Shown here piece after piece: positions 1 through 64,000 of a stretch of DNA of 64,000 nucleotides. Origin of the DNA: Croceicoccus sp. YJ47 (lineage in GTDB: Bacteria; Pseudomonadota; Alphaproteobacteria; Sphingomonadales; Sphingomonadaceae); contig NZ_CP067087.1 in NCBI RefSeq assembly GCF_016745095.1, forward strand, positions 248,001-312,000, read 5' to 3'. Positions within the stretch are counted from its first letter, which is position 1; each line of letters starts with the position of its first letter. The notes beneath the pieces are model-generated. The model ran no database searches, was not told where the DNA came from, and saw nothing but the letters and a program-made list of their open reading frames with translations. Both the position numbers and the translations under genes were made by a program.

Positions 1-156
1 CGCGGCCTTGTCACTGCGCCGCCCGCCCGAAAGGCTGCGCAACAGCCATGGCCATTGGACCACCGCCCACCCCGCGACGAGTGCCTTTTCCCGCCAGCTT
101 CGGTGCAGCCCCGCCTCGCCCTGCGGCAGATATCCTGTCGTCTCGCGCGACGTCAT
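1..156 (-). CDS. Partial hypothetical protein, N-terminal 52 residues
   Basis: An open frame begins with ATG at 156-154 and runs off the left edge of the window without a stop. The translation starts MTSRETTGYLPQGEAGL and is rich in W, L and R (for example WAVVQWPWLLRSLSGG), with the C/G third positions typical of this genome. It lies 22 bases downstream of the purA stop on the same strand, so it may be cotranscribed with purA. I do not recognise the family. Reading-frame quality is the only support; no clear ribosome binding site is visible. Confidence 0.4.
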   Translation of the reverse strand, partial: MTSRETTGYLPQGEAGLHRSWREKALVAGWAVVQWPWLLRSLSGGRRSDKAA

Positions 157-178
157 CGTCCGGGCCGCCGTTGCGCGC

Positions 179-1468
179 TCAATCCACGAACGGGTCGCGC
201 ACCAGGATCGTATCCTCGCGTTCCGGGCTGGTGGAGACGAGCGCCACCGGCGTCTCGATCAATTCCTGCACGCGCTGAATATATTTGATCGCCTGTGCCG
301 GGAGGTCGGCCCAGCTGCGCGCGCCGGCGGTCGTCCCCTTCCAGCCTTCCATCTCTTCGTAGATCGGCTCCACGCGGGCCTGATCGGCGGCATGGGCGGG
401 CAGGTAATCGAGGATCCGCCCATCGAGGCGATAGCCCGTGCAGATGCGGACGACATCGAACCCGTCGAGCACGTCGAGCTTGGTCAGCGCAATGCCGGTC
501 ACGCCCGAAATGCTGCACGACTGGCGCACCAGAACCGCATCGAACCAGCCGCAGCGCCGCTGCCGCCCGGTCACCGTCCCGAATTCATGGCCGCGTTCGC
601 CCAGACGCTGACCGATCTCGTCGGACAGTTCGGTCGGGAACGGGCCGGAACCGACGCGCGTGGTATAGGCCTTCACGATGCCCAGCACGAAGCCGGTGCT
701 GTTGGGACCGAGCCCCGACCCCGCGGCCGCGGTACCGCTCACCGTGTTGGAGCTGGTGACGAACGGATAGGTGCCGTGATCGACGTCGAGCAGCACGCCC
801 TGCGCCCCTTCGAACAGGATGCGGGCGCCGGCCTTGCGCACTTTTTTGAGCCGCTTCCACACCGGCTGCGCGAATTGGAGCACGTAATCGGCAATCTCGC
901 GCAATTCGGCAAGCAGGCTTTCCCGGTCGACAGGATCCTGCCCGAAACCGTGGCGCAGCGCGTCGTGATGCGCACACAGCCGGTCGAGCTGCGGGCCGAG
1001 CGCGTCGAGATGCGCAAGGTCGCACACGCGGATCGCGCGGCGGCCTACCTTGTCCTCGTACGCCGGGCCGATGCCGCGCCCGGTCGTGCCGATCTTGCCG
1101 GTGCCCGCCGCGTTTTCGCGCAGGCCGTCGAGATCGCGGTGCAGCGGCAGGATCAGCGCGCAATTGTCGGCGATGGCGAAATTTTCCGCGTCGATCGTCA
1201 CGCCCTGCGCGGTGAGCTTCTCGATCTCGGCCTTGAGCGCCCAGGGGTCGAGCACCACGCCATTGCCGATGATCGACAGCGTGCCCGTCACGATGCCCGA
1301 CGGCAGCAGCGACAATTTATAGGTCACGTCCCCCACGACGAGCGTGTGGCCGGCATTGTGCCCGCCCTGGAACCGCACCACGGCGTCGGCCCGGCTGGCG
1401 AGCCAGTCCACGATCTTGCCCTTGCCCTCATCGCCCCACTGAGCGCCGATCACCGTTACGTTTGCCAA
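179..1468 (-). CDS. purA: Adenylosuccinate synthetase
   Basis: Catalyses the GTP-dependent joining of IMP and aspartate to give adenylosuccinate, the first committed step from IMP to AMP, in the cytosol. The 429-residue product has the normal length. The N-terminal phosphate-binding loop [11 protein letters not shown] is at residues 8-18, with the general base Asp13, and GGHNAGHT follows at 35-42 with catalytic His41; both match the classical numbering. The start MANVTVIG is the only sensible one. Upstream (1469-1589) is a divergent promoter region shared with the esterase gene. In relatives purA often follows hisZ; here two opposite-strand genes lie between them. Ends in TGA. Confidence 0.97.
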
Positions 1469-1589
1469 GATTTTTCGCCCTTGCTTTCAGCTTTGGTAAA
1501 GCCCGCGCGGCATTAGGGTGCCTTCGCCACCGGGGCAAGGGCGCACAGCGGCCATTTGCCCGGTCGATACGCATTGAGACGGGATTTTT

Positions 1590-2522
1590 ATGGATTTGAG
1601 TGTATTTCGCCCCTTCGCCGCGCTGGCCTGCGCCGCCGCCCTGACGGCTGCGCCCATGCCTCCCGCGCTGGCACAGGACGCAGCGCAGGCGGGCGGACCG
1701 GCGGCGGAGGCGGACGCCCGTGCGGCCACGGCCATGCCGGCCCCTTCCGCGATCCGCTATGGCAGCGACGCGTTACAGACGCTCGATTTCTTTCCCGGCG
1801 CGGGGTCGGGCACGGCGCCGCGCCCGCTCATCGTGTTCGTGCATGGCGGGGCATGGGTGTCGGGAGACAAGGCCGATTCGACCGGCACGGCGAAGATCCG
1901 TCACTACACGCAGGCGGGCTATAATTTCGCGACGATCAACTATCGCCTGCTCCCCGACGTCGACATCCGGGATCAGGCGCAGGACGTCGCCGACGCAGTC
2001 GCCATGTTGCGCGATCGCGCCGACACCCTGCATATCGATCCCAGCCGCGTCGTGCTCATGGGGCACAGCGCGGGCGGGCATCTTGCCGCGCTGGTGGCGA
2101 CGGATCCGCAATATCTGCGCGCCGGCGGGATGGCGCCCACCGACATTGCGGGTGCGGTGCTGATCGATGCCGCCGCGCTCGATGTCGGGCAGCAGATCAG
2201 GGCCGCCGGGCCGCTGCTCGGCTTTGCGTACGAACTCGCCTTTTCCGGCAATGCGGCGATGCAGGGCGCGATGTCCCCGACCGCCCATGTCGACAGCCCG
2301 AACGCCGGCGCCATGCTCATGCTCCATGTCGAGCGCGATTCCGCCGCGCAGGCGCGGATCTTCGCAGACGCGCTGAAAAAGGCGGGGACGCCGGCCGAGG
2401 TCGCTGCCTTCGAAGGGCGCGGGATGAAAGCCCATAACGAGATCAACAACAGGCTCGGGCGGAGCGATTATCCCGCCACGCGAATCGTCGACGAATGGCT
2501 CGCGCAGGTGATGGGTGGTTGA
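1590..2522 (+). CDS. Secreted alpha/beta hydrolase (esterase/lipase, BD-FAE-like)
   Basis: Predicted carboxylester hydrolase of the alpha/beta hydrolase fold, 310 residues. Residues 1-29 form a signal peptide ending PPALAQD, so it should act in the periplasm or outside. The oxyanion motif HGGAWVSGDK is at about 85-94, the nucleophile elbow GHSAGG places catalytic Ser at 160, and the region with HVERDS and then KAHNEIN near the C-terminus could supply acid and histidine. The pattern fits the BD-FAE/kynurenine formamidase-like esterases; the substrate cannot be told. The gene diverges from purA and is followed 93 bases later by an aldo/keto reductase on the same strand. Confidence 0.85.
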   Translation: MDLSVFRPFAALACAAALTAAPMPPALAQDAAQAGGPAAEADARAATAMPAPSAIRYGSDALQTLDFFPGAGSGTAPRPLIVFVHGGAWVSGDKADSTGTAKIRHYTQAGYNFATINYRLLPDVDIRDQAQDVADAVAMLRDRADTLHIDPSRVVLMGHSAGGHLAALVATDPQYLRAGGMAPTDIAGAVLIDAAALDVGQQIRAAGPLLGFAYELAFSGNAAMQGAMSPTAHVDSPNAGAMLMLHVERDSAAQARIFADALKKAGTPAEVAAFEGRGMKAHNEINNRLGRSDYPATRIVDEWLAQVMGG

Positions 2523-2615
2523 AATCCGGCGCGGATTGCCCAGCTTTCATGGGTACCACCCGATAATTCTTGCCGGAACGGAGCATCACCCGTTCGCGCG
2601 CAATTAAGGAGATCT

Positions 2616-3443
2616 ATGAACGCCCCTACTGCTTTTCCCACGCTCCACCTCAACGATGGCCGCGAAATGCCGCAACTCGGCTTCGGCACGTACAAGATCG
2701 AGAATGACGATGCGACCGACGTGGTCGCCATGGCGCTCGAGGAAGGCTTCCGCCTGATCGACACCGCATCCATCTACGGCAACGAGCAAGGCGTCGGCAA
2801 GGCGCTCTCGGGCAAGCACGGATTGTTCCTCACCACCAAGATCTGGAACGACGATCAGGGTTACGACGAGACGAAGGCCGCCTTTCACCAGTCGCTCGCA
2901 CGGCTCGGCCGGGACGAGGTCGACCTGCTGCTCATGCACTGGCCCTGCCCGGACAAGGGCAAGTTCGTCGAGACGTGGAAAGCCATGACCGAACTGCGCG
3001 ATGATGGCCGCGTCAAGTCGATCGGCGTGTCCAATTTCAATGCCGATCATCTGCAGACGCTGATCGACGAAAGCGGCGTCGTTCCCGCGGTCAACCAGGT
3101 CGAGCTGCACCCCACGTTTCAGCAGAAGGAATTGCGCGCCTTTCACAAGGAGCACAATATCATCACGCAAAGCTGGTATCCGCTCGGCTCCGGCGAGGCG
3201 ATGAGCCACCCCGTCATTCAGGACATCGCCAAGGAACTCGACGCCGATCCGGGCGCCGTCGTCCTGCGCTGGCACATGCAGAGCGGCTGTTCGCCCATTC
3301 CCAAGGCGTCGTCGCGCGAACACATGGCGGCCAATCGCGGCGCGATGCAGGTGTTCCTGAACCGCGATCACATGGCGCGGATCGACGCGCTCGACAGTGC
3401 CGACGGTCGCAAGGGTCCGGACCCCAAGACCTTCTGCGGCTGA
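2616..3443 (+). CDS. Aldo/keto reductase (2,5-diketo-D-gluconate reductase-like)
   Basis: NADPH-dependent carbonyl reductase of the AKR superfamily, 275 residues, cytosolic. The catalytic tetrad is present: Asp49 and Tyr54 in LIDTASIYGNE, Lys75 in LTTKIW and His108 in LLMHWP. The C-terminal NADP phosphate-binding segment PIPKASSREHM is also recognisable. AAGGAG lies just upstream of the ATG. The gene converges on hisZ with only a few bases between the stops. It and the preceding esterase sit as an opposite-strand pair between hisZ and purA. Substrate range is unknown; family members reduce small aldehydes and ketones. Confidence 0.93.
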   Translation: MNAPTAFPTLHLNDGREMPQLGFGTYKIENDDATDVVAMALEEGFRLIDTASIYGNEQGVGKALSGKHGLFLTTKIWNDDQGYDETKAAFHQSLARLGRDEVDLLLMHWPCPDKGKFVETWKAMTELRDDGRVKSIGVSNFNADHLQTLIDESGVVPAVNQVELHPTFQQKELRAFHKEHNIITQSWYPLGSGEAMSHPVIQDIAKELDADPGAVVLRWHMQSGCSPIPKASSREHMAANRGAMQVFLNRDHMARIDALDSADGRKGPDPKTFCG

Positions 3444-3447
3444 TCGA

Positions 3448-4617
3448 TCAGAGCCGGACCGGTTCCCGCCCGCGCAGCACATGGGTACAGCCCAGCGCGG
3501 CGGGGTCGTCCGCATCCGACAATTGCGCGACCGTCTGCCAGCCAATGGCGCGCAGGCGGTCCGCGATGCCGGGATCATAGCCTTCGGGCAGGAAGAGGCG
3601 GTCGGCGCTCTGCGTCCGCGCGCATAGCTGTATCAGCGGATCGGGGTAGAGCGAGAAACCCGTCGCGGCCTCGTCATGGCCGCCCTCCCCGCCGATGCGA
3701 TAGGTGCCGCCCCGGCCCAGCGCGCCACGCAGCCCGTCGGCATAGATTGTGAACCCGAACCAGCTTTGATATTCGAAACCGTGCCGTTCCGACGGGTCGA
3801 GCGTGAGCGCGGCCCGCCCACCGACATGGTCGGCAATCCGGCGCAGCCCCGCAATCCGCGTCGCCAGCGCGCCGCCCGCATCGATCGCGGCCAGCTTCTC
3901 GATCGCGGTGTCGAACGCGCCCGTCGCATAGAGCAGCGGCAGATAATCATGCGCACCGAGCGATGCCAGCCCGCCTGCATCCTTCGCATCGAGTTCGCGC
4001 CGCACCGCCGCCACCTGTTCCGGCGCAAGCGGCAGGGAACCGGCCTACAGGGTTTCGACCAGATCCGGCAGGGTGAAATCGACCGATATGTCCTGCGCGC
4101 CCGCGGCCCGCAGCGCGGCAATGGCGAGGCTCACGCTCTCGCAAGCCGCGGCGACCGTGTCGGTGCCCACGATTTCGGCGCCAATCTGAAGCCGTTCGCG
4201 TTCGGGTTCGAGCCCGTCGCCACGAATGGCAAGCACCTGACCCGCATAGCACAGGCGCAGCGGACGCGCCGCCCCGCGCAGCCCGGTCGAGGCGATGCGC
4301 CCGACCTGCACCGTCATGTCCGAACGCAGCGCCAGCGTGCGCAGCGAAACCGGGTCGGTATAGCGCACCATGCGCCGCGTCCCCGTCCCCGCCATGCGGG
4401 AGGCGAGGCTGCGCTCGAACTCGACCAGTGGCGGCTGCACCATGGCATAGCCGTGCGCGACCATGGTGTCGGTGACCGCGCGGGTAATCTGCACCGCGCT
4501 CGCGGCATGGGGGGGCAGCCGGTCGGCCAGACCTTCGGGCAGAAGATCGGCAGGCAGGAGATCGGCGTCCGGCAGGCTGGCGCCCTGTCGCATGTCGGTG
4601 GCGGCGGTCATCGTCAT
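3448..4617 (-). pseudogene. hisZ: ATP phosphoribosyltransferase regulatory subunit, interrupted by in-frame TAG
   Basis: HisZ is the catalytically dead HisRS-like partner of short-form HisG and is needed for the first step of histidine synthesis. The frame, read through, gives about 389 residues with HisRS-core segments (PLVEFERSL; GTGTRRMVRYTDPVSLRTLA; FGFTIYADGLRG). ATG at 4617 (MTMTAATD) follows a GAAGGG-like site; an open frame extends further upstream but overlaps serA. A TAG stop at 4047-4045 is codon 191, reading ETL-stop-AGSLPL, and both halves stay in the same frame with good family similarity. It is either a sequence error, a recent nonsense mutation or an amber-readthrough site. 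The gene lies 77 bases after serA on the same strand. Confidence 0.88.
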
Positions 4618-4694
4618 TTCCCTTCGTCCCGCGCCCCTAGATGGCGCCGGGGGGAGAGGCAAGCCGCTCCCGCCCGGCCCATCCGCGCATGGGT

Positions 4695-6277
4695 TCAGAA
4701 CGTGAGCGCCCGCACGACGCGCACGCCGGTCAGCTGACACGCGGCGTTCAGCACATCTTCGGGCACCGGATTGTCGACCGAAAGCAGCAGGACAGCCTCG
4801 CCGCCCGCGGCACGCCGGCCAAGGTGGAACGTGCCGATATTGATGCCGTTTTCGCCGAGCAGCGTGCCGATGCGGCCGATGAAACCGGGCTGATCGTCAT
4901 TGACGATATACATCATGTTTCCGTCGAGATCGGCCTCGATCCCGACACCGAAAATATCGACGAGCCGCGGCTCCGCCTTGCCGAAGAGCGTGCCGGCCAC
5001 CGAACGGTCGCCTGCCGAGGTGTCCACCGTCACGCGCACGAGCGTCTGATACACGCCCTCGCGTTCGTTGCGAATTTCGCGCACCTCAAGCCCGCGCTCC
5101 TTCGCCAGGAACGGCGCGTTGACCATGTTCACGCTCTGCGAAAACCGCTTCATGAAGCCGGCAAGCACCGCGCCCGTGATCGGCTTCTGGTTGAGCTGCG
5201 CGGCGGCGCCCTCGACCTCGATGCTGATCTTGGTGAGATTGTCGTGCGCCAGCTGCCCGATGAGGCTGCCCAGCTTTTCGGCAAGCGCCATGTAGGGGCG
5301 CAACCGCGGCGCTTCCTCCGCCGAAAGCGACGGCATGTTGAGCGCGTTGGTCACCCCGCCATTGACGAGATAATCGCTGAGCTGCTCGGCGACCTGAAGC
5401 GCGACATTGACCTGCGCCTCGGTCGTGCTGGCGCCCAGATGCGGGGTGCAGATGAAATTGGCTGTGCCGAACAGCGGGTTTTCCTTCGCCGGTTCCTCCT
5501 CGAACACGTCGAGCGCGGCGCCCGCGACATGGCCCGATTCGAGCGCGGCCTTCAACGCGGCTTCGTCGATGAGCCCGCCGCGCGCGCAATTGACGATGCG
5601 CACGCCCTTCTTCGTCTTGGCAAGAGCTTCGGCGGAGAGGATATTGCGCGTCTCGTCGGTCAGCGGCGTGTGCAGCGTGATGAAATCCGCACGCTTGAGC
5701 AATTCGTCGAGGTCCACCTTCTCCACGCCCATGTCGATCGCGCGTTCGGCGGTCAGGAACGGATCATAGGCGACGATCTTCATCTTGAGGCCGAGTGCGC
5801 GGCTGGCGACGATGGCGCCGATATTGCCCGCCCCGATCAGGCCCAGCGTCTTGCCCGTGACCTCGACGCCCATGAAGCGGTTCTTTTCCCACTTGCCGGC
5901 TTGCGTGGATTCGTTCGCCTCCGGAATCTGGCGGGCGAGCGCCATCATCATCGCGATGGCATGTTCCGCGGTCGTGATCGAATTGCCGAACGGGGTGTTC
6001 ATCACCACGACGCCCTTGGCCGAAGCGGCGGGAATATCGACATTGTCGACACCGATGCCGGCGCGGTAATAACCTTGAGATTGGTCGCCGCCTCGAGGAT
6101 TTCGGGCGTGACCTTCGTGGAGGAACGGATGGCGAGGCCGTCATACTGGCCGATGATCGCCTTCAATTCGTCGGGCGTCTGGCCGGTGATGACATCGACG
6201 TCACAGCCGCGCTCCTCGAAAATGCGGGCGGCGTTGGGATCCATCTTGTCGGAAATCAGGACTTTGGGCTTGGCCAT
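4695..6277 (-). pseudogene. serA: D-3-phosphoglycerate dehydrogenase, one-base frameshift
   Basis: SerA oxidises 3-phosphoglycerate to 3-phosphohydroxypyruvate, the first step of serine synthesis. The restored product is about 527 residues: an N-terminal substrate domain, the NAD fold GLIGAGNIGAIVASRALG, catalytic-region TPLTDETRN and APHLGAST-type segment CTPHLGASTTEAQ, and a C-terminal ASB plus ACT domain (GFIGRIGTLLGENGINIGTF). The frame breaks near 6066: after NLKVIT the sequence should continue RAGIGVDNVDIPAAS, but one C appears to be missing from a short C run. ATG at 6277 (MAKPKVLIS) fits the family. Sequencing error is likely because the rest is fully conserved. Confidence 0.92.
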
Positions 6278-6343
6278 GGGAATGGTCCTCGTGTCTGTGC
6301 CGGGTGCGCGTCGGCGCGGCAATAACCGGCGAGAATATCAGGG

Positions 6344-6374
6344 AAAAAAGGTGCGGCTTTGTGGTCGCCGCACC
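6344..6374 (-). terminator. Rho-independent terminator after serC
   Basis: On the minus strand a perfect 8-bp stem, GGTGCGGC pairing with GCCGCACC around a 9-base loop, is followed directly by six T residues. It lies ten bases after the serC stop and about 67 bases before the serA start. It should end most serC transcripts, so serA would need its own promoter, or the hairpin acts as an attenuator within a serC-serA unit. Confidence 0.85.
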
Positions 6375-6383
6375 GCAAGAGAA

Positions 6384-7505
6384 TTACGCCTTCAGCGCAT
6401 TCCAGGCATAATCGAGCCAGGGGCCGAGCGCCTCGATATCGGCGGTGTCGACCGTCGCCCCGCACCAGATGCGCAGGCCCGGCGGTGCATCGCGATACCC
6501 CGCGATGTCATAGGCCGCGCCCTCATCCTCCAGCAATTTGGCGAAGGATTTGATGAAAGCCGCGTCCGCGCCCTCGACCGTGAGACAGACCGAGGTGTTG
6601 GACCGGATCGCCGGATCGACGACCAGATGACCGAGCCATGCGCGGTCCTGCACGATGGTGTCGAGCGCGGCGGCATTGGCATTGGCGCGGCGCTTCATCT
6701 CGGCGGCGCCGCCGATGGATTTCGCCCATTCGAGCGAGAAGATCGCATCCTCGACCGCGAGCATCGAGGGCGTGTTGATCGTCTCGCCCTTGAAAATGCC
6801 CTCGATCAGCTTGCCGCCCTTGGTCATGCGGAACACTTTGGGCAGCGGCCATTCGGGCGTGTAGCTTTCCAGCCGTTCGACCGCGCGCGGACCGAGGATC
6901 AGCACGCCATGCGCACCCTCGCCGCCCATCGCCTTCTGCCAGCTGAAGGTCGCGACATCCACCTTGGTCCAGTCGATGTCCTGCGCGAAAACGGCGCTGG
7001 TCGCGTCGGCAAAGCTCAGCCCTTCGCGATCGTCGGGAATCCAGTCGGCGCCCGGCACGCGCACGCCCGAGGTCGTCCCGTTCCAGGTGAACAGCACGTC
7101 ATGCGACCAGTCCACCGCGGACAGGTCGGGAATCTCGCCATAGTCGGCGCGCATCACGGTCGGGTCGATTTTCAGCTGCTTGACCGCATCGGTGACCCAG
7201 CCTTCGCCAAAGCTTTCCCACGCCAGCGTCGTCACGGGCCGCGCGCCCAGCATCGTCCACATCGCCATTTCGTAGGCGCCCGTATCGGAGCCCGGCACGA
7301 TGCCGATGCGATGCGTGTCGGGCAGGTTCAGCACCTCGCGCATCAGGTCGATGCAATACGCGAGACGCGCCTTGCCGATCTTCGAGCGGTGCGAACGGCC
7401 GAGCGATCTGCTGTCGAGTTTGGAGGCATCCCATACCGGCGGCTTTGCGCAGGGGCCGGATGAGAAAAAGGGACGCTGCGGGAGCGTCGGCTTGGTATCG
7501 GTCAT
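6384..7505 (-). CDS. serC: Phosphoserine aminotransferase
   Basis: PLP enzyme that converts 3-phosphohydroxypyruvate and glutamate to phosphoserine, the second step of serine synthesis, and also acts in PLP biosynthesis. The product is 373 residues. The PLP lysine lies in TFSWQKAMGGEGAHG; SSGPCAKPP near the N-terminus and RSHRSKIGKARL are typical of the alphaproteobacterial long form. ATG at 7505 (MTDTKPTLPQ) is chosen because a strong AAAGGAGAG site precedes it by seven bases; the longer open frame lacks support. It shares a 176-base divergent upstream region with the extensin-like lipoprotein gene. Ends in TAA and is followed by a terminator. Confidence 0.95.
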   Translation of the reverse strand: MTDTKPTLPQRPFFSSGPCAKPPVWDASKLDSRSLGRSHRSKIGKARLAYCIDLMREVLNLPDTHRIGIVPGSDTGAYEMAMWTMLGARPVTTLAWESFGEGWVTDAVKQLKIDPTVMRADYGEIPDLSAVDWSHDVLFTWNGTTSGVRVPGADWIPDDREGLSFADATSAVFAQDIDWTKVDVATFSWQKAMGGEGAHGVLILGPRAVERLESYTPEWPLPKVFRMTKGGKLIEGIFKGETINTPSMLAVEDAIFSLEWAKSIGGAAEMKRRANANAAALDTIVQDRAWLGHLVVDPAIRSNTSVCLTVEGADAAFIKSFAKLLEDEGAAYDIAGYRDAPPGLRIWCGATVDTADIEALGPWLDYAWNALKA

Positions 7506-7681
7506 GTATTCTCTCCTTTCAGAGAGCTCGCGCGGCGTTGGGACCGCGTGGCCCGTCGGCGGCACTACAGCGTGCGCCGGCCAAGTCAAGCGGTGGGGTG
7601 CGCCTGTGTGAAATTATCGTTCACCGACAATGCGGCGAATGGCGCATTGGCGTCGCGGAGCGGTTGTTATAGGGAGCACAT

Positions 7682-8371
7682 ATGTCGAACCGGGTCCCGC
7701 CAATGAAGTTCCGCCGCCTGCCGTGTATCAGCGTCGCCATGGCGCTTTTGCTGTCCGCCTGCGCCGGCGATGCGCCCGCGCCGTCGCGCGATACGCGCGG
7801 AACCGGCACGGCCAGCGGCGCACAGGGCGATGCGAACGTGCGCCAATGCCGCGCCTTGCTGGGCGATGCCGGCGTCGCCTTCACCCCGGCGCAGGATCTG
7901 TTCGCGGGCAAGGGCTGCGACAGCACCAATGCGGTCTATCTGCAAAGCCTGCCGAGCGATGATTTGCGCATGTCGCTGTCGAATCTCGACCGGGTGTACT
8001 GCCCGCTTGCCGACAGTTTCGCCGGATGGGCCCGCTATGGCGTCAATCGCGCGGCGGAGCAGATCATGGGCAGCCCGGTGACGAAGATCGAGACTTTCGG
8101 AAGCTATTCCTGCCGCAATGTCGCAGGGACCGGGCGGCGTTCTGCGCACTCCAACGCGCAGGCGATCGACATTTCCGCCTTCGTCCTCGCCGATGGGCGG
8201 CGTGTGACGGTGCTCGACGGGTGGAACGGTTCGCGCGCAGAACGCGAATTTCTGCGCGCCGTGCATCAAAGCGCTTGCAAACGGTTCGGCACGACGCTCG
8301 GCCCGGACTATAACGCGGCGCATCGCAATCATTTTCACGTCGAGCCGGGCGGCGGCGGCTTCTGCCGCTAG
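7682..8371 (+). CDS. Extensin-like C-terminal domain lipoprotein
   Basis: A 229-residue predicted lipoprotein: a short charged N-terminus, a hydrophobic stretch and the lipobox LLSAC with Cys27 (Cys20 if the second ATG at 7703 is used). The rest matches the extensin-like C-terminal family common in alphaproteobacteria: an ETFGSYSCRN segment, SAHSNAQAIDIS (His and Asp that resemble the metal site of D-Ala-D-Ala carboxypeptidase/VanY-like folds), and NAAHRNHFHV near the end. A role in cell-wall or envelope maintenance is inferred from this resemblance and is not proven. Terminates at TAG directly after FCR, the expected family end. Confidence 0.85.
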   Translation: MSNRVPPMKFRRLPCISVAMALLLSACAGDAPAPSRDTRGTGTASGAQGDANVRQCRALLGDAGVAFTPAQDLFAGKGCDSTNAVYLQSLPSDDLRMSLSNLDRVYCPLADSFAGWARYGVNRAAEQIMGSPVTKIETFGSYSCRNVAGTGRRSAHSNAQAIDISAFVLADGRRVTVLDGWNGSRAEREFLRAVHQSACKRFGTTLGPDYNAAHRNHFHVEPGGGGFCR

Positions 8372-8425
8372 GCCTGAATCGCGTAAACGCCGCATCCTCC
8401 CGATTTCCCGCTCCCGGAGCATAGA

Positions 8426-8998
8426 ATGGACGCTTTCCTCACATCGACACTGGTGGTCGCCCTCGCCGAGATCGGTGACAAGACGATGCTGCTGGCGATC
8501 GTGCTCGCCACCCGGTTCCGGCGACCTTTCGCCATTGCAGCGGGGATATTCCTCGCCACGATCGCCAATCATTTCCTCGCGGCGCTGCTCGGTGCGACGG
8601 CCGCGGCATGGCTCGACAGCGAGTGGTTTCGCTATGGCGTGGCGGCGGGTTTCGTGGCGATGGGCCTCTGGACGCTCATCCCCGACACATTTGACGAGGA
8701 TGACGAACCACGTTCGCGCGGCGGGGCGTTCGTGACGACGTTGATCGCGTTTTTCCTCGTCGAAATGGGCGACAAGACGCAGATCGCGACCATCGCGCTG
8801 GGTGCGCAATTCGCGGCGACAGGATGGGTGACCGCGGGCACGACCCTCGGCATGATGATCGCCAATCTTCCGGCAATCTGGCTGGGCGATGCGCTGGTCC
8901 GGCGGGTATCGCTGAAGGTCGTGCGCACCATCGCGGCCGCGCTGTTCCTCGCCATCGGGATCTGGCTTCTCGCGCAGACGGCAGGCTGGCTCCCCTAG
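8426..8998 (+). CDS. TMEM165/GDT1 (UPF0016) family membrane transporter
   Basis: A 190-residue inner-membrane protein with two copies of the family signature E-x-G-D-K-T: AEIGDKTMLLAI in the first half and VEMGDKTQIATI in the second, each followed by hydrophobic helices, with an acidic linker (DTFDEDDEPR) between them. Family members export manganese or exchange calcium/manganese for protons, so metal-ion homeostasis is the likely role. It ends at TAG at 8996-8998. The palindrome CTAG at 8995-8998 also supplies the stop of the convergent acetyltransferase gene. Confidence 0.93.
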   Translation: MDAFLTSTLVVALAEIGDKTMLLAIVLATRFRRPFAIAAGIFLATIANHFLAALLGATAAAWLDSEWFRYGVAAGFVAMGLWTLIPDTFDEDDEPRSRGGAFVTTLIAFFLVEMGDKTQIATIALGAQFAATGWVTAGTTLGMMIANLPAIWLGDALVRRVSLKVVRTIAAALFLAIGIWLLAQTAGWLP

Positions 8999-9504
8999 CC
9001 CGCCATCGCAACGCGTTCGAGCAGAACGACCGTATCGCCGAGATGGCACCCCTCGCCAAAGGAACGATACCCGAGCTTTGCCGCGACGCGCAGGCTGCGC
9101 GCATTGTCGGGCGATATGATGCAGACCGTCCGGCGCGGCGAGACATGCGCATCGAGCCAGTCATGCGCCGCAATCGCTCCCTCGGTTGCGAAACCGTGCC
9201 CGTGCGCCGCCGCGGTAAACACCCACGCAGCTTCGGGATAGCCGTCGATGCCCTCGATCCCGCGCCTGAAATCGCTCAGCCCGACATTGCCGAGAAACTC
9301 CTGCGTCTGGCGGTCGAATGCCATGAACATGCCGTAACCCTGCAAGGCCCAGTTGCCCGCCATCCGCTGAAACCGGTGCCAGCTTTCATGCTCGGTCGTC
9401 GGGCCGAGTCCGAAATCCGGCGCGAGTTCCATCGCGCGATGGGCGGGGTAATCCTCCATCCGCGCCGGGCGCAGCAACAGACGTTCGGTAACTATGGGTT
9501 CCAT
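8995..9504 (-). CDS. GNAT family N-acetyltransferase (RimJ/RimL-like)
   Basis: Predicted acetyl-CoA-dependent N-acetyltransferase of 169 residues. It opens with the RimJ-type pattern TERLLLRPARMEDYPA and has a central beta strand GNVGLSDFRRG, an acetyl-CoA loop region EAAWVFTAAAHGHGFATEG and the C-terminal segment NARSLRVAAKLGYRSFGE, which is diagnostic for GNAT. ATG at 9504 (MEPIVTERLLL) is preferred over a longer open frame because the family starts here. It overlaps the transporter gene by four bases in a tail-to-tail arrangement. Substrate unknown; protein N-termini, amines and aminoacyl compounds are all possible. Confidence 0.9.
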   Translation of the reverse strand: MEPIVTERLLLRPARMEDYPAHRAMELAPDFGLGPTTEHESWHRFQRMAGNWALQGYGMFMAFDRQTQEFLGNVGLSDFRRGIEGIDGYPEAAWVFTAAAHGHGFATEGAIAAHDWLDAHVSPRRTVCIISPDNARSLRVAAKLGYRSFGEGCHLGDTVVLLERVAMAG

Positions 9505-9548
9505 CCGGACAATTTTCGCGCAGCCTGCGCCCCATGGCAAGCGGAATG

Positions 9549-9590
9549 ACCGGGGCGGGCCGGATGCGCTACCCATCCGACCCGCCCGGT
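9549..9590. repeat. Long inverted repeat between regulator and acetyltransferase genes
   Basis: Arms of about 17-18 bases (ACCGGGGCGGGCCGGATG and CATCCGACCCGCCCGGT) flank a 7-base loop, with one mismatch or bulge. It lies in the 112-base gap after the regulator stop at 9617, so on the minus strand it could end the regulator transcript. There is no T tract, so a classical intrinsic terminator is unlikely; it may be an RNA-stabilising or factor-assisted end. Confidence 0.55.
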
Positions 9591-9616
9591 CCCTTCCCTG
9601 CACGTTGTCGAACTGA

Positions 9617-10234
9617 TTAATGCATCCAGTCGCCCAGCGACGCCTCGAGTTTGAGCCGCACCGCTTCTGCCGCGTGCCGCGCGCCGAGCTTGTCCATCAT
9701 GTTGCCGCGATGGATCTCGACGGTGCGCGGGCTGATGGAAAGGTCGCGGGCGATGTCCTTGTTGCTGCGTCCCTGCGTCAGCCGGTCGAGAACCTCCCGC
9801 TCCCGGTTGGACAGGATCGAGATGCGGAGCCGCGCCTCGATCGCGCGGCGGCGATATTCGGCCTGGTTCGCGGCCTCTGCGGAAACCCGGGTGATCGCGG
9901 CCTGCAATGCGCTGTCATCCGCCGGTTGGGAAAGATAGTCGAGCGCCCCGGCCCGCATCGCGGCGACAACACGCTCAAGCCCCGGATCGGATGCCATGGC
10001 GATGATCGGGAGCCATCCGCCATTGTCGGACATCGCCTGGATCAATCCGTCGATGCCGCCGTTTTCGGGGTCATCCTGCGCGAGGATGATGCCCTTGTCC
10101 GGCATGTGCTGGCACAATTCGCCGACATCGGCATACACTTCCGCATGATGCCCGAGGTTGAAGACAACCCGGGAAAAAGCGGCGCGGTTGCGGGGGTCGG
10201 CGTCGACGATGTGGATTGTTGTTCGCTGTTCCAT
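9617..10234 (-). CDS. FixJ/LuxR-type regulator with degenerate receiver domain
   Basis: A 205-residue DNA-binding regulator. The N-terminal half has the receiver fold (acidic pair in IVDADPRNR, Asp11 and Asp13). At the end of the third strand IILAQDDPENGG the usual phospho-acceptor Asp position is Ala52, the conserved Thr/Ser becomes Ala in IIAMASD and the conserved Lys becomes Gln in YLSQP. The C-terminal LuxR helix-turn-helix is intact: LSNREREVLDRLTQGRSN, then SPRTVEIHRGNMMDKLGA. This looks like a phosphorylation-independent pseudo-receiver, although Asp54 or Asp55 could substitute. It lies 155 bases downstream of the Anbu gene on the same strand. Ends in TAA. Confidence 0.9.
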   Translation of the reverse strand: MEQRTTIHIVDADPRNRAAFSRVVFNLGHHAEVYADVGELCQHMPDKGIILAQDDPENGGIDGLIQAMSDNGGWLPIIAMASDPGLERVVAAMRAGALDYLSQPADDSALQAAITRVSAEAANQAEYRRRAIEARLRISILSNREREVLDRLTQGRSNKDIARDLSISPRTVEIHRGNMMDKLGARHAAEAVRLKLEASLGDWMH

Positions 10235-10389
10235 GTCCCGGATGATGCACCCGGGTTCGGACCACGGCCATTACGGTTAAATCCGGTATGGACCTATTGG
10301 AAATGGTTAACCACGCGCCCGGCGAAAATCGGACAAATGATCATCCGATATGGTTGCAACAGGCGGGACACAAAACGCCGCCGCAGCCA

Positions 10390-11145
10390 TCACGATTGCG
10401 AATCGTCATTATAAAAACTGTAATCCGGCAATGAATGGAAGGCCGAGCGCAACGCTTCGCCCCATCCCGAGGAGATCGCGTTGAAATAGGGATCGTCGGC
10501 CATGATGCGCCGTTCGTGCTTCGGTTCGAACAGATCGCGTTCGAGCACCGTCACGTCGAGCGGCATGCCCACCGACAGGTTCGCGGCCAGCGTGGAATCC
10601 ATCGACACCATGAGCAGCTTGACCGCGTCTTCGAAACTCATGTTCCAATCATAGCCGCGCAGGATGATCGGACGGCCATATTTCGTTTCGCCGATCTGGA
10701 AAAACGGCGTGTCGGTCGACGCCTCGATGAAATTGCCTTCGGGATAGATCATGAAGAGGCGCGGCTCCATGCCCTCGATCTGTCCGGCGACGATGATGGA
10801 CGCGGTGAATTTCGGGCCGCCCGACTGCCCCTTGTTCGACATCTGTCGCTGTATCACGACATCGCGCAGGAGATCGCCCACCATGTTCGCGACCTGGAAC
10901 ATGGTCGGCGCCTTGAAGATCGTGGGCTCGCGCTCCTCAGGCGTCTTGTTGCGCTCCTCGAGCTGGCTGATGACGGCCTGCGTCGTCGCCAGATTGCCCG
11001 CGGTCATCATCGTGATGACGCGGTCCTCCCCCTGAAACGTGGTCATCTTGCGAAACACCGAGATATTGTCGACGCCGGAATTGGTCCGCGTATCGCTCAT
11101 CATCACGATGCCCTTGTCGAGCAGCATGCCGACACAATAGGTCAT
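10390..11145 (-). CDS. Anbu: proteasome-related peptidase (ancestral beta subunit)
   Basis: A 251-residue Ntn-hydrolase of the proteasome-type protease family COG3484, known as Anbu. After removal of Met the nucleophile would be Thr2 (MTYCVGMLL), with Asp18 in MSDTRTNSG and Lys33 in FRKM, matching the proteasome Thr1/Asp17/Lys33 pattern. Family members form open lock-washer rings. This is the last of four genes in the usual Anbu locus (ATP-grasp, alpha-E, transglutaminase-like, Anbu), all on this strand. The locus is thought to make and/or cleave a peptide-like product, but its substrate is not established. It starts 103 bases after the transglutaminase gene. Ends in TGA. Confidence 0.95.
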   Translation of the reverse strand: MTYCVGMLLDKGIVMMSDTRTNSGVDNISVFRKMTTFQGEDRVITMMTAGNLATTQAVISQLEERNKTPEEREPTIFKAPTMFQVANMVGDLLRDVVIQRQMSNKGQSGGPKFTASIIVAGQIEGMEPRLFMIYPEGNFIEASTDTPFFQIGETKYGRPIILRGYDWNMSFEDAVKLLMVSMDSTLAANLSVGMPLDVTVLERDLFEPKHERRIMADDPYFNAISSGWGEALRSAFHSLPDYSFYNDDSQS

Positions 11146-11248
11146 GCATTATATCCTTTGAATCTTCGGTCTGCTGCGCCGCTCTATCGCATGAAAAGCG
11201 TAATTGCGACGCCTGTGCGACGGTACGCGATGCTGCGTAAGCGTGCGA

Positions 11249-12061
11249 TTACTGGTCCACCGTCTGCTGCGCGACGGCCAATTCGACGGTCATGGAATCG
11301 GTGTGTCCGCCGCTCGAAATGCCGGTGATCGGCGCGGCTTCGCGGTAATCGCGCCCGGTTGCCACGCGGACATAGCGCGCATCGGGGCTGATCTGGTTCG
11401 AGATGTCGAACCCGACCCAGCCGAGCCCCGCCACGAATGCCTCGGCCCAGGCGTGGCCCGCTTCCTGATCGACGCGGTCGTTCATCATCAGATAGCCGCT
11501 GACATAGCGGGCCGGCACCTTCATGATACGCGCGCAGCCCAGGAATATATGGGCATGGTCCTGACACACGCCGGTCCCCGCGCCGAGCGCCTCCGACGCG
11601 GTGGTCTGCGACGTGGTCGTGCCCGTTTCGTAGCGCACCGCATCGATGATCGCGGCCTAAAGCGCGTGCATCGTTTCCAGCGTATCATCCCCGCCCGACA
11701 CACGGTCGACAAGCGCGCGCATTGCCGCATCGGGCCGGGTCAGGTCGGTCTGCGTATTGAAGTGCCACAGCGGCAGATCGCCCGCATGGCGCCCGATGAT
11801 CCCCGCCTTGTCGTCGGTATCGACCATGCCCTTGCACGCGATCTCGACATGGGTGACGCCTGGATCGACCTCGACGAGCACGGTCGTGTTGCAATTGTGA
11901 TCCTCGTAGCTCAGCTGTTCGCGCGCGCCGTCATATTCCATGTTCCAGGACAATACCTCCTGCCCGCTCGTCGACTTGGGCGTGAGGCGCAGACGTTGCA
12001 GGCCATGGACGACCGGCTCGTCGAAATCGTAACGCGTGCGGTGCGAGATGGAGAGACGCAT
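11249..12061 (-). pseudogene. Transglutaminase-like protein of the Anbu locus, interrupted by in-frame TAG
   Basis: Read through, this is a 270-residue protein with an N-terminal bacterial transglutaminase beta domain (ISHRTRYDFDEPV; LRLTPKSTSGQ) and a C-terminal transglutaminase/protease-like core. The Cys-His-Asp triad is intact: GVCQDHAHIF, AGHAWAEAF and GFDISN. A TAG at 11659-11657 is codon 135, reading MHAL-stop-AAIIDAVRYETG, exactly between the two domains; both halves are in frame. A GTG shortly downstream could in principle start the C-terminal half, but no ribosome site is evident. It lies between the alpha-E and Anbu genes, so loss of function would break the locus. Ends in TAA. Confidence 0.88.
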
Positions 12062-12076
12062 AACCCTTGTGACTTT

Positions 12077-13030
12077 CTATTCGACGAAGCGGTAATCGTG
12101 CTGAATCGCGGCGGCGATGCGTTGATTCTGCGCGACGAAGCCGGTGAGGAATTCGTGCAGGCCCTGCTCGAATATGCTGGAGACGGTCTGATCGTGGAGC
12201 GCGACATCGGCGCCGCGCATCAATTCGTGCGCCTCGACCTCGCCCCCGTATTGCAGCGCCAGGTTGCCGAGATTGGCGCGCAGCTTTTCGTAACAGAAGC
12301 TGAGCGAGCGGGGGAAACGCCCGTCGAGCACCAGGAAATCGACGATGCCGCGCGCGTCCATCTGTCCGGCGTTGAGCCAGCGATAGGCCCGTTCGGCACC
12401 GAGCGAGCGCAGGATCGTCTCCCACTGCACATTGTCGAGGCTCGACCCGACATAGGACAGCGAGGGCAGCAACACGTAATATTTGACGTCGACGATCCGG
12501 GCGGTGTTGTCCGCCCGTTCGAGGAATTGCCCGATGCGCCCGAAATTGAAGATGTCGTTGCGCAGCATTCCGCCGAGCATCGCGCCGCGCACCTGCGTGG
12601 TCTGATGCCGGATGAGGTCGAGCACATCGTTGAGATTGGTGTTGCGCACCGGTAAGCGCAGCGCATCGCGCACCGTCATCCAGCTTTCGTTGACCGCCTC
12701 CCACAATTCGCGGGTGATCGCGGCGCGCACGCCCCGGGCATTGTTGCGTGCCATCTCCAGGATGGCGAGCACGCTCGTATGGTTGTCCGGATCGCGCAGG
12801 ATGAAATTATAGACGTTTGGACCGGAATAATCGTCGCGCCCGTATTTCTCCTCGAACGCGGGCTGAAGGCCGGCGGTCACGATGACGGAGCGCCATTCCC
12901 CGCTGCTCACCGTCTTGTCGCGGGTGAGCGCCATGCGAAAGCCCGTGTCGATGAGGCGCGCATAGTTTTCGGCCCGTTCCAGATAGCGGAACATCCAGTA
13001 GATATTGTTCGCAGACCGGCCCAGCATCAA
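12077..13030 (-). CDS. Alpha-E domain protein (DUF403) of the Anbu locus
   Basis: A 317-residue all-helical protein of the alpha-E family, recognisable from LGRSANNIYWMFRYLERAEN at the N-terminus and EARGARTAI-like GVRAAITRELWEAVN in the middle. Alpha-E proteins accompany circularly permuted ATP-grasp enzymes and transglutaminase-like proteins, sometimes fused to them, and are proposed partners in amide-bond formation; no catalytic residues are established. It follows the ATP-grasp gene by 28 bases and precedes the transglutaminase-like gene by 15 bases, so cotranscription is very likely. Ends with TAG after YRFVE, a normal family end, showing that TAG acts as a stop in this operon. Confidence 0.94.
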   Translation of the reverse strand: MMLGRSANNIYWMFRYLERAENYARLIDTGFRMALTRDKTVSSGEWRSVIVTAGLQPAFEEKYGRDDYSGPNVYNFILRDPDNHTSVLAILEMARNNARGVRAAITRELWEAVNESWMTVRDALRLPVRNTNLNDVLDLIRHQTTQVRGAMLGGMLRNDIFNFGRIGQFLERADNTARIVDVKYYVLLPSLSYVGSSLDNVQWETILRSLGAERAYRWLNAGQMDARGIVDFLVLDGRFPRSLSFCYEKLRANLGNLALQYGGEVEAHELMRGADVALHDQTVSSIFEQGLHEFLTGFVAQNQRIAAAIQHDYRFVE

Positions 13031-13058
13031 CGCGCCTCCCCTTGACTGTCGCGCATGC

Positions 13059-14501
13059 TCATTCCTCCAGTACCCAGCTGTCCTTGGTGCCGCCGCCCTG
13101 GCTGCTGTTGACGACGAGCGATCCGCGCTTGAGCGCGACGCGCGTCAGCCCGCCGGGCGTGATGTCGATGCCGTTCGGGCTCATCAACGCGAAGGGCCGC
13201 AGATCGACATGGCGCGGCGCCAGACCCTTTTTCGTGAAGATCGGGCAGGTCGACAGCGAAAGCGTCGGCTGCGCGATGTAGTTGTGCGGATTGGCTTTGA
13301 GCTTGGCGGTGAATTTCGCGATTTCCCGCTTGGACGAGGTCGGGCCGATGAGCATGCCGTAACCGCCCGAACCATGGACCTCCTTGATCACGAGATCCTC
13401 GATATTGTCGAGCACGTAGGCGAGCGAGTCCGGCTCCATGCAACGCCACGTCTCCACATTGGGGAGCAGCGGCTTCTCGCCTGTATAGAACTCCACGATT
13501 TCGGGCATGAAGCTGTATAATGCCTTGTCGTCGGCGACGCCGGTACCCGGCGCGTTGGCGATGGTGATGCCGCCGGCGCGGTACACGTCCATGATGCCCG
13601 GCACGCCGAGCACGCTGTCGGGATTGAAGGTCAGCGGATCGAGATATTCGTCGTCCACCCGGCGATAGATCACGTCGATCGGCGTGAAACCCAGCGTCGT
13701 GCGCATCTGCACCCGCCCGTCGATCACGCGCAGGTCCGTGCCCTCCACCAGTTCGGCGCCCATCTGGTCGGCGAGGAAGGCATGTTCGTAATACGCCGAA
13801 TTGTAGATCCCCGGCGTCAGGACCGCGACCACCGGCTTGCGCCCGTTGGATCCGTCGAAGGCCGGCGGCGCGCATGCCGCAAGGCTGCGGGCGAGACGGC
13901 GGGGGTAGTTCGACACCGGCGCCACCGACACGCGCGTGAACAGTTCGGGGAACATCGCCATCATCGTTTCGCGATTTTCCAGCATGTAGGACACGCCGCT
14001 CGGCGTGCGGGCATTGTCCTCCAGCACCATGAAATCGTCCTTGCCCGTGCGGACGAGGTCGATGCCGGTGATGTGGGTGTAGACATTGCCCGGCGGGGTA
14101 AAGCCCGACATGTGCGGCAGAAACGCCTCGTTCCCATGGAGGAGCCATTCGGGCACGCGGCCGGACCGGATGATCTCCTGCCGGTGGTAGAGATCGTGAA
14201 GGAAGGCGTTGAGCGCCCTCACCCGCTGCTCGATCCCGCGGGACAGGCGCCGCCATTCGCTGGCCGTGATGATGCGGGGCACCGGATCGAACGGGATCAG
14301 CCGTTCCTCGGCATCGTCCTGTCCGTAAACATTGAACGTGATGCCGGTGCGGCGGAAGAAGCTCTCGGCCTCTTCGTGCTTGCGCCGCAGGATCGTGCGA
14401 TCCTGTTCGTCATACCAATCGCAATAATCTTCATAGGCGGGCCGTACATTGCCGTTGGCATCGTACATCTCGTCGAAATTCGCGCTCGCGTCCCCGCTCA
14501 T
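13059..14501 (-). CDS. Circularly permuted ATP-grasp type 2 protein (DUF404/DUF407)
   Basis: A 480-residue member of the circularly permuted ATP-grasp family, first gene of the Anbu locus. ATP-grasp enzymes activate a carboxylate as acyl-phosphate and join it to an amine or thiol, so this is the likely amide ligase of the pathway. Diagnostic segments are FMVLEDNARTPSGVSYMLEN, DGRVQMRTTLG, NAPGTGVADDKALY and VIKEVHGSGGYGMLIGP. Length and start (MSGDASANFDEMYD) are normal. An alpha/beta hydrolase gene lies 49 bases upstream on the same strand. The metabolite made is not known for any member, as far as I am aware. Ends in TGA. Confidence 0.95.
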   Translation of the reverse strand: MSGDASANFDEMYDANGNVRPAYEDYCDWYDEQDRTILRRKHEEAESFFRRTGITFNVYGQDDAEERLIPFDPVPRIITASEWRRLSRGIEQRVRALNAFLHDLYHRQEIIRSGRVPEWLLHGNEAFLPHMSGFTPPGNVYTHITGIDLVRTGKDDFMVLEDNARTPSGVSYMLENRETMMAMFPELFTRVSVAPVSNYPRRLARSLAACAPPAFDGSNGRKPVVAVLTPGIYNSAYYEHAFLADQMGAELVEGTDLRVIDGRVQMRTTLGFTPIDVIYRRVDDEYLDPLTFNPDSVLGVPGIMDVYRAGGITIANAPGTGVADDKALYSFMPEIVEFYTGEKPLLPNVETWRCMEPDSLAYVLDNIEDLVIKEVHGSGGYGMLIGPTSSKREIAKFTAKLKANPHNYIAQPTLSLSTCPIFTKKGLAPRHVDLRPFALMSPNGIDITPGGLTRVALKRGSLVVNSSQGGGTKDSWVLEE

Positions 14502-14550
14502 ATGACGATCAACCCCGTTTTAATGTCAGACCCATATTAACAAAAGCGAG

Positions 14551-15390
14551 TCAGGCCGTATCCGTTCCCGAAAGATGTCGGTCGAGTACGGCAAGAACCC
14601 TCTGAATCGCGGCGGGATGCCAGGCAAACCCCATGTGCGTACACCGCACATGGTGCATTTCATCGCGCTCCCCCGCCTTTCCGCCTGCGCAGTGGCGGTG
14701 AACGATGCCGTCGCGCGCACTCCACAAGGCGATGGTGGGAACCGGCGGCTTTTTCGCCAGATCGCCGCCCACCGGCGGATCGTCGACCGTATGCCCCGCG
14801 ATCGCATGATAGATGCGCCAGGCGTTATTGCCATGCATGTCGCCCGAAAACGGCGAGCCCATGGTCACGACCATCTCCACATCATCCGGCACGCGCTTGG
14901 CCGCCTCGCGGGCGTAGACGCCGCCGAGGCTCCACCCGATCAGCACGATGGGCGCGCCCGAGCTTCGCGCCATCAGCGTGATGCGTGCGCACAGCCGCTC
15001 GAACTCCTGCGCATCGGCGCCCAGGTTCCAGCCGAGGCCCCAGTCGACGACGGTATGCCCCGCCTTTTCGAGCGCGCGGCGCAGCGGCGCCATGCGCCAG
15101 GGATGCGAGCCGAATCCGGGCACGAGCATGACGGTCCGCGCCTCGTCCGCCGGCGCGACCCGCACCCGCCCATGCGACCAGGCATAGGCATGGGGAAAGA
15201 TCGCCGACGCAAACTCCGACAGGATCAGCCGCGCATTCGGCCGCGCCACGCCATCAGGCTGCGGCATGCGGGCGAGCGCGCGCCGCCGCCGCCATTCGGA
15301 TGCGATAAAGCGCATCTTGTCCGATGTGCGCGCGCCGGATGCGCCCGATGCGCCATGTGCCGGTTGCCGGTGTTCGTCCATCGCCGTCAT
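14551..15390 (-). CDS. Alpha/beta hydrolase (lipase-like)
   Basis: A 279-residue predicted hydrolase. VMLVPGFGSHPWRM supplies the oxyanion strand and the nucleophile elbow IGWSLGG puts catalytic Ser at 154; a candidate acid is in SARDGIVH and a candidate His in THMGFAWHP. There is no signal peptide; the N-terminal 50 residues are basic and Ala/Gly-rich. It sits between a DUF3617 lipoprotein gene (9 bases upstream) and the Anbu-locus ATP-grasp gene (49 bases downstream), all on one strand, so it may be cotranscribed with one or both. Similar lipase-type proteins exist in many sphingomonads; the substrate is unknown. Confidence 0.85.
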   Translation of the reverse strand: MTAMDEHRQPAHGASGASGARTSDKMRFIASEWRRRRALARMPQPDGVARPNARLILSEFASAIFPHAYAWSHGRVRVAPADEARTVMLVPGFGSHPWRMAPLRRALEKAGHTVVDWGLGWNLGADAQEFERLCARITLMARSSGAPIVLIGWSLGGVYAREAAKRVPDDVEMVVTMGSPFSGDMHGNNAWRIYHAIAGHTVDDPPVGGDLAKKPPVPTIALWSARDGIVHRHCAGGKAGERDEMHHVRCTHMGFAWHPAAIQRVLAVLDRHLSGTDTA

Positions 15391-15399
15391 GTCACGCCA

Positions 15400-15936
15400 T
15401 CAGGCCGGACAATCGCCCAGCCGTTCCGATTCCATCGTCATGGCCATATCCATGTCCATTGCCGCGTTCTCCTGGCTCATCGTCATGTCGATCCGCGATC
15501 CGGTGGACGACACGCTCCCCTCCATCGCGATCGTCACCTCGCCGCCCTGCCCGCCGCCGCAGGTCAGCAGGGCATCGAGATTGCCATCGTCCACGCCAAA
15601 GCGATTCCAGGTGCAGTCGTCATTCTCCGTCACGCGGCGAAACTGATCCGCGAAGCCTTCGCTCGCCTGTTCCGGGGTGAGGCAATAGGTGCGGGTCGCG
15701 TTCTGCTCGATGGCGTTGCGCACCTGTGCGACGATCTCCTCGGGTGCGCCCGGCATCTCGAGCGAATTGATCGTGATCGTCTGCCGATATTCGCCGGGGT
15801 CGGGACGGTCCAGCTTCTCGGCCTCGCTCGCTGCTTCCTCGACCGTGGGGTTTTCGGTGGGCGCATCCTCGGAACATGCGGGCAGGGTGAGCGCCATTGC
15901 CGAACACAGCGCCAGCGACGCGAAACGGATTGTCAT
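15400..15936 (-). CDS. DUF3617 domain lipoprotein
   Basis: A 178-residue predicted lipoprotein: signal peptide with lipobox TLPAC at about residues 17-21, an acidic linker, then the DUF3617 pattern (PGEYRQTITINSLEMPGAP; a TYCLTPEQA segment; DDCTWNRF; LLTCGG). DUF3617 proteins are small, often duplicated envelope proteins of alphaproteobacteria with no assigned function. The C-terminal part is Met-rich (MTMSQENAAMDMDMAMTMES), with a regular M-D/T spacing that could bind a metal; that is only an inference. It is the first gene of the leftward run that continues into the hydrolase and the Anbu locus. Confidence 0.88.
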   Translation of the reverse strand: MTIRFASLALCSAMALTLPACSEDAPTENPTVEEAASEAEKLDRPDPGEYRQTITINSLEMPGAPEEIVAQVRNAIEQNATRTYCLTPEQASEGFADQFRRVTENDDCTWNRFGVDDGNLDALLTCGGGQGGEVTIAMEGSVSSTGSRIDMTMSQENAAMDMDMAMTMESERLGDCPA

Positions 15937-16073
15937 AAGCGCAATACTCCTTGTTGCATCCCCTGTGATAGCGGGCCGGCGGGCCGAGCGCCAATGCTGA
16001 TTCTCGCGCGCGTCATGGCAGGCCTGCGCCGTCGGCGATTGCGAAACGCCGCATCGCCCCCCATATCCGCGCC

Positions 16074-18256
<2,183 letters not shown>

Positions 18257-18260
<4 letters not shown>

Positions 18261-18843
18261 TCCGCTTCGTTCCCACCGCCGCCGTCGCCACGCTCGCCCT
18301 CGCCCTCGCCGCCTGCTCCGCAGAGGCGGAGGATGACGCCGCCGTGGCCGCGGACGGCAATGGTCCCATTCGCATCGTGCTCGACGAAAACGCGCGCAAG
18401 ACCCTCCCGGCCAAACGTGTTCTGCCGCCCAATCGCGACATGCCCGGCGCCATCGATCCATGCCGGCGGCGCGCTGGCGCGTGGCGAAGGATGCGGGCAC
18501 CGCCGTGTATGGCGAACCGGGCAAACGGCCGCTGCTCGCGCTCGCATGCAGCAACGGGACCATTTCGGCGATCCGCCCGGTCGCCGACCGTGACGGGGCG
18601 AAGGCAGTGCTCGCCTTTGTCGGCTATCGCGGTATCCTGCGCCTGCGGGTTCAGAATGACGGAGGGGCGTGGATCGGGTCGCTTCCCGCCGACGATCCGC
18701 ACTGGCGCGCGGTGACGGGCGGGCCGTTCTATGCCACGGTGGCGGGCGGCGGCAAGGTCATCACGCCCGGTCCCGGCGAAGCGATCCGCATGTTCGAGGC
18801 ATGCAAGGCGCCCGAAACCGAGCGCCTCGTGCCAAGCGTCTAG
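18257..18843 (+). pseudogene. Small lipoprotein, one-base frameshift
   Basis: Translationally coupled to uvrB by ATGA at 18257-18260 (an in-frame ATG at 18248 is an alternative). The N-terminus [20 protein letters not shown] ends in a lipobox cysteine, followed by an acidic linker and DENARKTLPAKRVLPPNRD. The frame breaks near 18459: after MPGAIDP the sense continues one frame over as MPAARWRVAKDAGTAVYGEP and runs to TAG at 18841-18843, giving about 195 residues. One base, probably a C, is missing. I do not recognise the family; the second half (ACSNGTISAI; GGPFYATVAGGG) resembles a small periplasmic beta-rich domain. The TAG lies in a CTAG palindrome shared with the convergent gene. Confidence 0.7.
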
Positions 18844-19610
18844 AGCTTGCCGAACCTGGCTTCGTAAGCCTCGCGGTCGCCTTCGGACAGAAGCCGTGCC
18901 TGCTCGCGCCAGTTGTCACGCTCGATCCGGCCTTGGAAATTGCCCATCTGCGCGTCGATCTTCGCGACGTCCTCATCGGTCCAGGCCGCGATCTGATCGT
19001 AGCGGGAGATGCCCATCGAACCCAGCATCGCGATGAGCTTCGGACCGACGCCCTTGATCCGGGAAAGATCGTGGGCCGCGTCGTCCTGGTCATGCATTTT
19101 CGCGGCGGCGGCGACGGTTTCGCGGTCGCTGATCGCCTGATCATTGGGTTCGAAGGTGTGGTCGCCCGTGTCTGCCGTGGGCGGCGCGCGGTGATCGTCC
19201 CCGGCGCCCGGCTGCATCGTCGGGGCGCGGTGATCGGTTGCGATATCCTCGTCCGTGCCCGGTTCGTTCGACAGCACGGCGGCGGCCACGGCCACGTCCG
19301 CACCGCCAAGGGGCGGGGTTGCGGGCGGCGTCTTTTCCGTATCGGACGCGCCATCCTGCCGGGCGAGCCGTTCGCCCGCGCTTCCGCCGATCGAATCCTG
19401 CGCAGGGGAAACGGGCGGCGCCCCGGCGGGCGGCGCGTCGATCAGCGCCTGATTGCGGCGCGCAGGCCCGACCCCTTCGTCGAGCACGTCGGGACGGTGG
19501 CTACGTTCGCGCGGCTTCTTCGCGCGTCCCACGATCCAGAACGCGATCAGCACCGCGAGTATCGCAACGATCAGAAAGGCGACCCAGTTCGCCTCTATCA
19601 ATTGCCACAT
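18840..19610 (-). CDS. Membrane-anchored helix-hairpin-helix protein
   Basis: A 256-residue protein with one N-terminal transmembrane helix (about 8-27), a long low-complexity linker rich in P, A, G and D (about 30-175), and a C-terminal helix-hairpin-helix domain: LSRIKGVGPKLIAMLGSMGI, then DQIAAWTDEDVAKIDAQMG and GRIERDNWREQA. The same C-terminal pattern occurs in alphaproteobacterial proteins annotated as flap-endonuclease-like or as extensions of ribosomal protein L21. Nucleic-acid binding is inferred. It is the last gene of the tsaD-gpsA-flippase-ompA-sORF run and starts one base after the sORF stop. Its TAG overlaps the stop of the convergent lipoprotein gene. Confidence 0.8.
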   Translation of the reverse strand: MWQLIEANWVAFLIVAILAVLIAFWIVGRAKKPRERSHRPDVLDEGVGPARRNQALIDAPPAGAPPVSPAQDSIGGSAGERLARQDGASDTEKTPPATPPLGGADVAVAAAVLSNEPGTDEDIATDHRAPTMQPGAGDDHRAPPTADTGDHTFEPNDQAISDRETVAAAAKMHDQDDAAHDLSRIKGVGPKLIAMLGSMGISRYDQIAAWTDEDVAKIDAQMGNFQGRIERDNWREQARLLSEGDREAYEARFGKL

Positions 19611-19611
19611 G

Positions 19612-19764
19612 TCATTGTTCCTCTCTTTTTCGTGCGGGCGATGCCTCGCGGCGCAATTGCAACGCGCGCAATCGCCTCCGCCGCCGCAGCCACGGCACGG
19701 TCAGCGCCACGATCCCGGCATAGACGATCAACAGCGAGACCAGCAATTCTATCCAGATCGGCAT
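19612..19764 (-). CDS. 50-residue single-pass membrane protein
   Basis: A short frame starting ATG at 19764, three bases after the OmpA-family stop, and ending TGA one base before the start of the helix-hairpin-helix gene. The product opens MPIWIELLVSLLIVYAG, a hydrophobic helix, followed by a strongly basic tail (RRRRRLRALQLRREASPA), giving an N-out or hairpin-free bitopic protein with a positive cytosolic tail. The tight spacing on both sides, which leaves no room otherwise explained, argues that it is a real translationally coupled gene. I know no function; a link to its OmpA and HHH neighbours is inference. Confidence 0.72.
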   Translation of the reverse strand: MPIWIELLVSLLIVYAGIVALTVPWLRRRRRLRALQLRREASPARKREEQ

Positions 19765-19767
19765 GCG

Positions 19768-20523
19768 CTACCCCGCGTCCGGCGTGTCGATGGGTGTGGG
19801 TTGCAACGGTTCGATGGCGATCACCGAAAACTCGATGCGGCGATTGGCGGAATCCTCGGGCGGAATGCCGGGAATGGGACGCTGTGAGCCATAGCCCTGC
19901 GCCCGCAGCCCGTCCCGCGGCAAGCCCCGCGCCACCAGCGCATCGCGCACGGCCAGCGCCCGTTGCCGCGACAGCCGCAGGTTGATCGCCGCATCGCCGA
20001 CCGCATCGGAATGGCCCGCGATGGCGATGATGCTGCCCCCGCATGGTTCGAGCGCGTCCGCCACCTCGTCGAGCAGGGTCGCGCTGTCCGCGGTGATGCT
20101 GGCGCTGCCTTCGTTGAAACGGATGACCCGCTGGGCGAGCAGGGATTCGACGTCGCGCTGACAATGGTAGGGGCCGCGTTCGGGCGTATCGCTCGTTTCG
20201 GGGGCGGGACCGGCACCGCGGCTCGCCCAATGCACGCCGCCCGCGCCCGGCAGGGCGGCAATGGCGCGCGCGATGCGGACACGGCGCCCGTCATCGAGCG
20301 ATTCGCCGCCGTAAAGCGTCGGATGCCGGGTGAGCGCGCCGGTCGAGGTATGGAAATCCGCGCGAATATCCGCGCCCCCTTCGCGCGCGATCACCTCCTG
20401 CGCCATCTGGTCCAGCCGGCTGACGACGACCGGTCCCGTCGCCGCATCGAACGCCAGCGCAATGCCCGCCACGACGACCGCGCCGGCGCTCAGCTTCATC
20501 CAGGATCGCAAAACAAAGGCCAT
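19768..20523 (-). CDS. OmpA-family peptidoglycan-associated protein
   Basis: A 251-residue envelope protein with an N-terminal transmembrane/signal-anchor helix (about residues 8-27) and a C-terminal OmpA-like domain: IIAIAGHSDAVGDAAINLRL, SRQRALAVRDALVARGLP and the closing SANRRIEFSV. These residues form the usual meso-diaminopimelate pocket (Asp and Arg). There is no porin barrel. The region between carries a Cys in HCQRDVESLL and another in LEPCGG. ATG at 20523 (MAFVLRSWMK) follows the flippase stop by ten bases; a longer frame exists but overlaps that gene. Likely anchors its operon's envelope functions to the cell wall. Ends in TAG. Confidence 0.88.
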   Translation of the reverse strand: MAFVLRSWMKLSAGAVVVAGIALAFDAATGPVVVSRLDQMAQEVIAREGGADIRADFHTSTGALTRHPTLYGGESLDDGRRVRIARAIAALPGAGGVHWASRGAGPAPETSDTPERGPYHCQRDVESLLAQRVIRFNEGSASITADSATLLDEVADALEPCGGSIIAIAGHSDAVGDAAINLRLSRQRALAVRDALVARGLPRDGLRAQGYGSQRPIPGIPPEDSANRRIEFSVIAIEPLQPTPIDTPDAG

Positions 20524-20533
20524 GGCGCAGGCC

Positions 20534-22069
20534 TTAGCGTGGCGGCGGCGTGTGGGGAAGCGTCTCGCCCTTCTTTCCCGCCTGTTTGAACAGGACGCGG
20601 TCCTCCGGGCCGAAGCCGCGCTTCCATATGACGAAGCCATAGGTCAGCAAAATCGCCGGCACGCCGAGCGCGAGCTGCGCCCATTCCGGCGTCAGCTTGA
20701 ACGCATATCCCACCAGCACCGCCGGCGCGACCGCCCAGACGAGCGGCCAGCGAAAATTGCTGATCGGTTCGCCGAGCATGCGCGACAGCACCCGCGATTT
20801 CACGAAGGACGCGAACGCCAGCGCCAGCATCAGCCCGATGGCCACGCCCGCCGCCTGAAACAGCTCGTTCAGGCCGAGCCGCCGCATGATGAGGATCGCG
20901 GCTACGCTCAACCCCGCCTGCACGACGAGCGTCGCAACCGACAGCGCGAGATTGCGCATCCTGGCCATGTAGATGAGCGCGGCTTCCGAAACGACGGCGG
21001 TCGATGCGACGACCTCGGCGGCGAGCAGGAAGGCGAGCGCGCCGGTCCCCGCGACGAAGCCCGGCCCGACGAGGCCCATGACCCCCTCCCCGGGAATGCC
21101 GAGCGCGAGGCCGATGCCCGCCTGCGCCGCGATGATCCAGAAGCCTGCCTGGCACACCTGCCGCGCGATGGCGGGATAGTCCCCCTCGTTCAGCTTGCGC
21201 ACGATCACGGGGCCGAGGATCGGCTCGAAACTGGTCTTCAGCTTTTGCGGCAGGCTGGCGACCTGCTGCGCCACGTAATAAACGCCGACGGTCGCCGGGC
21301 TGACGAAGATGCCGAGCAGCGCGATGTCCAGCCGGCGCGTGCCCCACTCGATCGCATCGGCAAGCGCCAGCGGCAGATTGTCGCGCGCGATGGCGGCAAG
21401 CTGTATCGGCCGCGGGTTCCAGCCATGCGGCAGGCCGTAGCTGCGCAGCATCGGCACCAGCGCGGTGATCGCCGCCGCCACGACCGACACGAGATAGGCG
21501 AGCGAAAGCCCGCCATCGCGAAGCCCCGGCACGAACCAGAACACGCCGGCCATGATGGACAGCGTCCACGGTTCCACCACCGAACGGCTGCGCACCGTGG
21601 CCGCGATGTCGTAACGATAGGCAAGCGCCGCCAGCATGATCTCCGTCGTGGCCAGCATCACGATCGCGATGGGGAGATAGCGGTCGATCGGCGCGTTCAT
21701 GCCATTGGGGAACATCGGCGTCGGAAACACGAACAGGATCGCCGCCATCGCCGCCGACAGCCCGAGCGACAAGAGCAACCCGTCGGCCACGACATTGGCA
21801 TCGGCGCGCTGTTCGCGGGCGAGCTCCTTGGCGAGGCCGCGCTTCAGCCCCAGCGTCGCCAATTGCCCGCAGATCTCCACGATGATCAGCGCGGAGGCGA
21901 AGCGCCCGAGATCGTCAGCGCCATAAAGCCGTCCCGCAATGAACAGGAACGGCAAGCGCGCCGCCAGCCGGAGCAGGAAGCCGAAGAAATTGGTGCGCCC
22001 GCCTTTTGCGAGCGCCTGGATGTCGCTGCCGTCCGCGTCTTTTACGGGGGCCGCTGCGGGCTCGGTCAA
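20534..22069 (-). CDS. Polysaccharide/O-antigen flippase-like MOP family protein
   Basis: A 511-residue polytopic membrane protein with about 12-14 hydrophobic helices and the layout of the MATE/Wzx (MOP) superfamily, for example GRLYGADDLGRFASALIIVE near the first helices, GVYYVAQQVASLPQKLKTS in the middle and SFVKSRVLSRMLGEP near the end. Such proteins move lipid-linked sugars or other lipid intermediates across the inner membrane. The start overlaps the gpsA stop (ATGA at 22069-22066). No glycosyltransferase genes are next to it, so the cargo is unclear; the gpsA neighbour links only loosely to lipid synthesis. Ends in TAA. Confidence 0.83.
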   Translation of the reverse strand: MTEPAAAPVKDADGSDIQALAKGGRTNFFGFLLRLAARLPFLFIAGRLYGADDLGRFASALIIVEICGQLATLGLKRGLAKELAREQRADANVVADGLLLSLGLSAAMAAILFVFPTPMFPNGMNAPIDRYLPIAIVMLATTEIMLAALAYRYDIAATVRSRSVVEPWTLSIMAGVFWFVPGLRDGGLSLAYLVSVVAAAITALVPMLRSYGLPHGWNPRPIQLAAIARDNLPLALADAIEWGTRRLDIALLGIFVSPATVGVYYVAQQVASLPQKLKTSFEPILGPVIVRKLNEGDYPAIARQVCQAGFWIIAAQAGIGLALGIPGEGVMGLVGPGFVAGTGALAFLLAAEVVASTAVVSEAALIYMARMRNLALSVATLVVQAGLSVAAILIMRRLGLNELFQAAGVAIGLMLALAFASFVKSRVLSRMLGEPISNFRWPLVWAVAPAVLVGYAFKLTPEWAQLALGVPAILLTYGFVIWKRGFGPEDRVLFKQAGKKGETLPHTPPPR

Positions 22070-23082
22070 ACCGTGTTCTCCGGTTCGGTTTCGGTCCGCA
22101 AGGGGCGCGACAGCAACCGTTCGACCATGGTTTGCGCGTCAACCCTCCCGTCGAGCAGCGCACACACCGCCTCGGTGATCGGCATGGCGATCCCCATGTC
22201 ATGGGCAAGCGCGTTGAGCACGGGCGCGGTAAAGGCGCCCTCCGCCACGGTGCGGCGATGGGCCATCAGCTCCGCCGCCGACTGTCCGGTGCCCAATGCC
22301 TTGCCGAGCGAGAAATTGCGGCTGCGCGTCGACGAACAGGTGAGCACGAGATCGCCCAGCCCGCACAGCCCCGCCAGCGTATCCGCCCGCGCCCCGCGCG
22401 CCAGCCCGAACCGCAGCATCTCGGCATAGCCGCGCGCAATCAGCGCCGCCCGCGCATTCTGCCCCAGCGAAAGCCCGTCCACCACGCCGCATGCAATGGC
22501 CAGCACGTTCTTCACCGCGCCGCCGATTTCGGCGCCTGTCATGTCATCGGAAAAATAGGGCCGGAACTGCGGCCGCGCGATGGCGGCGGACAGGCGGTTC
22601 CATTGCGCTTCCCCGCTCTCCCCCGGACGGCCCGCACACGCGAGCGTCACCGCCGTCGGCAAGCCGGCGACGACCTCGTGCGCGAAGGTCGGGCCGGACA
22701 GTACCGCCAGCCCCGCGCCCGGCACGCAATCGCCCGCGACATCGGCCATCAAGCGCCCGCTGCCCGCCTCGATCCCCTTGGCACACAGCACCAGATCGCC
22801 GCCATAGCCCGACAATTCGCCAAGAACCGTGCCCACATGCTGCGCCGGTACGACGACGAGCAATATGTCGAGCGCGGCGAGTTCGGAAAGATCGTTCGTC
22901 GCTCGTATCGCCGGGGACAGCGCCGCATCGGGCAGATAGAGCGGGTTGCGATGCGCGTCGTTGATCGTCCCGACAAGCCCGGCATCCCGCGCCCAGAGCC
23001 GCACGGCGCGCCCGTCGCTCGCCAGCATCTGCGCAAGCGCGGTGCCCCATGCGCCCGCCCCGATCACGCCCGTCGCCGTCAC
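22066..23082 (-). CDS. gpsA: NAD(P)-dependent glycerol-3-phosphate dehydrogenase
   Basis: Reduces dihydroxyacetone phosphate to sn-glycerol-3-phosphate for phospholipid synthesis; 338 residues, cytosolic. The Rossmann motif [14 protein letters not shown] is at about 5-18; [14 protein letters not shown] carries the catalytic lysine and the family pattern [19 protein letters not shown] is complete. The best start is GTG at 23082 ([10 protein letters not shown]), which overlaps the tsaD stop as GTGA; no ATG gives a better family fit. It is second in the six-gene run from tsaD to the HHH gene, so tsaD and gpsA translation are probably coupled. Confidence 0.95.
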
Positions 23083-24131
23083 GCCTTTACTCCCGCCCCG
23101 CGCGCCGGTTCCGCATCCGGGTCCAGCGGCCAGCGCGGCCGCGCCACGAAATCGAGCGGATCGCCGCCCGGCTGGACCAGCCCCGCCGCGATCCGCTCCT
23201 GCCCCGCCCAGGCGATCATCGCGGCATTGTCGGTACACAGCGCCATCGGCGGCGCAACGAAACGCAGGCCATGTTGCGCAGCCATACTCTCCAACGCGGC
23301 GCGCAACGACGCATTCGCCGCAACCCCGCCCGCCACGACCAGCGCGGTCATGCCCTCTGCGGTTTGCAGGGCGCGGCCCGTCCGGTCGATCACGCAATCG
23401 AGCGCGGCCTGCTGAAAGCTGGCGGCGATGTCGGCGGGGGCGTGGTCGCCCGTCTGGTGCGCGCGCAGGACGGCGCTCTTCAACCCGGCAAAGGAGAAAT
23501 GCGGCTCCTTCGCGCCTTTCAACGGTCGCGGCAACGGCACGGCGGCGGGGTCGCCCTCTTTCGCCAGACGCTCCACCGCCGGGCCGCCCGGATAGCCGAG
23601 GCCCAATATCTTCGCCGTCTTGTCGAATGCCTCGCCCAGGGCATCGTCGATCGTGGTGGCGAGCTAGCGGTAATCGCCGACGCCGCGCACCTCCAGTATC
23701 TGGCAATGCCCGCCGGATGCGAGCAGCAGCAGATAGGGAAAGGCAAGCTGAGGATCGGCGAGACGCGGGGACAGCGCATGCCCTTCGAGGTGGTTGACCG
23801 CGATCAACGGCTTGTCACCCGCCATCGCCAGCGCCTTTGCCGTGACCAGCCCGACCATCACCCCGCCGATCAGCCCCGGCCCCGCCGTCGCGGCAATCGC
23901 ATCGACATCGGCCAGCGTCATGCCCGCATCGTCGAGCACGCGTTCCACCATCGGGCCGACGACCTCGACATGCGCGCGCGCGGCGATTTCGGGGACGACG
24001 CCGCCGAACGGGCGATGCGCCTCGTCCTGCGACGCGATGGATTGCCCGACGATGGTGCGGTCGGCCCGCACAAGGGCCGCCGCGCTTTCATCGCAGCTGG
24101 ATTCGATACCGAGAACGATTGGCGCCGTCAT
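23079..24131 (-). pseudogene. tsaD: tRNA threonylcarbamoyladenosine transferase, interrupted by in-frame TAG
   Basis: TsaD attaches the threonylcarbamoyl group to A37 of ANN-decoding tRNAs and is essential in most bacteria. The frame gives 350 residues with [14 protein letters not shown], the metal-binding [24 protein letters not shown]-type [10 protein letters not shown] and [10 protein letters not shown], all well conserved. ATG at 24131 ([12 protein letters not shown]) is the family start. TAG at 23666-23664 is codon 156, reading GVGDYR[19 protein letters not shown], in the middle of a conserved block with no loss of frame. A true null is hard to reconcile with viability unless a second copy exists, so error or readthrough is likely. 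Divergent from hemC with 44 bases between. Confidence 0.92.
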
Positions 24132-24175
24132 GGCGGCTTTCCCTGAACGCTTTGCGGCGCTAGCACAAGACGCGC

Positions 24176-25138
24176 ATGACACTCCTGAACCAATCCCGAT
24201 CCGCATCCCGGCCCCGCCCGGACCGCCCGCTCAAGCTGGGGACGCGGCGCTCCCCCCTCGCCCTTGCGCAGGCGGAGGAGGCGAAGGCCCGCCTCATCGC
24301 CGCGCATGGCTGGGACGATGGCGCCGTCGAACTCGTCCCCGTCATCGCATCCGGCGACAAGATACAGGACCGCCCGCTCGCCGAGATCGGCGGCAAGGCG
24401 TTGTGGACAAAGGAGCTGGACGCGTGCCTTGCCGACGGGCGCATCGATTTCGCGGTCCATTCGATGAAGGATGTCGAGACGATTCGCCCCGAGGCCATCG
24501 CCATCGCCGCGCTTCTTCCCCGCGCGGACGTGCGCGACGTGCTGGTCGGGGCATCGTCCATCGCGCAGATCCCGCGCGGCGCCCGCGTCGGGACCAGTGC
24601 CCCGCGCCGCGCCGCGCAGATGCTTTATCACCGTCCCGACCTCACCATCGTCGGGATCCGCGGCAATGTCGCGACGCGGCTGGCGAAGCTGAGCGCGGGC
24701 GAAGCGGATGCGACTTTGCTGGCGGCGGCGGGGCTGGCCCGGCTCGACCAGGGGGGCGTGGGGCATGTGCTGGAGGCGGAGGAATGGCTCCCCGCCCCGG
24801 CCCAGGGCGCCATCGGCATCGAATGCCGCGCGGATCGCCACGATCTTCGCGAAATGCTCGGCGCGATCGACGATGCCCCGACCCGAGCGCAGGTCATGGC
24901 GGAACGCGCGCTCCTCCTCGCGCTGGGCGGCAATTGCCATAGCCCGATCGCCGCGTGGACCCGCCGCGACGGTGCCGCCATGCGCATGACCGCCGCGATT
25001 TTCAGCCCCGACGGCACCGTCCGCCGCGACAGCGACATCGCCTTTGCCGCAGGCGAGACCGAACCCGCGGCGGACATGGGCCGGAAGCTGCTCGCCGATG
25101 CGCCGGACGCAATCCGCGCCTTTTTCGGCCCGCAATGA
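24176..25138 (+). CDS. hemC: Porphobilinogen deaminase (hydroxymethylbilane synthase)
   Basis: Joins four porphobilinogen units into hydroxymethylbilane in haem and corrinoid synthesis; 320 residues. [16 protein letters not shown], the substrate loop [35 protein letters not shown] and the dipyrromethane-cofactor cysteine in [11 protein letters not shown] are all present. The first 15 residues before LGTRRSPLA are Ser/Arg-rich and could be trimmed by a later start, but no better codon is seen. The gene overlaps hemD by four bases (ATGA). Its product feeds both haem and the corrin made with the cobalamin genes found at 47-53 kb. Confidence 0.97.
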
Positions 25139-25857
25139 CGGCCATTGTCGCGATCCGTCCCCCACCGGGCGATGCCGCGACGCTCAAACGCGCGGGCGAG
25201 GCGGGTATTGCGCTGCTCTCCATGCCGATGTTCCGGGTGGAACCGGCGGGGTGGACCATGCCCTACATTGCCCGCCTCGACGCGCTCCTCCTCGGCAGCG
25301 CGAACATCATGCGCCACGGCGGGGCCAAGCTGTCGGCGTTGACGGCCCTCCCCGCGTGGTGCGTCGGCGAAACGACGGCGGAGGCGGCGCGGGCGGCGGG
25401 GTTTACGGTCGCGCATGTCGGCGCGGGGGGATTGCAGCCGGTCGCCGAGAGGGCGGTCGCGATGGGTGCGCGAAATCTCCTGCGATTGTCGGGGGAGGCG
25501 CATGTGCCGCTCTCGCTCGCTGAGGGTGCGAGGCTCGACACGCGCGTCGTCTATCGCGTGGCGGCGCTGCCCCTGCCCGGCGCGCTTGCGGCGCTGGCCG
25601 ACGAAGGGCTAGTCGTGCTGCTCCATTCGGCGGAGGCTGCGCGCCATTTTTCGGCGGAGGTCGAGCGGGTCGGACTGCCGCGCGGCCGTATCGCGCTTGC
25701 ATGTCTCGCGCCCCGGATCGCGCCGGCCGCGGGGGCGGGATGGCGTGCCGTCGCGGTGGCGGAAACGGTGGATGATGCCGCCCTGCTGGCCCTTGCCGCC
25801 GAAATGTGCAAAGGCGGCATGGAAAGGCGACAGGGGCCAGAAGGAACACCCGCTTGA
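25135..25857 (+). CDS. hemD: Uroporphyrinogen-III synthase
   Basis: Cyclises hydroxymethylbilane with inversion of ring D. HemD is poorly conserved; identification rests on its position directly after hemC (ATGA overlap at 25135-25138), its 240-residue length and the two-domain pattern IAIRPPPGDAATL-type opening, CVGETTAEAARAAGFTVAHV and a closing RIALACLAPRIAPAAGAGWR with VAVAETVDDAALLA. A TTG at 25854 overlaps its stop and could start the next gene, suggesting continued coupling. Confidence 0.88.
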   Translation: MTAIVAIRPPPGDAATLKRAGEAGIALLSMPMFRVEPAGWTMPYIARLDALLLGSANIMRHGGAKLSALTALPAWCVGETTAEAARAAGFTVAHVGAGGLQPVAERAVAMGARNLLRLSGEAHVPLSLAEGARLDTRVVYRVAALPLPGALAALADEGLVVLLHSAEAARHFSAEVERVGLPRGRIALACLAPRIAPAAGAGWRAVAVAETVDDAALLALAAEMCKGGMERRQGPEGTPA

Positions 25858-25865
25858 ACGATCGC

Positions 25866-26831
25866 ATGACCGAACCGACCCGCCCGCATGACCGCCCGCG
25901 AAATGCGAACAACACGCGCAAATCCGGGCTGCGCGGGATGGTGCTTGCCGTGCTTCTCGCCTTCGTGCTGGGCGCAGGCGCGGCGGCGTGGATCGCGTGG
26001 CGCACAGGATGGATCGCCACCGATCAGGACACCGCCGCCCCGCAGACGAAGGCAGGCGCCGCGAACGACGGCGACGGTGCGGGCAATACCGCGCCGGCCA
26101 TGGCGGCGGGTCCGGGCACCGGCGCGCCGATCGACCTGCGGCTCAATGCGCTCGAACGCCGGCTCAACCGCATCGATCTTCAGGCCGAGGCCGCGTCGGG
26201 CAATGCCGCCCGCGCCGAAGGCCTGCTCATCGCCTTTGCCGCACGCCGTTTGATCGAGCGGGGCGAGCGGCTCGGCTATCTCGGCGATCAGCTGCGGCTG
26301 CGATTCGGGAATGCGCAGCCCAATGCGGTCCGCACCATCCTCGCCACCGCGCGCGATCCGGTCACGCTCGAACAATTGCGGCAGGGGCTCGAAAACCTGC
26401 CGCAGGAAACGGTTGAAAAACCACGCGATCTGAACGGGTGGGAACGGGTGAAGGCGGAGCTGGGCGATCTGTTCGTGCTGCGCCGGGCGAGCGCGCCGTC
26501 CCCCCGCCCCGAACGCAGGCTGGAACGGGCGAGCCGCCTGCTCGACGAAGGGCGGGTCGCATCGGCGCGCGCGCTCGTCGCGAGCCTTCCCAATGCCGAA
26601 CGGGCGGAGGGATGGCTCCGTGATGCCCGGCGCTATGTCGCGGCGCGCGAGGCGCTCGACCTGATCGAGACGGCGGCATTGCTCGAACCGCGCAACCTCA
26701 ACGACGGAAGCGGGCAGCCGGTCCGGCAATTGAGCCCGGCGGCCCCTGCGGGCGCCGATGCGGCCGTGGACGAAGACGGCGCGAGCGAAGGGCAGGCAGC
26801 TCCTTCGCGCACCGCCGAACCCGCCGCCTGA
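25866..26831 (+). CDS. Mitofilin/Mic60-like inner-membrane protein (COG4223)
   Basis: A 321-residue protein: short basic cytosolic N-terminus, one transmembrane helix (about 20-45, MVLAVLLAFVLGAGAAAW), a low-complexity Ala/Gly linker, a helical section and a C-terminal region (RLLDEGRVASARALVASLP, then EGWLRDARRYVAAREALDL) that resembles the mitofilin signature domain. Alphaproteobacterial Mic60 homologues typically sit beside hemC/hemD, as here, and are thought to shape the inner membrane. The long coiled coil of classical Mic60 is short or missing, so the assignment rests on context plus the C-terminal pattern. ATG at 25866 is used; TTG at 25854 overlapping the hemD stop is an alternative. 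Confidence 0.75.
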   Translation: MTEPTRPHDRPRNANNTRKSGLRGMVLAVLLAFVLGAGAAAWIAWRTGWIATDQDTAAPQTKAGAANDGDGAGNTAPAMAAGPGTGAPIDLRLNALERRLNRIDLQAEAASGNAARAEGLLIAFAARRLIERGERLGYLGDQLRLRFGNAQPNAVRTILATARDPVTLEQLRQGLENLPQETVEKPRDLNGWERVKAELGDLFVLRRASAPSPRPERRLERASRLLDEGRVASARALVASLPNAERAEGWLRDARRYVAAREALDLIETAALLEPRNLNDGSGQPVRQLSPAAPAGADAAVDEDGASEGQAAPSRTAEPAA

Positions 26832-26835
26832 GCCC

Positions 26836-28056
26836 TCAGCGCTGAAGCAGTGTCGGCAGCGTCCCGCTCACCCCGCGCGCCTCGTCCATGAACCAGCGTT
26901 TGAGCGGATTGACCCGCTCGATCGCTCCCATGCCCAGCCTACGCACGGCGGAAGCGGCGCGGCCCGGCACGCCGAAGATCCGCGTCAGCCCGTCGGTCGC
27001 GAGCGACACTGTGAAATCGTCCAATGCGCGCCATTGCTGATAGCGTTTGAGCACCTCTGCGTCCCCCGGCTCCAGCCCCAAACGCATCGCATCGCCCACC
27101 ACCTCGGCCAGCGCCGCAACATCGCGCAAGCCGAGATTGAGCCCCTGCCCCGCGATCGGGTGGATGCCGTGCGCCGCGTCGCCGACGAGCGCGAGCCGGT
27201 GGTCGATGATCGTCGGCGCATGATGAAAGCCGAGCGGATAGGACGACCGCGGGGAGGCCAGTTCCATCGTGCCGAGCAGCGCGCCCATGCGCTTCTCCGC
27301 CTCGGCGAGGAACGCCCGGTCGCCAAGCTTGAGCCAGCCTTCCGCTTCCTTTTCCGCGACCGTCCACACCAGCGCGGTGCGATGCCGCCCATCCGCATCG
27401 TCCAGCATCGGCAAAAGCGCGAACGGCCCTTCGGGATAGAAGATTTCCCACGCCACGTTCCCGTGCGGCTTTTCATGCGCGAGGCCGCAGATGATCGCCC
27501 GGTGACGATAATCCCATTTCGCCATTTTCAGGCCCGCCTCGTCGCGCGTCGGCGACCCGCGCCCTTCCGACCCGACGAGCAGGCTCCCTTCGAAACGCGT
27601 GCCATCGTCGCGCACGGCGGCGACACCATGCGGGCCGCGGTGGCGTTCGGTCACGCGGGAGCGGGGATGAAACGCGATGGCGTCCTCGTCCTGCATCGCG
27701 TCGAACAACGCCTTGCGCAGCTGCCGGTTGGCGAACATGCGGCCAAGGCTGCCCTCGCCCGTTTCGGGCCGGAAATGCAGTTCGCCGGGTTTGAGCTGAT
27801 CGCTGACCGCGATGGATTCGATCGGGCAGCCGAACGGTTCGAGCAAAGGCGCGACGCCGATATTGGCGAACATGTTCCAGCTCGCCGTGGAAATGGCCGA
27901 CGCGCGCCCGTCGAACCCCTCGGCAAGCTGCGTCTCGGGATCGGCCGCGTCGAGGACATGGCTCGTGATGCCCGCCTTTGCGAGCGCGAGCGCCAGGCTG
28001 GTCCCGACAAGGCCGCCGCCCAGGATCACCACATCGCGCCTGTCTGTCTTCGTCAT
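26836..28056 (-). CDS. UbiH/UbiF-family FAD-dependent hydroxylase
   Basis: Flavin monooxygenase of ubiquinone biosynthesis, 406 residues. The ADP-binding motif VILGGGLVGTSLALALAKAG is at about 9-28; the second FAD segment LVGDAAHGIHPIAGQGLNLG is complete, as are DGRASAIS and a SYPLGF-type segment. Which ring position is hydroxylated cannot be assigned from sequence, since UbiH, UbiF, UbiL and UbiI overlap. ATG at 28056 (MTKTDRRDVVILG) follows GAACGAGCG; a longer frame is not supported. It converges on the mitofilin-like gene (four bases between) and is divergent from the DsbD-type gene across 145 bases. Confidence 0.93.
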   Translation of the reverse strand: MTKTDRRDVVILGGGLVGTSLALALAKAGITSHVLDAADPETQLAEGFDGRASAISTASWNMFANIGVAPLLEPFGCPIESIAVSDQLKPGELHFRPETGEGSLGRMFANRQLRKALFDAMQDEDAIAFHPRSRVTERHRGPHGVAAVRDDGTRFEGSLLVGSEGRGSPTRDEAGLKMAKWDYRHRAIICGLAHEKPHGNVAWEIFYPEGPFALLPMLDDADGRHRTALVWTVAEKEAEGWLKLGDRAFLAEAEKRMGALLGTMELASPRSSYPLGFHHAPTIIDHRLALVGDAAHGIHPIAGQGLNLGLRDVAALAEVVGDAMRLGLEPGDAEVLKRYQQWRALDDFTVSLATDGLTRIFGVPGRAASAVRRLGMGAIERVNPLKRWFMDEARGVSGTLPTLLQR

Positions 28057-28201
28057 CGCTCGTTCCTCGTTCCCGCCATGCTGGACACGGCGCCATGCCG
28101 CGCCTAGATACGCCATGCGGTTGATGGCGGTGCGCGGGCGCGGACGCAAGTGTCCGTATCGCCGCATCGCCGCAGCAGCGAGCCCGGACACGATCACTCC
28201 C

Positions 28202-30304
28202 ATGCATCATCGCCTGTCGATTTGCCCCGTGTTGCCGACGGCTTTCCTGCGCGTGCTGCTCGCGTGGGTTGCGTGTTCGATGATCTTTGTGGCGGGCGGG
28301 CTGCCGGGGGGGGCCCATGCCAACAATATCGATGCGCGGCTGATTGCCGGCACCGCCGCGCCGGGCGAGGATGCGGTGATCGCGCTCCTCATGGACCCTG
28401 CGGACGGGTGGCACGGATATTGGTCGAACCCCGGCGATGCGGGCTATGGCATGACGCTGGAATGGACGTTGCCGGACGGGGTTTCGGTGGGCGATCCGCA
28501 ATATCCGGTGCCGCAGACGTTGCTGATTTCCGGGCTGATGAACCATGTTTACGAAGGGCGCTATGCCGTGCTCGTCCCGGCGTCGGTGTCCGCGCGGATG
28601 GCGCCGGGCGACGCCGTGCCGATCGCGGTAAAGGCGCGCTGGCTGGCGTGCACCGACACGATCTGCGTGCCGGAGGAGGCGACGCTTCGCACGCGCCTCA
28701 CCATTGCGGATCGCGCGGTGGAGAGCCCGCGCCTCGCCGCATGGCGCGCCGCGCTCCCCGCTCCGCTGGCGGAGCCGGGCCGATACGAGATTGCCGGTGG
28801 GCGGCTGCGCGCCGCGATCCCCGTCGCGGCGGGGGCGAGCCTTGCCGCGCCGCACCTGTTCCTCGCCGACGATGGTGTGGTCGATTATGCCGCGCGGCAG
28901 GATGTCTCGCGCCGGGGCGACTGGATCATCGTGGAGACCGATGCGCGGGAGGGAGCCATGGCCGAGGGGGCGCATGATGCGGTACTCCGGCTCAATGACG
29001 AGCGCGGGGTGTCGGTGCGGCTCGAACCCGGACCGCCGGGCGCTGCGGGAGAGCCGCTCGCGAATGCGGCGCGCGCCGATGGCACGGGGACCGGGCCGCT
29101 GGCGCTGCTGCTACTCGCCGCGTTTGCCGGCGGCTTGCTGCTCAACGTGATGCCCTGCGTATTCCCGGTGCTCAGCCTGAAGGCGGTCGCGCTTGCCCGC
29201 GCGCGGGGCGACAGCGACGGGCGCGCCCGGACGGAGGCGCTTGCCTATACCGCGGGCGTGCTGGTCACGGTCGTCGCGCTCGGCGGGGTGCTGCTCGTCC
29301 TGCGCTTGCTCGGTCAGGAGGTCGGCTGGGCGTTTCAGCTGCAGGAACCGGCGACCATTGTGCTGCTCTTCCTCCTCGTCACCGCGATCGCCGCCAATCT
29401 GGCGGGCGTGTACGAGATGGTCCTCCCCGTACCGGTCGAGCGGCGCGGGGGCGGCGCGTTCGGGACCGGCATGCTCGCCGCATTCGTGGCGACGCCGTGC
29501 ACCGGGCCGTTCATGGCGGGGGCGATGGGCGCCGCGCTGCTTCTGCCTGCATGGGCGGCACTCGCGCTGTTTGCGGCGCTGGGGCTGGGGCTGGCGGCGC
29601 CGTTTCTTGCCATTGGTTTCGTGCCACGCCTGCGCGCGATGATCCCGCAGCCGGGCCGGTGGATGAACGCGTTCCGGCGCACCATGGCCGTGCCGATGGC
29701 GCTGACCGGGGTGGCGCTGTTCTGGCTCTGCTGGCGCGTGGGGGGATGGACGCTGGCGGTGATGGCGCTCAGCGCCGGGGCGGGCGTGCTGGCCGTGCTG
29801 TTCGTGGCGGGGCGGCGACAGGCGAAGGGGCGCGGCGTTGCGCCGCTTGCCGGGATGACGCTGTTGATCGCGGCCTGCGCAGGCGGGCTCGCCGCGTGGA
29901 TGGAGCCTGCGCCCGCCGCCGCCGATGCCGCCGCCCTTCCCGGCACGCAGCCCTTCAGTATCGAGGCGCTGGCCGCCGCGCGCGCGGATGGCCGCCCCGT
30001 GTTCGCCTATTTCACGGCGGACTGGTGTGTGACGTGCAAGGTCAACGAACGGGTCGCGATCGACCGCGGGCCCGTCGCGAAGGCCTTTGCCGATCACGAT
30101 GTGGCGATCCTGCGCGGCGACTTCACGCGGGGCGATCCGGCCATCGCCCGCTTCCTGTCGGAAAACGGCGCGGCGGGCGTTCCGCTCTATATCTGGTACG
30201 CGCCGGGAAAGCCCCCGCAAACCCTGCCGCAGGTCCTTTCGGCCGACGCGCTGGTCACGCTCGCCCGCGACGGGGTTCCGGGAAACGGCACAGATCCGGG
30301 ATAA
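28202..30304 (+). CDS. DsbD/ScsB-type thiol:disulfide transport protein
   Basis: A 700-residue inner-membrane protein that should carry reducing power from cytosolic thioredoxin to the periplasm. It has a signal region ending GGAHANNID, a periplasmic N-terminal domain of the ScsB/DUF255-like type (GWHGYWSNPGDAGYGM; a CTDTICVPEE cysteine pair), a DsbD membrane core with NVMPCVFPVLSLKAVALA and VATPCTGPFMAGAMGAALLL (the two conserved cysteines), and a C-terminal thioredoxin-like domain with the CxxC site TADWCVTCKVNE. ATG at 28202 is the best start; an in-frame Met at about residue 30 would leave a shorter leader. Redox partners are not encoded nearby. Ends in TAA. Confidence 0.93.
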   Translation: MHHRLSICPVLPTAFLRVLLAWVACSMIFVAGGLPGGAHANNIDARLIAGTAAPGEDAVIALLMDPADGWHGYWSNPGDAGYGMTLEWTLPDGVSVGDPQYPVPQTLLISGLMNHVYEGRYAVLVPASVSARMAPGDAVPIAVKARWLACTDTICVPEEATLRTRLTIADRAVESPRLAAWRAALPAPLAEPGRYEIAGGRLRAAIPVAAGASLAAPHLFLADDGVVDYAARQDVSRRGDWIIVETDAREGAMAEGAHDAVLRLNDERGVSVRLEPGPPGAAGEPLANAARADGTGTGPLALLLLAAFAGGLLLNVMPCVFPVLSLKAVALARARGDSDGRARTEALAYTAGVLVTVVALGGVLLVLRLLGQEVGWAFQLQEPATIVLLFLLVTAIAANLAGVYEMVLPVPVERRGGGAFGTGMLAAFVATPCTGPFMAGAMGAALLLPAWAALALFAALGLGLAAPFLAIGFVPRLRAMIPQPGRWMNAFRRTMAVPMALTGVALFWLCWRVGGWTLAVMALSAGAGVLAVLFVAGRRQAKGRGVAPLAGMTLLIAACAGGLAAWMEPAPAAADAAALPGTQPFSIEALAAARADGRPVFAYFTADWCVTCKVNERVAIDRGPVAKAFADHDVAILRGDFTRGDPAIARFLSENGAAGVPLYIWYAPGKPPQTLPQVLSADALVTLARDGVPGNGTDPG

Positions 30305-30338
30305 AGGAACGGGCGTTCGCTTTTTAATGTCCCGCGCG

Positions 30339-30363
30339 GGAACAATTGCGCGGCTGGCCTGTT
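30339..30363 (+). promoter_or_regulatory. Possible EcfG (general stress) promoter
   Basis: GGAAC at 30339-30343 and TGTT at 30360-30363 are separated by 16 bases, close to the alphaproteobacterial EcfG consensus GGAAC-N16/17-CGTT with one mismatch. It lies about 70 bases upstream of the single-domain response-regulator start. A 12-bp palindrome (TCCCGCGCGGGA, 30330-30341) overlaps the -35 element. One sequence match is weak evidence. Confidence 0.25.
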
Positions 30364-30435
30364 CGTTTTCTGCCGAATGTTAACAATAGCTGGCTGCGAC
30401 CCAGGGGGGCAGACGCCGATGAAAGTGTGCGAGTG

Positions 30436-30855
30436 GTGAGCCGACCGCAATTGAATGTGAACATCGAAGCAGGCGACCATGGCGAGCCCGAGACTGCTTC
30501 GCCCTATATCCTCCTCGTCGAGGATGAGATGATCATCGCTTTCGACCTCGTCGATCGGCTGGAGGATTGCGGCTTTACCGTCGATGGCCCGCATCCCAGC
30601 ATCGTCCGCGCTCTCGCCGCGATCGAAACGCGCGTTCCCGACGGTGCCGTGCTCGACGTGCAGCTTACCGACGGTGTCGTCTTTCCCGTGGCGGACAGGC
30701 TTCGGGACATGGCCGTTCCATTCGTCTTTCATTCCGGCCATGCCAGCCCCGAGGAATTGCAGGAACGCTATCCCCGCGCCGATGTGTGCACGAAGCCGTG
30801 CCCGATCGGAACGCTGGAATCCCGGCTGCAGAAGCTGGTCGTGAGCAGGAAATGA
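30436..30855 (+). CDS. Single-domain response regulator, FAT GUY-like receiver
   Basis: About 139 residues with only a receiver domain: [18 protein letters not shown] supplies the acidic pocket, [10 protein letters not shown] the phospho-acceptor Asp, PFVFHSGHA the switch Ser in place of Thr, and CTKPC the conserved Lys. The PFVF-x-SG pattern resembles the FAT GUY (PFxFATGY) receivers, some of which work in the alphaproteobacterial general stress phosphorelay. The start is uncertain: GTG at 30436 ([13 protein letters not shown]) is chosen because no ATG occurs in frame near the domain; GTG at 30427 or 30433 is also possible. It probably passes or competes for phosphoryl groups. No histidine kinase is adjacent. 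Confidence 0.85.
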
Positions 30856-30931
30856 ACCGCGGCGCGATTGCGTCCGCCCCCGCCATCGGTTAGGCGCAAG
30901 ACTGCGGTTGCAAGAGCGAAAGGCGGACCGG

Positions 30932-31363
30932 ATGGCGCGTATTACCGTACTCAACGGTCCCAATCTCAACCTCCTGGGTCAGCGGGAGCCGGACATCTAC
31001 GGCCACGAAACGCTTACCGATGTCGAGCGGATGTGCCGCGCAAGGGCCGACGCGCTCGGCCACGAGATCGCCTTTCACCAAAGCAATGCCGAACACGATC
31101 TGATCGACTGGATCCAGGCGGCGCGTAGCGATGCCGCCGCCATCGTCATCAATCCTGCCGCCTACAGCCACACCTCCATCGCCATTCGCGATGCCCTGTC
31201 CGCCTTTACAGGGCCGATCGCGGAGGTGCACATCTCCAATATCCACGCGCGCGAGGGTTTCCGCCACCACAGCCACATCTCCGCCGTGGCCGATCTCGTC
31301 ATCTGCGGCGCGGGGACGCTGGGCTATGTCCTTGCGATAGAGGCGGTTGCGCAGCGGATCTGA
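30932..31363 (+). CDS. aroQ: 3-dehydroquinate dehydratase, type II
   Basis: Third step of the shikimate pathway; 143 residues, forming a dodecamer in characterised members. Motifs: [19 protein letters not shown] with the active-site Tyr and Arg, [29 protein letters not shown] with His, and [17 protein letters not shown] with the conserved His and Arg. ATG at 30932 (MARITVLNG) is standard. The gene follows the response regulator by 76 bases and converges on cysQ across 15 bases. Confidence 0.97.
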
Positions 31364-31378
31364 ACGCGGCGCTGCACG

Positions 31379-32128
31379 CTACATCGCGGCGACGAGGTTC
31401 AGCACGCGGGTCGCATGCTCCTTGCGGCAGAACAGCAGGTCGGGCAGCCCGACATCGGCCCGGTTATATTGGAGCGGCGCGCCATCGATGCGCGAACAGT
31501 GGAGGCCGAACGCCTCGCACACGGCGGCGGGCGCGCAATTGTCCCATTCGTACTGCCCCCCCGAATGCAGGTAGATGTCCGCCTCCCCGCGCAGGATCGC
31601 CATCGCCTTCGCACCGGCGCTGCCCATGGGGACGAGCTCGGCATTCAGAGCCTCTGCCACGTGGACCGCTTCCTTTGCCGGGCGCGTGCGGCTCACCACC
31701 ATGCGCAGCCGTTCGGGCGCGGGGGGCAAAGGCTCCGTCCGGTCGGACCGCATCGTGACGTTCAGCCCCGGCAACGCCACCGCCCCGATGGCCGCCCGCC
31801 CCCCGATGGAAAGCCCGACATGCACGCCCCAGTCGCTGCGCCTTTCGCCATATTCGCGGGTGCCATCGACCGGATCGACGATCCATACGCGTTCCTTGTC
31901 CAGCCGTTTGAGCGTGTCGCGGCTTTCCTCCGAAAGCACGCCATCCTCGGGCCGCTGCTCGGCCAGCGCCTTCATCAGAAACGCATTGGCGACCTTGTCC
32001 CCTGCACTGCCCAGCTCCTTGCCGTCGAGCAATCCGCTTTCCCGCACGGCGACGGCGATCTGCCCCGCCGTGGTCGCGAGCCTCGCGGCCAGCTCGGCGT
32101 CGTCCTCGATACGAACCTTCGTTACCAT
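31379..32128 (-). CDS. cysQ: 3'(2'),5'-bisphosphate nucleotidase
   Basis: Removes the 3' phosphate from PAP produced when PAPS is reduced, preventing inhibition of sulfate assimilation; also hydrolyses inositol phosphates in some members. 249 residues of the inositol monophosphatase superfamily: metal site [10 protein letters not shown] and [23 protein letters not shown], then [20 protein letters not shown] for the third metal ligand. It overlaps cysNC by seven bases and is the last gene of cysD-cysNC-cysQ, which fits the PAP-removal role better than a general phosphatase. Ends in TAG. Confidence 0.92.
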
Positions 32129-34062
32129 CCCAGCAAACGCTCCACGATGAGATCGGCTACTTCCTCCGGCGAAAGCGCGGTGGTGTCGATGCGGATTTCC
32201 GGGTTTTCCGGCGCTTCGTAAGGGCTGTCGATCCCGGTGAAATTCTTCAGCGTCCCGGCCCGCGCCTTGGCATAGAGGCCCTTCACGTCGCGCTCCTCCG
32301 CCACGGAAAGCGGCGTGTCGATGAACACTTCCATGAACTCGCCCTCCTCCATCATCGCGCGCACCATGTCGCGTTCGGCCCGGAAGGGGGAGATGAAGGC
32401 GGTGATCACGATCAGTCCGGCATCGGTCATCAACCGGGCGACCTCGCCCACGCGGCGCACATTCTCGATCCGGTCGGCGTCGGTAAAGCCGAGATCGCGG
32501 TTCAGCCCGTGCCGCACATTGTCCCCGTCGAGGAGGAAGCTGTGCCGGTTCATGCGGTGCAGCCGTTTTTCAACGAGGTTCGCGATCGTCGATTTGCCCG
32601 ATCCCGAAAGCCCGGTAAACCACAGCACCTTCGGCGCCTGGTTCTTCAGATCGGCGCGGGCCTCGCGCGTGATGTCGAGCGCCTGCCAATGGACGTTCTG
32701 CGAGCGGCGCAGCGCGAAATGCAGCATGCCTGCCGCGACCGTGCGGTTCGTCATCTTGTCGATGAGCACGAACCCGCCGAGCGCCGGGCTCACCCGGTCC
32801 TGCTCGTCGCGATAGGGGACGAAGGCGATGGGCCGTTCTGTGGCAAGTTCCGCGACCCCGATTTCGTTGAGATTCAGCGTCTTGGCCGCCATGTGGTCCA
32901 TGCTGTTCACATCGACGGTGTATTTCGGCTCCTGCACGCTGGCCGATACCTGCTGCGTGCCGATCTTCATCCAGTAGGACCGGCTAGGCAACATCGCATC
33001 GTCCGCCATCCACACGATCGTGGCCTCGAACTGATCCGCGGTTTCGGGCGGTGCATCGGCGGCGGCGATCACGCTGCCGCGCGAACAATCGACCTCGTCG
33101 GCGAGCGTGAGCGTCACCGACTGCCCGACCTGCGCCTCGTCCAGATCACCGTCCAGCGTGACGATGCGGGCGATGTTCGTGGTCTTGCCCGACGGCACGA
33201 TCCGGACCGGATCGCCGGGGCGCACGGTGCCCGCGCTGATCAACCCGGAAAATCCGCGAAAGTCGAGATTGGGCCGGTTCACCCACTGCACGGGCATGCG
33301 AAACGGCTTGGCAAGGTCGCTATCGCTCGACAATTCGACCGTTTCGAGGTGGTCCATGAGCGACGGCCCCGCATACCACGGCGTATTTTCGGACGGCGCG
33401 GTGACATTGTCGCCCTTGAAGCCCGAAATCGGAATGGCGGTGAAATCCTCGATCCCGATGGTCTTCGCAAATTCGCGGTAATCCGCGACGATGGCATCGA
33501 ACGTCGCCTGATCGTAATCGACGAGATCCATCTTGTTCACGGCCAGCACGACATTACGGATGCCGACCAGATGGGCGAGATAGCTGTGCCGGCGGGTCTG
33601 CACCAGCACACCCTTGCGCGCATCGACGAGGATCACGGCGAGATCGGCGGTCGATGCGCCGGTGACCATGTTGCGGGTGTATTGTTCGTGGCCGGGCGTG
33701 TCGGCGACGATGAACTTGCGTTTCTGCGTGGTGAAGAAGCGATAGGCGACATCGATGGTGATGCCCTGCTCCCGCTCCGCCGCGAGGCCGTCGACGAGCA
33801 GGGCGAAATCGATCTCCTGCCCCTGCGTACCGACGCGGCGGGAATCGCTTTCGAGCGCCTCCAGCTGATCCTCGAAGATCATCTTGGAATCATAGAGCAA
33901 CCGGTAGATCAGCGTCGATTTCCCGTCGTCCACGCTGCCGCAGGTGATGAACCGCAGCATCGTTTTATGCTGATGCGATTCCAGATAGGCGTCGATGTCC
34001 TTCGCGATGAGCGCGTCGGTCTCGTACACGGGGGCATCGGTGGTGTCGTGCGCGTCGGCCAT
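32122..34062 (-). CDS. cysN/cysC: Bifunctional sulfate adenylyltransferase subunit 1 / adenylylsulfate kinase
   Basis: A 646-residue fusion that first drives APS formation by GTP hydrolysis (CysN) and then phosphorylates APS to PAPS (CysC). The N-terminal EF-Tu-like GTPase has [31 protein letters not shown] and AVNKMDLV; the C-terminal kinase, from about residue 450, has [16 protein letters not shown] and [16 protein letters not shown]. The fusion is common in proteobacteria. Its ATG overlaps the cysD stop and its TAA overlaps the cysQ start, so the three genes are translationally coupled. Confidence 0.96.
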
Positions 34063-34967
34063 CAGAAATAGCCCTCCTGCTTCTTCTTTTCCATGCTGGC
34101 GTCGCCGGCATCCCGGTCGATCGCGCGGCCCTGCCGCTCGCTCGTGGTGGTGAGCAGCATTTCCTGTATCACGCCGCTAAGGTCGCTCGCCTCGCTCTCC
34201 ACCGCGCCGGTCAGCGGGTAGCAGCCCAGCGTGCGGAACCGCACCGAACGCATTTCGGGCGTCTCCCCTTCGCGCAGGGGAAAGCGGTCGTCATCGACCA
34301 TGATGAGCAAGCCGTCGCGTTCCACCACCGGGCGCTTTTCCGCAAAATAAAGCGGCACGATCTCGATCCCCTCCAGCTGGATATATTGCCAGATGTCGAG
34401 CTCGGTCCAGTTGGAGATGGGGAACACGCGAATGCTCTCCCCCTTCGCCTTGCGCGTGTTGTAAAGGTTCCAGAGTTCGGGCCGCTGGTCCTTCGGGTCC
34501 CAGCCGTGGGTCGCCGTGCGGAAGGAGAAGATACGCTCCTTCGCGCGGCTTTTCTCCTCGTCCCGGCGCGCGCCGCCGAACGCCGCATCGAAACCATGCT
34601 TGTCGAGCGCCTGCTTCAGCCCTTGCGTCTTCCACATGTCGGTGTGGAGCGGGCCATGGTCGAACGGGTTGATGCCCTGTTCCTTCGCCTCCGGGTTCTG
34701 ATGCACGATGAGGTCCATGCCGGCCTCTTCCGCCGCACGGTTGCGCAATTCGTACATCGCCTGAAACTTCCAGGTGGTGTCGACATGCATCAACGGAAAC
34801 GGCGGCGGCGAGGGATAGAACGCCTTCTTCGCAAGATGCAGCATCACCGCGCTGTCCTTGCCGACCGAATACAGCATGACGGGGTTGTCCGCCTCGGCGG
34901 CGACCTCGCGCATGATGTGGATGCTTTCGGCCTCCAGACGCTGAAGGTGAGTGAGGGGTTTGGCCAT
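34062..34967 (-). CDS. cysD: Sulfate adenylyltransferase subunit 2
   Basis: PP-loop ATP pyrophosphatase that forms APS with CysN; 301 residues. The PP-loop is in [18 protein letters not shown], with [19 protein letters not shown] and [13 protein letters not shown]-type [16 protein letters not shown] as family hallmarks and a C-terminal basic tail ending [11 protein letters not shown] at 34967 ([16 protein letters not shown]) is chosen over an upstream ATG because the family starts here. It is the first gene of the sulfate-activation operon; reductase genes (cysH, cysI) are not in the window. Confidence 0.97.
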
Positions 34968-35108
34968 AGGTCGCGCTTTTCGATCGGCAGCGGGCACGGC
35001 GCGCCCGCGTGATTGTTCAAAAGATGGCGGGAACCTAGTCGCGGGCCTTCCGCATTACAGCCAAGAATTTGTTGCGCCGCGCCAACGGGGATTTAGCCCG
35101 ACCTGCGC

Positions 35109-35150
35109 GGGTCGGGTGGCGCCGGTCGGGTGGCGCGGATCGGGAGGCGC
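35109..35150. repeat. Three imperfect 14-bp tandem repeats
   Basis: GGGTCGGGTGGCGC (35109-35122), CGGTCGGGTGGCGC (35123-35136) and GGATCGGGAGGCGC (35137-35150) follow each other directly. They lie in the 187-base gap between the cysD start and the end of the M20 gene, close to the M20 stop. The 14-base period is not a multiple of three, so they are not coding. Function unknown: a regulator array or a slipped-strand product are both possible. Confidence 0.75.
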
Positions 35151-35154
35151 GCGT

Positions 35155-36489
35155 TCAGCTGCGCGGCATGAGGTCGAGCGCCGCCGCGGCCAGCGCCTCC
35201 GCCCCGGTGGCGATGACGGCCTCCGCATCGGGTGCCCAGAACGGGCTGTGCAGCGAGGGAAGCTGCGCCGTTCCCGCCTCTGCCGCCTCCCAGCGGTCCA
35301 TCGGCACCCCGCCGACCCAGAAGATCAGCGATTCGATCTCGTCCGGGGCGGCGCGTCGGTAACGGCTGAAATCCTCGCCGCCCATCGTGGCGGGTTCCTC
35401 GACCACGCGCTCTGCGCCGAAACGCGTTTCGAACAATCCGGCCATGCGCGTCGCGAGGGCGGGATCGTTGTAGGTCGCGGGCGTGAACTGATCCGCGAGC
35501 GTGACGGTCGGCATCCTGTCCTCCGGCATGCCGGCGGCGATCGCCTCCCCACGCACGATGCGGCGTATCCCGTCGAGCAGGCCTTGCCGGCTTTCATCGC
35601 CATAGCTGCGCACGGTGAGCTGCAATTTCGCCTCGTCCGAAATGATGTTGTGCTTCGACCCGGCATGGATGGAGCCGACGGTGACGACGGCCGGATCCTG
35701 CGGGTCCTGTTCCCGGCTGACCAGCGTCTGAAGCCGCATGACGATGCTGCTCGCCAGCACGATGGGGTCCTTCGTCATGTGCGGATAGGCGCCGTGCCCG
35801 CCGACGCCCGGCACGGTGATGTCGACGCTGTCAACATTGGCGAGCGCGTAGCCGGGGGAATAGCCCACCACCCCGGCGGGAAGCGCGGCGGCGTCGTGAA
35901 ACGCGATGGCATAGTCGGGCCGACCAAACCGGTCGTACAGTCCGTCGTCGAGCATGGCGGCCGCCCCCTCGCCGACTTCCTCGCCCGGCTGCGCGACGAG
36001 CATCAGCGTCCCCGACCATTCGGAACGCCGCTCCGCCAGAAGGCGCGCCGCCCCGATCAGGCCGGTCATGTGCGTATCGTGGCCGCAGGCATGCATCACG
36101 CCGCTTTCCACGCCGGACCGCGCCGTCGCGGTGACCTGCGACGCGAACGGAAGCCCCGTCTGCTCCCGCACCGGGAGACCGTCCATGTCGGCGCGCAGCA
36201 GTACCACCGGGCCGGGCCCGTTCTTCATGATGCCGACCACGCCGGTCTGCCCGACATTTTCCGTCACCTCATAGCCAAGCTCACGCATGAGGCCCGCCAT
36301 CTTCGCCGCGGTCCGGGTTTCCTGCATCGACAATTCGGGATGCGCGTGGAAATCGCGATACAGCGCCATGAGGCCGGGCATGTCACCTTGAAGATCGTCG
36401 GACAGCGTATCGGCCCATGCCACACCGGGCATGGTCAGGCCGAGAGCCGCGGAAAGCGAAAGCGCACGAAGCGTGGATCGTATGGTCAT
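35155..36489 (-). CDS. Secreted M20-family amidohydrolase/aminoacylase
   Basis: A 444-residue zinc amidohydrolase related to hippurate hydrolase and N-acyl-amino-acid hydrolases. Residues 1-24 form a signal peptide (ending GVAWADT), so it is periplasmic or exported, unlike most relatives. Metal ligands are visible: the HACGHDTHMTG cluster, AQPGEEVGEGA, and near the C-terminus MGGEDFSRY; the dimer-site GVGGHGAYPHMTKDP is also intact. ATG at 36489 (MTIRSTLRALSLS) starts the signal peptide; the longer open frame upstream is intergenic. The 274-base region before it is shared with the divergent BON gene. Confidence 0.92.
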   Translation of the reverse strand: MTIRSTLRALSLSAALGLTMPGVAWADTLSDDLQGDMPGLMALYRDFHAHPELSMQETRTAAKMAGLMRELGYEVTENVGQTGVVGIMKNGPGPVVLLRADMDGLPVREQTGLPFASQVTATARSGVESGVMHACGHDTHMTGLIGAARLLAERRSEWSGTLMLVAQPGEEVGEGAAAMLDDGLYDRFGRPDYAIAFHDAAALPAGVVGYSPGYALANVDSVDITVPGVGGHGAYPHMTKDPIVLASSIVMRLQTLVSREQDPQDPAVVTVGSIHAGSKHNIISDEAKLQLTVRSYGDESRQGLLDGIRRIVRGEAIAAGMPEDRMPTVTLADQFTPATYNDPALATRMAGLFETRFGAERVVEEPATMGGEDFSRYRRAAPDEIESLIFWVGGVPMDRWEAAEAGTAQLPSLHSPFWAPDAEAVIATGAEALAAAALDLMPRS

Positions 36490-36638
36490 GCGTGCCACCT
36501 TACCGCGATTGCGCCGGCCCGCAATCCGATTTTGCCGTCCGTTCCGGCGTGCGCCTGGCGGGCAGGACAAACCCTTGTAACGGCGTTCAAAATCCCGTGT
36601 CGCGCCACTTCTTCGCCCAAATGGCGCAGCGTTGCGAC

Positions 36639-36664
36639 GAACCGCGAAACAAATCAATCGGTTC
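36639..36664. repeat. Inverted repeat in the M20/BON divergent region
   Basis: GAACCG (36639-36644) and CGGTTC (36659-36664) are perfect 6-base arms around a 14-base AT-richer spacer, about 100 bases upstream of the BON gene start. Such a dyad could be a dimeric regulator site, but short arms arise by chance in GC-rich DNA. The same 274-base region also has the strong ribosome site AAAAGGAGA before the BON gene. Confidence 0.3.
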
Positions 36665-36763
36665 AGCCGTTTAAACACCATACAATCCGCTGAATGGCGG
36701 GAAAGACGAACGGATAGAAATATTCGGTGACGTCTTTCATGACACAGTAAAAGGAGACACACC

Positions 36764-37585
36764 ATGGCCAACCGTTATGACAACGAGCGCAGGAATGAAC
36801 GCAATCGCAGCTACAGCCGCGATTACGACCGTTTCGACGATCGTCAGCAACAGCAATTCGAATCCGGCAACTACGGTGCGGAGCGCGGATACGGTCAGCA
36901 GGGCAGCTATGACGAAGGCTACCGGCAGATGGACAATGATTATGGCCGCGATGACTTCGAAAGCTACGGCCGTGACGACATGACGCGCCGCGGCGGACGT
37001 GACATGAATGACCGGAGCGGAGCGCGCACGGCGGGCGAACCCATGCGTTACGACAATCGTGGCGACCGTTTCGGCAGCTTCAATTCGAACGATTATGGCG
37101 GTCGCGATTTCGAACGTGTGCAGAACCGCGGATATGGCAGCGGCAGTTATGGCAGCGGGGGCGGCGCCTATGCCGGGACGATGGGCCACAACCGCCGCAC
37201 GAACGAGGAACGCGGTTTCTTCGACAAGGCCGGCGACGAAATCGCCAGCTGGTTCGGCGACGAGGATGCCGAACGCCGCCGGGAGCGTGACCATACCGGA
37301 CGCGGACCTGCGAATTACAAGCGTTCGGACGAGCGTATTCTCGAAGATGCCTGTGACCGGCTGACCGATGACTGGGGCGTCGATGCGTCCGAAATCACCG
37401 TCACGGTGCAGGATGCCGAAGTCACCCTCGACGGATCGGTGGACGATCGTCGCGGCAAGCGCCGGGCGGAGGATTGCGTCCATGACATCTCCGGCGTGCG
37501 CCATGTGCAGAACAATCTGCGCGTGACGGAACTGGACCGGCGATACGACCGGACCCGGACGGCGGAAGAAACCTCCGCATCCTGA
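36764..37585 (+). CDS. BON-domain protein with Tyr/Arg/Gly/Asp-rich N-terminal region
   Basis: A 273-residue protein without a signal peptide. Residues 1-140 are strongly biased to Y, R, D, G, N and Q, with repeated RDY, DRF, GYG and GSYGSG units and no obvious fold, so probably disordered. The C-terminal third is a BON domain: DERILEDACDRLTDDWGVD, ITVTVQDAEVTLDGSVDDRR and a closing SGVRHVQNNLRVTE. BON domains bind phospholipid or envelope ligands in other proteins and are often stress-induced. Strong AAAAGGAGA site before ATG 36764. A rho-independent terminator follows the gene. I cannot assign the exact role. Confidence 0.85.
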   Translation: MANRYDNERRNERNRSYSRDYDRFDDRQQQQFESGNYGAERGYGQQGSYDEGYRQMDNDYGRDDFESYGRDDMTRRGGRDMNDRSGARTAGEPMRYDNRGDRFGSFNSNDYGGRDFERVQNRGYGSGSYGSGGGAYAGTMGHNRRTNEERGFFDKAGDEIASWFGDEDAERRRERDHTGRGPANYKRSDERILEDACDRLTDDWGVDASEITVTVQDAEVTLDGSVDDRRGKRRAEDCVHDISGVRHVQNNLRVTELDRRYDRTRTAEETSAS

Positions 37586-37605
37586 TCCCTTCGAATGACG
37601 AGACC

Positions 37606-37637
37606 AAAGGCCCTGCCCATCGCGGCGGGGCCTTTTT
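37606..37637 (+). terminator. Rho-independent terminator after the BON gene
   Basis: AAAGGCCC (37606-37613) pairs perfectly with GGGCCTTT (37628-37635) around a loop, and the T run extends to 37637. It starts 21 bases after the BON stop and should separate it from the NAD synthetase gene downstream. Confidence 0.85.
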
Positions 37638-37792
37638 CGTGGCGGATGGGTGATGCGGGCATCGCCGCGCCGACAGGATTGCGAAGGAGGCGCTTGCCGC
37701 GCATGGCGAACTTGTCCATTCCTGCCCCGCACACGACAGGCGCCGGCAAAATGCGCGGTCCGCGTGCCGGCGCAGGACAGGAACACCATAGG

Positions 37793-39871
37793 ATGGACGA
37801 AGCGATGAACCCCAGCACCGAGACGGACCATGCGTTTTTCTCGCTCCATCGCCATGGTTTCATCCGCGCGGCGACGAGCACGCCCAAGGTTCGCACGGCG
37901 GACATCTCCTTCAACCGCGACGCGATTTTAAAGGAGGCGAGGCGGGCGCATGAGGCAGGAGTCGACCTGCTCATCTTTCCCGAACTGTGCCTCACGTCCT
38001 ATGCCATCGACGATCTGCATATGCAGGCGGCATTGCTCGACGCGGTGGAGGCGGCGCTATGCGACATTGCGGAGGCGAGCGCGGAGCTGTCGTCGGTGCT
38101 GATGGTGGGGGCGGCGCTTCGCCACGAGGGGCGAATATACAATTGTGCGATTCCCGTCGCGAAGGGGCGCATTCTGGGCGCGGTGCCTAAAAGCTTCCTG
38201 CCCAATTACCGCGAATTCTACGAAAAACGCTGGTTCGCGCATGGCCGCAATATCGTCGGGCAGCATATCACGATCTGCGAAACGCGCGTTCCGTTCGGCA
38301 CCGATCTGATCTTTGCCGCGACCGACATCCCATCCTTCAAGCTGTTCGCCGAAATCTGCGAGGATTTCTGGGCGGCCAGCCCACCATCCACGACCGGCGC
38401 CCTCGCCGGAGCGACGGTCATCGCCAATCTGTCGGCGAGCAACATCACCATCGGCAAGTCGGACGAGCGCCATCTTCTGTGCCGCGCGCAATCCGCCCGG
38501 ACGCAGACGGCGTATCTCTATTCCGCCGCAGGGCACGGGGAAAGCACGACCGATCTCGCCTGGGACGGGCAGGGCATCATCTACGAACTCGGCCATCTTC
38601 TGGCCGAGAGCGAGCGTTTCTCGCTCGATGCGGAATTGTGCATTGCCGACATCGATTGCGACCGCATCGTGCAGGACCGGCAGCGGTTGCAGACCTTCAA
38701 CGATGCCGCCGAACACGCCGGACTGCCGCAAACGCGGTTCCGCACGGTGGAATTCACGCTCGGCAACGGCATGCGGGACATCGGGCTGAACCGGCCGATC
38801 CGGCGCTTTCCCTTCGTCCCCAATCGGCAGGACAAGCTCGACGAGGATTGCTTCGAGGCGTTCAATATCCAGGTCGACGGGTTGATGCGCCGGTTCGAGG
38901 CGACGGGCGGCGAAACCATGGTAATCGGCATTTCGGGCGGGCTGGATTCCACCCATGCGCTGCTCGTCGCGGCGCGGGCGTGCGACCGGCTGAACCTGCC
39001 GCGCACCACCATCCGCGGCTATACCATGCCCGGTTTCGGGACGAGCGAGGGTACGAAATCGAACGCGTGGAAGCTGATGAAGGCGATCGGCATCACGGCG
39101 GAGGAGATCGACATCAAGCCCGCCGCGCGCCGCATGCTGGAGGATATCGGCCATCCCTTCGCCAACGGGGAGCCGGTCTATGACGTGACGTTCGAAAACG
39201 TGCAGGCAGGGCTTCGCACCGATTACCTGTTCCGGCTGGCGGGCCATCATTCGGGGTTCGTCGTCGGAACGGGCGATCTGTCCGAACTGGCGCTGGGCTG
39301 GTGCACCTATGGCGTGGGCGATCAGATGAGCCATTACGCGGTGAACGCCGGCGTGCCGAAGACGCTCATCCAATATCTCATCCGCTGGACCGCGCGCACC
39401 AATCAGCTCGACCACGAGGCGGATCAGGTGCTGGAGGATATTCTCGCCACGGAAATCTCCCCCGAACTCGTGCCGCAGGGCGAGGATGGCGAGATTCAGA
39501 GCACGCAGAGCAAGATCGGCCCGTACGAGCTCAACGATTTTTTCCTCCACCACATCATGCGTTATGGGCAGCGTCCGTCGAAGGTCGCCTTTCTCGCCTG
39601 GCATGCGTGGCGGGATGCGGAGCGCGGGCTATGGCCGGTGGAATTTCCCGACGCTCTGAAGAACCAATACGACCTTCCCACCATTCGCACATGGCTGGAA
39701 AAATTCTGCTGGCGCTTCTTTCAATCGACGCAGTTCAAGCGGTCCGCCATTCCCAACGGTCCGAAAGTATCGTCGGGCGGCGCGCTCAGCCCGCGGGGCG
39801 ACTGGCGCGCGCCGTCGGATTCGGTCGCCGATGTGTGGGTCCGCGAATTGCGGGACAACGTGCCCGAATGA
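37793..39871 (+). CDS. nadE: Glutamine-dependent NAD+ synthetase
   Basis: Amidates nicotinic acid adenine dinucleotide to NAD+ using glutamine; 692 residues in two domains. The N-terminal nitrilase-type glutaminase has the triad Glu in LIFPELCLTSY, Lys in AVPKSFLPNYREF and Cys in FAEICEDFW. The C-terminal synthetase has the PP-loop VIGISGGLDSTHAL and the GTGDLSELALGWCTYG segment. ATG at 37793 (MDEAMNPSTE) is used; ATG at 37805 is nearly as good, and the open frame further upstream overlaps the terminator. It converges on fumC with 11 bases between stops. Confidence 0.96.
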   Translation: MDEAMNPSTETDHAFFSLHRHGFIRAATSTPKVRTADISFNRDAILKEARRAHEAGVDLLIFPELCLTSYAIDDLHMQAALLDAVEAALCDIAEASAELSSVLMVGAALRHEGRIYNCAIPVAKGRILGAVPKSFLPNYREFYEKRWFAHGRNIVGQHITICETRVPFGTDLIFAATDIPSFKLFAEICEDFWAASPPSTTGALAGATVIANLSASNITIGKSDERHLLCRAQSARTQTAYLYSAAGHGESTTDLAWDGQGIIYELGHLLAESERFSLDAELCIADIDCDRIVQDRQRLQTFNDAAEHAGLPQTRFRTVEFTLGNGMRDIGLNRPIRRFPFVPNRQDKLDEDCFEAFNIQVDGLMRRFEATGGETMVIGISGGLDSTHALLVAARACDRLNLPRTTIRGYTMPGFGTSEGTKSNAWKLMKAIGITAEEIDIKPAARRMLEDIGHPFANGEPVYDVTFENVQAGLRTDYLFRLAGHHSGFVVGTGDLSELALGWCTYGVGDQMSHYAVNAGVPKTLIQYLIRWTARTNQLDHEADQVLEDILATEISPELVPQGEDGEIQSTQSKIGPYELNDFFLHHIMRYGQRPSKVAFLAWHAWRDAERGLWPVEFPDALKNQYDLPTIRTWLEKFCWRFFQSTQFKRSAIPNGPKVSSGGALSPRGDWRAPSDSVADVWVRELRDNVPE

Positions 39872-39882
39872 TCGGGTGAGGT

Positions 39883-41274
39883 TCAGCCCGGCTTCGTCAT
39901 GGCCTCGGGCTTCACGATACGGTCGTAATCCTCGCCGGTGACATGGCCGCTGTCGATCGCGGCTTCGCGCAGGGTAATGTTGCGCGCGTGCGCGTCCTTC
40001 GCGATGGCCGCGGCCTTGTCATAGCCGATCGTCGGCGCCAGCGCGGTGACCAGCATCAGCGAGTTTTCGACCCCCTTCGCGATATTGTCCTCCCGCGGTT
40101 CCAGCCCTGCAAGCAGGTTCGTGGTAAAGCTGTTCGCCGCGTCGGCCAGCAGCCGCACCGATTGCAGAAAATTATACGCCATCACCGGGCGATAGACATT
40201 CAGCTCGAACTGCCCCTGGCTCGCCGCGAAGCTGAGCGTGGCGTGATTGCCGAACACCTGCGCGCAGACCTGCGTCATCGCCTCGCACTGCGTCGGGTTG
40301 ACCTTTCCGGGCATGATCGAGCTGCCCGGCTCGTTCGCGGGAAGCGCCAGCTCGCCCAGCCCGGAGCGCGGCCCGGAGCCGAGATAGCGGATGTCGTTGG
40401 CGATCTTGAACAGGCTGGCCGCCAGCGTGTTCAGCGCCCCATGCGCAAAAAGCAGCGCATCATGCGCGGCGAGGCTTTCGAACTTGTTGGCTGCGGTGCG
40501 GAATGGGTGGCCGGTATCCTCCGCAATGGCGTCGGCCACGCCCTCTGCAAAGCCGTCCGGCGCGTTCAGCCCGGTGCCGACCGCCGTGCCCCCCTGCGCC
40601 AGATCGCAGAGCCCGCCTATCACGCTATCGACCCGTGCGATGCCGAGTTCGACCTGCCGCGCATAGCCTGAAAACTCCTGCCCCAGGGTGAGCGGGGTGG
40701 CATCCTGCGTATGGGTGCGGCCGATCTTCACGATGCCGTCCCAGTCGCGCGCCTTTTGGGCCAAATCCTCCTGCATCGCGTGCAGCGCGGGCAGCAGCCG
40801 TTCGGCGATTTCGGTGACGGCGGCGATATTGATGGCGGTGGGGAACGTATCGTTCGACGATTGCGACATGTTGACGTGATCGTTGGGATGCACCGGCGAT
40901 TTTTCGCCCGGTTTCCCGCCCAGCATCACATTCGCGCGGTTCGAGATGACCTCATTCGCATTCATGTTGCTTTGCGTGCCGGAGCCGGTTTGCCACACGA
41001 CGAGCGGAAATTCGGCATCGAGATCGCCCGACACGACCTCGTCCGCGGCGCGGATGATGGCGCCCGCCAGATCGGCATCCAGCAGGCCGAGATCACGATT
41101 GGTCCGCGCCGCCGCCCGCTTCACAATGCCCAGCGCGCGCGTCACGGGCCGCGGCATCACCTCCTCGCCAATGCGGAAATTTTCGCGGGAACGCTGCGTC
41201 TGCGCGCCCCAGAGCCGGTCTGCCGGAACGTCGATCGCGCCCATGGTGTCGGTTTCGCTGCGTGTCTCGGTCAT
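39883..41274 (-). CDS. fumC: Class II fumarate hydratase
   Basis: Iron-independent fumarase interconverting fumarate and malate; 463 residues. [21 protein letters not shown] and the superfamily signature [16 protein letters not shown] are complete, as is the [17 protein letters not shown] segment that binds substrate. ATG at 41274 ([15 protein letters not shown]) is the family start; a longer frame upstream is intergenic. No class I fumarase is seen here, but the window is too small to exclude one. Confidence 0.97.
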
Positions 41275-41477
41275 GGCTGATGTGGCCCCTTTCATCGGAT
41301 GCTTTCGTTTTGGGCAACAAGCCGCCCCCGCCCGGTGTTCCCCGGTGGCCGCGGCGATACGCCGCCCGGCGCGATCATGCCGCACGCCCCGTCGCACCCC
41401 TGGGGCGCCCTGACCGACGGGCGGAACACGATGGCGGCGCGGCGGCTTCTATCGTTAACAGGTATCGGAGATTGCAC

Positions 41478-42134
41478 ATGAAATCGGACAACAGGGACCT
41501 TGGCGCGCTGGCCGGGGCGGGCATAGCGCTTGGCGCGGCGGCAGTGGGCGCATGGCTCTCCACACGAGAGAAGAAGCATCACCCCGACAGCGCGCCGGGG
41601 TGGACGCAGCGCCGCAATTTCGGCGATTACGAGGTCGTCGGCCGCACCGTCACCATCCGCAAGCCGCGCACGGAGCTGTTCGCGTTCTGGCGGGAGTTTC
41701 AGAACCTCCCCCAATTCATGGAAAACGTGGAGAAAATCACCCCCAAGGGAAGCGACGGGCGCGCCGTGTGGACCATAAAGGCGCCCGCCGGACAATCCGT
41801 CGACATCGAAACCGAGATCGCGCGCGAAGAGCAGGACACGCTCATCGCATGGCGCTCCGTCGAAGGGTCGGACATCGACACCGAAGGGCGCGTCACTTTC
41901 GAGGATGCACCGGGGGACCGCGGCACGCGCGTCTCGCTCATCATCGCGTACAAGGCGCCCGGCGGCAAGATCGGCCAGGCCATTGCCAAGCTGTTCATGC
42001 GAGAACCCGAGGTGCAGGCGCGCCACGATCTCAAACGTTTCAAGATGCTGATGGAAACAGGCGAAGTCAGCACCAGCGCGCGCCGCAAGGACCAGACCCG
42101 CGCCGCCCAATATCAGCAGGAGAATGCACGATGA
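41478..42134 (+). CDS. SRPBCC/cyclase-dehydrase family protein with N-terminal membrane helix
   Basis: 218 residues: a glycine/alanine-rich hydrophobic segment at about 8-28 (ALAGAGIALGAAAVGAW), then a START/SRPBCC ligand-binding fold (VVGRTVTIRKPRTELFAFWRE; NLPQFMENVEKI; DTLIAWRSVEGSDIDTEGRV). The family binds hydrophobic ligands; related proteins next to dehydrogenases appear in stress-related gene groups. It overlaps the next gene by ATGA (42131-42134), so translation of SRPBCC, alcohol dehydrogenase and short-chain dehydrogenase is coupled. The ligand is unknown. Confidence 0.87.
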   Translation: MKSDNRDLGALAGAGIALGAAAVGAWLSTREKKHHPDSAPGWTQRRNFGDYEVVGRTVTIRKPRTELFAFWREFQNLPQFMENVEKITPKGSDGRAVWTIKAPAGQSVDIETEIAREEQDTLIAWRSVEGSDIDTEGRVTFEDAPGDRGTRVSLIIAYKAPGGKIGQAIAKLFMREPEVQARHDLKRFKMLMETGEVSTSARRKDQTRAAQYQQENAR

Positions 42135-43312
42135 AGGCTCTCACCTGGCATGGAAAGCACGACGTGCGCGTCGATACGGTCGACGATCCCGAAATCGTGA
42201 ACAGCCGCGACGCCATCATCAAGGTCACCAGCACCGCGATCTGCGGCTCCGACCTGCACCTTTACGACGGGGTCATCCCGATGGTGCAGTCGGGCGACAT
42301 ACTCGGCCATGAATTCATGGGCGAGGTCGTGGAAACCGGCGCCGACAGCACGTTGAAAAAAGGGCAACGCGTCGTCGTTCCCTTCACCATTTCGTGCGGC
42401 GGCTGTTTCCACTGCAACATTCAGCAATACAGCTGCTGTGAAAATTCCAACCCGGCGGAGAAACAGGACGCATCGGCAACGCTTTACGGGCATCCGATGG
42501 CGGGGCTGTTCGGCTATTCCCACCTCACCGGCGGGTATTCGGGCGGGCAGGCGGAATATGTCCGCGTGCCCTACTCCGATTTCGGGCCGATCGTCGTTCC
42601 CGACCATCTCGACGATGACAAGGTGCTCTTCCTCTCCGACATTCTGCCGACCGGCTGGATGGGGGCGGAAAATGCGGAGATCAATCCCGACGATACGGTC
42701 GCGGTGTGGGGTTGCGGCCCGGTCGGGCTGTTCGCCATTCAATCGGCCATCGTGATGGGCGCATCGAAGGTGATTGCCATCGACCATTATCCCCACCGGC
42801 TAGCGCTTGCGAAAAAGCTGGGCGCCGACACGATCAATTTTCGCGAAACCGACGTGCGCGAAGCCTTGATGGAAATGTCGGGCGGGATCGGCGTGGACGC
42901 GGTGATCGACGCCGTCGGCATGGAGGCGCACGGCTTTGCCTATGACAACATGATGGACATGGTGAAGCAGACCGTGGGCATCGGTGCCGACCGGGCCAGC
43001 GCGTTGAAACAGGCGATTTTGGCGGTGCGTCCGGGCGGGCGCGTGTCGATCCCCGGCGTCTATGGCGGGATGACCGACAAATGGCCGCTGGGCGCGATGA
43101 TGGAAAAGGGGCTGCAACTGCGCGGCGGGCAGACGCACGTGCAACGCTATACGAAGGATCTCCTCGCCAAGATCGAGGATGGCACGCTCGACACCACCTT
43201 CCTCATCAGCCACCGGCTTCCCCTTTCCCAGGCGGCGGACGGCTACAGGAATTTTCACGACAATCAGAACGAATGGACGAAAGTCGTCCTCAAACCCGGA
43301 ATGGAGGCCTGA
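42131..43312 (+). CDS. Zinc-dependent alcohol dehydrogenase
   Basis: A 393-residue MDR-family dehydrogenase close to the glutathione-independent formaldehyde/threonine dehydrogenase type. Catalytic zinc site: CGSDLHLYDG and GHEFMGEV; structural-zinc cysteines in SCGGCFHCNIQQYSCCE; NAD fold VAVWGCGPVGLFAIQSAIVMG. It starts inside the preceding gene (ATGA) and is followed two bases later by the SDR gene. Aldehyde or long-chain alcohol oxidation is likely; the exact substrate is not readable. Confidence 0.92.
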   Translation: MKALTWHGKHDVRVDTVDDPEIVNSRDAIIKVTSTAICGSDLHLYDGVIPMVQSGDILGHEFMGEVVETGADSTLKKGQRVVVPFTISCGGCFHCNIQQYSCCENSNPAEKQDASATLYGHPMAGLFGYSHLTGGYSGGQAEYVRVPYSDFGPIVVPDHLDDDKVLFLSDILPTGWMGAENAEINPDDTVAVWGCGPVGLFAIQSAIVMGASKVIAIDHYPHRLALAKKLGADTINFRETDVREALMEMSGGIGVDAVIDAVGMEAHGFAYDNMMDMVKQTVGIGADRASALKQAILAVRPGGRVSIPGVYGGMTDKWPLGAMMEKGLQLRGGQTHVQRYTKDLLAKIEDGTLDTTFLISHRLPLSQAADGYRNFHDNQNEWTKVVLKPGMEA

Positions 43313-43314
43313 TC

Positions 43315-44118
43315 ATGGCGAAGGACATCGACAAATTGCACGGGCTGGTGGTGATCACCGGCGCGTCGAGCGGGATCGGGCAGGAACTGGCGAAGCTTGC
43401 GGCGAAGGACGGCTGCGACCTGATCCTCGCCGCGGACCGCGACATGGGCGAAACCGAGGCCATCGTGAAACAGCATGGCGCCGCGTCGATCGCGACCGTC
43501 ATGGGCGACCTTGCCACGCGGGACGGGATCATGGCGCTGATGACCGAAATCGGCGACCGGCCGGTGGATTTCCTGCTCGCCAATGCAGGGCACGGCCTGG
43601 GGCACGCCTTCCTCGATCAGGAGTGGAAGGACATCGCGCATGTCATCCACACCAATATCACCGGCACGACCGCGCTGATCTATTACATCGGGAAGCGGAT
43701 GCGCGAACGCGATGCGGGCCGGATCCTCGTCACCGGGTCCATCGCGGGCCATTTGCCCGGCGCGTATCAACTCGTCTATAATTCGACGAAGGCCTATATC
43801 GACGATTTCTGTTTCGGCCTTCGCAACGAATTGAAGGACACCAATGTCACGATTAGCTGCCTGATGCCCGGCGTGACCGATACGCAATTCTTCGACCGCG
43901 CGAACATGGAAGATACAGGCGCCGGACAGTCCGACAGCAAGGCCGACCCCGCCAAGGTGGCGAAGGATGGGTACGAGGCCCTGCTCGAAGGGGACGCGCA
44001 TGTGGTGTCGGGCTTCATGAACAAGGTTCAGGACATGTTCGCCAATGTTATTCCCGATACGATGCTGGCCGAAATGCACCGCAAGATGGCCAAGCCCAAA
44101 AAGGAACACGCCGATTGA
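43315..44118 (+). CDS. Short-chain dehydrogenase/reductase
   Basis: A 267-residue classical SDR. Cofactor motif TGASSGIG at about 16-23, the NAG of LLANAGHG, catalytic Ser in VTGSIAGHLPG and the Tyr-x-x-x-Lys YNSTK are intact, and there is a C-terminal segment with a hydrophobic tail and basic end KPKKEHAD. It is third in the SRPBCC-ADH-SDR run and precedes the MpaB-type gene by 27 bases. Substrate unknown. Confidence 0.93.
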   Translation: MAKDIDKLHGLVVITGASSGIGQELAKLAAKDGCDLILAADRDMGETEAIVKQHGAASIATVMGDLATRDGIMALMTEIGDRPVDFLLANAGHGLGHAFLDQEWKDIAHVIHTNITGTTALIYYIGKRMRERDAGRILVTGSIAGHLPGAYQLVYNSTKAYIDDFCFGLRNELKDTNVTISCLMPGVTDTQFFDRANMEDTGAGQSDSKADPAKVAKDGYEALLEGDAHVVSGFMNKVQDMFANVIPDTMLAEMHRKMAKPKKEHAD

Positions 44119-44145
44119 CGACCCCCCCGCCATGATCGCACCCCG

Positions 44146-45012
44146 ATGGTGAGAGCGCGCCGCAAAGCCGCGCCCGCCGCACCCACTGCGGTCGTCAAAT
44201 CCATGCTCCGCGCGCAGGTTCGCGCCGTGTTCAACGACGCGAGCCGCGGGGAAACGCCGGTCATCCGGTCCGACACGGCGATATTCCCGCCCGGTTCGGT
44301 CATTCGCGCGGTCCATGCCGATGTCGTGTCGATGATGGTCGGCGGCATGGCCGCTTTGTTGTTACAGATGCTGCACCCCGCGGCGCTTCGCGGCGTGCTC
44401 GACCATTCGGATTTTCGCGCCGACATGCTCGGTCGGCTGCGGCGGACGGCGCGTTTCATCGCCATCACCACCTATGCGGATCGCACCGAGGCGGAGGCCG
44501 CGATCGACCGGGTTCGCCGCATCCATCTGCGCGTGACCGGAACGCTGGCGGACGGGACGGGCTATCGCGCGTCCGATCCGCGCCTGCTCGCCTGGGTCCA
44601 TGTGTGCGAGGCGCTGTGCTTTCTCGATGCGTATATCCGCTATGTCGATCCGCGGATGAGCGCCAAGGATCAGGATATCTATTTCGCGCAGGCGGCCCAT
44701 GTCGCCCGCGCGCTGGGCGCCGATCCGGTGCCGGACACGCGCGCCGCGGCAGAGGCGTTGCTGGCCTCGTTTCGCGGCGAGCTTGCCGTGCTGCCCGAAA
44801 CGCGGGAGGTCGCCGATCTCGTGCTCACGCCGGCGGCTGGCAATCCCGCCTCGGCGGCGCCGCATCGCATGCTTGGCCAAGCGGCGCTCGACCTGTTGCC
44901 GCGATGGGCGCCCGCCATGCTGAACCTGCGACCGGGGCGGCTCATGGCGCTCCCGAACAGGGTCGCGACCTATGCGATGGGCGCGGCGCTCAGGTGGAGC
45001 TTTCGCGAATGA
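44146..45012 (+). CDS. MpaB/latex-clearing-type oxygenase (DUF2236)
   Basis: A 288-residue member of the DUF2236 haem-dependent oxygenase family, which includes latex-clearing protein and fungal MpaB. The recognisable block is VVSMMVGGMAALLLQMLHPAA followed by DFRADMLGRLRRTARFIAITTYADR and VTGTLADGTGYRASDPRLLAW (the Arg and His region). Substrates of bacterial members are mostly unknown; cleavage of isoprenoid or fatty double bonds is one possibility. Position after an SRPBCC protein and two dehydrogenases suggests one oxidative pathway. Ends in TGA. Confidence 0.88.
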   Translation: MVRARRKAAPAAPTAVVKSMLRAQVRAVFNDASRGETPVIRSDTAIFPPGSVIRAVHADVVSMMVGGMAALLLQMLHPAALRGVLDHSDFRADMLGRLRRTARFIAITTYADRTEAEAAIDRVRRIHLRVTGTLADGTGYRASDPRLLAWVHVCEALCFLDAYIRYVDPRMSAKDQDIYFAQAAHVARALGADPVPDTRAAAEALLASFRGELAVLPETREVADLVLTPAAGNPASAAPHRMLGQAALDLLPRWAPAMLNLRPGRLMALPNRVATYAMGAALRWSFRE

Positions 45013-45094
45013 TCGCGTAAGCGGGGCAGATAGGCTGGGGATAGCGGCGCGCGATGGCTTTGGCTGGGACGCGCGGCCCGCTATTGCCCGGCAG

Positions 45095-46543
45095 GTGAGC
45101 AATTCGATCATCATCGGCAGCGACAATCGCGACACGAAGGTTCCCATCGATATCGAGGAATTGCTCGCCACGCGCCTGCTGGTGCAGGGCAATTCGGGTT
45201 CGGGCAAATCGCATCTCCTGCGCCGCCTGCTGGAGGAAAGCGCCGGGCTGGTGCAGCAGGTCGTGATCGATCCGGAGGGCGATTTCGTCACGCTGGCCGA
45301 ACCGTTCGGTCATGTGGTGATCGACGGCGCGGATTACGGCGATACCGAAATCGTGCAGCTTGCCGCCCGCATCCGGCAACATCGCGCGTCGGTCGTGCTC
45401 GCGCTCGACGGGCTGGAGGTCGAGGCGCAGATGCGCTGCGCCGCGATGTTCCTCAATGCCCTGTTCGATGCCCCGCGGGAGGAATGGTACCCCGCGCTCG
45501 TCGTCGTGGACGAGGCGCAGATGTTCGCCCCGGCACAGGGCGGCGACGTGAGCGACGAGGCCCGCCGCCTCTCGCTTTCGGCGATGACGAACCTGATGTG
45601 CCGGGGGCGCAAGCGCGGTCTTGCCGGGGTCATCGCGACGCAGCGGCTGGCGAAACTTGCCAAGAATGTCGCGGCCTAGGCGTCCAATTTCCTGATGGGG
45701 CGGACATTCCTCGATATCGACATGGTGCGCGCCGCCGACCTGCTCGGCATGGAACGGCGGCAGGCGGAGCAGATCCGCGACCTCGACCGCGGGATGTTCC
45801 TCGGGCTGGGTCCTGCGATCTCCCGCCGCCCCGTATCGGTCCGCATCGGGAGCGTGCGCACCGGCACGCGCGGCGCGGCGCCGGGCCTGATGCCGCTCCC
45901 CACCGCTTCGGCAGAAGAAATGGAGGCATTGCTCCACGCCGCGCCGGAAATGCCCGAACCGCCGCCACCCGCCCCGCCACGGCCCAGCCCGAGCGAGCAG
46001 GCCGACGCGCTGATCGAACGCATCGCGATACAGGACTCTGCGCCGGACCCGACCGAAGATCAGGCCGACGATGCGCCCGACATCGCCCCGATCATCGCCG
46101 AAGTGCTGGGCGAAATGGCGGCCGAGCCCGATAGCGCGTTTCAGACATCCGCCGCCCTGTTCCAGGATTTCACCCTGCGATGCCGGGCGCGCCGGGCGCC
46201 GCTTCACGGGCTCGACATGACGCAGTTCAATCGCCGCTTCGCCATGGCGCAGGCGGGCATCGACGTGGACAACGACGATCACGCCGCGCTCGTCGCGCTC
46301 TCGCGCAGCGTGCCCGACGACATGCTGGCCCCGTTCCTCGCCATCGCGCGCGCGGCGCAGGACGAGGCGCCCTGCCCCGACGACGACACGCTCGCCCGCA
46401 TCTACGGCACGAGCAGCGCGGGCCGCATCCGCCGCCTCCTCGACAATTTCGAGCGTATGGAGCTGCTCGTCATCCGCACCGATTTTTCGGGCCGCCGCAC
46501 CATCACTGTGCCAAAGCTCGGCCTGACGACGGCGGCGGTCTGA
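45095..46543 (+). pseudogene. HerA-like ATPase (helicase HerA-type), interrupted by in-frame TAG
   Basis: Read through, 482 residues of the HerA/FtsK-type ATPase family: Walker A VQGNSGSGKSHLLR, Walker B ALVVVDEAQMFAP and the arginine-finger block RGRKRGLAGVIATQRLAKLA. The TAG at 45677-45679 is codon 195, reading LAKNVAA-stop-ASNFLMGRTFLDIDM, directly in the most conserved part; relatives as I recall them have Glu here (one base from TAG). The C-terminal half is helical with a proline-rich linker (PPPPAPPRPS) and a winged-helix-like end (FERMELLVIRTDF). Best start is GTG at 45095. A stand-alone bacterial homologue without NurA nearby. Confidence 0.87.
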
Positions 46544-46566
46544 CGGATCATGGGCAGGACCCGTCG

Positions 46567-47505
46567 ATGACCTATGCCGTGCTTGCGATCGTGCTGGGCC
46601 TCGTCCTGCTGATCGGCGGGGGCGAATTGCTCGTCTCCCACGCGGTGAAGCTTGCGGCAAAGGCGCGGGTCGCGCCGCTGTTCATCGGGCTGGTCCTGGT
46701 GGGGTTCGGGACCTCCGCCCCCGAACTCGTCGCGAGCATCGAGGCGGTCCGGGCGGGCGCGCCGGCCATCGCATGGGGCAATATCGTCGGCTCCAATATC
46801 GCGAACACGCTGCTGGTGCTCGGCGGGGCATCGCTTGTCGCGCCGATCCGCGTGGCGGCGGCAGGACGCATGCGCGATCCGGTGGTGGGGCTTTTCGCCG
46901 CGCTCCTGCTGTGCGGCGTGGCGGTGGCGGGCCTTTCCGGCCTGGCGCTCGGCCTCGCGTTGGTCGCGCTTCTGCTTGTCTATATCGCCTATTGCTTCAA
47001 GGCGGAGCGCACGCCGCCGCCGCACGATAGCGCGGTGCCCGATATGGTACCACAGGGCTGGTTCCGCCCACTTGCCGGGGCGGCGGCCGGGCTTGCGCTG
47101 CTGATCTTCGGGGGCAGGATACTGGTCGATGGGGCGACCGATCTGGCGCGGCTCGCGGGGATGAGCGAGACGCTGATCGGGCTGACCATCGTGGCCGTCG
47201 GCACCTCGCTCCCCGAACTCGTCGCGAGCCTTGCCGCCGCGCGAAAAGGCGAATCCGAGGTCGCGCTGGGCAGCGTGACCGGCTCCAATCTCTACAACAT
47301 ATTGTTCATCGGCGGCACGACCATGGCGCTTTCGGGCGAACCCGTGCCGGTCGAGCTCTGGCCCTTCGACCTGGTGGTGATGGCGGCGTCGGCGGCGGTG
47401 CTGACGATGCTCGTTTACTGGAAAAAGGGCCTGCCGCGCTGGTGTGCGGCGATGTTTCTTCTCGCCTATGCGGGTTTTCTGGCGATGCTGGCGGCGGGGG
47501 GATGA
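46567..47505 (+). CDS. Calcium/sodium antiporter (CaCA family, YrbG-like)
   Basis: A 312-residue inner-membrane cation exchanger with two inverted alpha-repeats: GFGTSAPELVASI with GNIVGSNIANTLLVLG, and VGTSLPELVASLAA with GSVTGSNLYNILFIGG. Acidic residues in both repeats form the ion site. Likely exports Ca2+ or Na+ in exchange. It starts 23 bases after the HerA-like gene and converges on cbiB. ATG at 46567 (MTYAVLAIVL) is the natural start. Confidence 0.94.
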   Translation: MTYAVLAIVLGLVLLIGGGELLVSHAVKLAAKARVAPLFIGLVLVGFGTSAPELVASIEAVRAGAPAIAWGNIVGSNIANTLLVLGGASLVAPIRVAAAGRMRDPVVGLFAALLLCGVAVAGLSGLALGLALVALLLVYIAYCFKAERTPPPHDSAVPDMVPQGWFRPLAGAAAGLALLIFGGRILVDGATDLARLAGMSETLIGLTIVAVGTSLPELVASLAAARKGESEVALGSVTGSNLYNILFIGGTTMALSGEPVPVELWPFDLVVMAASAAVLTMLVYWKKGLPRWCAAMFLLAYAGFLAMLAAGG

Positions 47506-47529
47506 TCGCGCGGGCGGCGCGGGCTTTGC

Positions 47530-48489
47530 CTATACGATCGCGGCGGCGGCGATGATGGCGAGCATGATCCCCATCATACCCACCGCCCGGCGATAGAGCG
47601 CGAGCGCACGCCCGATATCGCCCATCGCCGGATCGCGCCCACCTGCGTTCAGCCACGGCTCTTGCCGCATCACCCCATCATATTCGCGCGGCCCGGACAG
47701 GCGGATATTCAGCCCGCCGGCCATCGCGCTTTCCGGCCATCCGGCATTGGGCGAGCGGTGGCGCGACGCATCGCGCCCCATCGCCGCAAGCGCGCCGCCC
47801 GATCCGGCGCAAAGTGCAAAGATCGCACCCGTCAGCCGCGCCGGAATCAGATTGGCCACGTCGTCGATTCGCGCCGCGATCTTTCCGAATGCCTCGTAAC
47901 GCGCGTTGCGGTGGCCGATCATGGAATCGAGCGTATTGACCGCCTTGTACGCAAACAGCCCCGGAAGCCCGAACAGCACGCCCCAGAAAAGCGGCGCCGT
48001 CACCCCGTCCGAGGTGTTTTCGGCAAGGCTTTCGATCGCGGCACGGGCAATCCCGCTTTCATTCAGCGTCCGCGTATTGCGCCCCACGATATGCGACAGT
48101 GCCGCCCGCGCCGCGCTCAGCCCGCCGTCCCGCCACGCCGTACCCACCGCCGCCACGTGATCGTGCAGCGACCGCGGGGCCAGCAGGCTCGCCGCGATGA
48201 CCGCCGAGACGATAAACCCGAAGGCTCCGGCAGGCACGAGGCGCGCGATCCCCGCCCCCACCGCCGCCGCAAGCACGATCAGCACGATCGCAAAAATCCC
48301 CCCCGCCGCGATCCGCACGGCGCGCGGCGCACCCGGCGCATTGGCAACAGGCTCCACCCGTGTCACGATCCACCCGAACCAGCGCACCGGATGCCCGATC
48401 CGCCGATCAAGCGCATCGGGCCAGCCGACCGCGCATTCCAGCACGAGCGCCGCCAGCATCACCGCCGCATTCATTGCAAGCGCCATCAT
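47530..48489 (-). CDS. cbiB: Adenosylcobinamide-phosphate synthase
   Basis: Attaches aminopropanol (phosphate) to adenosylcobyric acid; an inner-membrane protein of 319 residues also called CobD in the aerobic nomenclature. Motifs: WPDALDRRIGHPVRWFGW near the N-terminus, ALSHIVGRNTRTLNESGIAR and ESLAENTSDGVTAPLFWG, NTLDSMIGHRNARYEAFGK, and ASRHRSPNAGWPESAMAG. It overlaps the cobQ stop (ATGA at 48489-48486) and ends in TAG, so it is the last gene of btuB-cobQ-cbiB. Confidence 0.94.
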   Translation of the reverse strand: MMALAMNAAVMLAALVLECAVGWPDALDRRIGHPVRWFGWIVTRVEPVANAPGAPRAVRIAAGGIFAIVLIVLAAAVGAGIARLVPAGAFGFIVSAVIAASLLAPRSLHDHVAAVGTAWRDGGLSAARAALSHIVGRNTRTLNESGIARAAIESLAENTSDGVTAPLFWGVLFGLPGLFAYKAVNTLDSMIGHRNARYEAFGKIAARIDDVANLIPARLTGAIFALCAGSGGALAAMGRDASRHRSPNAGWPESAMAGGLNIRLSGPREYDGVMRQEPWLNAGGRDPAMGDIGRALALYRRAVGMMGIMLAIIAAAAIV

Positions 48490-49945
48490 CGGGCCAGCGC
48501 GAACAGCCCGTCAATGTCGAGCGCCGCCTCCAGCCCATCGGCCAGCATGTCGAGCGCCTGCTCCACCCCCGCTTCGTAATTCAGCGCGCTGACCCGCCCC
48601 TCGCGCATGCCCGAAAGCCAGCGTGCGCGGAATGCATCGCTGGCAAACACGCCGTGCAGATAGGTGCCGATGATGCGCCCCTCAGCCGCGAGCGCACCGT
48701 CGCGCGCGCCGTCGTCCAGAATGCAGAACGGGTGTGCGAGCGCAGGCCCGCTCGACCGCCCGGTGTGGATTTCATATCCGGTGAGCGCGTCGCCATGCGC
48801 GGCGGTGCGGCCGTTGACGGGCCGCACGATCTTTGCCCCCGACATCGCCGTCTCCATGGCGAGCAGGCCGAGCGCGTCGGCCGCACCCCCGTGCCATCGC
48901 GCCCGTCCGGGTCCGTGACGCGCGTGCCCAGCATCTGAAACCCGCCGCACAGGCCGAAGATATGCGCCCCTGTGCGGTAAGCGGCGAGAATGTCGTGGTC
49001 CCACCCCTCCGCGCGCATCATGGCAAGGTCGGTCAATGTCGATTTCGTGCCGGCGAGGATGATGGCGTCCGCCTCCCTCGGGATGGGGCGGCCGGGCGGG
49101 ACGAAGCGCACGTCGACATCGGGTTCGGCGCGCAGCGGGTCGAGATCGTCGAAATTGCTGATCCGCGACAGCATCGGCACCGCGATCACGATCCCGTCGC
49201 GCGCCGGGACCGCATTGTCGAGCACCACCGCGTCCTCCGCCGGGAGCGCGCGGGCCGATCGCAGCCACGGCACCACCCCGAAACAGCGCCAGCCGCAGCG
49301 ATCCTCGATGAACCGCACGCCATCCTCGAACAGGGTGGGATCGCCGCGAAACCGGTTGATGGCAAAGCCTGCGATCATCGCCGCATCCTCGGCATCGATC
49401 ACCGCCTTCGTTCCCACCAGCGAGGCAATCACCCCGCCCCGGTCGATGTCGCCGACGAGGATCACCGGCACGTCGGCGACGCGGGCAAAGCCCATGTTGG
49501 CGATGTCGCCCCGGCGCAGGTTCACCTCCGCCGGGCTGCCCGCCCCCTCCACGATGACGAGGTCGTAAACGGCGCGCAGCCGTTCGAACGACGCGAGCAC
49601 ATCGGGGAGCAGGCTGCCGCGCCGGGCCATGTATCGCGCCGCCTCCGCGCTTTCGAGGACCGCGCCATTGACGACGAGCTGCGCACGCCGGTCGCCTTCT
49701 GGCTTGAGCAGGACCGGGTTCATGTCCGTCGTCGGCGCGATCCCGGCGGCGCGCGCCTGCAACGCCTGCGCCCGGCCGATCTCGCCGCCGCCCGCACAGG
49801 CGGCGGCATTGTTCGACATGTTCTGCGGCTTGAACGGCGCGACCGAGAGGCCGCGCCGCCGCGCGATCCGGCACAGCCCGGCGACGAGCACCGATTTGCC
49901 CACGTCGGAGCCTGTGCCCTGCAGCATGATCGCGCGGCCTGTCAC
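48486..49945 (-). pseudogene. cobQ: Cobyric acid synthase, one-base frameshift
   Basis: Glutamine-dependent amidase that makes adenosylcobyric acid; restored length about 486 residues. The N-terminal P-loop synthetase has [20 protein letters not shown] and [12 protein letters not shown]; the class-I glutaminase part has [20 protein letters not shown] with the nucleophile Cys. The frame breaks at the G run opposite 48886-48890: [11 protein letters not shown] should continue [17 protein letters not shown] and does so one frame over, to the normal end. Five G appear where six are needed, the usual pattern of a homopolymer error. It begins five bases after the btuB stop and overlaps cbiB. Confidence 0.93.
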
Positions 49946-49950
49946 GGCAT

Positions 49951-51882
49951 TTACATCCGGTAACGCACGCCGCCAAAGGCCATGCGCCCCGGCTGTCCAT
50001 AGCGGAATATCGTTTCATAGTCGGCGTCGAACAGGTTTTCGACCCGCCCGAACAGCTCCAGCCTGTCGGTCAGCGCGTAGCTTGCCCGGATGTCGCTCAC
50101 CACATAGCCGTCGAGGCTGCGCGTGTTCGCCGCATTGTCGAAACTGTCCCCCACCATCAGCACCGTCGCGCCGAGCCCGATGCCGCCGCGCGTCCGGTAG
50201 TCGAGGACGAGGCTGGCCTTGTCCCGCGCCCGCCGGGCGAGCCGGTTGCCGGTCATGTCGTCGAACGCGTCCACGATGCTGTAATTGAGCGCGACGTCGA
50301 AACCGTCAACCGGCCGCAGCGCCACCCCGAATTCCCAGCCATCGGCGCTCGCCCGCGCTATATTGTCATAGGTGCCGGAGGGACGATCGGCACAGATCGC
50401 CGCCGGATTCCCGAAACAGGAGACGAAGGCGATGAGGTTCGTCGAGGACCGCTCGAAATAGGTGACGCCAACCTCTGCGCGATTTCCGAGGAAGCTGTGC
50501 GTCAACCCCACGTCCCAGCTTTCCGCCCGTTCCGGCAGCAGCGCGCCATTGCCGTATTCGCTGTAAAGCTGAAACAGCGAGGGCGCCTTGAACCCCTCGC
50601 CATAGCTGGCGCGGAGCACGGTGGCGCCGGCGTTGGGAGAATAGGCCCCGCTCGCCGCGAAGGTCGTCGCACCGCCGAAAGTGTCGTGATCGTCATGCCG
50701 CACCCCGCCGGTAAGCGACAGGCCGCGCACCGGCGTCAGGTTCACCTGGCCATAGGCGCTGTTGATCGCGACGTCGGCGGCGTTGGGCGCGCTGTCATAT
50801 TCGGATTCCTCGCGCTCCGCCCCGAAGACCAGCTCGGCAAAATCGGCGGCATCGACGATCCCCTGATATTCGAAGCGCCGGTTTTCGCCCTGTGCCGCAA
50901 AGGTTTCGGTCTCACCCGAAAGGCTGGGATCGACATTGCGGCGGTCGATATTGGTGTAGGCGAAGCCGAGCCGGTTGCGGAACCGCCCGTCGAAAAACGC
51001 GGCATTGAGCCCGGCATAGCCGACGAAATCCTCGCGATGCGATACTTCCGGCGTGTCGGCAAAGGCGTAGAGCGGCGCCGGGAACCCGTCGATGCCGACC
51101 TCGCTATCGGCGTAGAACCCCCGAAGGTCGAGCGAGAGATTGCTGGCGAGCGCAATATCCAGCTTGCCATTGACGCCGATGCTTTCAAAGCCGTCCTTCT
51201 CGCTTCCCCCCCGGGCCTCGCTGAAGGCCGAGATGCCGTCGGTGCGCAGATAGGTCGCGCCAAGGCTCGCGCCCACGGGCCCGGCCCGGCCCGACACATT
51301 GCCAACCAGTTCGACCGTGTCGCGCGATCCGTATTGCGCGCTTGCGAACATGGCCGGCTCGTCCCCCGGTGCACGGGTGAAGAGATTGACCACGCCGCCG
51401 ATCGCCTGGCTTCCGTAAAGCACCGATTGCGATCCGCGCACGACTTCGACCCGCGCGATATTGCCCATGAGCAGCGGACCGAAATTGAACCCGCCCCCGG
51501 TCGAGGCCGGATCGTTGAGCTTCACCCCGTCGATCAGCACGACGGTCTGGTCGCTGTCCGCCCCGCGGATCGACACGCCGGCATTGGTGCCGATGCCGCC
51601 ATTGCGGGTGAAGGTCACGCCCGGCACGGTGCGCAACACGTCGAGCGCGTCGCTGGGCTGGCGCGCGATGATTTCGGGTTCGGCGATGACGGTGACCGAC
51701 TGGCCGACCTGGCTGATCGCACGTTCGGTGCGGTTGGCGGTGACCACGATGGTATCCTGCGAAATCGCGTCGCCGCGCGGCAGGTCGACGGGCGATGGCG
51801 TCAGCATCTGCGCCGAGGCGGCATTCGCGGCAAGAAGTGCGGGCACCGATGCGGCGGCCAGAAGACGGAAATTGAAAATCAT
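49951..51882 (-). CDS. btuB: TonB-dependent vitamin B12 outer-membrane receptor
   Basis: A 643-residue TonB-dependent receptor: signal peptide ending AANAASAQ, TonB-box-like DTIVVTANR, plug domain ([58 protein letters not shown]) and a 22-strand barrel ending FGGVRYRM. The B12 role rests on context: a cobalamin riboswitch precedes it and cobQ-cbiB follow. ATG at 51882 ([14 protein letters not shown]) starts the signal peptide; an upstream frame lies inside the leader. It imports cobalamin or corrinoid precursors. Ends in TAA, five bases before cobQ. Confidence 0.94.
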
Positions 51883-51900
51883 GGTAAACGTCCAAAGCAA

Positions 51901-51916
51901 GGCCCGCGCGAGGGCC
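51901..51916 (-). promoter_or_regulatory. Hairpin before btuB, candidate expression platform
   Basis: GGCCC and GGGCC pair around a six-base loop and are followed on the minus strand by TTGCTTTGG, 19 bases before the btuB ATG. It could be a weak terminator or a structure hiding the ribosome site, switched by the riboswitch upstream. The stem is short and the role is inferred from position. Confidence 0.35.
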
Positions 51917-52057
51917 CCGATACCCACGCGGTTCGTTCGACAACAAAGGCCTGCCGACAGATCATGGACCCGCGGCACCGGAAACCGGCCAGGCTGTCGC
52001 TACTTCGGAAAGAAACTTTCCTGTCCCTGTGGGCTGGACCCGGCCCCGGACGAACGA

Positions 52058-52215
52058 CGCGACGGCAGGTTTCCTGGCTCACCGATCGACGCCTTCGAAC
52101 CGTCTTCCCGGCGTGCCTGCGAAAGGCATTGCCAGTGACATGTTGGCTCGAGGCTCCCGGCCTACAGTTGCGGGCACAGCGCCGGCATCGCACCGGCTTC
52201 CCTCTTAGCTTCCAC
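52058..52215 (-). ncRNA. Cobalamin riboswitch
   Basis: Read on the minus strand, the leader contains the conserved B12-riboswitch elements in order: AGGGAAGCCGGTG, CCGGCGCTGTGCCCGCAACT, GTCACTGGCA, GCCGGGAAGACGG and the B12 box GAGCCAGGAAACCTGCCG. The B12 box lies at 52062-52080, about 180 bases before the btuB start. It should repress btuB-cobQ-cbiB when adenosylcobalamin is abundant. cobO is upstream of the aptamer and is not directly controlled by it. Confidence 0.96.
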
Positions 52216-52289
52216 ATGATTTCGCATGCGCAGCACCGTCTGCGCGCAGCCATTGCGAAAGCGCGCGCAGCTTGTCAATCCCGCGATGG

Positions 52290-52919
52290 TCAGAAATCGA
52301 TGCCCTGCTGCGCGCGGATGCCGCCGTGATAGGCGTGCTTGATCTCCGTCATTTCTGTCACCGTATCGGCATAGTCCATGATCGCCTGCGGTGCGTTTCG
52401 CCCGGTCAGGATCACCGCCGTATCGCCCCTCGCTTCCAGCGCGGCGATCACCGCCTCCGGTGTGAGATAATCGTAGCGCAATGCAATGTGGATCTCGTCC
52501 AGCACGACGAGATCGTATTTACCCGACGCGATCAGCCCGGCCGCGGTCGCGAGCGCCTTCTCCGCCGCCTCGATGTCGCGCGCGCGATCCTGCGTGTCCC
52601 AGGTGAAGCCTTCGCCCATCACGTGCCAGTCGATGGAATCGGGAAAGCGGGCAAAGAAATTCTTCTCGCCCGTCTTCCACTTGCCCTTGATGAATTGCAC
52701 GACCGCGATCTTCTTGTCCCAGCCGAGCGCGCGCGCGATCACGCCAAAGGCCGAGCTCGACTTCCCCTTCCCATCGCCCGTATGCACCAGCACCAGCCCG
52801 CGTTCCGGATCGGTCAGCTCGCGCCGGCGCTTCGCCTGCGATTTCTGCATTTCCTGCATCCGGGCCTTGTGCTGTGCGGAGGTTTCGTCAGGCGTCGCGT
52901 CGGTCATGATGGGTTCCAT
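52290..52919 (-). CDS. cobO: Cob(I)yrinic acid a,c-diamide adenosyltransferase
   Basis: Transfers the 5'-deoxyadenosyl group to the corrinoid cobalt; 209 residues (205 if the second Met, 52907, is used). The P-loop HTGDGKGKSSSAFGVIARALG and the family block VVQFIKGKWKTGEKNFF, LVVLDEIHIALRYDYL and GIRAQQGIDF are complete. It is CobO/BtuR type, not PduO. The gene precedes the riboswitch on the same strand and is divergent from the MFS symporter gene. Confidence 0.96.
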   Translation of the reverse strand: MEPIMTDATPDETSAQHKARMQEMQKSQAKRRRELTDPERGLVLVHTGDGKGKSSSAFGVIARALGWDKKIAVVQFIKGKWKTGEKNFFARFPDSIDWHVMGEGFTWDTQDRARDIEAAEKALATAAGLIASGKYDLVVLDEIHIALRYDYLTPEAVIAALEARGDTAVILTGRNAPQAIMDYADTVTEMTEIKHAYHGGIRAQQGIDF

Positions 52920-53058
52920 GTCTCAAGGGATCGGCCCGCCGGGCTAGCAGCAATCGCGCGGCGTGCAACAGGCCGATGGGCCGGGCCGTGCGGCGCCACA
53001 AGCCGTCTAGGCAACGCCGCCGCCCCTCGCCTATAGCGGCGCGCGAGGGAGAAGACGG

Positions 53059-54324
53059 ATGTTGCAAGGGTTTCGGGGTCACGGGCGCGTATTGCTGGCG
53101 AGCATGGTCGGCACGGCGGTCGAATTCTACGATTTCTATGTCTATGCGACCGCGGCCGCGCTGGTCTTCGGTCCGCTCTTCTTTCCGGCAGGATCGCCGT
53201 CGGCCCAATTGCTCGCCGCCTATGCCAGCCTTGGCGTCGCCTTTGTCGCGCGGCCCGTCGGCGCGGCGGTGTTCGGCCATTTCGGCGACCGCATCGGGCG
53301 CAAATCCACGCTTGTCGCCTCGCTCATGCTCATGGGCGGGTCCACCTTGCTGATCGCGTTTCTCCCGACCTATGAGATGGCGGGATGGCTGGCGCCGCTC
53401 ATGCTTTGCATCCTGCGTTTCGGGCAGGGGTTCGGCCTCGGCGGGGAGTGGGGCGGCGCGGCCCTGCTCGCGGTGGAAAACGCGCCGCCGGGTTACAAGG
53501 CGCGGTTCGGCATGTTCCCGCAACTGGGCGCGCCGATCGGCTTTATCCTTGCCAATGGTTTCTTCCTTCTGCTCGGTTCGGTGTTGAGCGATGCGCAATT
53601 CGTCGAATGGGGCTGGCGCGTGCCGTTCCTGCTCAGTGCGGTGCTCGTCGTGCTGGGACTGTGGGTGCGGCTCAAGCTGACGGAGACGCCGGCCTTTGCC
53701 GCCGCGATGGAGGAGGCTCCCCCGGCCAAGGCGCCGATGGCCGACCTGTTGCGCTCCCACCTGCCCGCGACGCTGGCGGGCACGTTTTCGGTCGTGGCCT
53801 GTTTCGCCGTGTTCTATCTGTCGACCGCCTTCGCGCTGGGATACGGGACGACGACGCTCGGCTATGGCCGGTCCGAATTCCTCATGGTGCAGCTCGGTGC
53901 GATCCTTTTCATGGCGCTCGGCATCGTGCTGGCGGGGGTTGCGGCGGACCGGTCCTCGCCGCGCCGCGTGCTGATCGCGGGATGCGTGGGCGCGATCGGC
54001 GTGGGACTTTTGATGGGGCCGCTGTTCGGCGGCGGTTCGCTGTTCCTGATCTGGCTGTTCCTGTCGCTCGCGCTGCTGTGCATGGGGTTCCTGTATGGAC
54101 CGCTCGGCGCCTATCTGCCCGAACTGTTCCCCGCGCGCGTCCGCTACAGCGGCGCATCGCTGACCTTCAACGTGGGCGGAATCCTTGGCGGAGCGGTAGC
54201 GCCGGTCGCGGCGCAGGCGCTTGCCGAAATCGGCGGGCTCGGCTTTGTCGGGCTCTATATCGCGGTGGCGGCAATCATCAGCATCGTGGCTCTCACACTC
54301 CGCAAGGATCGCGCGCCCGCGTAG
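53059..54324 (+). CDS. MFS metabolite:H+ symporter (MHS family)
   Basis: A 421-residue 12-helix transporter of the MHS family (dicarboxylate, shikimate, proline/betaine carriers). The family opening GTAVEFYDFYVYATAAALVF, GRKSTLVASLMLMGGSTLLI after helix 2-3 (with GDRIGRK), and FGLGGEWGGAALLAVENAP in helix 5 are diagnostic. No substrate-linked gene is adjacent; cobO is divergent. Ends in TAG, before a 109-base region in front of the GAF gene. Confidence 0.9.
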   Translation: MLQGFRGHGRVLLASMVGTAVEFYDFYVYATAAALVFGPLFFPAGSPSAQLLAAYASLGVAFVARPVGAAVFGHFGDRIGRKSTLVASLMLMGGSTLLIAFLPTYEMAGWLAPLMLCILRFGQGFGLGGEWGGAALLAVENAPPGYKARFGMFPQLGAPIGFILANGFFLLLGSVLSDAQFVEWGWRVPFLLSAVLVVLGLWVRLKLTETPAFAAAMEEAPPAKAPMADLLRSHLPATLAGTFSVVACFAVFYLSTAFALGYGTTTLGYGRSEFLMVQLGAILFMALGIVLAGVAADRSSPRRVLIAGCVGAIGVGLLMGPLFGGGSLFLIWLFLSLALLCMGFLYGPLGAYLPELFPARVRYSGASLTFNVGGILGGAVAPVAAQALAEIGGLGFVGLYIAVAAIISIVALTLRKDRAPA

Positions 54325-54433
54325 ATACATCCGTTCCCGAACCATTATACCGTAATCACGGGACACCCCCATAAAGGTTTTGCAAAGAATAATTTGCTAT
54401 AACTATCCGTGCATTGGACAAATCGGGACGCGT

Positions 54434-54928
54434 ATGATGGATGAGGAACAACGGCTGGCGACGTTGCACGGAAATGGCCTGCTCGACACGCAGCCGGAGG
54501 AAAAATTCGACGATGTCGTACGCCGCGCTGCGAAACGTTTTGGCGTGCCGGTTGCGCTCATCTCGCTCGTCGATGCCGATCGTCAGTGGTTCAAGGCGAA
54601 GATCGGGCTGGATCAAAGCGAGACGCCGCGGTCGATGGCCTTTTGCGCCTACGCGATCGAGGGGGACGACGTGATGGTGGTGTCCGACGCGACCGCCGAC
54701 GACCGTTTCGCCGACAACCCGATGGTCACCGGCGACCCCTCCATCCGTTTCTATGCCGGCGCCCCCATCGTCGCCCATGACGGGAGCAAGCTCGGCACGG
54801 TATGCGTCATCGACCGCAGGACGCGCGCCGGTTTCGACGAGGAAGAGCGCGCCGACCTGATCGCATTTTCGCGTGAGGTCAGCCAGATCGCCGCCTCCCG
54901 CCGTATCGAGGCTGACGAACGCACATGA
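54434..54928 (+). CDS. GAF-domain protein
   Basis: A 164-residue, cytosolic, single GAF domain: QRLATLHGNGLLDTQPEEKF, VALISLVDADRQWFKAKIGL and GAPIVAHDGSKLGTVCVID. GAF domains bind small ligands or gases or mediate protein contacts. Its stop overlaps the histidine kinase start (ATGA at 54925-54928), so the two are coupled and it probably feeds a signal to the kinase. ATG at 54434 is used; ATG at 54437 is next to it. Confidence 0.88.
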   Translation: MMDEEQRLATLHGNGLLDTQPEEKFDDVVRRAAKRFGVPVALISLVDADRQWFKAKIGLDQSETPRSMAFCAYAIEGDDVMVVSDATADDRFADNPMVTGDPSIRFYAGAPIVAHDGSKLGTVCVIDRRTRAGFDEEERADLIAFSREVSQIAASRRIEADERT

Positions 54929-57900
54929 CCCACATGGCGCGATTTTCGAAGAGGCGCCTCGCAAAGGGAAACACGATCATCCCCCCCTCGTTCGTCGGGG
55001 GCGGGGTCGTCCGTTTTGGCATGGTCGCGCTGTGCTATTTCGTCCTCGCCATCGCCGCGCTGAAACTGGCGCCGCCGCCGGGCAATTCGATCGTTATCTG
55101 GCCCGCTTCGGGCATCGCGATCAGCGCGCTCGTGATCCTGGGCTATCGCATGGCGGGCGCGGTCTTTCTGGGCGCGCTGGGCAGCGGGTTCTATTTCTTT
55201 ACCGCCGGTTTTTTCCCGCCCAACGATCTGGCGCTGGTGGCCGCGGCATCGACCGCTGCGGGCTCCACGGCGCAGGCGGCGCTGGGCGCATTCCTGGTCC
55301 GCAGGAAGGCCGGTTTCCCGGTCAGGCTGGCAGGTCGGGACGATGCGCTGCGCCTGCTGATGCTTGCCGCGCCGGTGACGTGTCTTGTCGGGTCGGTGTT
55401 CGGCACGGCGGCGATGTATGTTACAGGCTTTCTGGGCGCATCCGATCTGTTCGGCACGGCGCTGCGATGGTGGCTGGGCAGTGCGAGCGGCGTGGCGATC
55501 GTGCTGCCGCTTTTCCTGCTCGCCCCGTGGATGCGGAACAAGGTGTTCTGGCGCGAAAAGCCGCTCGCCCCCTTCCCCCCGCTTCCGTTCCTGGCGGTGA
55601 TCCTCATGCTGACCGCGACGCTCGTGGGCTGGCACATCGTTACCCATAATCGTCATCAACGCGTGGAAGCAGCGTTCGAAGGGCTGGTCAGCGACAATGC
55701 GCAGGCACTCGCCAACCGGCTGCAATCCTATGGTCAGGCGCTCGACGGCGCGGTCGGGCTTTTCGAGATTTCGGAAGAGGTGACGCCCGCCGAATGGCGT
55801 ACCTACGTGCTCGGCCTCCTGTCGGGCGGAACCCTGCCGGGCATCAGCGGGCTCGGCATCATCCAGCCTGTACCCGATGCGCAGATCGACGCATTCGTTG
55901 CGGAAAAAAGAGCCTCCGGCCTCGAAGATTTCGACGTTCATCCGGCCGACGATCTCGACGAGAACTTCGTCATTTCGCTGGCCGAACCGATCGAGGCCAA
56001 CGCCAAGGCGCTGGGCTTCAACATCGCGTCCGAGGAACACCGCCGGCAGGCCGCGCGCCAATCTCGCGACACGGGCGAGGCCGTGATTTCCGACCGCATC
56101 ACGCTCGTGCAGGATGAAAGCGAGAGCGTCGGCTTTCTCCTGCTTCACCCGGTGTACGAACCCGGCATGCCCCTCGACACCGTTGCGCAGCGGCGCGCCG
56201 CCCTTCGCGAATGGATCTACGCGCCATTCATCGCGCCTCGCTTCATGAAGGGGCTTTCGGCCAGTCAGGACGAATTGCTCGACGTTACCGTTTACGACGG
56301 CACCCGGCCGGACCCGGACCGTATTCTCTATACCGATATCGCCGATGATGCCGCCGGGCACCGCCCCATGTTTGCGCGCCGGCAAACGATACGCGTAATG
56401 GGCCGCGACTGGACCGTGGTGTGGCAAAGCACGCGCGCCTTCGAAAAGCGATCGAGCACTTATGAAGCGCATCTCGTCCTTCTGGGCGGGCTGTTGCTGA
56501 CGCTGATTTTTGCTGCGGTGCTGCTGGCGGGTCTTCGCCGCGAAGCGCAGGTCCGGGCCGAAGTGGATGCGCGCACCGCCGAATTGCGCGCCACCGTGGC
56601 CGCGCTGCGCGACAGCGAGCGCGAGTTCGCCAATCTTACCGGTCTTTCGCCCGCGGGTATCTTCCGCACCGACCCGTTTGGCTTCTGCACCTATGTGAAC
56701 AAGGCTTGGTTGCGCGCGACGGGGCTGAAGGCGTCGCGTGCGCTGGGTGCGGGATGGCTCGACGCGGTTCACCCGGACGACAAGGCCGCATTCAAGAAAA
56801 GATGGCTCGACGCGGTTCATAATTCCAAGCAGATCCGGACCGAGGTTCGTTTCTTCAAACCTGGTTTCCCGCCCTTCTGGGTCGATCTGATCGCGGCGCC
56901 GAACCTCGATGAAGACGGCAACACACTCGGTTTCATCGGCGTCGCCATCGACGTGACACAGCAGAAACGCGCATCCGACGCGCTGAAGCAGAGCGAGGAG
57001 CGGTTCCAGTCGCTCTCCAACCTTTCCCCGGCGGGGATCTTCCGCACCGCGCCCGATGGCATGTTCACCTATGTCAATGCGGTGTGGTCGCGCATGTCCG
57101 GCATGAACGACAGGGAGGCGATGGGCCTCGGCTGGTCAAGAGCGGTCCATCCCGCCGATGTGACGCCCTTGATGAAGCGCTGGTTCGATGCCGCAGCGGG
57201 ACGGATCGCCCACCGGCACGAATTCCGTCTGTGCAACCGGGAGAGCGGCGACGTTTACTGGGTCGATGTGATCGCGACGCCCGAATGGGGCGATGACGGC
57301 GAATTGCGCGGATATATCGGCGTCGCCATGGATATCACCGAGAGAAAGCGTTTCGAAAAGGATCTGGCCGAGCGCGACGATCAGCTCTCGCTCCTGGCGC
57401 AGAACGCGACCGACGCGGTGTTCCGCATCGCGCTGGACGGGGTCTGTATCTACGCCTCGCCCTCGACGCGCGACGTGCTCGGCGCGCCCCCTGAAAAGCT
57501 GATCGGGAAACAATCGCTCAGCCTCATCCATCCCGAGGATGAGAACATGATGCGCAGCGCATGGCGCGACCTCATCAGCGGGCGGAACGAGAAGACGATC
57601 CTCGCCTATCGTTCCCGCATTCCGGGGAACGATGCCGCGGGCGATGGCGATTATCGCTGGCTGGAGGCGAATGTTGCGCTGATCCGCGATCCGGTGACGG
57701 GGGAAGCCCGGGAGGTTTCGGCCTCGATCCGCGATATCGAGGATCGCAAGCACATGGAATTCGACCTGATCGCCGCACGCCGCCGCGCCGAGGCCGCCGC
57801 CGCCGCAAAGGCGACCTTCCTCGCCAATATGAGCCACGAAATCCGCACCCCGATGAACGGCGTCGTGGGTTTCACCGAAATGCTGCTCGACAGCGACCTG

Positions 57901-59265
57901 ACCCCGGATCAGCGCGACAAGGCACGGCTCATTTCCGAATCCGGGCGGGCGATGATGCAGATTCTCAACGACATTCTCGACATCTCGAAGATCGATGCGG
58001 GACAGATGCGGATCGAGCGCCAGAATTTCGACCTGCGCGAGACGATCGATGCCAGCATGCGCGTCCTGGAGGCGACCGCGCGTCAGAAACAGCTCGAATT
58101 CACGCTCACCATCGCGGATGACGTGCCGCAGGCCATACTGGGCGATGCCCTGCGCCTGCGTCAGGTCGTGACCAATCTGATCGGCAACGCGATCAAGTTC
58201 ACCAAGAGCGGATTCGTGCGCACCAACGTCACGATCAAGCGGGACGAAGGGCGCGACAGCCTGATGGTTGCGGTCAGCGATTCGGGGATCGGCATTCCCG
58301 AAGACCGGCTCGAAACCATTTTCCGCGAATTCAGCCAGGCCGACGAATCCACCGCCCGCCTCTATGGCGGAACGGGGCTCGGCCTCACCATCAGCACCGA
58401 GCTTGCGCGCATGATGGGCGGCAATCTGCACGTGGACAGCACACCGGGCGAGGGTTCGACCTTCACCCTTTCCATTCCGGTTGAATTGACCCGCGAAGTC
58501 GTCGCCGAGGCCGACGTCCCCGAGGAGGAGGAATGGCCCGGCTTCGAAGGTTCGCCCCGCGTGCTCATTGCCGAGGACCACGACATCAACCAGGTTCTCA
58601 TCCTGTCCATGGCCGACAGGATGAAGCTCAATGCCGATATCGCCGAAAACGGGCAGGAAGCCGTCCGCATGGTGAGAGAAGCCCAGCAGATCGGGGATCC
58701 CTACGCGCTGGTGCTGATGGATATGCAGATGCCGGTCATGGACGGATTGCAGGCCGCGCGGACCCTGCGCGCCGAAGGATTCAGCGCGCGCGAACTGCCC
58801 ATCGTCGCCCAGACGGCCAATGCCTATCGCGAGGATATCGAACGCTGTCTTGCCGCCGGGATGCAGGATCATCTGGCGAAACCCATTCGCCTCGACCTGC
58901 TCAAGCGGAAGATCGCGCGCTGGCTCAACCGCGATCTCGTCGCCACGCCGGCGGCACCCGCCCCTGCGTCGCAGGCGAGCGCCGGAAGCCCGATCGAAAT
59001 GCGCTATTTCGCGCTTCGCCGCGAAACCTTCGATGCCCTGCATGCCGTCGACCCCGAACGGGCCGACGACGCAGCGGTGGCGGAGATCGTCCGCCTTCTC
59101 CATCAGCTTGCCGGGGTCGCAGGCGCATTCGGAGAGGAAAGTCTGGGCGAAGAGGCACGCGTTCAACAGGCCGCGTTGAAGGGAAGCACCGGTGAAGCCC
59201 GCCGCGCCGCGTTTGCCGAGGCACAGCGTGCCTTTGCGCTTATACTCGATGAAAGCGCCCATTGA
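54925..59265 (+). CDS. Hybrid sensor histidine kinase (MASE1-CHASE-PAS3-HisKA-HATPase-REC-Hpt)
   Basis: 1446 residues. Order: MASE1 multi-helix membrane domain (about 25-215), a helix, an extracytoplasmic CHASE domain (about 250-450), a second helix near 520, three PAS domains (about 560-690, 690-812, 812-945; each with SPAGIF or a WVD-type core), HisKA with phospho-acceptor His971 in ANMSHEIRTPMNG, HATPase with N box NLIGNAIKF and GTGLGLTIS, receiver with phospho-acceptor Asp1266 in LVLMDMQMPVMDG and Lys in HLAKPIRL, and a C-terminal Hpt-like domain with His1393 in LLHQLAGVAGAFG. It can thus run a complete phosphorelay. Neighbours are the coupled GAF gene and, 349 bases on, an H-NOX gene; no separate DNA-binding regulator is nearby. 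Confidence 0.94.
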   Translation: MTHMARFSKRRLAKGNTIIPPSFVGGGVVRFGMVALCYFVLAIAALKLAPPPGNSIVIWPASGIAISALVILGYRMAGAVFLGALGSGFYFFTAGFFPPNDLALVAAASTAAGSTAQAALGAFLVRRKAGFPVRLAGRDDALRLLMLAAPVTCLVGSVFGTAAMYVTGFLGASDLFGTALRWWLGSASGVAIVLPLFLLAPWMRNKVFWREKPLAPFPPLPFLAVILMLTATLVGWHIVTHNRHQRVEAAFEGLVSDNAQALANRLQSYGQALDGAVGLFEISEEVTPAEWRTYVLGLLSGGTLPGISGLGIIQPVPDAQIDAFVAEKRASGLEDFDVHPADDLDENFVISLAEPIEANAKALGFNIASEEHRRQAARQSRDTGEAVISDRITLVQDESESVGFLLLHPVYEPGMPLDTVAQRRAALREWIYAPFIAPRFMKGLSASQDELLDVTVYDGTRPDPDRILYTDIADDAAGHRPMFARRQTIRVMGRDWTVVWQSTRAFEKRSSTYEAHLVLLGGLLLTLIFAAVLLAGLRREAQVRAEVDARTAELRATVAALRDSEREFANLTGLSPAGIFRTDPFGFCTYVNKAWLRATGLKASRALGAGWLDAVHPDDKAAFKKRWLDAVHNSKQIRTEVRFFKPGFPPFWVDLIAAPNLDEDGNTLGFIGVAIDVTQQKRASDALKQSEERFQSLSNLSPAGIFRTAPDGMFTYVNAVWSRMSGMNDREAMGLGWSRAVHPADVTPLMKRWFDAAAGRIAHRHEFRLCNRESGDVYWVDVIATPEWGDDGELRGYIGVAMDITERKRFEKDLAERDDQLSLLAQNATDAVFRIALDGVCIYASPSTRDVLGAPPEKLIGKQSLSLIHPEDENMMRSAWRDLISGRNEKTILAYRSRIPGNDAAGDGDYRWLEANVALIRDPVTGEAREVSASIRDIEDRKHMEFDLIAARRRAEAAAAAKATFLANMSHEIRTPMNGVVGFTEMLLDSDLTPDQRDKARLISESGRAMMQILNDILDISKIDAGQMRIERQNFDLRETIDASMRVLEATARQKQLEFTLTIADDVPQAILGDALRLRQVVTNLIGNAIKFTKSGFVRTNVTIKRDEGRDSLMVAVSDSGIGIPEDRLETIFREFSQADESTARLYGGTGLGLTISTELARMMGGNLHVDSTPGEGSTFTLSIPVELTREVVAEADVPEEEEWPGFEGSPRVLIAEDHDINQVLILSMADRMKLNADIAENGQEAVRMVREAQQIGDPYALVLMDMQMPVMDGLQAARTLRAEGFSARELPIVAQTANAYREDIERCLAAGMQDHLAKPIRLDLLKRKIARWLNRDLVATPAAPAPASQASAGSPIEMRYFALRRETFDALHAVDPERADDAAVAEIVRLLHQLAGVAGAFGEESLGEEARVQQAALKGSTGEARRAAFAEAQRAFALILDESAH

Positions 59266-59614
59266 CCGCGCCGCAGCGGCGAAAGTGCCATGATCGTGAT
59301 TGTTTGCGTTCGGCGTCTTGGATAGGCGCATTCTTGCCGTCGGTGCGCGGCCTTGCGCCGGGTTTGACCGTCGTCACCCTCGTCACCGTAACGACGGCAT
59401 GAATGACCGGCTATGGCGGGGACGAGTGCTGCGGTGGTGGTCTCAAAACCGTGCGTCGCGGCAAATGCGTCGGTTCGACGCGGCCTGCGCACACCGCATA
59501 GCAACGCGGCGAGCATGTCCACGCGTATTGCCATGGCATCAACGTTTTGCCGGTTTCGATCCCGGCACGATAGTTGCATGACATTTCCACGTTCAATTCA
59601 TGGAGGAACATTGC
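59266..59614. other. 349-base intergenic region between kinase and H-NOX
   Basis: No convincing reading frame: the frames that are open have atypical codon use and no ribosome site. The last bases carry a good site (ATGGAGGAAC, about 59600-59609) for the H-NOX start at 59615. The length leaves room for a separate H-NOX promoter. No tRNA, riboswitch or strong terminator was seen. Confidence 0.6.
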
Positions 59615-60175
59615 ATGCGGGGCGTGGTCTATACCGAGCTGGTAGGTTTTCTTGACAAGACAGGCGGGCAAATTTTTGCCGAAGAGGTGTTGTCGCGCGC
59701 CAATCTGCCGCATGGCGGTGCCTATTCGCCCACTGGCTACTACCCTTGGGAGGAGGCGGTGCGCGTCGTCGGGGTGGCGGCGGAACTCGGCGAGATCGAC
59801 ATGACTGTGTTGTGCCGCGCTTTCGGGGAATATCTCTTCGAACGGTTCGCCATCCTCTATGCCGAGATCGTCGGCAGATATTCGAGCGCGGAGGCCCTGC
59901 TCGCGCATGTCAACGACCATATCCATCATGAGGTGCGCGCGCTTCATCCCCGATCCGCGCCGCCGTCCGTCGTCTCGCGCAGCGAGGGCGACACGATCGT
60001 CATTACCTATGCCTCCCACCGGCCCTTTGCCCATATCGCGCATGGTCTCGTGTCGGGTGTGATGAAGCATTTTGGCGATACGCGGGACCTCGACTGGATC
60101 GGCGTTTCGGACGACTGCACGGCGGCGTCCTTCGCCATATCGGGCACGCAGCAGGTGAGCGCCTGTCCGGCCTGA
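59615..60175 (+). CDS. H-NOX haem-binding gas sensor
   Basis: A 186-residue stand-alone H-NOX (HNOB) domain. The N-terminus MRGVVYTELVGFLDK is typical. The proximal haem ligand is His104 by the fixed spacing to the Pro-Pro pair (H-H-E-V...S-A-P-P), and the propionate motif Tyr-x-Ser-x-Arg is intact at Tyr132-Ser134-Arg136 (YASHR). The position that carries the distal Tyr in oxygen-binding members is Ile here, so nitric-oxide selectivity is predicted. Stand-alone H-NOX proteins usually regulate a partner kinase or cyclase; the hybrid kinase upstream is the obvious partner. ATG at 59615 follows GGAGGAAC. Confidence 0.95.
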   Translation: MRGVVYTELVGFLDKTGGQIFAEEVLSRANLPHGGAYSPTGYYPWEEAVRVVGVAAELGEIDMTVLCRAFGEYLFERFAILYAEIVGRYSSAEALLAHVNDHIHHEVRALHPRSAPPSVVSRSEGDTIVITYASHRPFAHIAHGLVSGVMKHFGDTRDLDWIGVSDDCTAASFAISGTQQVSACPA

Positions 60176-60702
60176 TCGCTCCGTCTCCTGGCCGAAAGGC
60201 GGCGCTTCCCCCGCGTGTTCGGCGCTGGCAGGCACGCGGCCGCAGCCTGTGAAGGGGAAAGCCGCCGCCTTGCCCAGCCGGTCCGCCGGCGAGCGAATGG
60301 GACCATGCCGCGCAACGGCGCCGGCGTAGTCGCGCTTCGTCACCGTGACCTTCGCCGGGTCGCCTTATGCTCGCGACAATTGACGAAGGCCGCATTCGGC
60401 GACCCGGTGAAAGCGGTGGGACGGGGTGCGCGTGACGGATCAAAGCATCACGCGCAACGACGGGACGGCATCGCTCAATATTTGGGGGGATCCTGCCGAA
60501 ACAGGGCTTCGGGCGCGATCCCATGCCGTATCCGCCCATCAAGTGCGGCGCCCGCTTTTCCGATGGGATCTGCGCACCAGCCCCCAATTGCGAATGACAA
60601 TTTCCGGCTTCAGTGAAATCGGCATGATGCGGCGCTTTGGATGCGCGGCTCACCAGCCCATGAACAGATGGAGCGCGCCGTGACGGACATCCGGCCCGGG
60701 GT
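60176..60702. other. 527-base region without a supported gene
   Basis: Between the H-NOX stop and the bioA stop. On the plus strand an 85-codon frame starts with GTG at 60426 but has codon use unlike its neighbours. On the minus strand an 18-codon frame ([18 protein letters not shown]) starts with ATGA overlapping the bioA stop and a 28-codon one follows (MPISLKPEIVIRNWGLVR); both are too short to support. No terminator, tRNA or repeat is evident. It may hold the remains of a gene. Confidence 0.5.
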
Positions 60703-61956
60703 TCATGCCGTAACCGCGTCGAGGACATCCGCGATCGTTGCGTAAACCCGGTCGAGTTCAGCCGCGGTAATGCAGTAGGGCGGCATGACATAAACCGTGT
60801 TGCCAAGCGGACGCAGCAGTACGCCGCGTTCGCGAAACATGCCCATCATCCGCGGCGCAAGGTCGGAAAGATATCCGCCCCCATTGCCCACCTCGAACGC
60901 CGCGATCGTCCCGCAGCGCCGGATATTCACCACCCCGCCCCGCCGCGACAGCGTATCGAGATGCACCCCCTGCCGCGCGGCCAGCGTGGCGATCCGGTCC
61001 ATCACCGGCTCCTCGCGCCAGATGGCGAGATTGGCGTTCGCCGCCGCGCAGGCCACGGGGTTGGCGGTATAGCTCGACGAATGAAAGAACATGCGCCCCC
61101 GGTCGGTCGACAGATGCGCGTCATAGACAGGCTCGCTCGCCATGGTGACGGCAAGAGGGACGGCCCCGCCGGTCAACCCTTTGGAAAGGCACAATATGTC
61201 GGGCACCACGCCGGCCTGCTCACACGCCAGCATCGTCCCTGTCCGGCCCCATCCGGTCATCACCTCGTCCGCGATGAACAATGTCCCATGCGCCGCGCAA
61301 ATGGCCCGCATCTGCGCCAGCGTGTCGGCGCCATACATCATCATGCCCCCCGCGCCGAGCACGAGCGGTTCGACCACAAAAGCCGCCGCCCCCGCGGCAC
61401 ACGCGGCATCGAGCGCGTCGAGCGTCGCCTGTGCCGCGCCCTCGGCGGGAAAGGGGATGCTCGTCACGTCGAAGAGCAAGGGTTCGTAAGCGCGGTTGAA
61501 CGTGCCGCGCGCGCCCACCGACATGGTGCCGATCGTATCGCCGTGATAGCCGTGGTCCATCACCGCAATCGCGTGCCGCGCCTCCCCCCGGTGGAGCCAG
61601 TAGCCCAGCGCCATTTTCAACGCGACCTCGACCGAGGTGGAGCCGGAATCGGAAAAGAACACGCGCGTCAGGCTTTCGGGCATGATGGCGCGGAGCGAAC
61701 GGGCAAGCTGCTCGGCCGGTTCGTGGCTCCACCCGGCGAAGATGATCTGGTCGAGGCGGGCGGCCTGTTCGGCAATCGCGGCGGCGATGCGCGGATGGGC
61801 ATGGCCGTGCGTCGTCACCCACCATGACGAGATCGCATCGACGATGTCGCGCCCGTCATCGGTATAAAGCATCGCGCCCTCCGCCCGTGCGACGCGCGGG
61901 ATCGGTTCGTTCAAGCCATGCTGCGTGAAGGGGTGCCAGATCGGGGAACCTGTCAT
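60703..61956 (-). CDS. bioA: Adenosylmethionine-8-amino-7-oxononanoate aminotransferase
   Basis: Transfers the amino group from S-adenosylmethionine to KAPA, giving DAPA, in biotin synthesis; 417 residues. [27 protein letters not shown], the PLP lysine in [15 protein letters not shown] and [17 protein letters not shown] are diagnostic. ATG at 61956 overlaps the bioD stop (ATGA), better than the ATG at 61962. It is the last gene of bioF-bioD-bioA. Confidence 0.95.
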
Positions 61957-62591
61957 GCCCATGTCTCCCTGCCGAAACCGCCCGCATCGAAACCATTTGC
62001 GAACGCCGCGCGCAAGGTCCGCGCATCGAGCGGGTCGACATGCGGCAACCGGCCCAGGTGACGCACCCGGCCCATGGCACAGATGATGCGCTCGCTATCC
62101 TCGACCTCCTCGCCGACGAACGCGATGCCGAGAATCGGCACAGCGCGGCTGCGCAACGCTTCGATGGTGAGCAGGCTGTGATTGATGGTGCCGAGCGTGG
62201 TCCGCGCGACGATGACCACCGGCGCGCCCCACCGCGCGAACAGATCGGCATAGAGCAGCCCGCGCGTCACCGGCACCAGCGCGCCGCCCGCCCCCTCCAC
62301 CACGAGCGGGCCATCCACCATTGGCAGCGTCAGCCGCGCCGGATCGATCTCGACCCCGTCACGCTCCGCCGCGAGATGGGGAGAACATGGCGTCGTCAGG
62401 CGATACGCTTCGGGCACGATCCGCGCCGCCGGCACGCCGAGCATCTCGACCGTCCGGCTGTCGCTGCCATCGTCGAGCCCGGCCTGCACCGGTTTCCAGT
62501 AATGCGCCCCCATCGCGGCGGTCAGCCCGGCGGCAAAGACGGTCTTGCCAATATCGGTATCGGTCCCGGTGACGACGATCGTGCGGCTCAC
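61953..62591 (-). CDS. bioD: Dethiobiotin synthetase
   Basis: ATP-dependent ureido-ring closure on DAPA; 212 residues. The P-loop [18 protein letters not shown], the Lys in [20 protein letters not shown] and [16 protein letters not shown] are all present. Starts with GTG at 62591 ([11 protein letters not shown]), overlapping the bioF stop as GTGA, and overlaps bioA at its end, so bioF-bioD-bioA are translationally coupled. Confidence 0.95.
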
Positions 62592-63709
62592 AACAACCGC
62601 TCCATCGCATGAATGAGCGCGTCCATATCCTCTTCGTCGCTGTTGAGCGTGATCGAGAGGCGCAGCCGGGCGGTGCCCTGTGGCACGGTAGGCGGTCGAA
62701 TGCCGCGAATGTCGAATCCCTCGGCCTGCAAGGCGGCGGCAATCTGCATCGTGCGCGCTTCCTCCCCGATGACGACAGGCTGTATCTGCGACCCGCTGGG
62801 CGCGATGCCGAGCGCGGCGAACCGATCGGCCGCGCCCTGCACGCGTGTGCGCAGCCTCTGGCGAAGGTCGTCGCCTTCCGCGATCAGGCGCAGCGCATCG
62901 CCGACCACCGCGGCCATCAACGGCGACGGCGCGGTGGAAAATATGAACCCCCGGCCCCGGTTGATGAGGAAGTCGCGGATCACATCCGAACACAGCACCA
63001 GCGCCCCTTCGCAGCCCAGCGCCTTTCCGCAGGTGGCGAGCACGATCGCGTGTTCCTCCCCCTGCAAACCGGACGCCAGCCCGCGCCCCTGCGGCCCGTA
63101 AACACCGACCGCATGCGCCTCATCGATGAACAGCGTGGCGCCGACCGCCCGCGCCAGCGCCGCAAATGCGGCAACCGGCGCGACGTCGCCATCCATGCTG
63201 TATAATGTTTCGAAAGCGATCCACGGCGTGCCGGACCCGCCCGATGCACGCCATTGCGCGATCGCGTCGGCGGCGGCATCCACGTCATTATGGGCAAAGC
63301 CGCGCCGCGCCGCCCGCGACAGTCGCATCCCCTCATGCGCGCTCGCGTGGATGAGCGCATCGTGAAAGATGCAGTCCTCCTTCTGTGGGAGCGTGGAAAA
63401 CAGGAGGCTGTTCGCGGCGAAACCCGTGCTCATGAATAGCGCCGCCTCCGACCCAAAAAATCGCGCGGCATCTTCCTCCACCTGCGCATGTTCCGCCCTG
63501 TGCCCGCGCAGCAGGCGCGAGCCGCCGGAGCCCATCGGCACCCCGCGTTCGAGCGCATGCATCGCCGCATCGCGCAGCGCATCCGACCCGGCCAGCGCCA
63601 GATAATCGTTGGAGGAAAAATCCCGCCCGCGCGGCAAAGCGAGCCCACGGCGGCGCGCCATCGTGTCGAGCCGGGCGAGATCCTGCGCGTAGAATTGCGG
63701 CAATGTCAC
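62588..63709 (-). CDS. bioF: 8-amino-7-oxononanoate synthase
   Basis: PLP enzyme that condenses pimeloyl-CoA/ACP with alanine to KAPA; about 373 residues. [39 protein letters not shown] and the PLP lysine in [14 protein letters not shown] are diagnostic. The start is uncertain: GTG at 63709 ([11 protein letters not shown]) is listed, but its ribosome site would be too close; TTG at 63703 has AAAGG at good spacing, and an ATG at 63787 also lies in frame. No bioB or bioC is seen in the window. Confidence 0.93.
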
Positions 63710-63830
63710 CTTTCGCTCTCCGACGTCTCGCGATCCGCGCCGATGCGCCGATGTCCGCCCGCCCCGCAATAGGCGGGCGCCGCGCATTCACAACCCCCTT
63801 ACCCCTTTTGTCGTCGTGCCGAAATCGCGT

Positions 63831-64000
63831 TCAGCGGTGCTGCATCACAAAGCCGGTAATCGCATCGACCACGCCGCGCGCATTCGGCAAGGAGGGATTG
63901 GCATAGCTTGCCATGTTCGCGGCACGATCCCCCGGCGGCACGTCTTTCAACACATGGTTCACCCCCGGCAGCAGCGCGAGGGTCGCATCGGGCTTTGCCG
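63831..64000 (-). CDS. Partial alpha/beta hydrolase, C-terminal end
   Basis: The frame enters from the right edge and stops with TGA at 63833-63831. The readable tail includes ALLPGVNHVLKDVPPGD and ANPSLPNARGVVDAITGFV, a pattern of alpha/beta hydrolase C-termini in which GVNHVLK carries the catalytic His. About 56 residues are visible. It precedes bioF on the same strand by about 120 bases; whether it serves biotin synthesis (as BioH does) cannot be told from the fragment. Confidence 0.7.
   Translation of the reverse strand, partial: AKPDATLALLPGVNHVLKDVPPGDRAANMASYANPSLPNARGVVDAITGFVMQHR

What the first reader, a model, noticed from the sequence alone, without database searches (positions are those of the whole stretch)
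4045..45679. Four conserved genes each interrupted by one in-frame TAG, never TAA or TGA
hisZ (4047-4045), the Anbu-locus transglutaminase gene (11659-11657), tsaD (23666-23664) and the HerA-like gene (45677-45679) are full length except for one TAG each. In all four the frame, family similarity and catalytic residues continue after it. Three are followed by G (TAGG). At least ten other genes here end at TAG, so TAG also works as a stop. Either a systematic base error or lineage nonsense mutations explain it, or a suppressor tRNA/readthrough lets both meanings coexist. All four being the same codon is suggestive but is a small sample.
Basis: partly seen in the sequence, partly recalled or inferred. 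Interest (0 to 1): 0.7.

Follow-up and report, generated by a model that had tools for sequence, protein, structure and literature searches.

The report
Sequencing errors at methylated DNA motifs
The four in-frame TAG stops are almost certainly errors in the deposited sequence, made where the bacterium probably methylates its own DNA, and not a second meaning of a stop codon.

Summary
The four in-frame TAGs are in the sequence as described, but they are very probably consensus errors at methylated motifs. The two nearest relatives held carry sense codons at all four sites: S, S, R, E. Over about 471 kb aligned to the nearest one (G013), this assembly has word-for-word replacements seen 0 times the other way: GATTCG>GATCTG 15 of 206, GCCGGC>GTAAGC 15 of 1238, CGGCCGA>CGGCCTA 10 of 212. 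Of eight G/C-only palindromic hexamers, only CGGCCG and GCCGGC stand out. The chromosome encodes a NotI-family and a NaeI-family endonuclease, each beside a C5-methyltransferase, and a CcrM-like enzyme: families whose recalled or published sites are GCGGCCGC (core CGGCCG), GCCGGC and GANTC. The changes ignore selection: 57 of 82 alter the protein against 3040 of 13491 elsewhere; one alters the T-loop of the only tRNA-Tyr found. No CUA tRNA was found among 45 matches and RF1 is intact. "Never TAA or TGA" fails in a larger sample. Nanopore errors at methylated motifs are published. Platform, reads and methylation itself could not be checked here.

The parts
4045..4047 (-). In-frame TAG in hisZ (matched stretch 3451-4617); motif-linked, CGGCCG context in G013
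11657..11659 (-). In-frame TAG in the transglutaminase-like gene (11252-12061); motif-linked, CGGCCG context in G013
23664..23666 (-). In-frame TAG in tsaD (matched stretch 23100-24131); motif-linked, GCCGGC context in G013
45677..45679 (+). In-frame TAG in the HerA-like gene (matched stretch 45098-46540); assembly reads CGGCCTA here; CGGCCGA origin inferred, since G013 and G003 have a different synonymous codon before it
1046..1046 (+). Other motif-linked difference from G013 (CGGCCG), new TA
7408..7409 (+). GATTCG in G013 read as GATCTG here (GANTC site)
12653..12655 (+). Motif-linked triple change with new TAA on the plus strand (overlapping CGGCCG and GCCGGC); not in frame of the gene on the minus strand
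16208..16209 (+). Motif-linked difference (overlapping CGGCCG and GCCGGC), new TA
26940..26941 (+). Motif-linked difference (GCCGGC), new TA
32158..32159 (+). Motif-linked difference (CGGCCG), new TA
32985..32986 (+). Motif-linked difference (CGGCCG), new TA
33905..33906 (+). Motif-linked difference (CGGCCG), new TA
45018..45020 (+). Motif-linked difference (GCCGGC), new TAA on the plus strand

Best explanation
The four TAGs are consensus errors of the assembly, not bases of the organism. The genome is probably methylated at CGGCCG (C5-methyltransferase beside a NotI-family endonuclease), at GCCGGC (C5-methyltransferase beside a NaeI-family endonuclease) and at GANTC (CcrM-like enzyme). Signal-based base calling, most likely Oxford Nanopore on native DNA without adequate short-read polishing, misreads roughly 6 to 10 per cent of the two hexamers, mostly as words that contain TA (CGGCCTA, CGGTAAG, CGGCTAG, GTAAGC, GCTAGC), and some GATTCG as GATCTG. 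Where the TA falls in a suitable frame it gives TAG or TAA, and CGGCCTA read on the other strand is TAGGCCG, which explains TAG followed by G. Shown here: the sites, the motif specificity, the presence of the enzyme families, the blindness to selection. Inferred: the methylation itself, the enzymes' exact sites, the platform, the origin of the herA site, and that reads would show sense codons.
For: Sense codons at all four sites in G013 and G003. Motif-bound word replacements seen 0 times in the other direction (second region; totals and tests). Of 8 G/C-only palindromic hexamers, new TA within the word plus one base each side: CGGCCG 43 of 435 here against 2 of 360 in G013, GCCGGC 36 of 618 against 3 of 557, the other six 0-5 against 0-4; one-letter neighbours near background. 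Nine isolated CCG>TAA triple changes against 0. NotI family PF12183 E=4.3e-102 and NaeI family PF09126 E=2.4e-58, each beside a C5-methyltransferase, and CcrM as best NCBIfam match; NaeI family in 1 of 14 genus genomes; NotI family full-length in 1 of 14, with weak partial matches in 2 others. Motif-linked codon changes: 25 synonymous, 50 nonsynonymous, 7 stops; others 10451, 3027, 13 (p=2.6e-19). tRNA-Tyr T-loop altered by the GATTCG word. CGGCCTA errors: 10 of 105 sites as written on the assembly's plus strand, 0 of 107 on the minus. Precedent in print: PMC12710330, PMC10687267, PMC12392509.
Against: No reads, methylome or platform record were available. The herA site is not CGGCCG in G013 or G003. 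13 of 20 in-frame stop differences are not motif-flagged, and the same kind of count gives 6 stops in 193 genes in the G013 direction against 10 in 209, so total stop counts alone would not prove anything. In the second region GATTCG>GATCTG fell to 1 of 71 and GTAAGC to 1 of 476. GATTCA, GATTCC and GATTCT show 0, so GANTC alone is not sufficient, and a few TCG>CTG changes occur outside GATTCG (6 of the 20 listed). GCGGCCGC, the recalled NotI site, was hit in 0 of 42 non-overlapping places, so the NotI-family enzyme would have to have a CGGCCG-like site. PMC12392509 says methylated motifs mostly did not cause errors in its data (passage). CGGCCG and GCCGGC also differ more often without TA (any change 178 of 435 against 103 of 360; 193 of 618 against 132 of 557), so TA words are most but not all of the excess.
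Confidence: 0.96

Rival explanations
1. Suppression or readthrough: TAG is read as an amino acid in some genes while also ending others.
For: Four conserved genes, one of them the only tsaD match, carry TAG, and downstream sequence is conserved.
Against: 0 of 45 tRNA matches with CUA (list probably incomplete because some stretches read N); RF1 intact; S, S, R, E in relatives; the same word changes also give TAA and missense.
Confidence: 0.01
2. Ordinary lineage nonsense mutations: the genes are young pseudogenes.
For: A single base difference from G013 in hisZ and transglutaminase codons.
Against: tsaD has one match in the genome and is usually essential (recalled); the same words recur at other CGGCCG/GCCGGC sites with 0 in G013; triple changes CCG>TAA nine times.
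Confidence: 0.01
3. Real mutations driven by methylation or by restriction-site avoidance at CGGCCG and GCCGGC.
For: Motif specificity and resident restriction-modification families.
Against: The words are not C-to-T deaminations except GCTAGC; they ignore codon constraint; CGGCCTA appears only on the assembly's plus strand in both regions; a T-loop base of the only tRNA-Tyr found is hit.
Confidence: 0.01
4. A systematic error of another kind (other platform, polishing software or reference-based correction) that happens to act on these words.
For: Platform unknown; plus-strand bias points to the consensus step.
Against: The affected words match three methyltransferase systems of the same genome.
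Confidence: 0.03

Closest known systems
Modification-mediated (methylation-induced) consensus errors in nanopore bacterial assemblies
   Same: Errors bound to probably methylated motifs in a genome with matching methyltransferases; GANTC and short restriction-type palindromes are named for agrobacterial long-read assemblies (PMC12710330, section 6 read; also PMC10687267, abstract and passages; PMC12392509 and PMC11610573, passages).
   Different: Here the errors are recurrent two- and three-base words, mostly containing TA, that create in-frame stops; the passages I read in PMC11610573 describe positions varying between two bases. Platform not confirmed here.
Stop-codon suppression / TAG reassignment
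   Same: Conserved genes interrupted by TAG while TAG also ends genes.
   Different: No CUA tRNA found, RF1 intact, different residues in relatives, sense codons in the closest relatives, and the same error words elsewhere give TAA or missense.
Type II restriction-modification systems of the NotI and NaeI endonuclease families
   Same: Both endonuclease families lie next to C5-methyltransferase genes on this chromosome.
   Different: They explain the errors only through the methylation they imply; their specificity was inferred, not measured, and the affected word CGGCCG is shorter than the recalled NotI site.

Membership tests
Modification-mediated consensus error | Errors concentrated in specific short motifs | tested here: met
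   CGGCCG and GCCGGC stand out; six other G/C palindromes and near variants at or near background
Modification-mediated consensus error | Matching methyltransferases encoded in the genome | tested here: met
   At family level only: C5-methyltransferase beside NotI family, C5-methyltransferase beside NaeI family, CcrM-like (CcrM model score below its cut-off)
Modification-mediated consensus error | Motifs actually methylated | not testable with these tools
   No methylome or raw signal
Modification-mediated consensus error | Changes blind to coding constraint | tested here: met
   57 of 82 protein-altering against 3040 of 13491; tRNA-Tyr T-loop altered
Modification-mediated consensus error | Replicates in a region not used to find the words | tested here: met
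   all 8 error words tested at least once in G000 and 0 in G013, but GATTCG (1 of 71) and GTAAGC (1 of 476) at much lower rates; three GATTC controls 0
Modification-mediated consensus error | Native nanopore reads ambiguous at the sites | not testable with these tools
   No reads or platform record available
Stop-codon suppression / dual-use TAG | tRNA with CUA anticodon | tested here: not met
   0 of 45 matches; caveat: some stretches read N
Stop-codon suppression / dual-use TAG | Weakened or missing RF1 | tested here: not met
   prfA match 472.6 bits, over cut-off, no stop inside
Stop-codon suppression / dual-use TAG | One consistent residue at the sites in relatives | tested here: not met
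   S, S, R, E in G013 and G003
Stop-codon suppression / dual-use TAG | TAG alone, not TAA or TGA, inside genes | tested here: not met
   10 TAG, 4 TAA, 6 TGA in the sample; TAA e.g. at 393388, 395256, 432896

The most novel reading that the evidence does not exclude
Some of the motif-linked changes are real: methylated CGGCCG and GCCGGC sites in this lineage suffer multi-base mutations to TA-containing words, and the resulting TAGs are tolerated by readthrough without a dedicated tRNA.
Probability: 0.01. Interest if true: 0.9.

Novelty: not a real feature. Interest (0 to 1): 0.2.

Why it matters
It shows how methylation-linked base-calling errors can imitate a change in the genetic code in a finished-looking genome. 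It also shows that comparing such an assembly with a close relative can point to the methylated motifs and to candidate enzymes without any raw data. Proteins predicted from this record should be treated with care: 57 of 82 motif-linked codon changes in the filtered genes alter the protein.

Tried and rejected
A suppressor tRNA was sought: the one weak match that ARAGORN did not call (106836-106906) is a degenerate tRNA-like stretch with CCC in its anticodon loop. A simple C-to-T explanation (deamination or C/T miscalls) fits GCCGGC>GCTAGC but not the other words. A plain count of in-frame stops by type did not discriminate: the first gene set was full of shadow frames (22 stops here, 31 in G013), and the filtered set still has 6 stops in 193 genes in the G013 direction against 10 in 209 here. 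Genes that failed the filters were left out of those counts: 52 of 261 and 64 of 257; one search printed only the kept 319. The transglutaminase gene was missed by my gene finder. Frameshifted genes were 11 of 209 against 5 of 193, too few to lean on. The '1 TAG' or '1 TAA' flags for herA in G005, G010 and G011 sit two codons from the end of the match and are read as the genes' own terminal stops. The excess of adjacent-change runs on this branch (98 against 47) is partly due to a longer branch (1442 against 1165 substitutions) and to the divergent 54-59 kb stretch. Searches for internal stops caused by methylation errors listed nothing on point among the rows shown; searches for NotI/EagI and NaeI gave no paper in which I saw the CGGCCG specificity.
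Full report
Observation. The window is 248001-312000 of a single 3.35 Mb contig, completeness 99.91. Each of the four genes is reported with one TAG inside, and tsaD has one match in this genome. Contexts in frame are CTG TAG GCC, CTT TAG GCC, CGC TAG CTC and GCC TAG GCG.

Relatives. The genus searches cover 14 genomes, this one included. G013 (97-99% protein identity in the four genes) and G003 (94-97%) have no stop inside: hisZ TCG, transglutaminase TCG, tsaD CGG and AGG, herA GAG. The residues are therefore S, S, R and E. The stop flags for herA in G005, G010 and G011 are at the ends of the genes. hisZ and herA matches were missing in one of the 14 genomes, the fragmented G012.

No suppressor. 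45 tRNA matches were listed. ARAGORN gives an anticodon for 44 of 45, none of them CUA. The other is degenerate, with CCC in the loop. RF1 is present and uninterrupted. Caveat: some stretches of the held genome read N (one run of 2500 in the sample), and tRNA-Ile(GAT) and tRNA-Ala(TGC) are not among the matches, so the list is probably incomplete.

The changes are words. A three-way alignment of 58.8 kb showed more runs of adjacent changes on this branch (98) than on G013's (47); several in the conserved part end in TA after CGG or CCGG. Over 302 kb aligned to G013 the following occur here and 0 times in the opposite comparison: GATTCG>GATCTG 14 of 135 (0 of 121); GCCGGC>GTAAGC 14 of 762 (0 of 702; palindrome counted in both orientations); CGGCCGA>CGGCCTA 6 of 122 (0 of 101); GCCGGC>GCTAGC 3 of 381 (0 of 351); nine isolated CCG>TAA triples (0). 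The hisZ and transglutaminase TAGs are two of the six CGGCCGA sites, and tsaD is one of the three GCTAGC sites.

Second region. In 168 kb aligned elsewhere, not used to find the words, all eight error words tested occur at least once here and 0 times in G013, some at lower rates: GATTCG 1 of 71, GTAAGC 1 of 476, CGGCCTA 4 of 90, GCTAGC 2 of 238, CGGCTAG 3 of 107, CGGTA 9 of 1260. Combined Fisher p-values for GATTCG, GTAAGC and CGGCCTA are 6.5e-05, 7.3e-05 and 0.003.

Motif specificity. Across both regions, new TA in or next to the word: CGGCCG 43 of 435 here against 2 of 360 in G013; GCCGGC 36 of 618 against 3 of 557. The other six G/C-only palindromic hexamers gave 0-5 against 0-4. Excluding places where the two motifs overlap: 28 of 361 against 1 of 307, and 22 of 545 against 1 of 505. 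One-letter neighbours stay near background, the largest being GCCGGT 7 of 465 against 2 of 495. GATTC was hit only before G. GCGGCCGC, the recalled NotI site, was hit in 0 of 42 non-overlapping places, so the affected word is CGGCCG in other flanks. Double changes that make TA number 85 here, 51 of them at the two hexamers, against 29 and 2 in G013; so 34 of the 85 are not explained by the motifs as G013 shows them.

Enzymes. A C5-methyltransferase gene at 1.144 Mb directly follows a NotI-family endonuclease gene, another at 0.603 Mb directly precedes a NaeI-family endonuclease gene, and a CcrM-like adenine methyltransferase lies at 2.619 Mb (CcrM is the best NCBIfam match but below that model's cut-off). 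The NaeI family is found in 1 of 14 genus genomes. The NotI family is over the cut-off in 3 of 14, full-length only here (342 bits) and partial in two others (28 bits). That GANTC is methylated in many Alphaproteobacteria is stated in PMC12710330 (section 6). That NaeI cuts GCCGGC, NotI GCGGCCGC and EagI CGGCCG, and that EagI belongs near NotI, is recalled; the passage on NaeI in the review PMC4081073 prints its site in a form that looks like a misprint.

Blind to selection. In 319 filtered genes (120,926 codons) motif-linked codon changes are 25 synonymous, 50 nonsynonymous and 7 stops; the rest are 10451, 3027 and 13 (p=2.6e-19). The GATTCG word also alters the T-loop of the only tRNA-Tyr in the list: GGTTCAGATCC here, GGTTCGAATCC in G013. 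CGGCCGA>CGGCCTA occurs in 10 of 105 places as written on the assembly's plus strand and 0 of 107 on the minus strand, over both regions; CGGCTAG behaves alike (6 of 146 against 0 of 115), while GTAAGC, CGGTA and GATCTG occur on both strands.

Why TAG. The error words at the two hexamers contain TA, so they can yield TAG or TAA but not TGA. CGGCCTA read on the other strand is TAGGCCG, hence TAG followed by G. Of the 7 motif-flagged stops 6 are TAG and 1 is TAA; the 13 unflagged are 4 TAG, 3 TAA and 6 TGA, four of them within the first 33 codons of a predicted gene. The same method gives 6 stops in 193 genes in the G013 direction, so the background is real. The herA site is among the unflagged because G013 and G003 carry GCGGCGGAGG; one genus member has GCGGCCGAGG and two have GCGGCCGAAG, so its CGGCCGA origin is inferred.

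Literature. [quoted passage not shown] PMC10687267 reports nanopore genomes of low quality tied to strain-specific motifs (abstract and passages). PMC12392509 links two errors to GANTC in two alphaproteobacteria, but adds that methylated motifs mostly caused no error (passages). PMC11610573 describes ambiguous positions that differ by strand (passages). That this assembly is nanopore-based is my inference.

Verdict. The TAGs are most likely methylation-linked consensus errors.

Noticed in passing
G000:C1:485048-485130 (locus L111): The only tRNA-Tyr found has an altered T-loop (GGTTCAGATCC; G013 has GGTTCGAATCC), a further case of the GATTCG word error.
   Followed up: yes
L154 399-2610 and L157 1477-3408: Two type II restriction-modification pairs (NotI family and NaeI family, each with a C5-methyltransferase); NaeI family in 1 of 14 genus genomes, full-length NotI family in 1 of 14.
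   Followed up: partly
L105 2001-2071 (G000:C1:106836-106906): Degenerate tRNA-like sequence (31.2 bits) with CCC in its anticodon loop, possibly a remnant left by an integrated element.
   Followed up: partly
L159 (G000:C1:2969711-2969989): A third, weak C5-methyltransferase match near an S24-peptidase (phage-repressor-like) gene.
   Followed up: no
window 54300-59270: Much denser differences from G013 and G003 than the rest of the window, on both branches; looks like a fast-evolving or recombined gene.
   Followed up: no
G000 whole genome: tRNA-Ile(GAT) and tRNA-Ala(TGC) are not among the 45 matches; perhaps in withheld stretches (one run of 2500 N at 560001).
   Followed up: no
G000:C1 stretches compared with G013 (from 248001 and from 2519037): The CGGCCTA and CGGCTAG errors appear only on the assembly's plus strand, other error words on both; presumably a feature of the consensus step.
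   Followed up: partly
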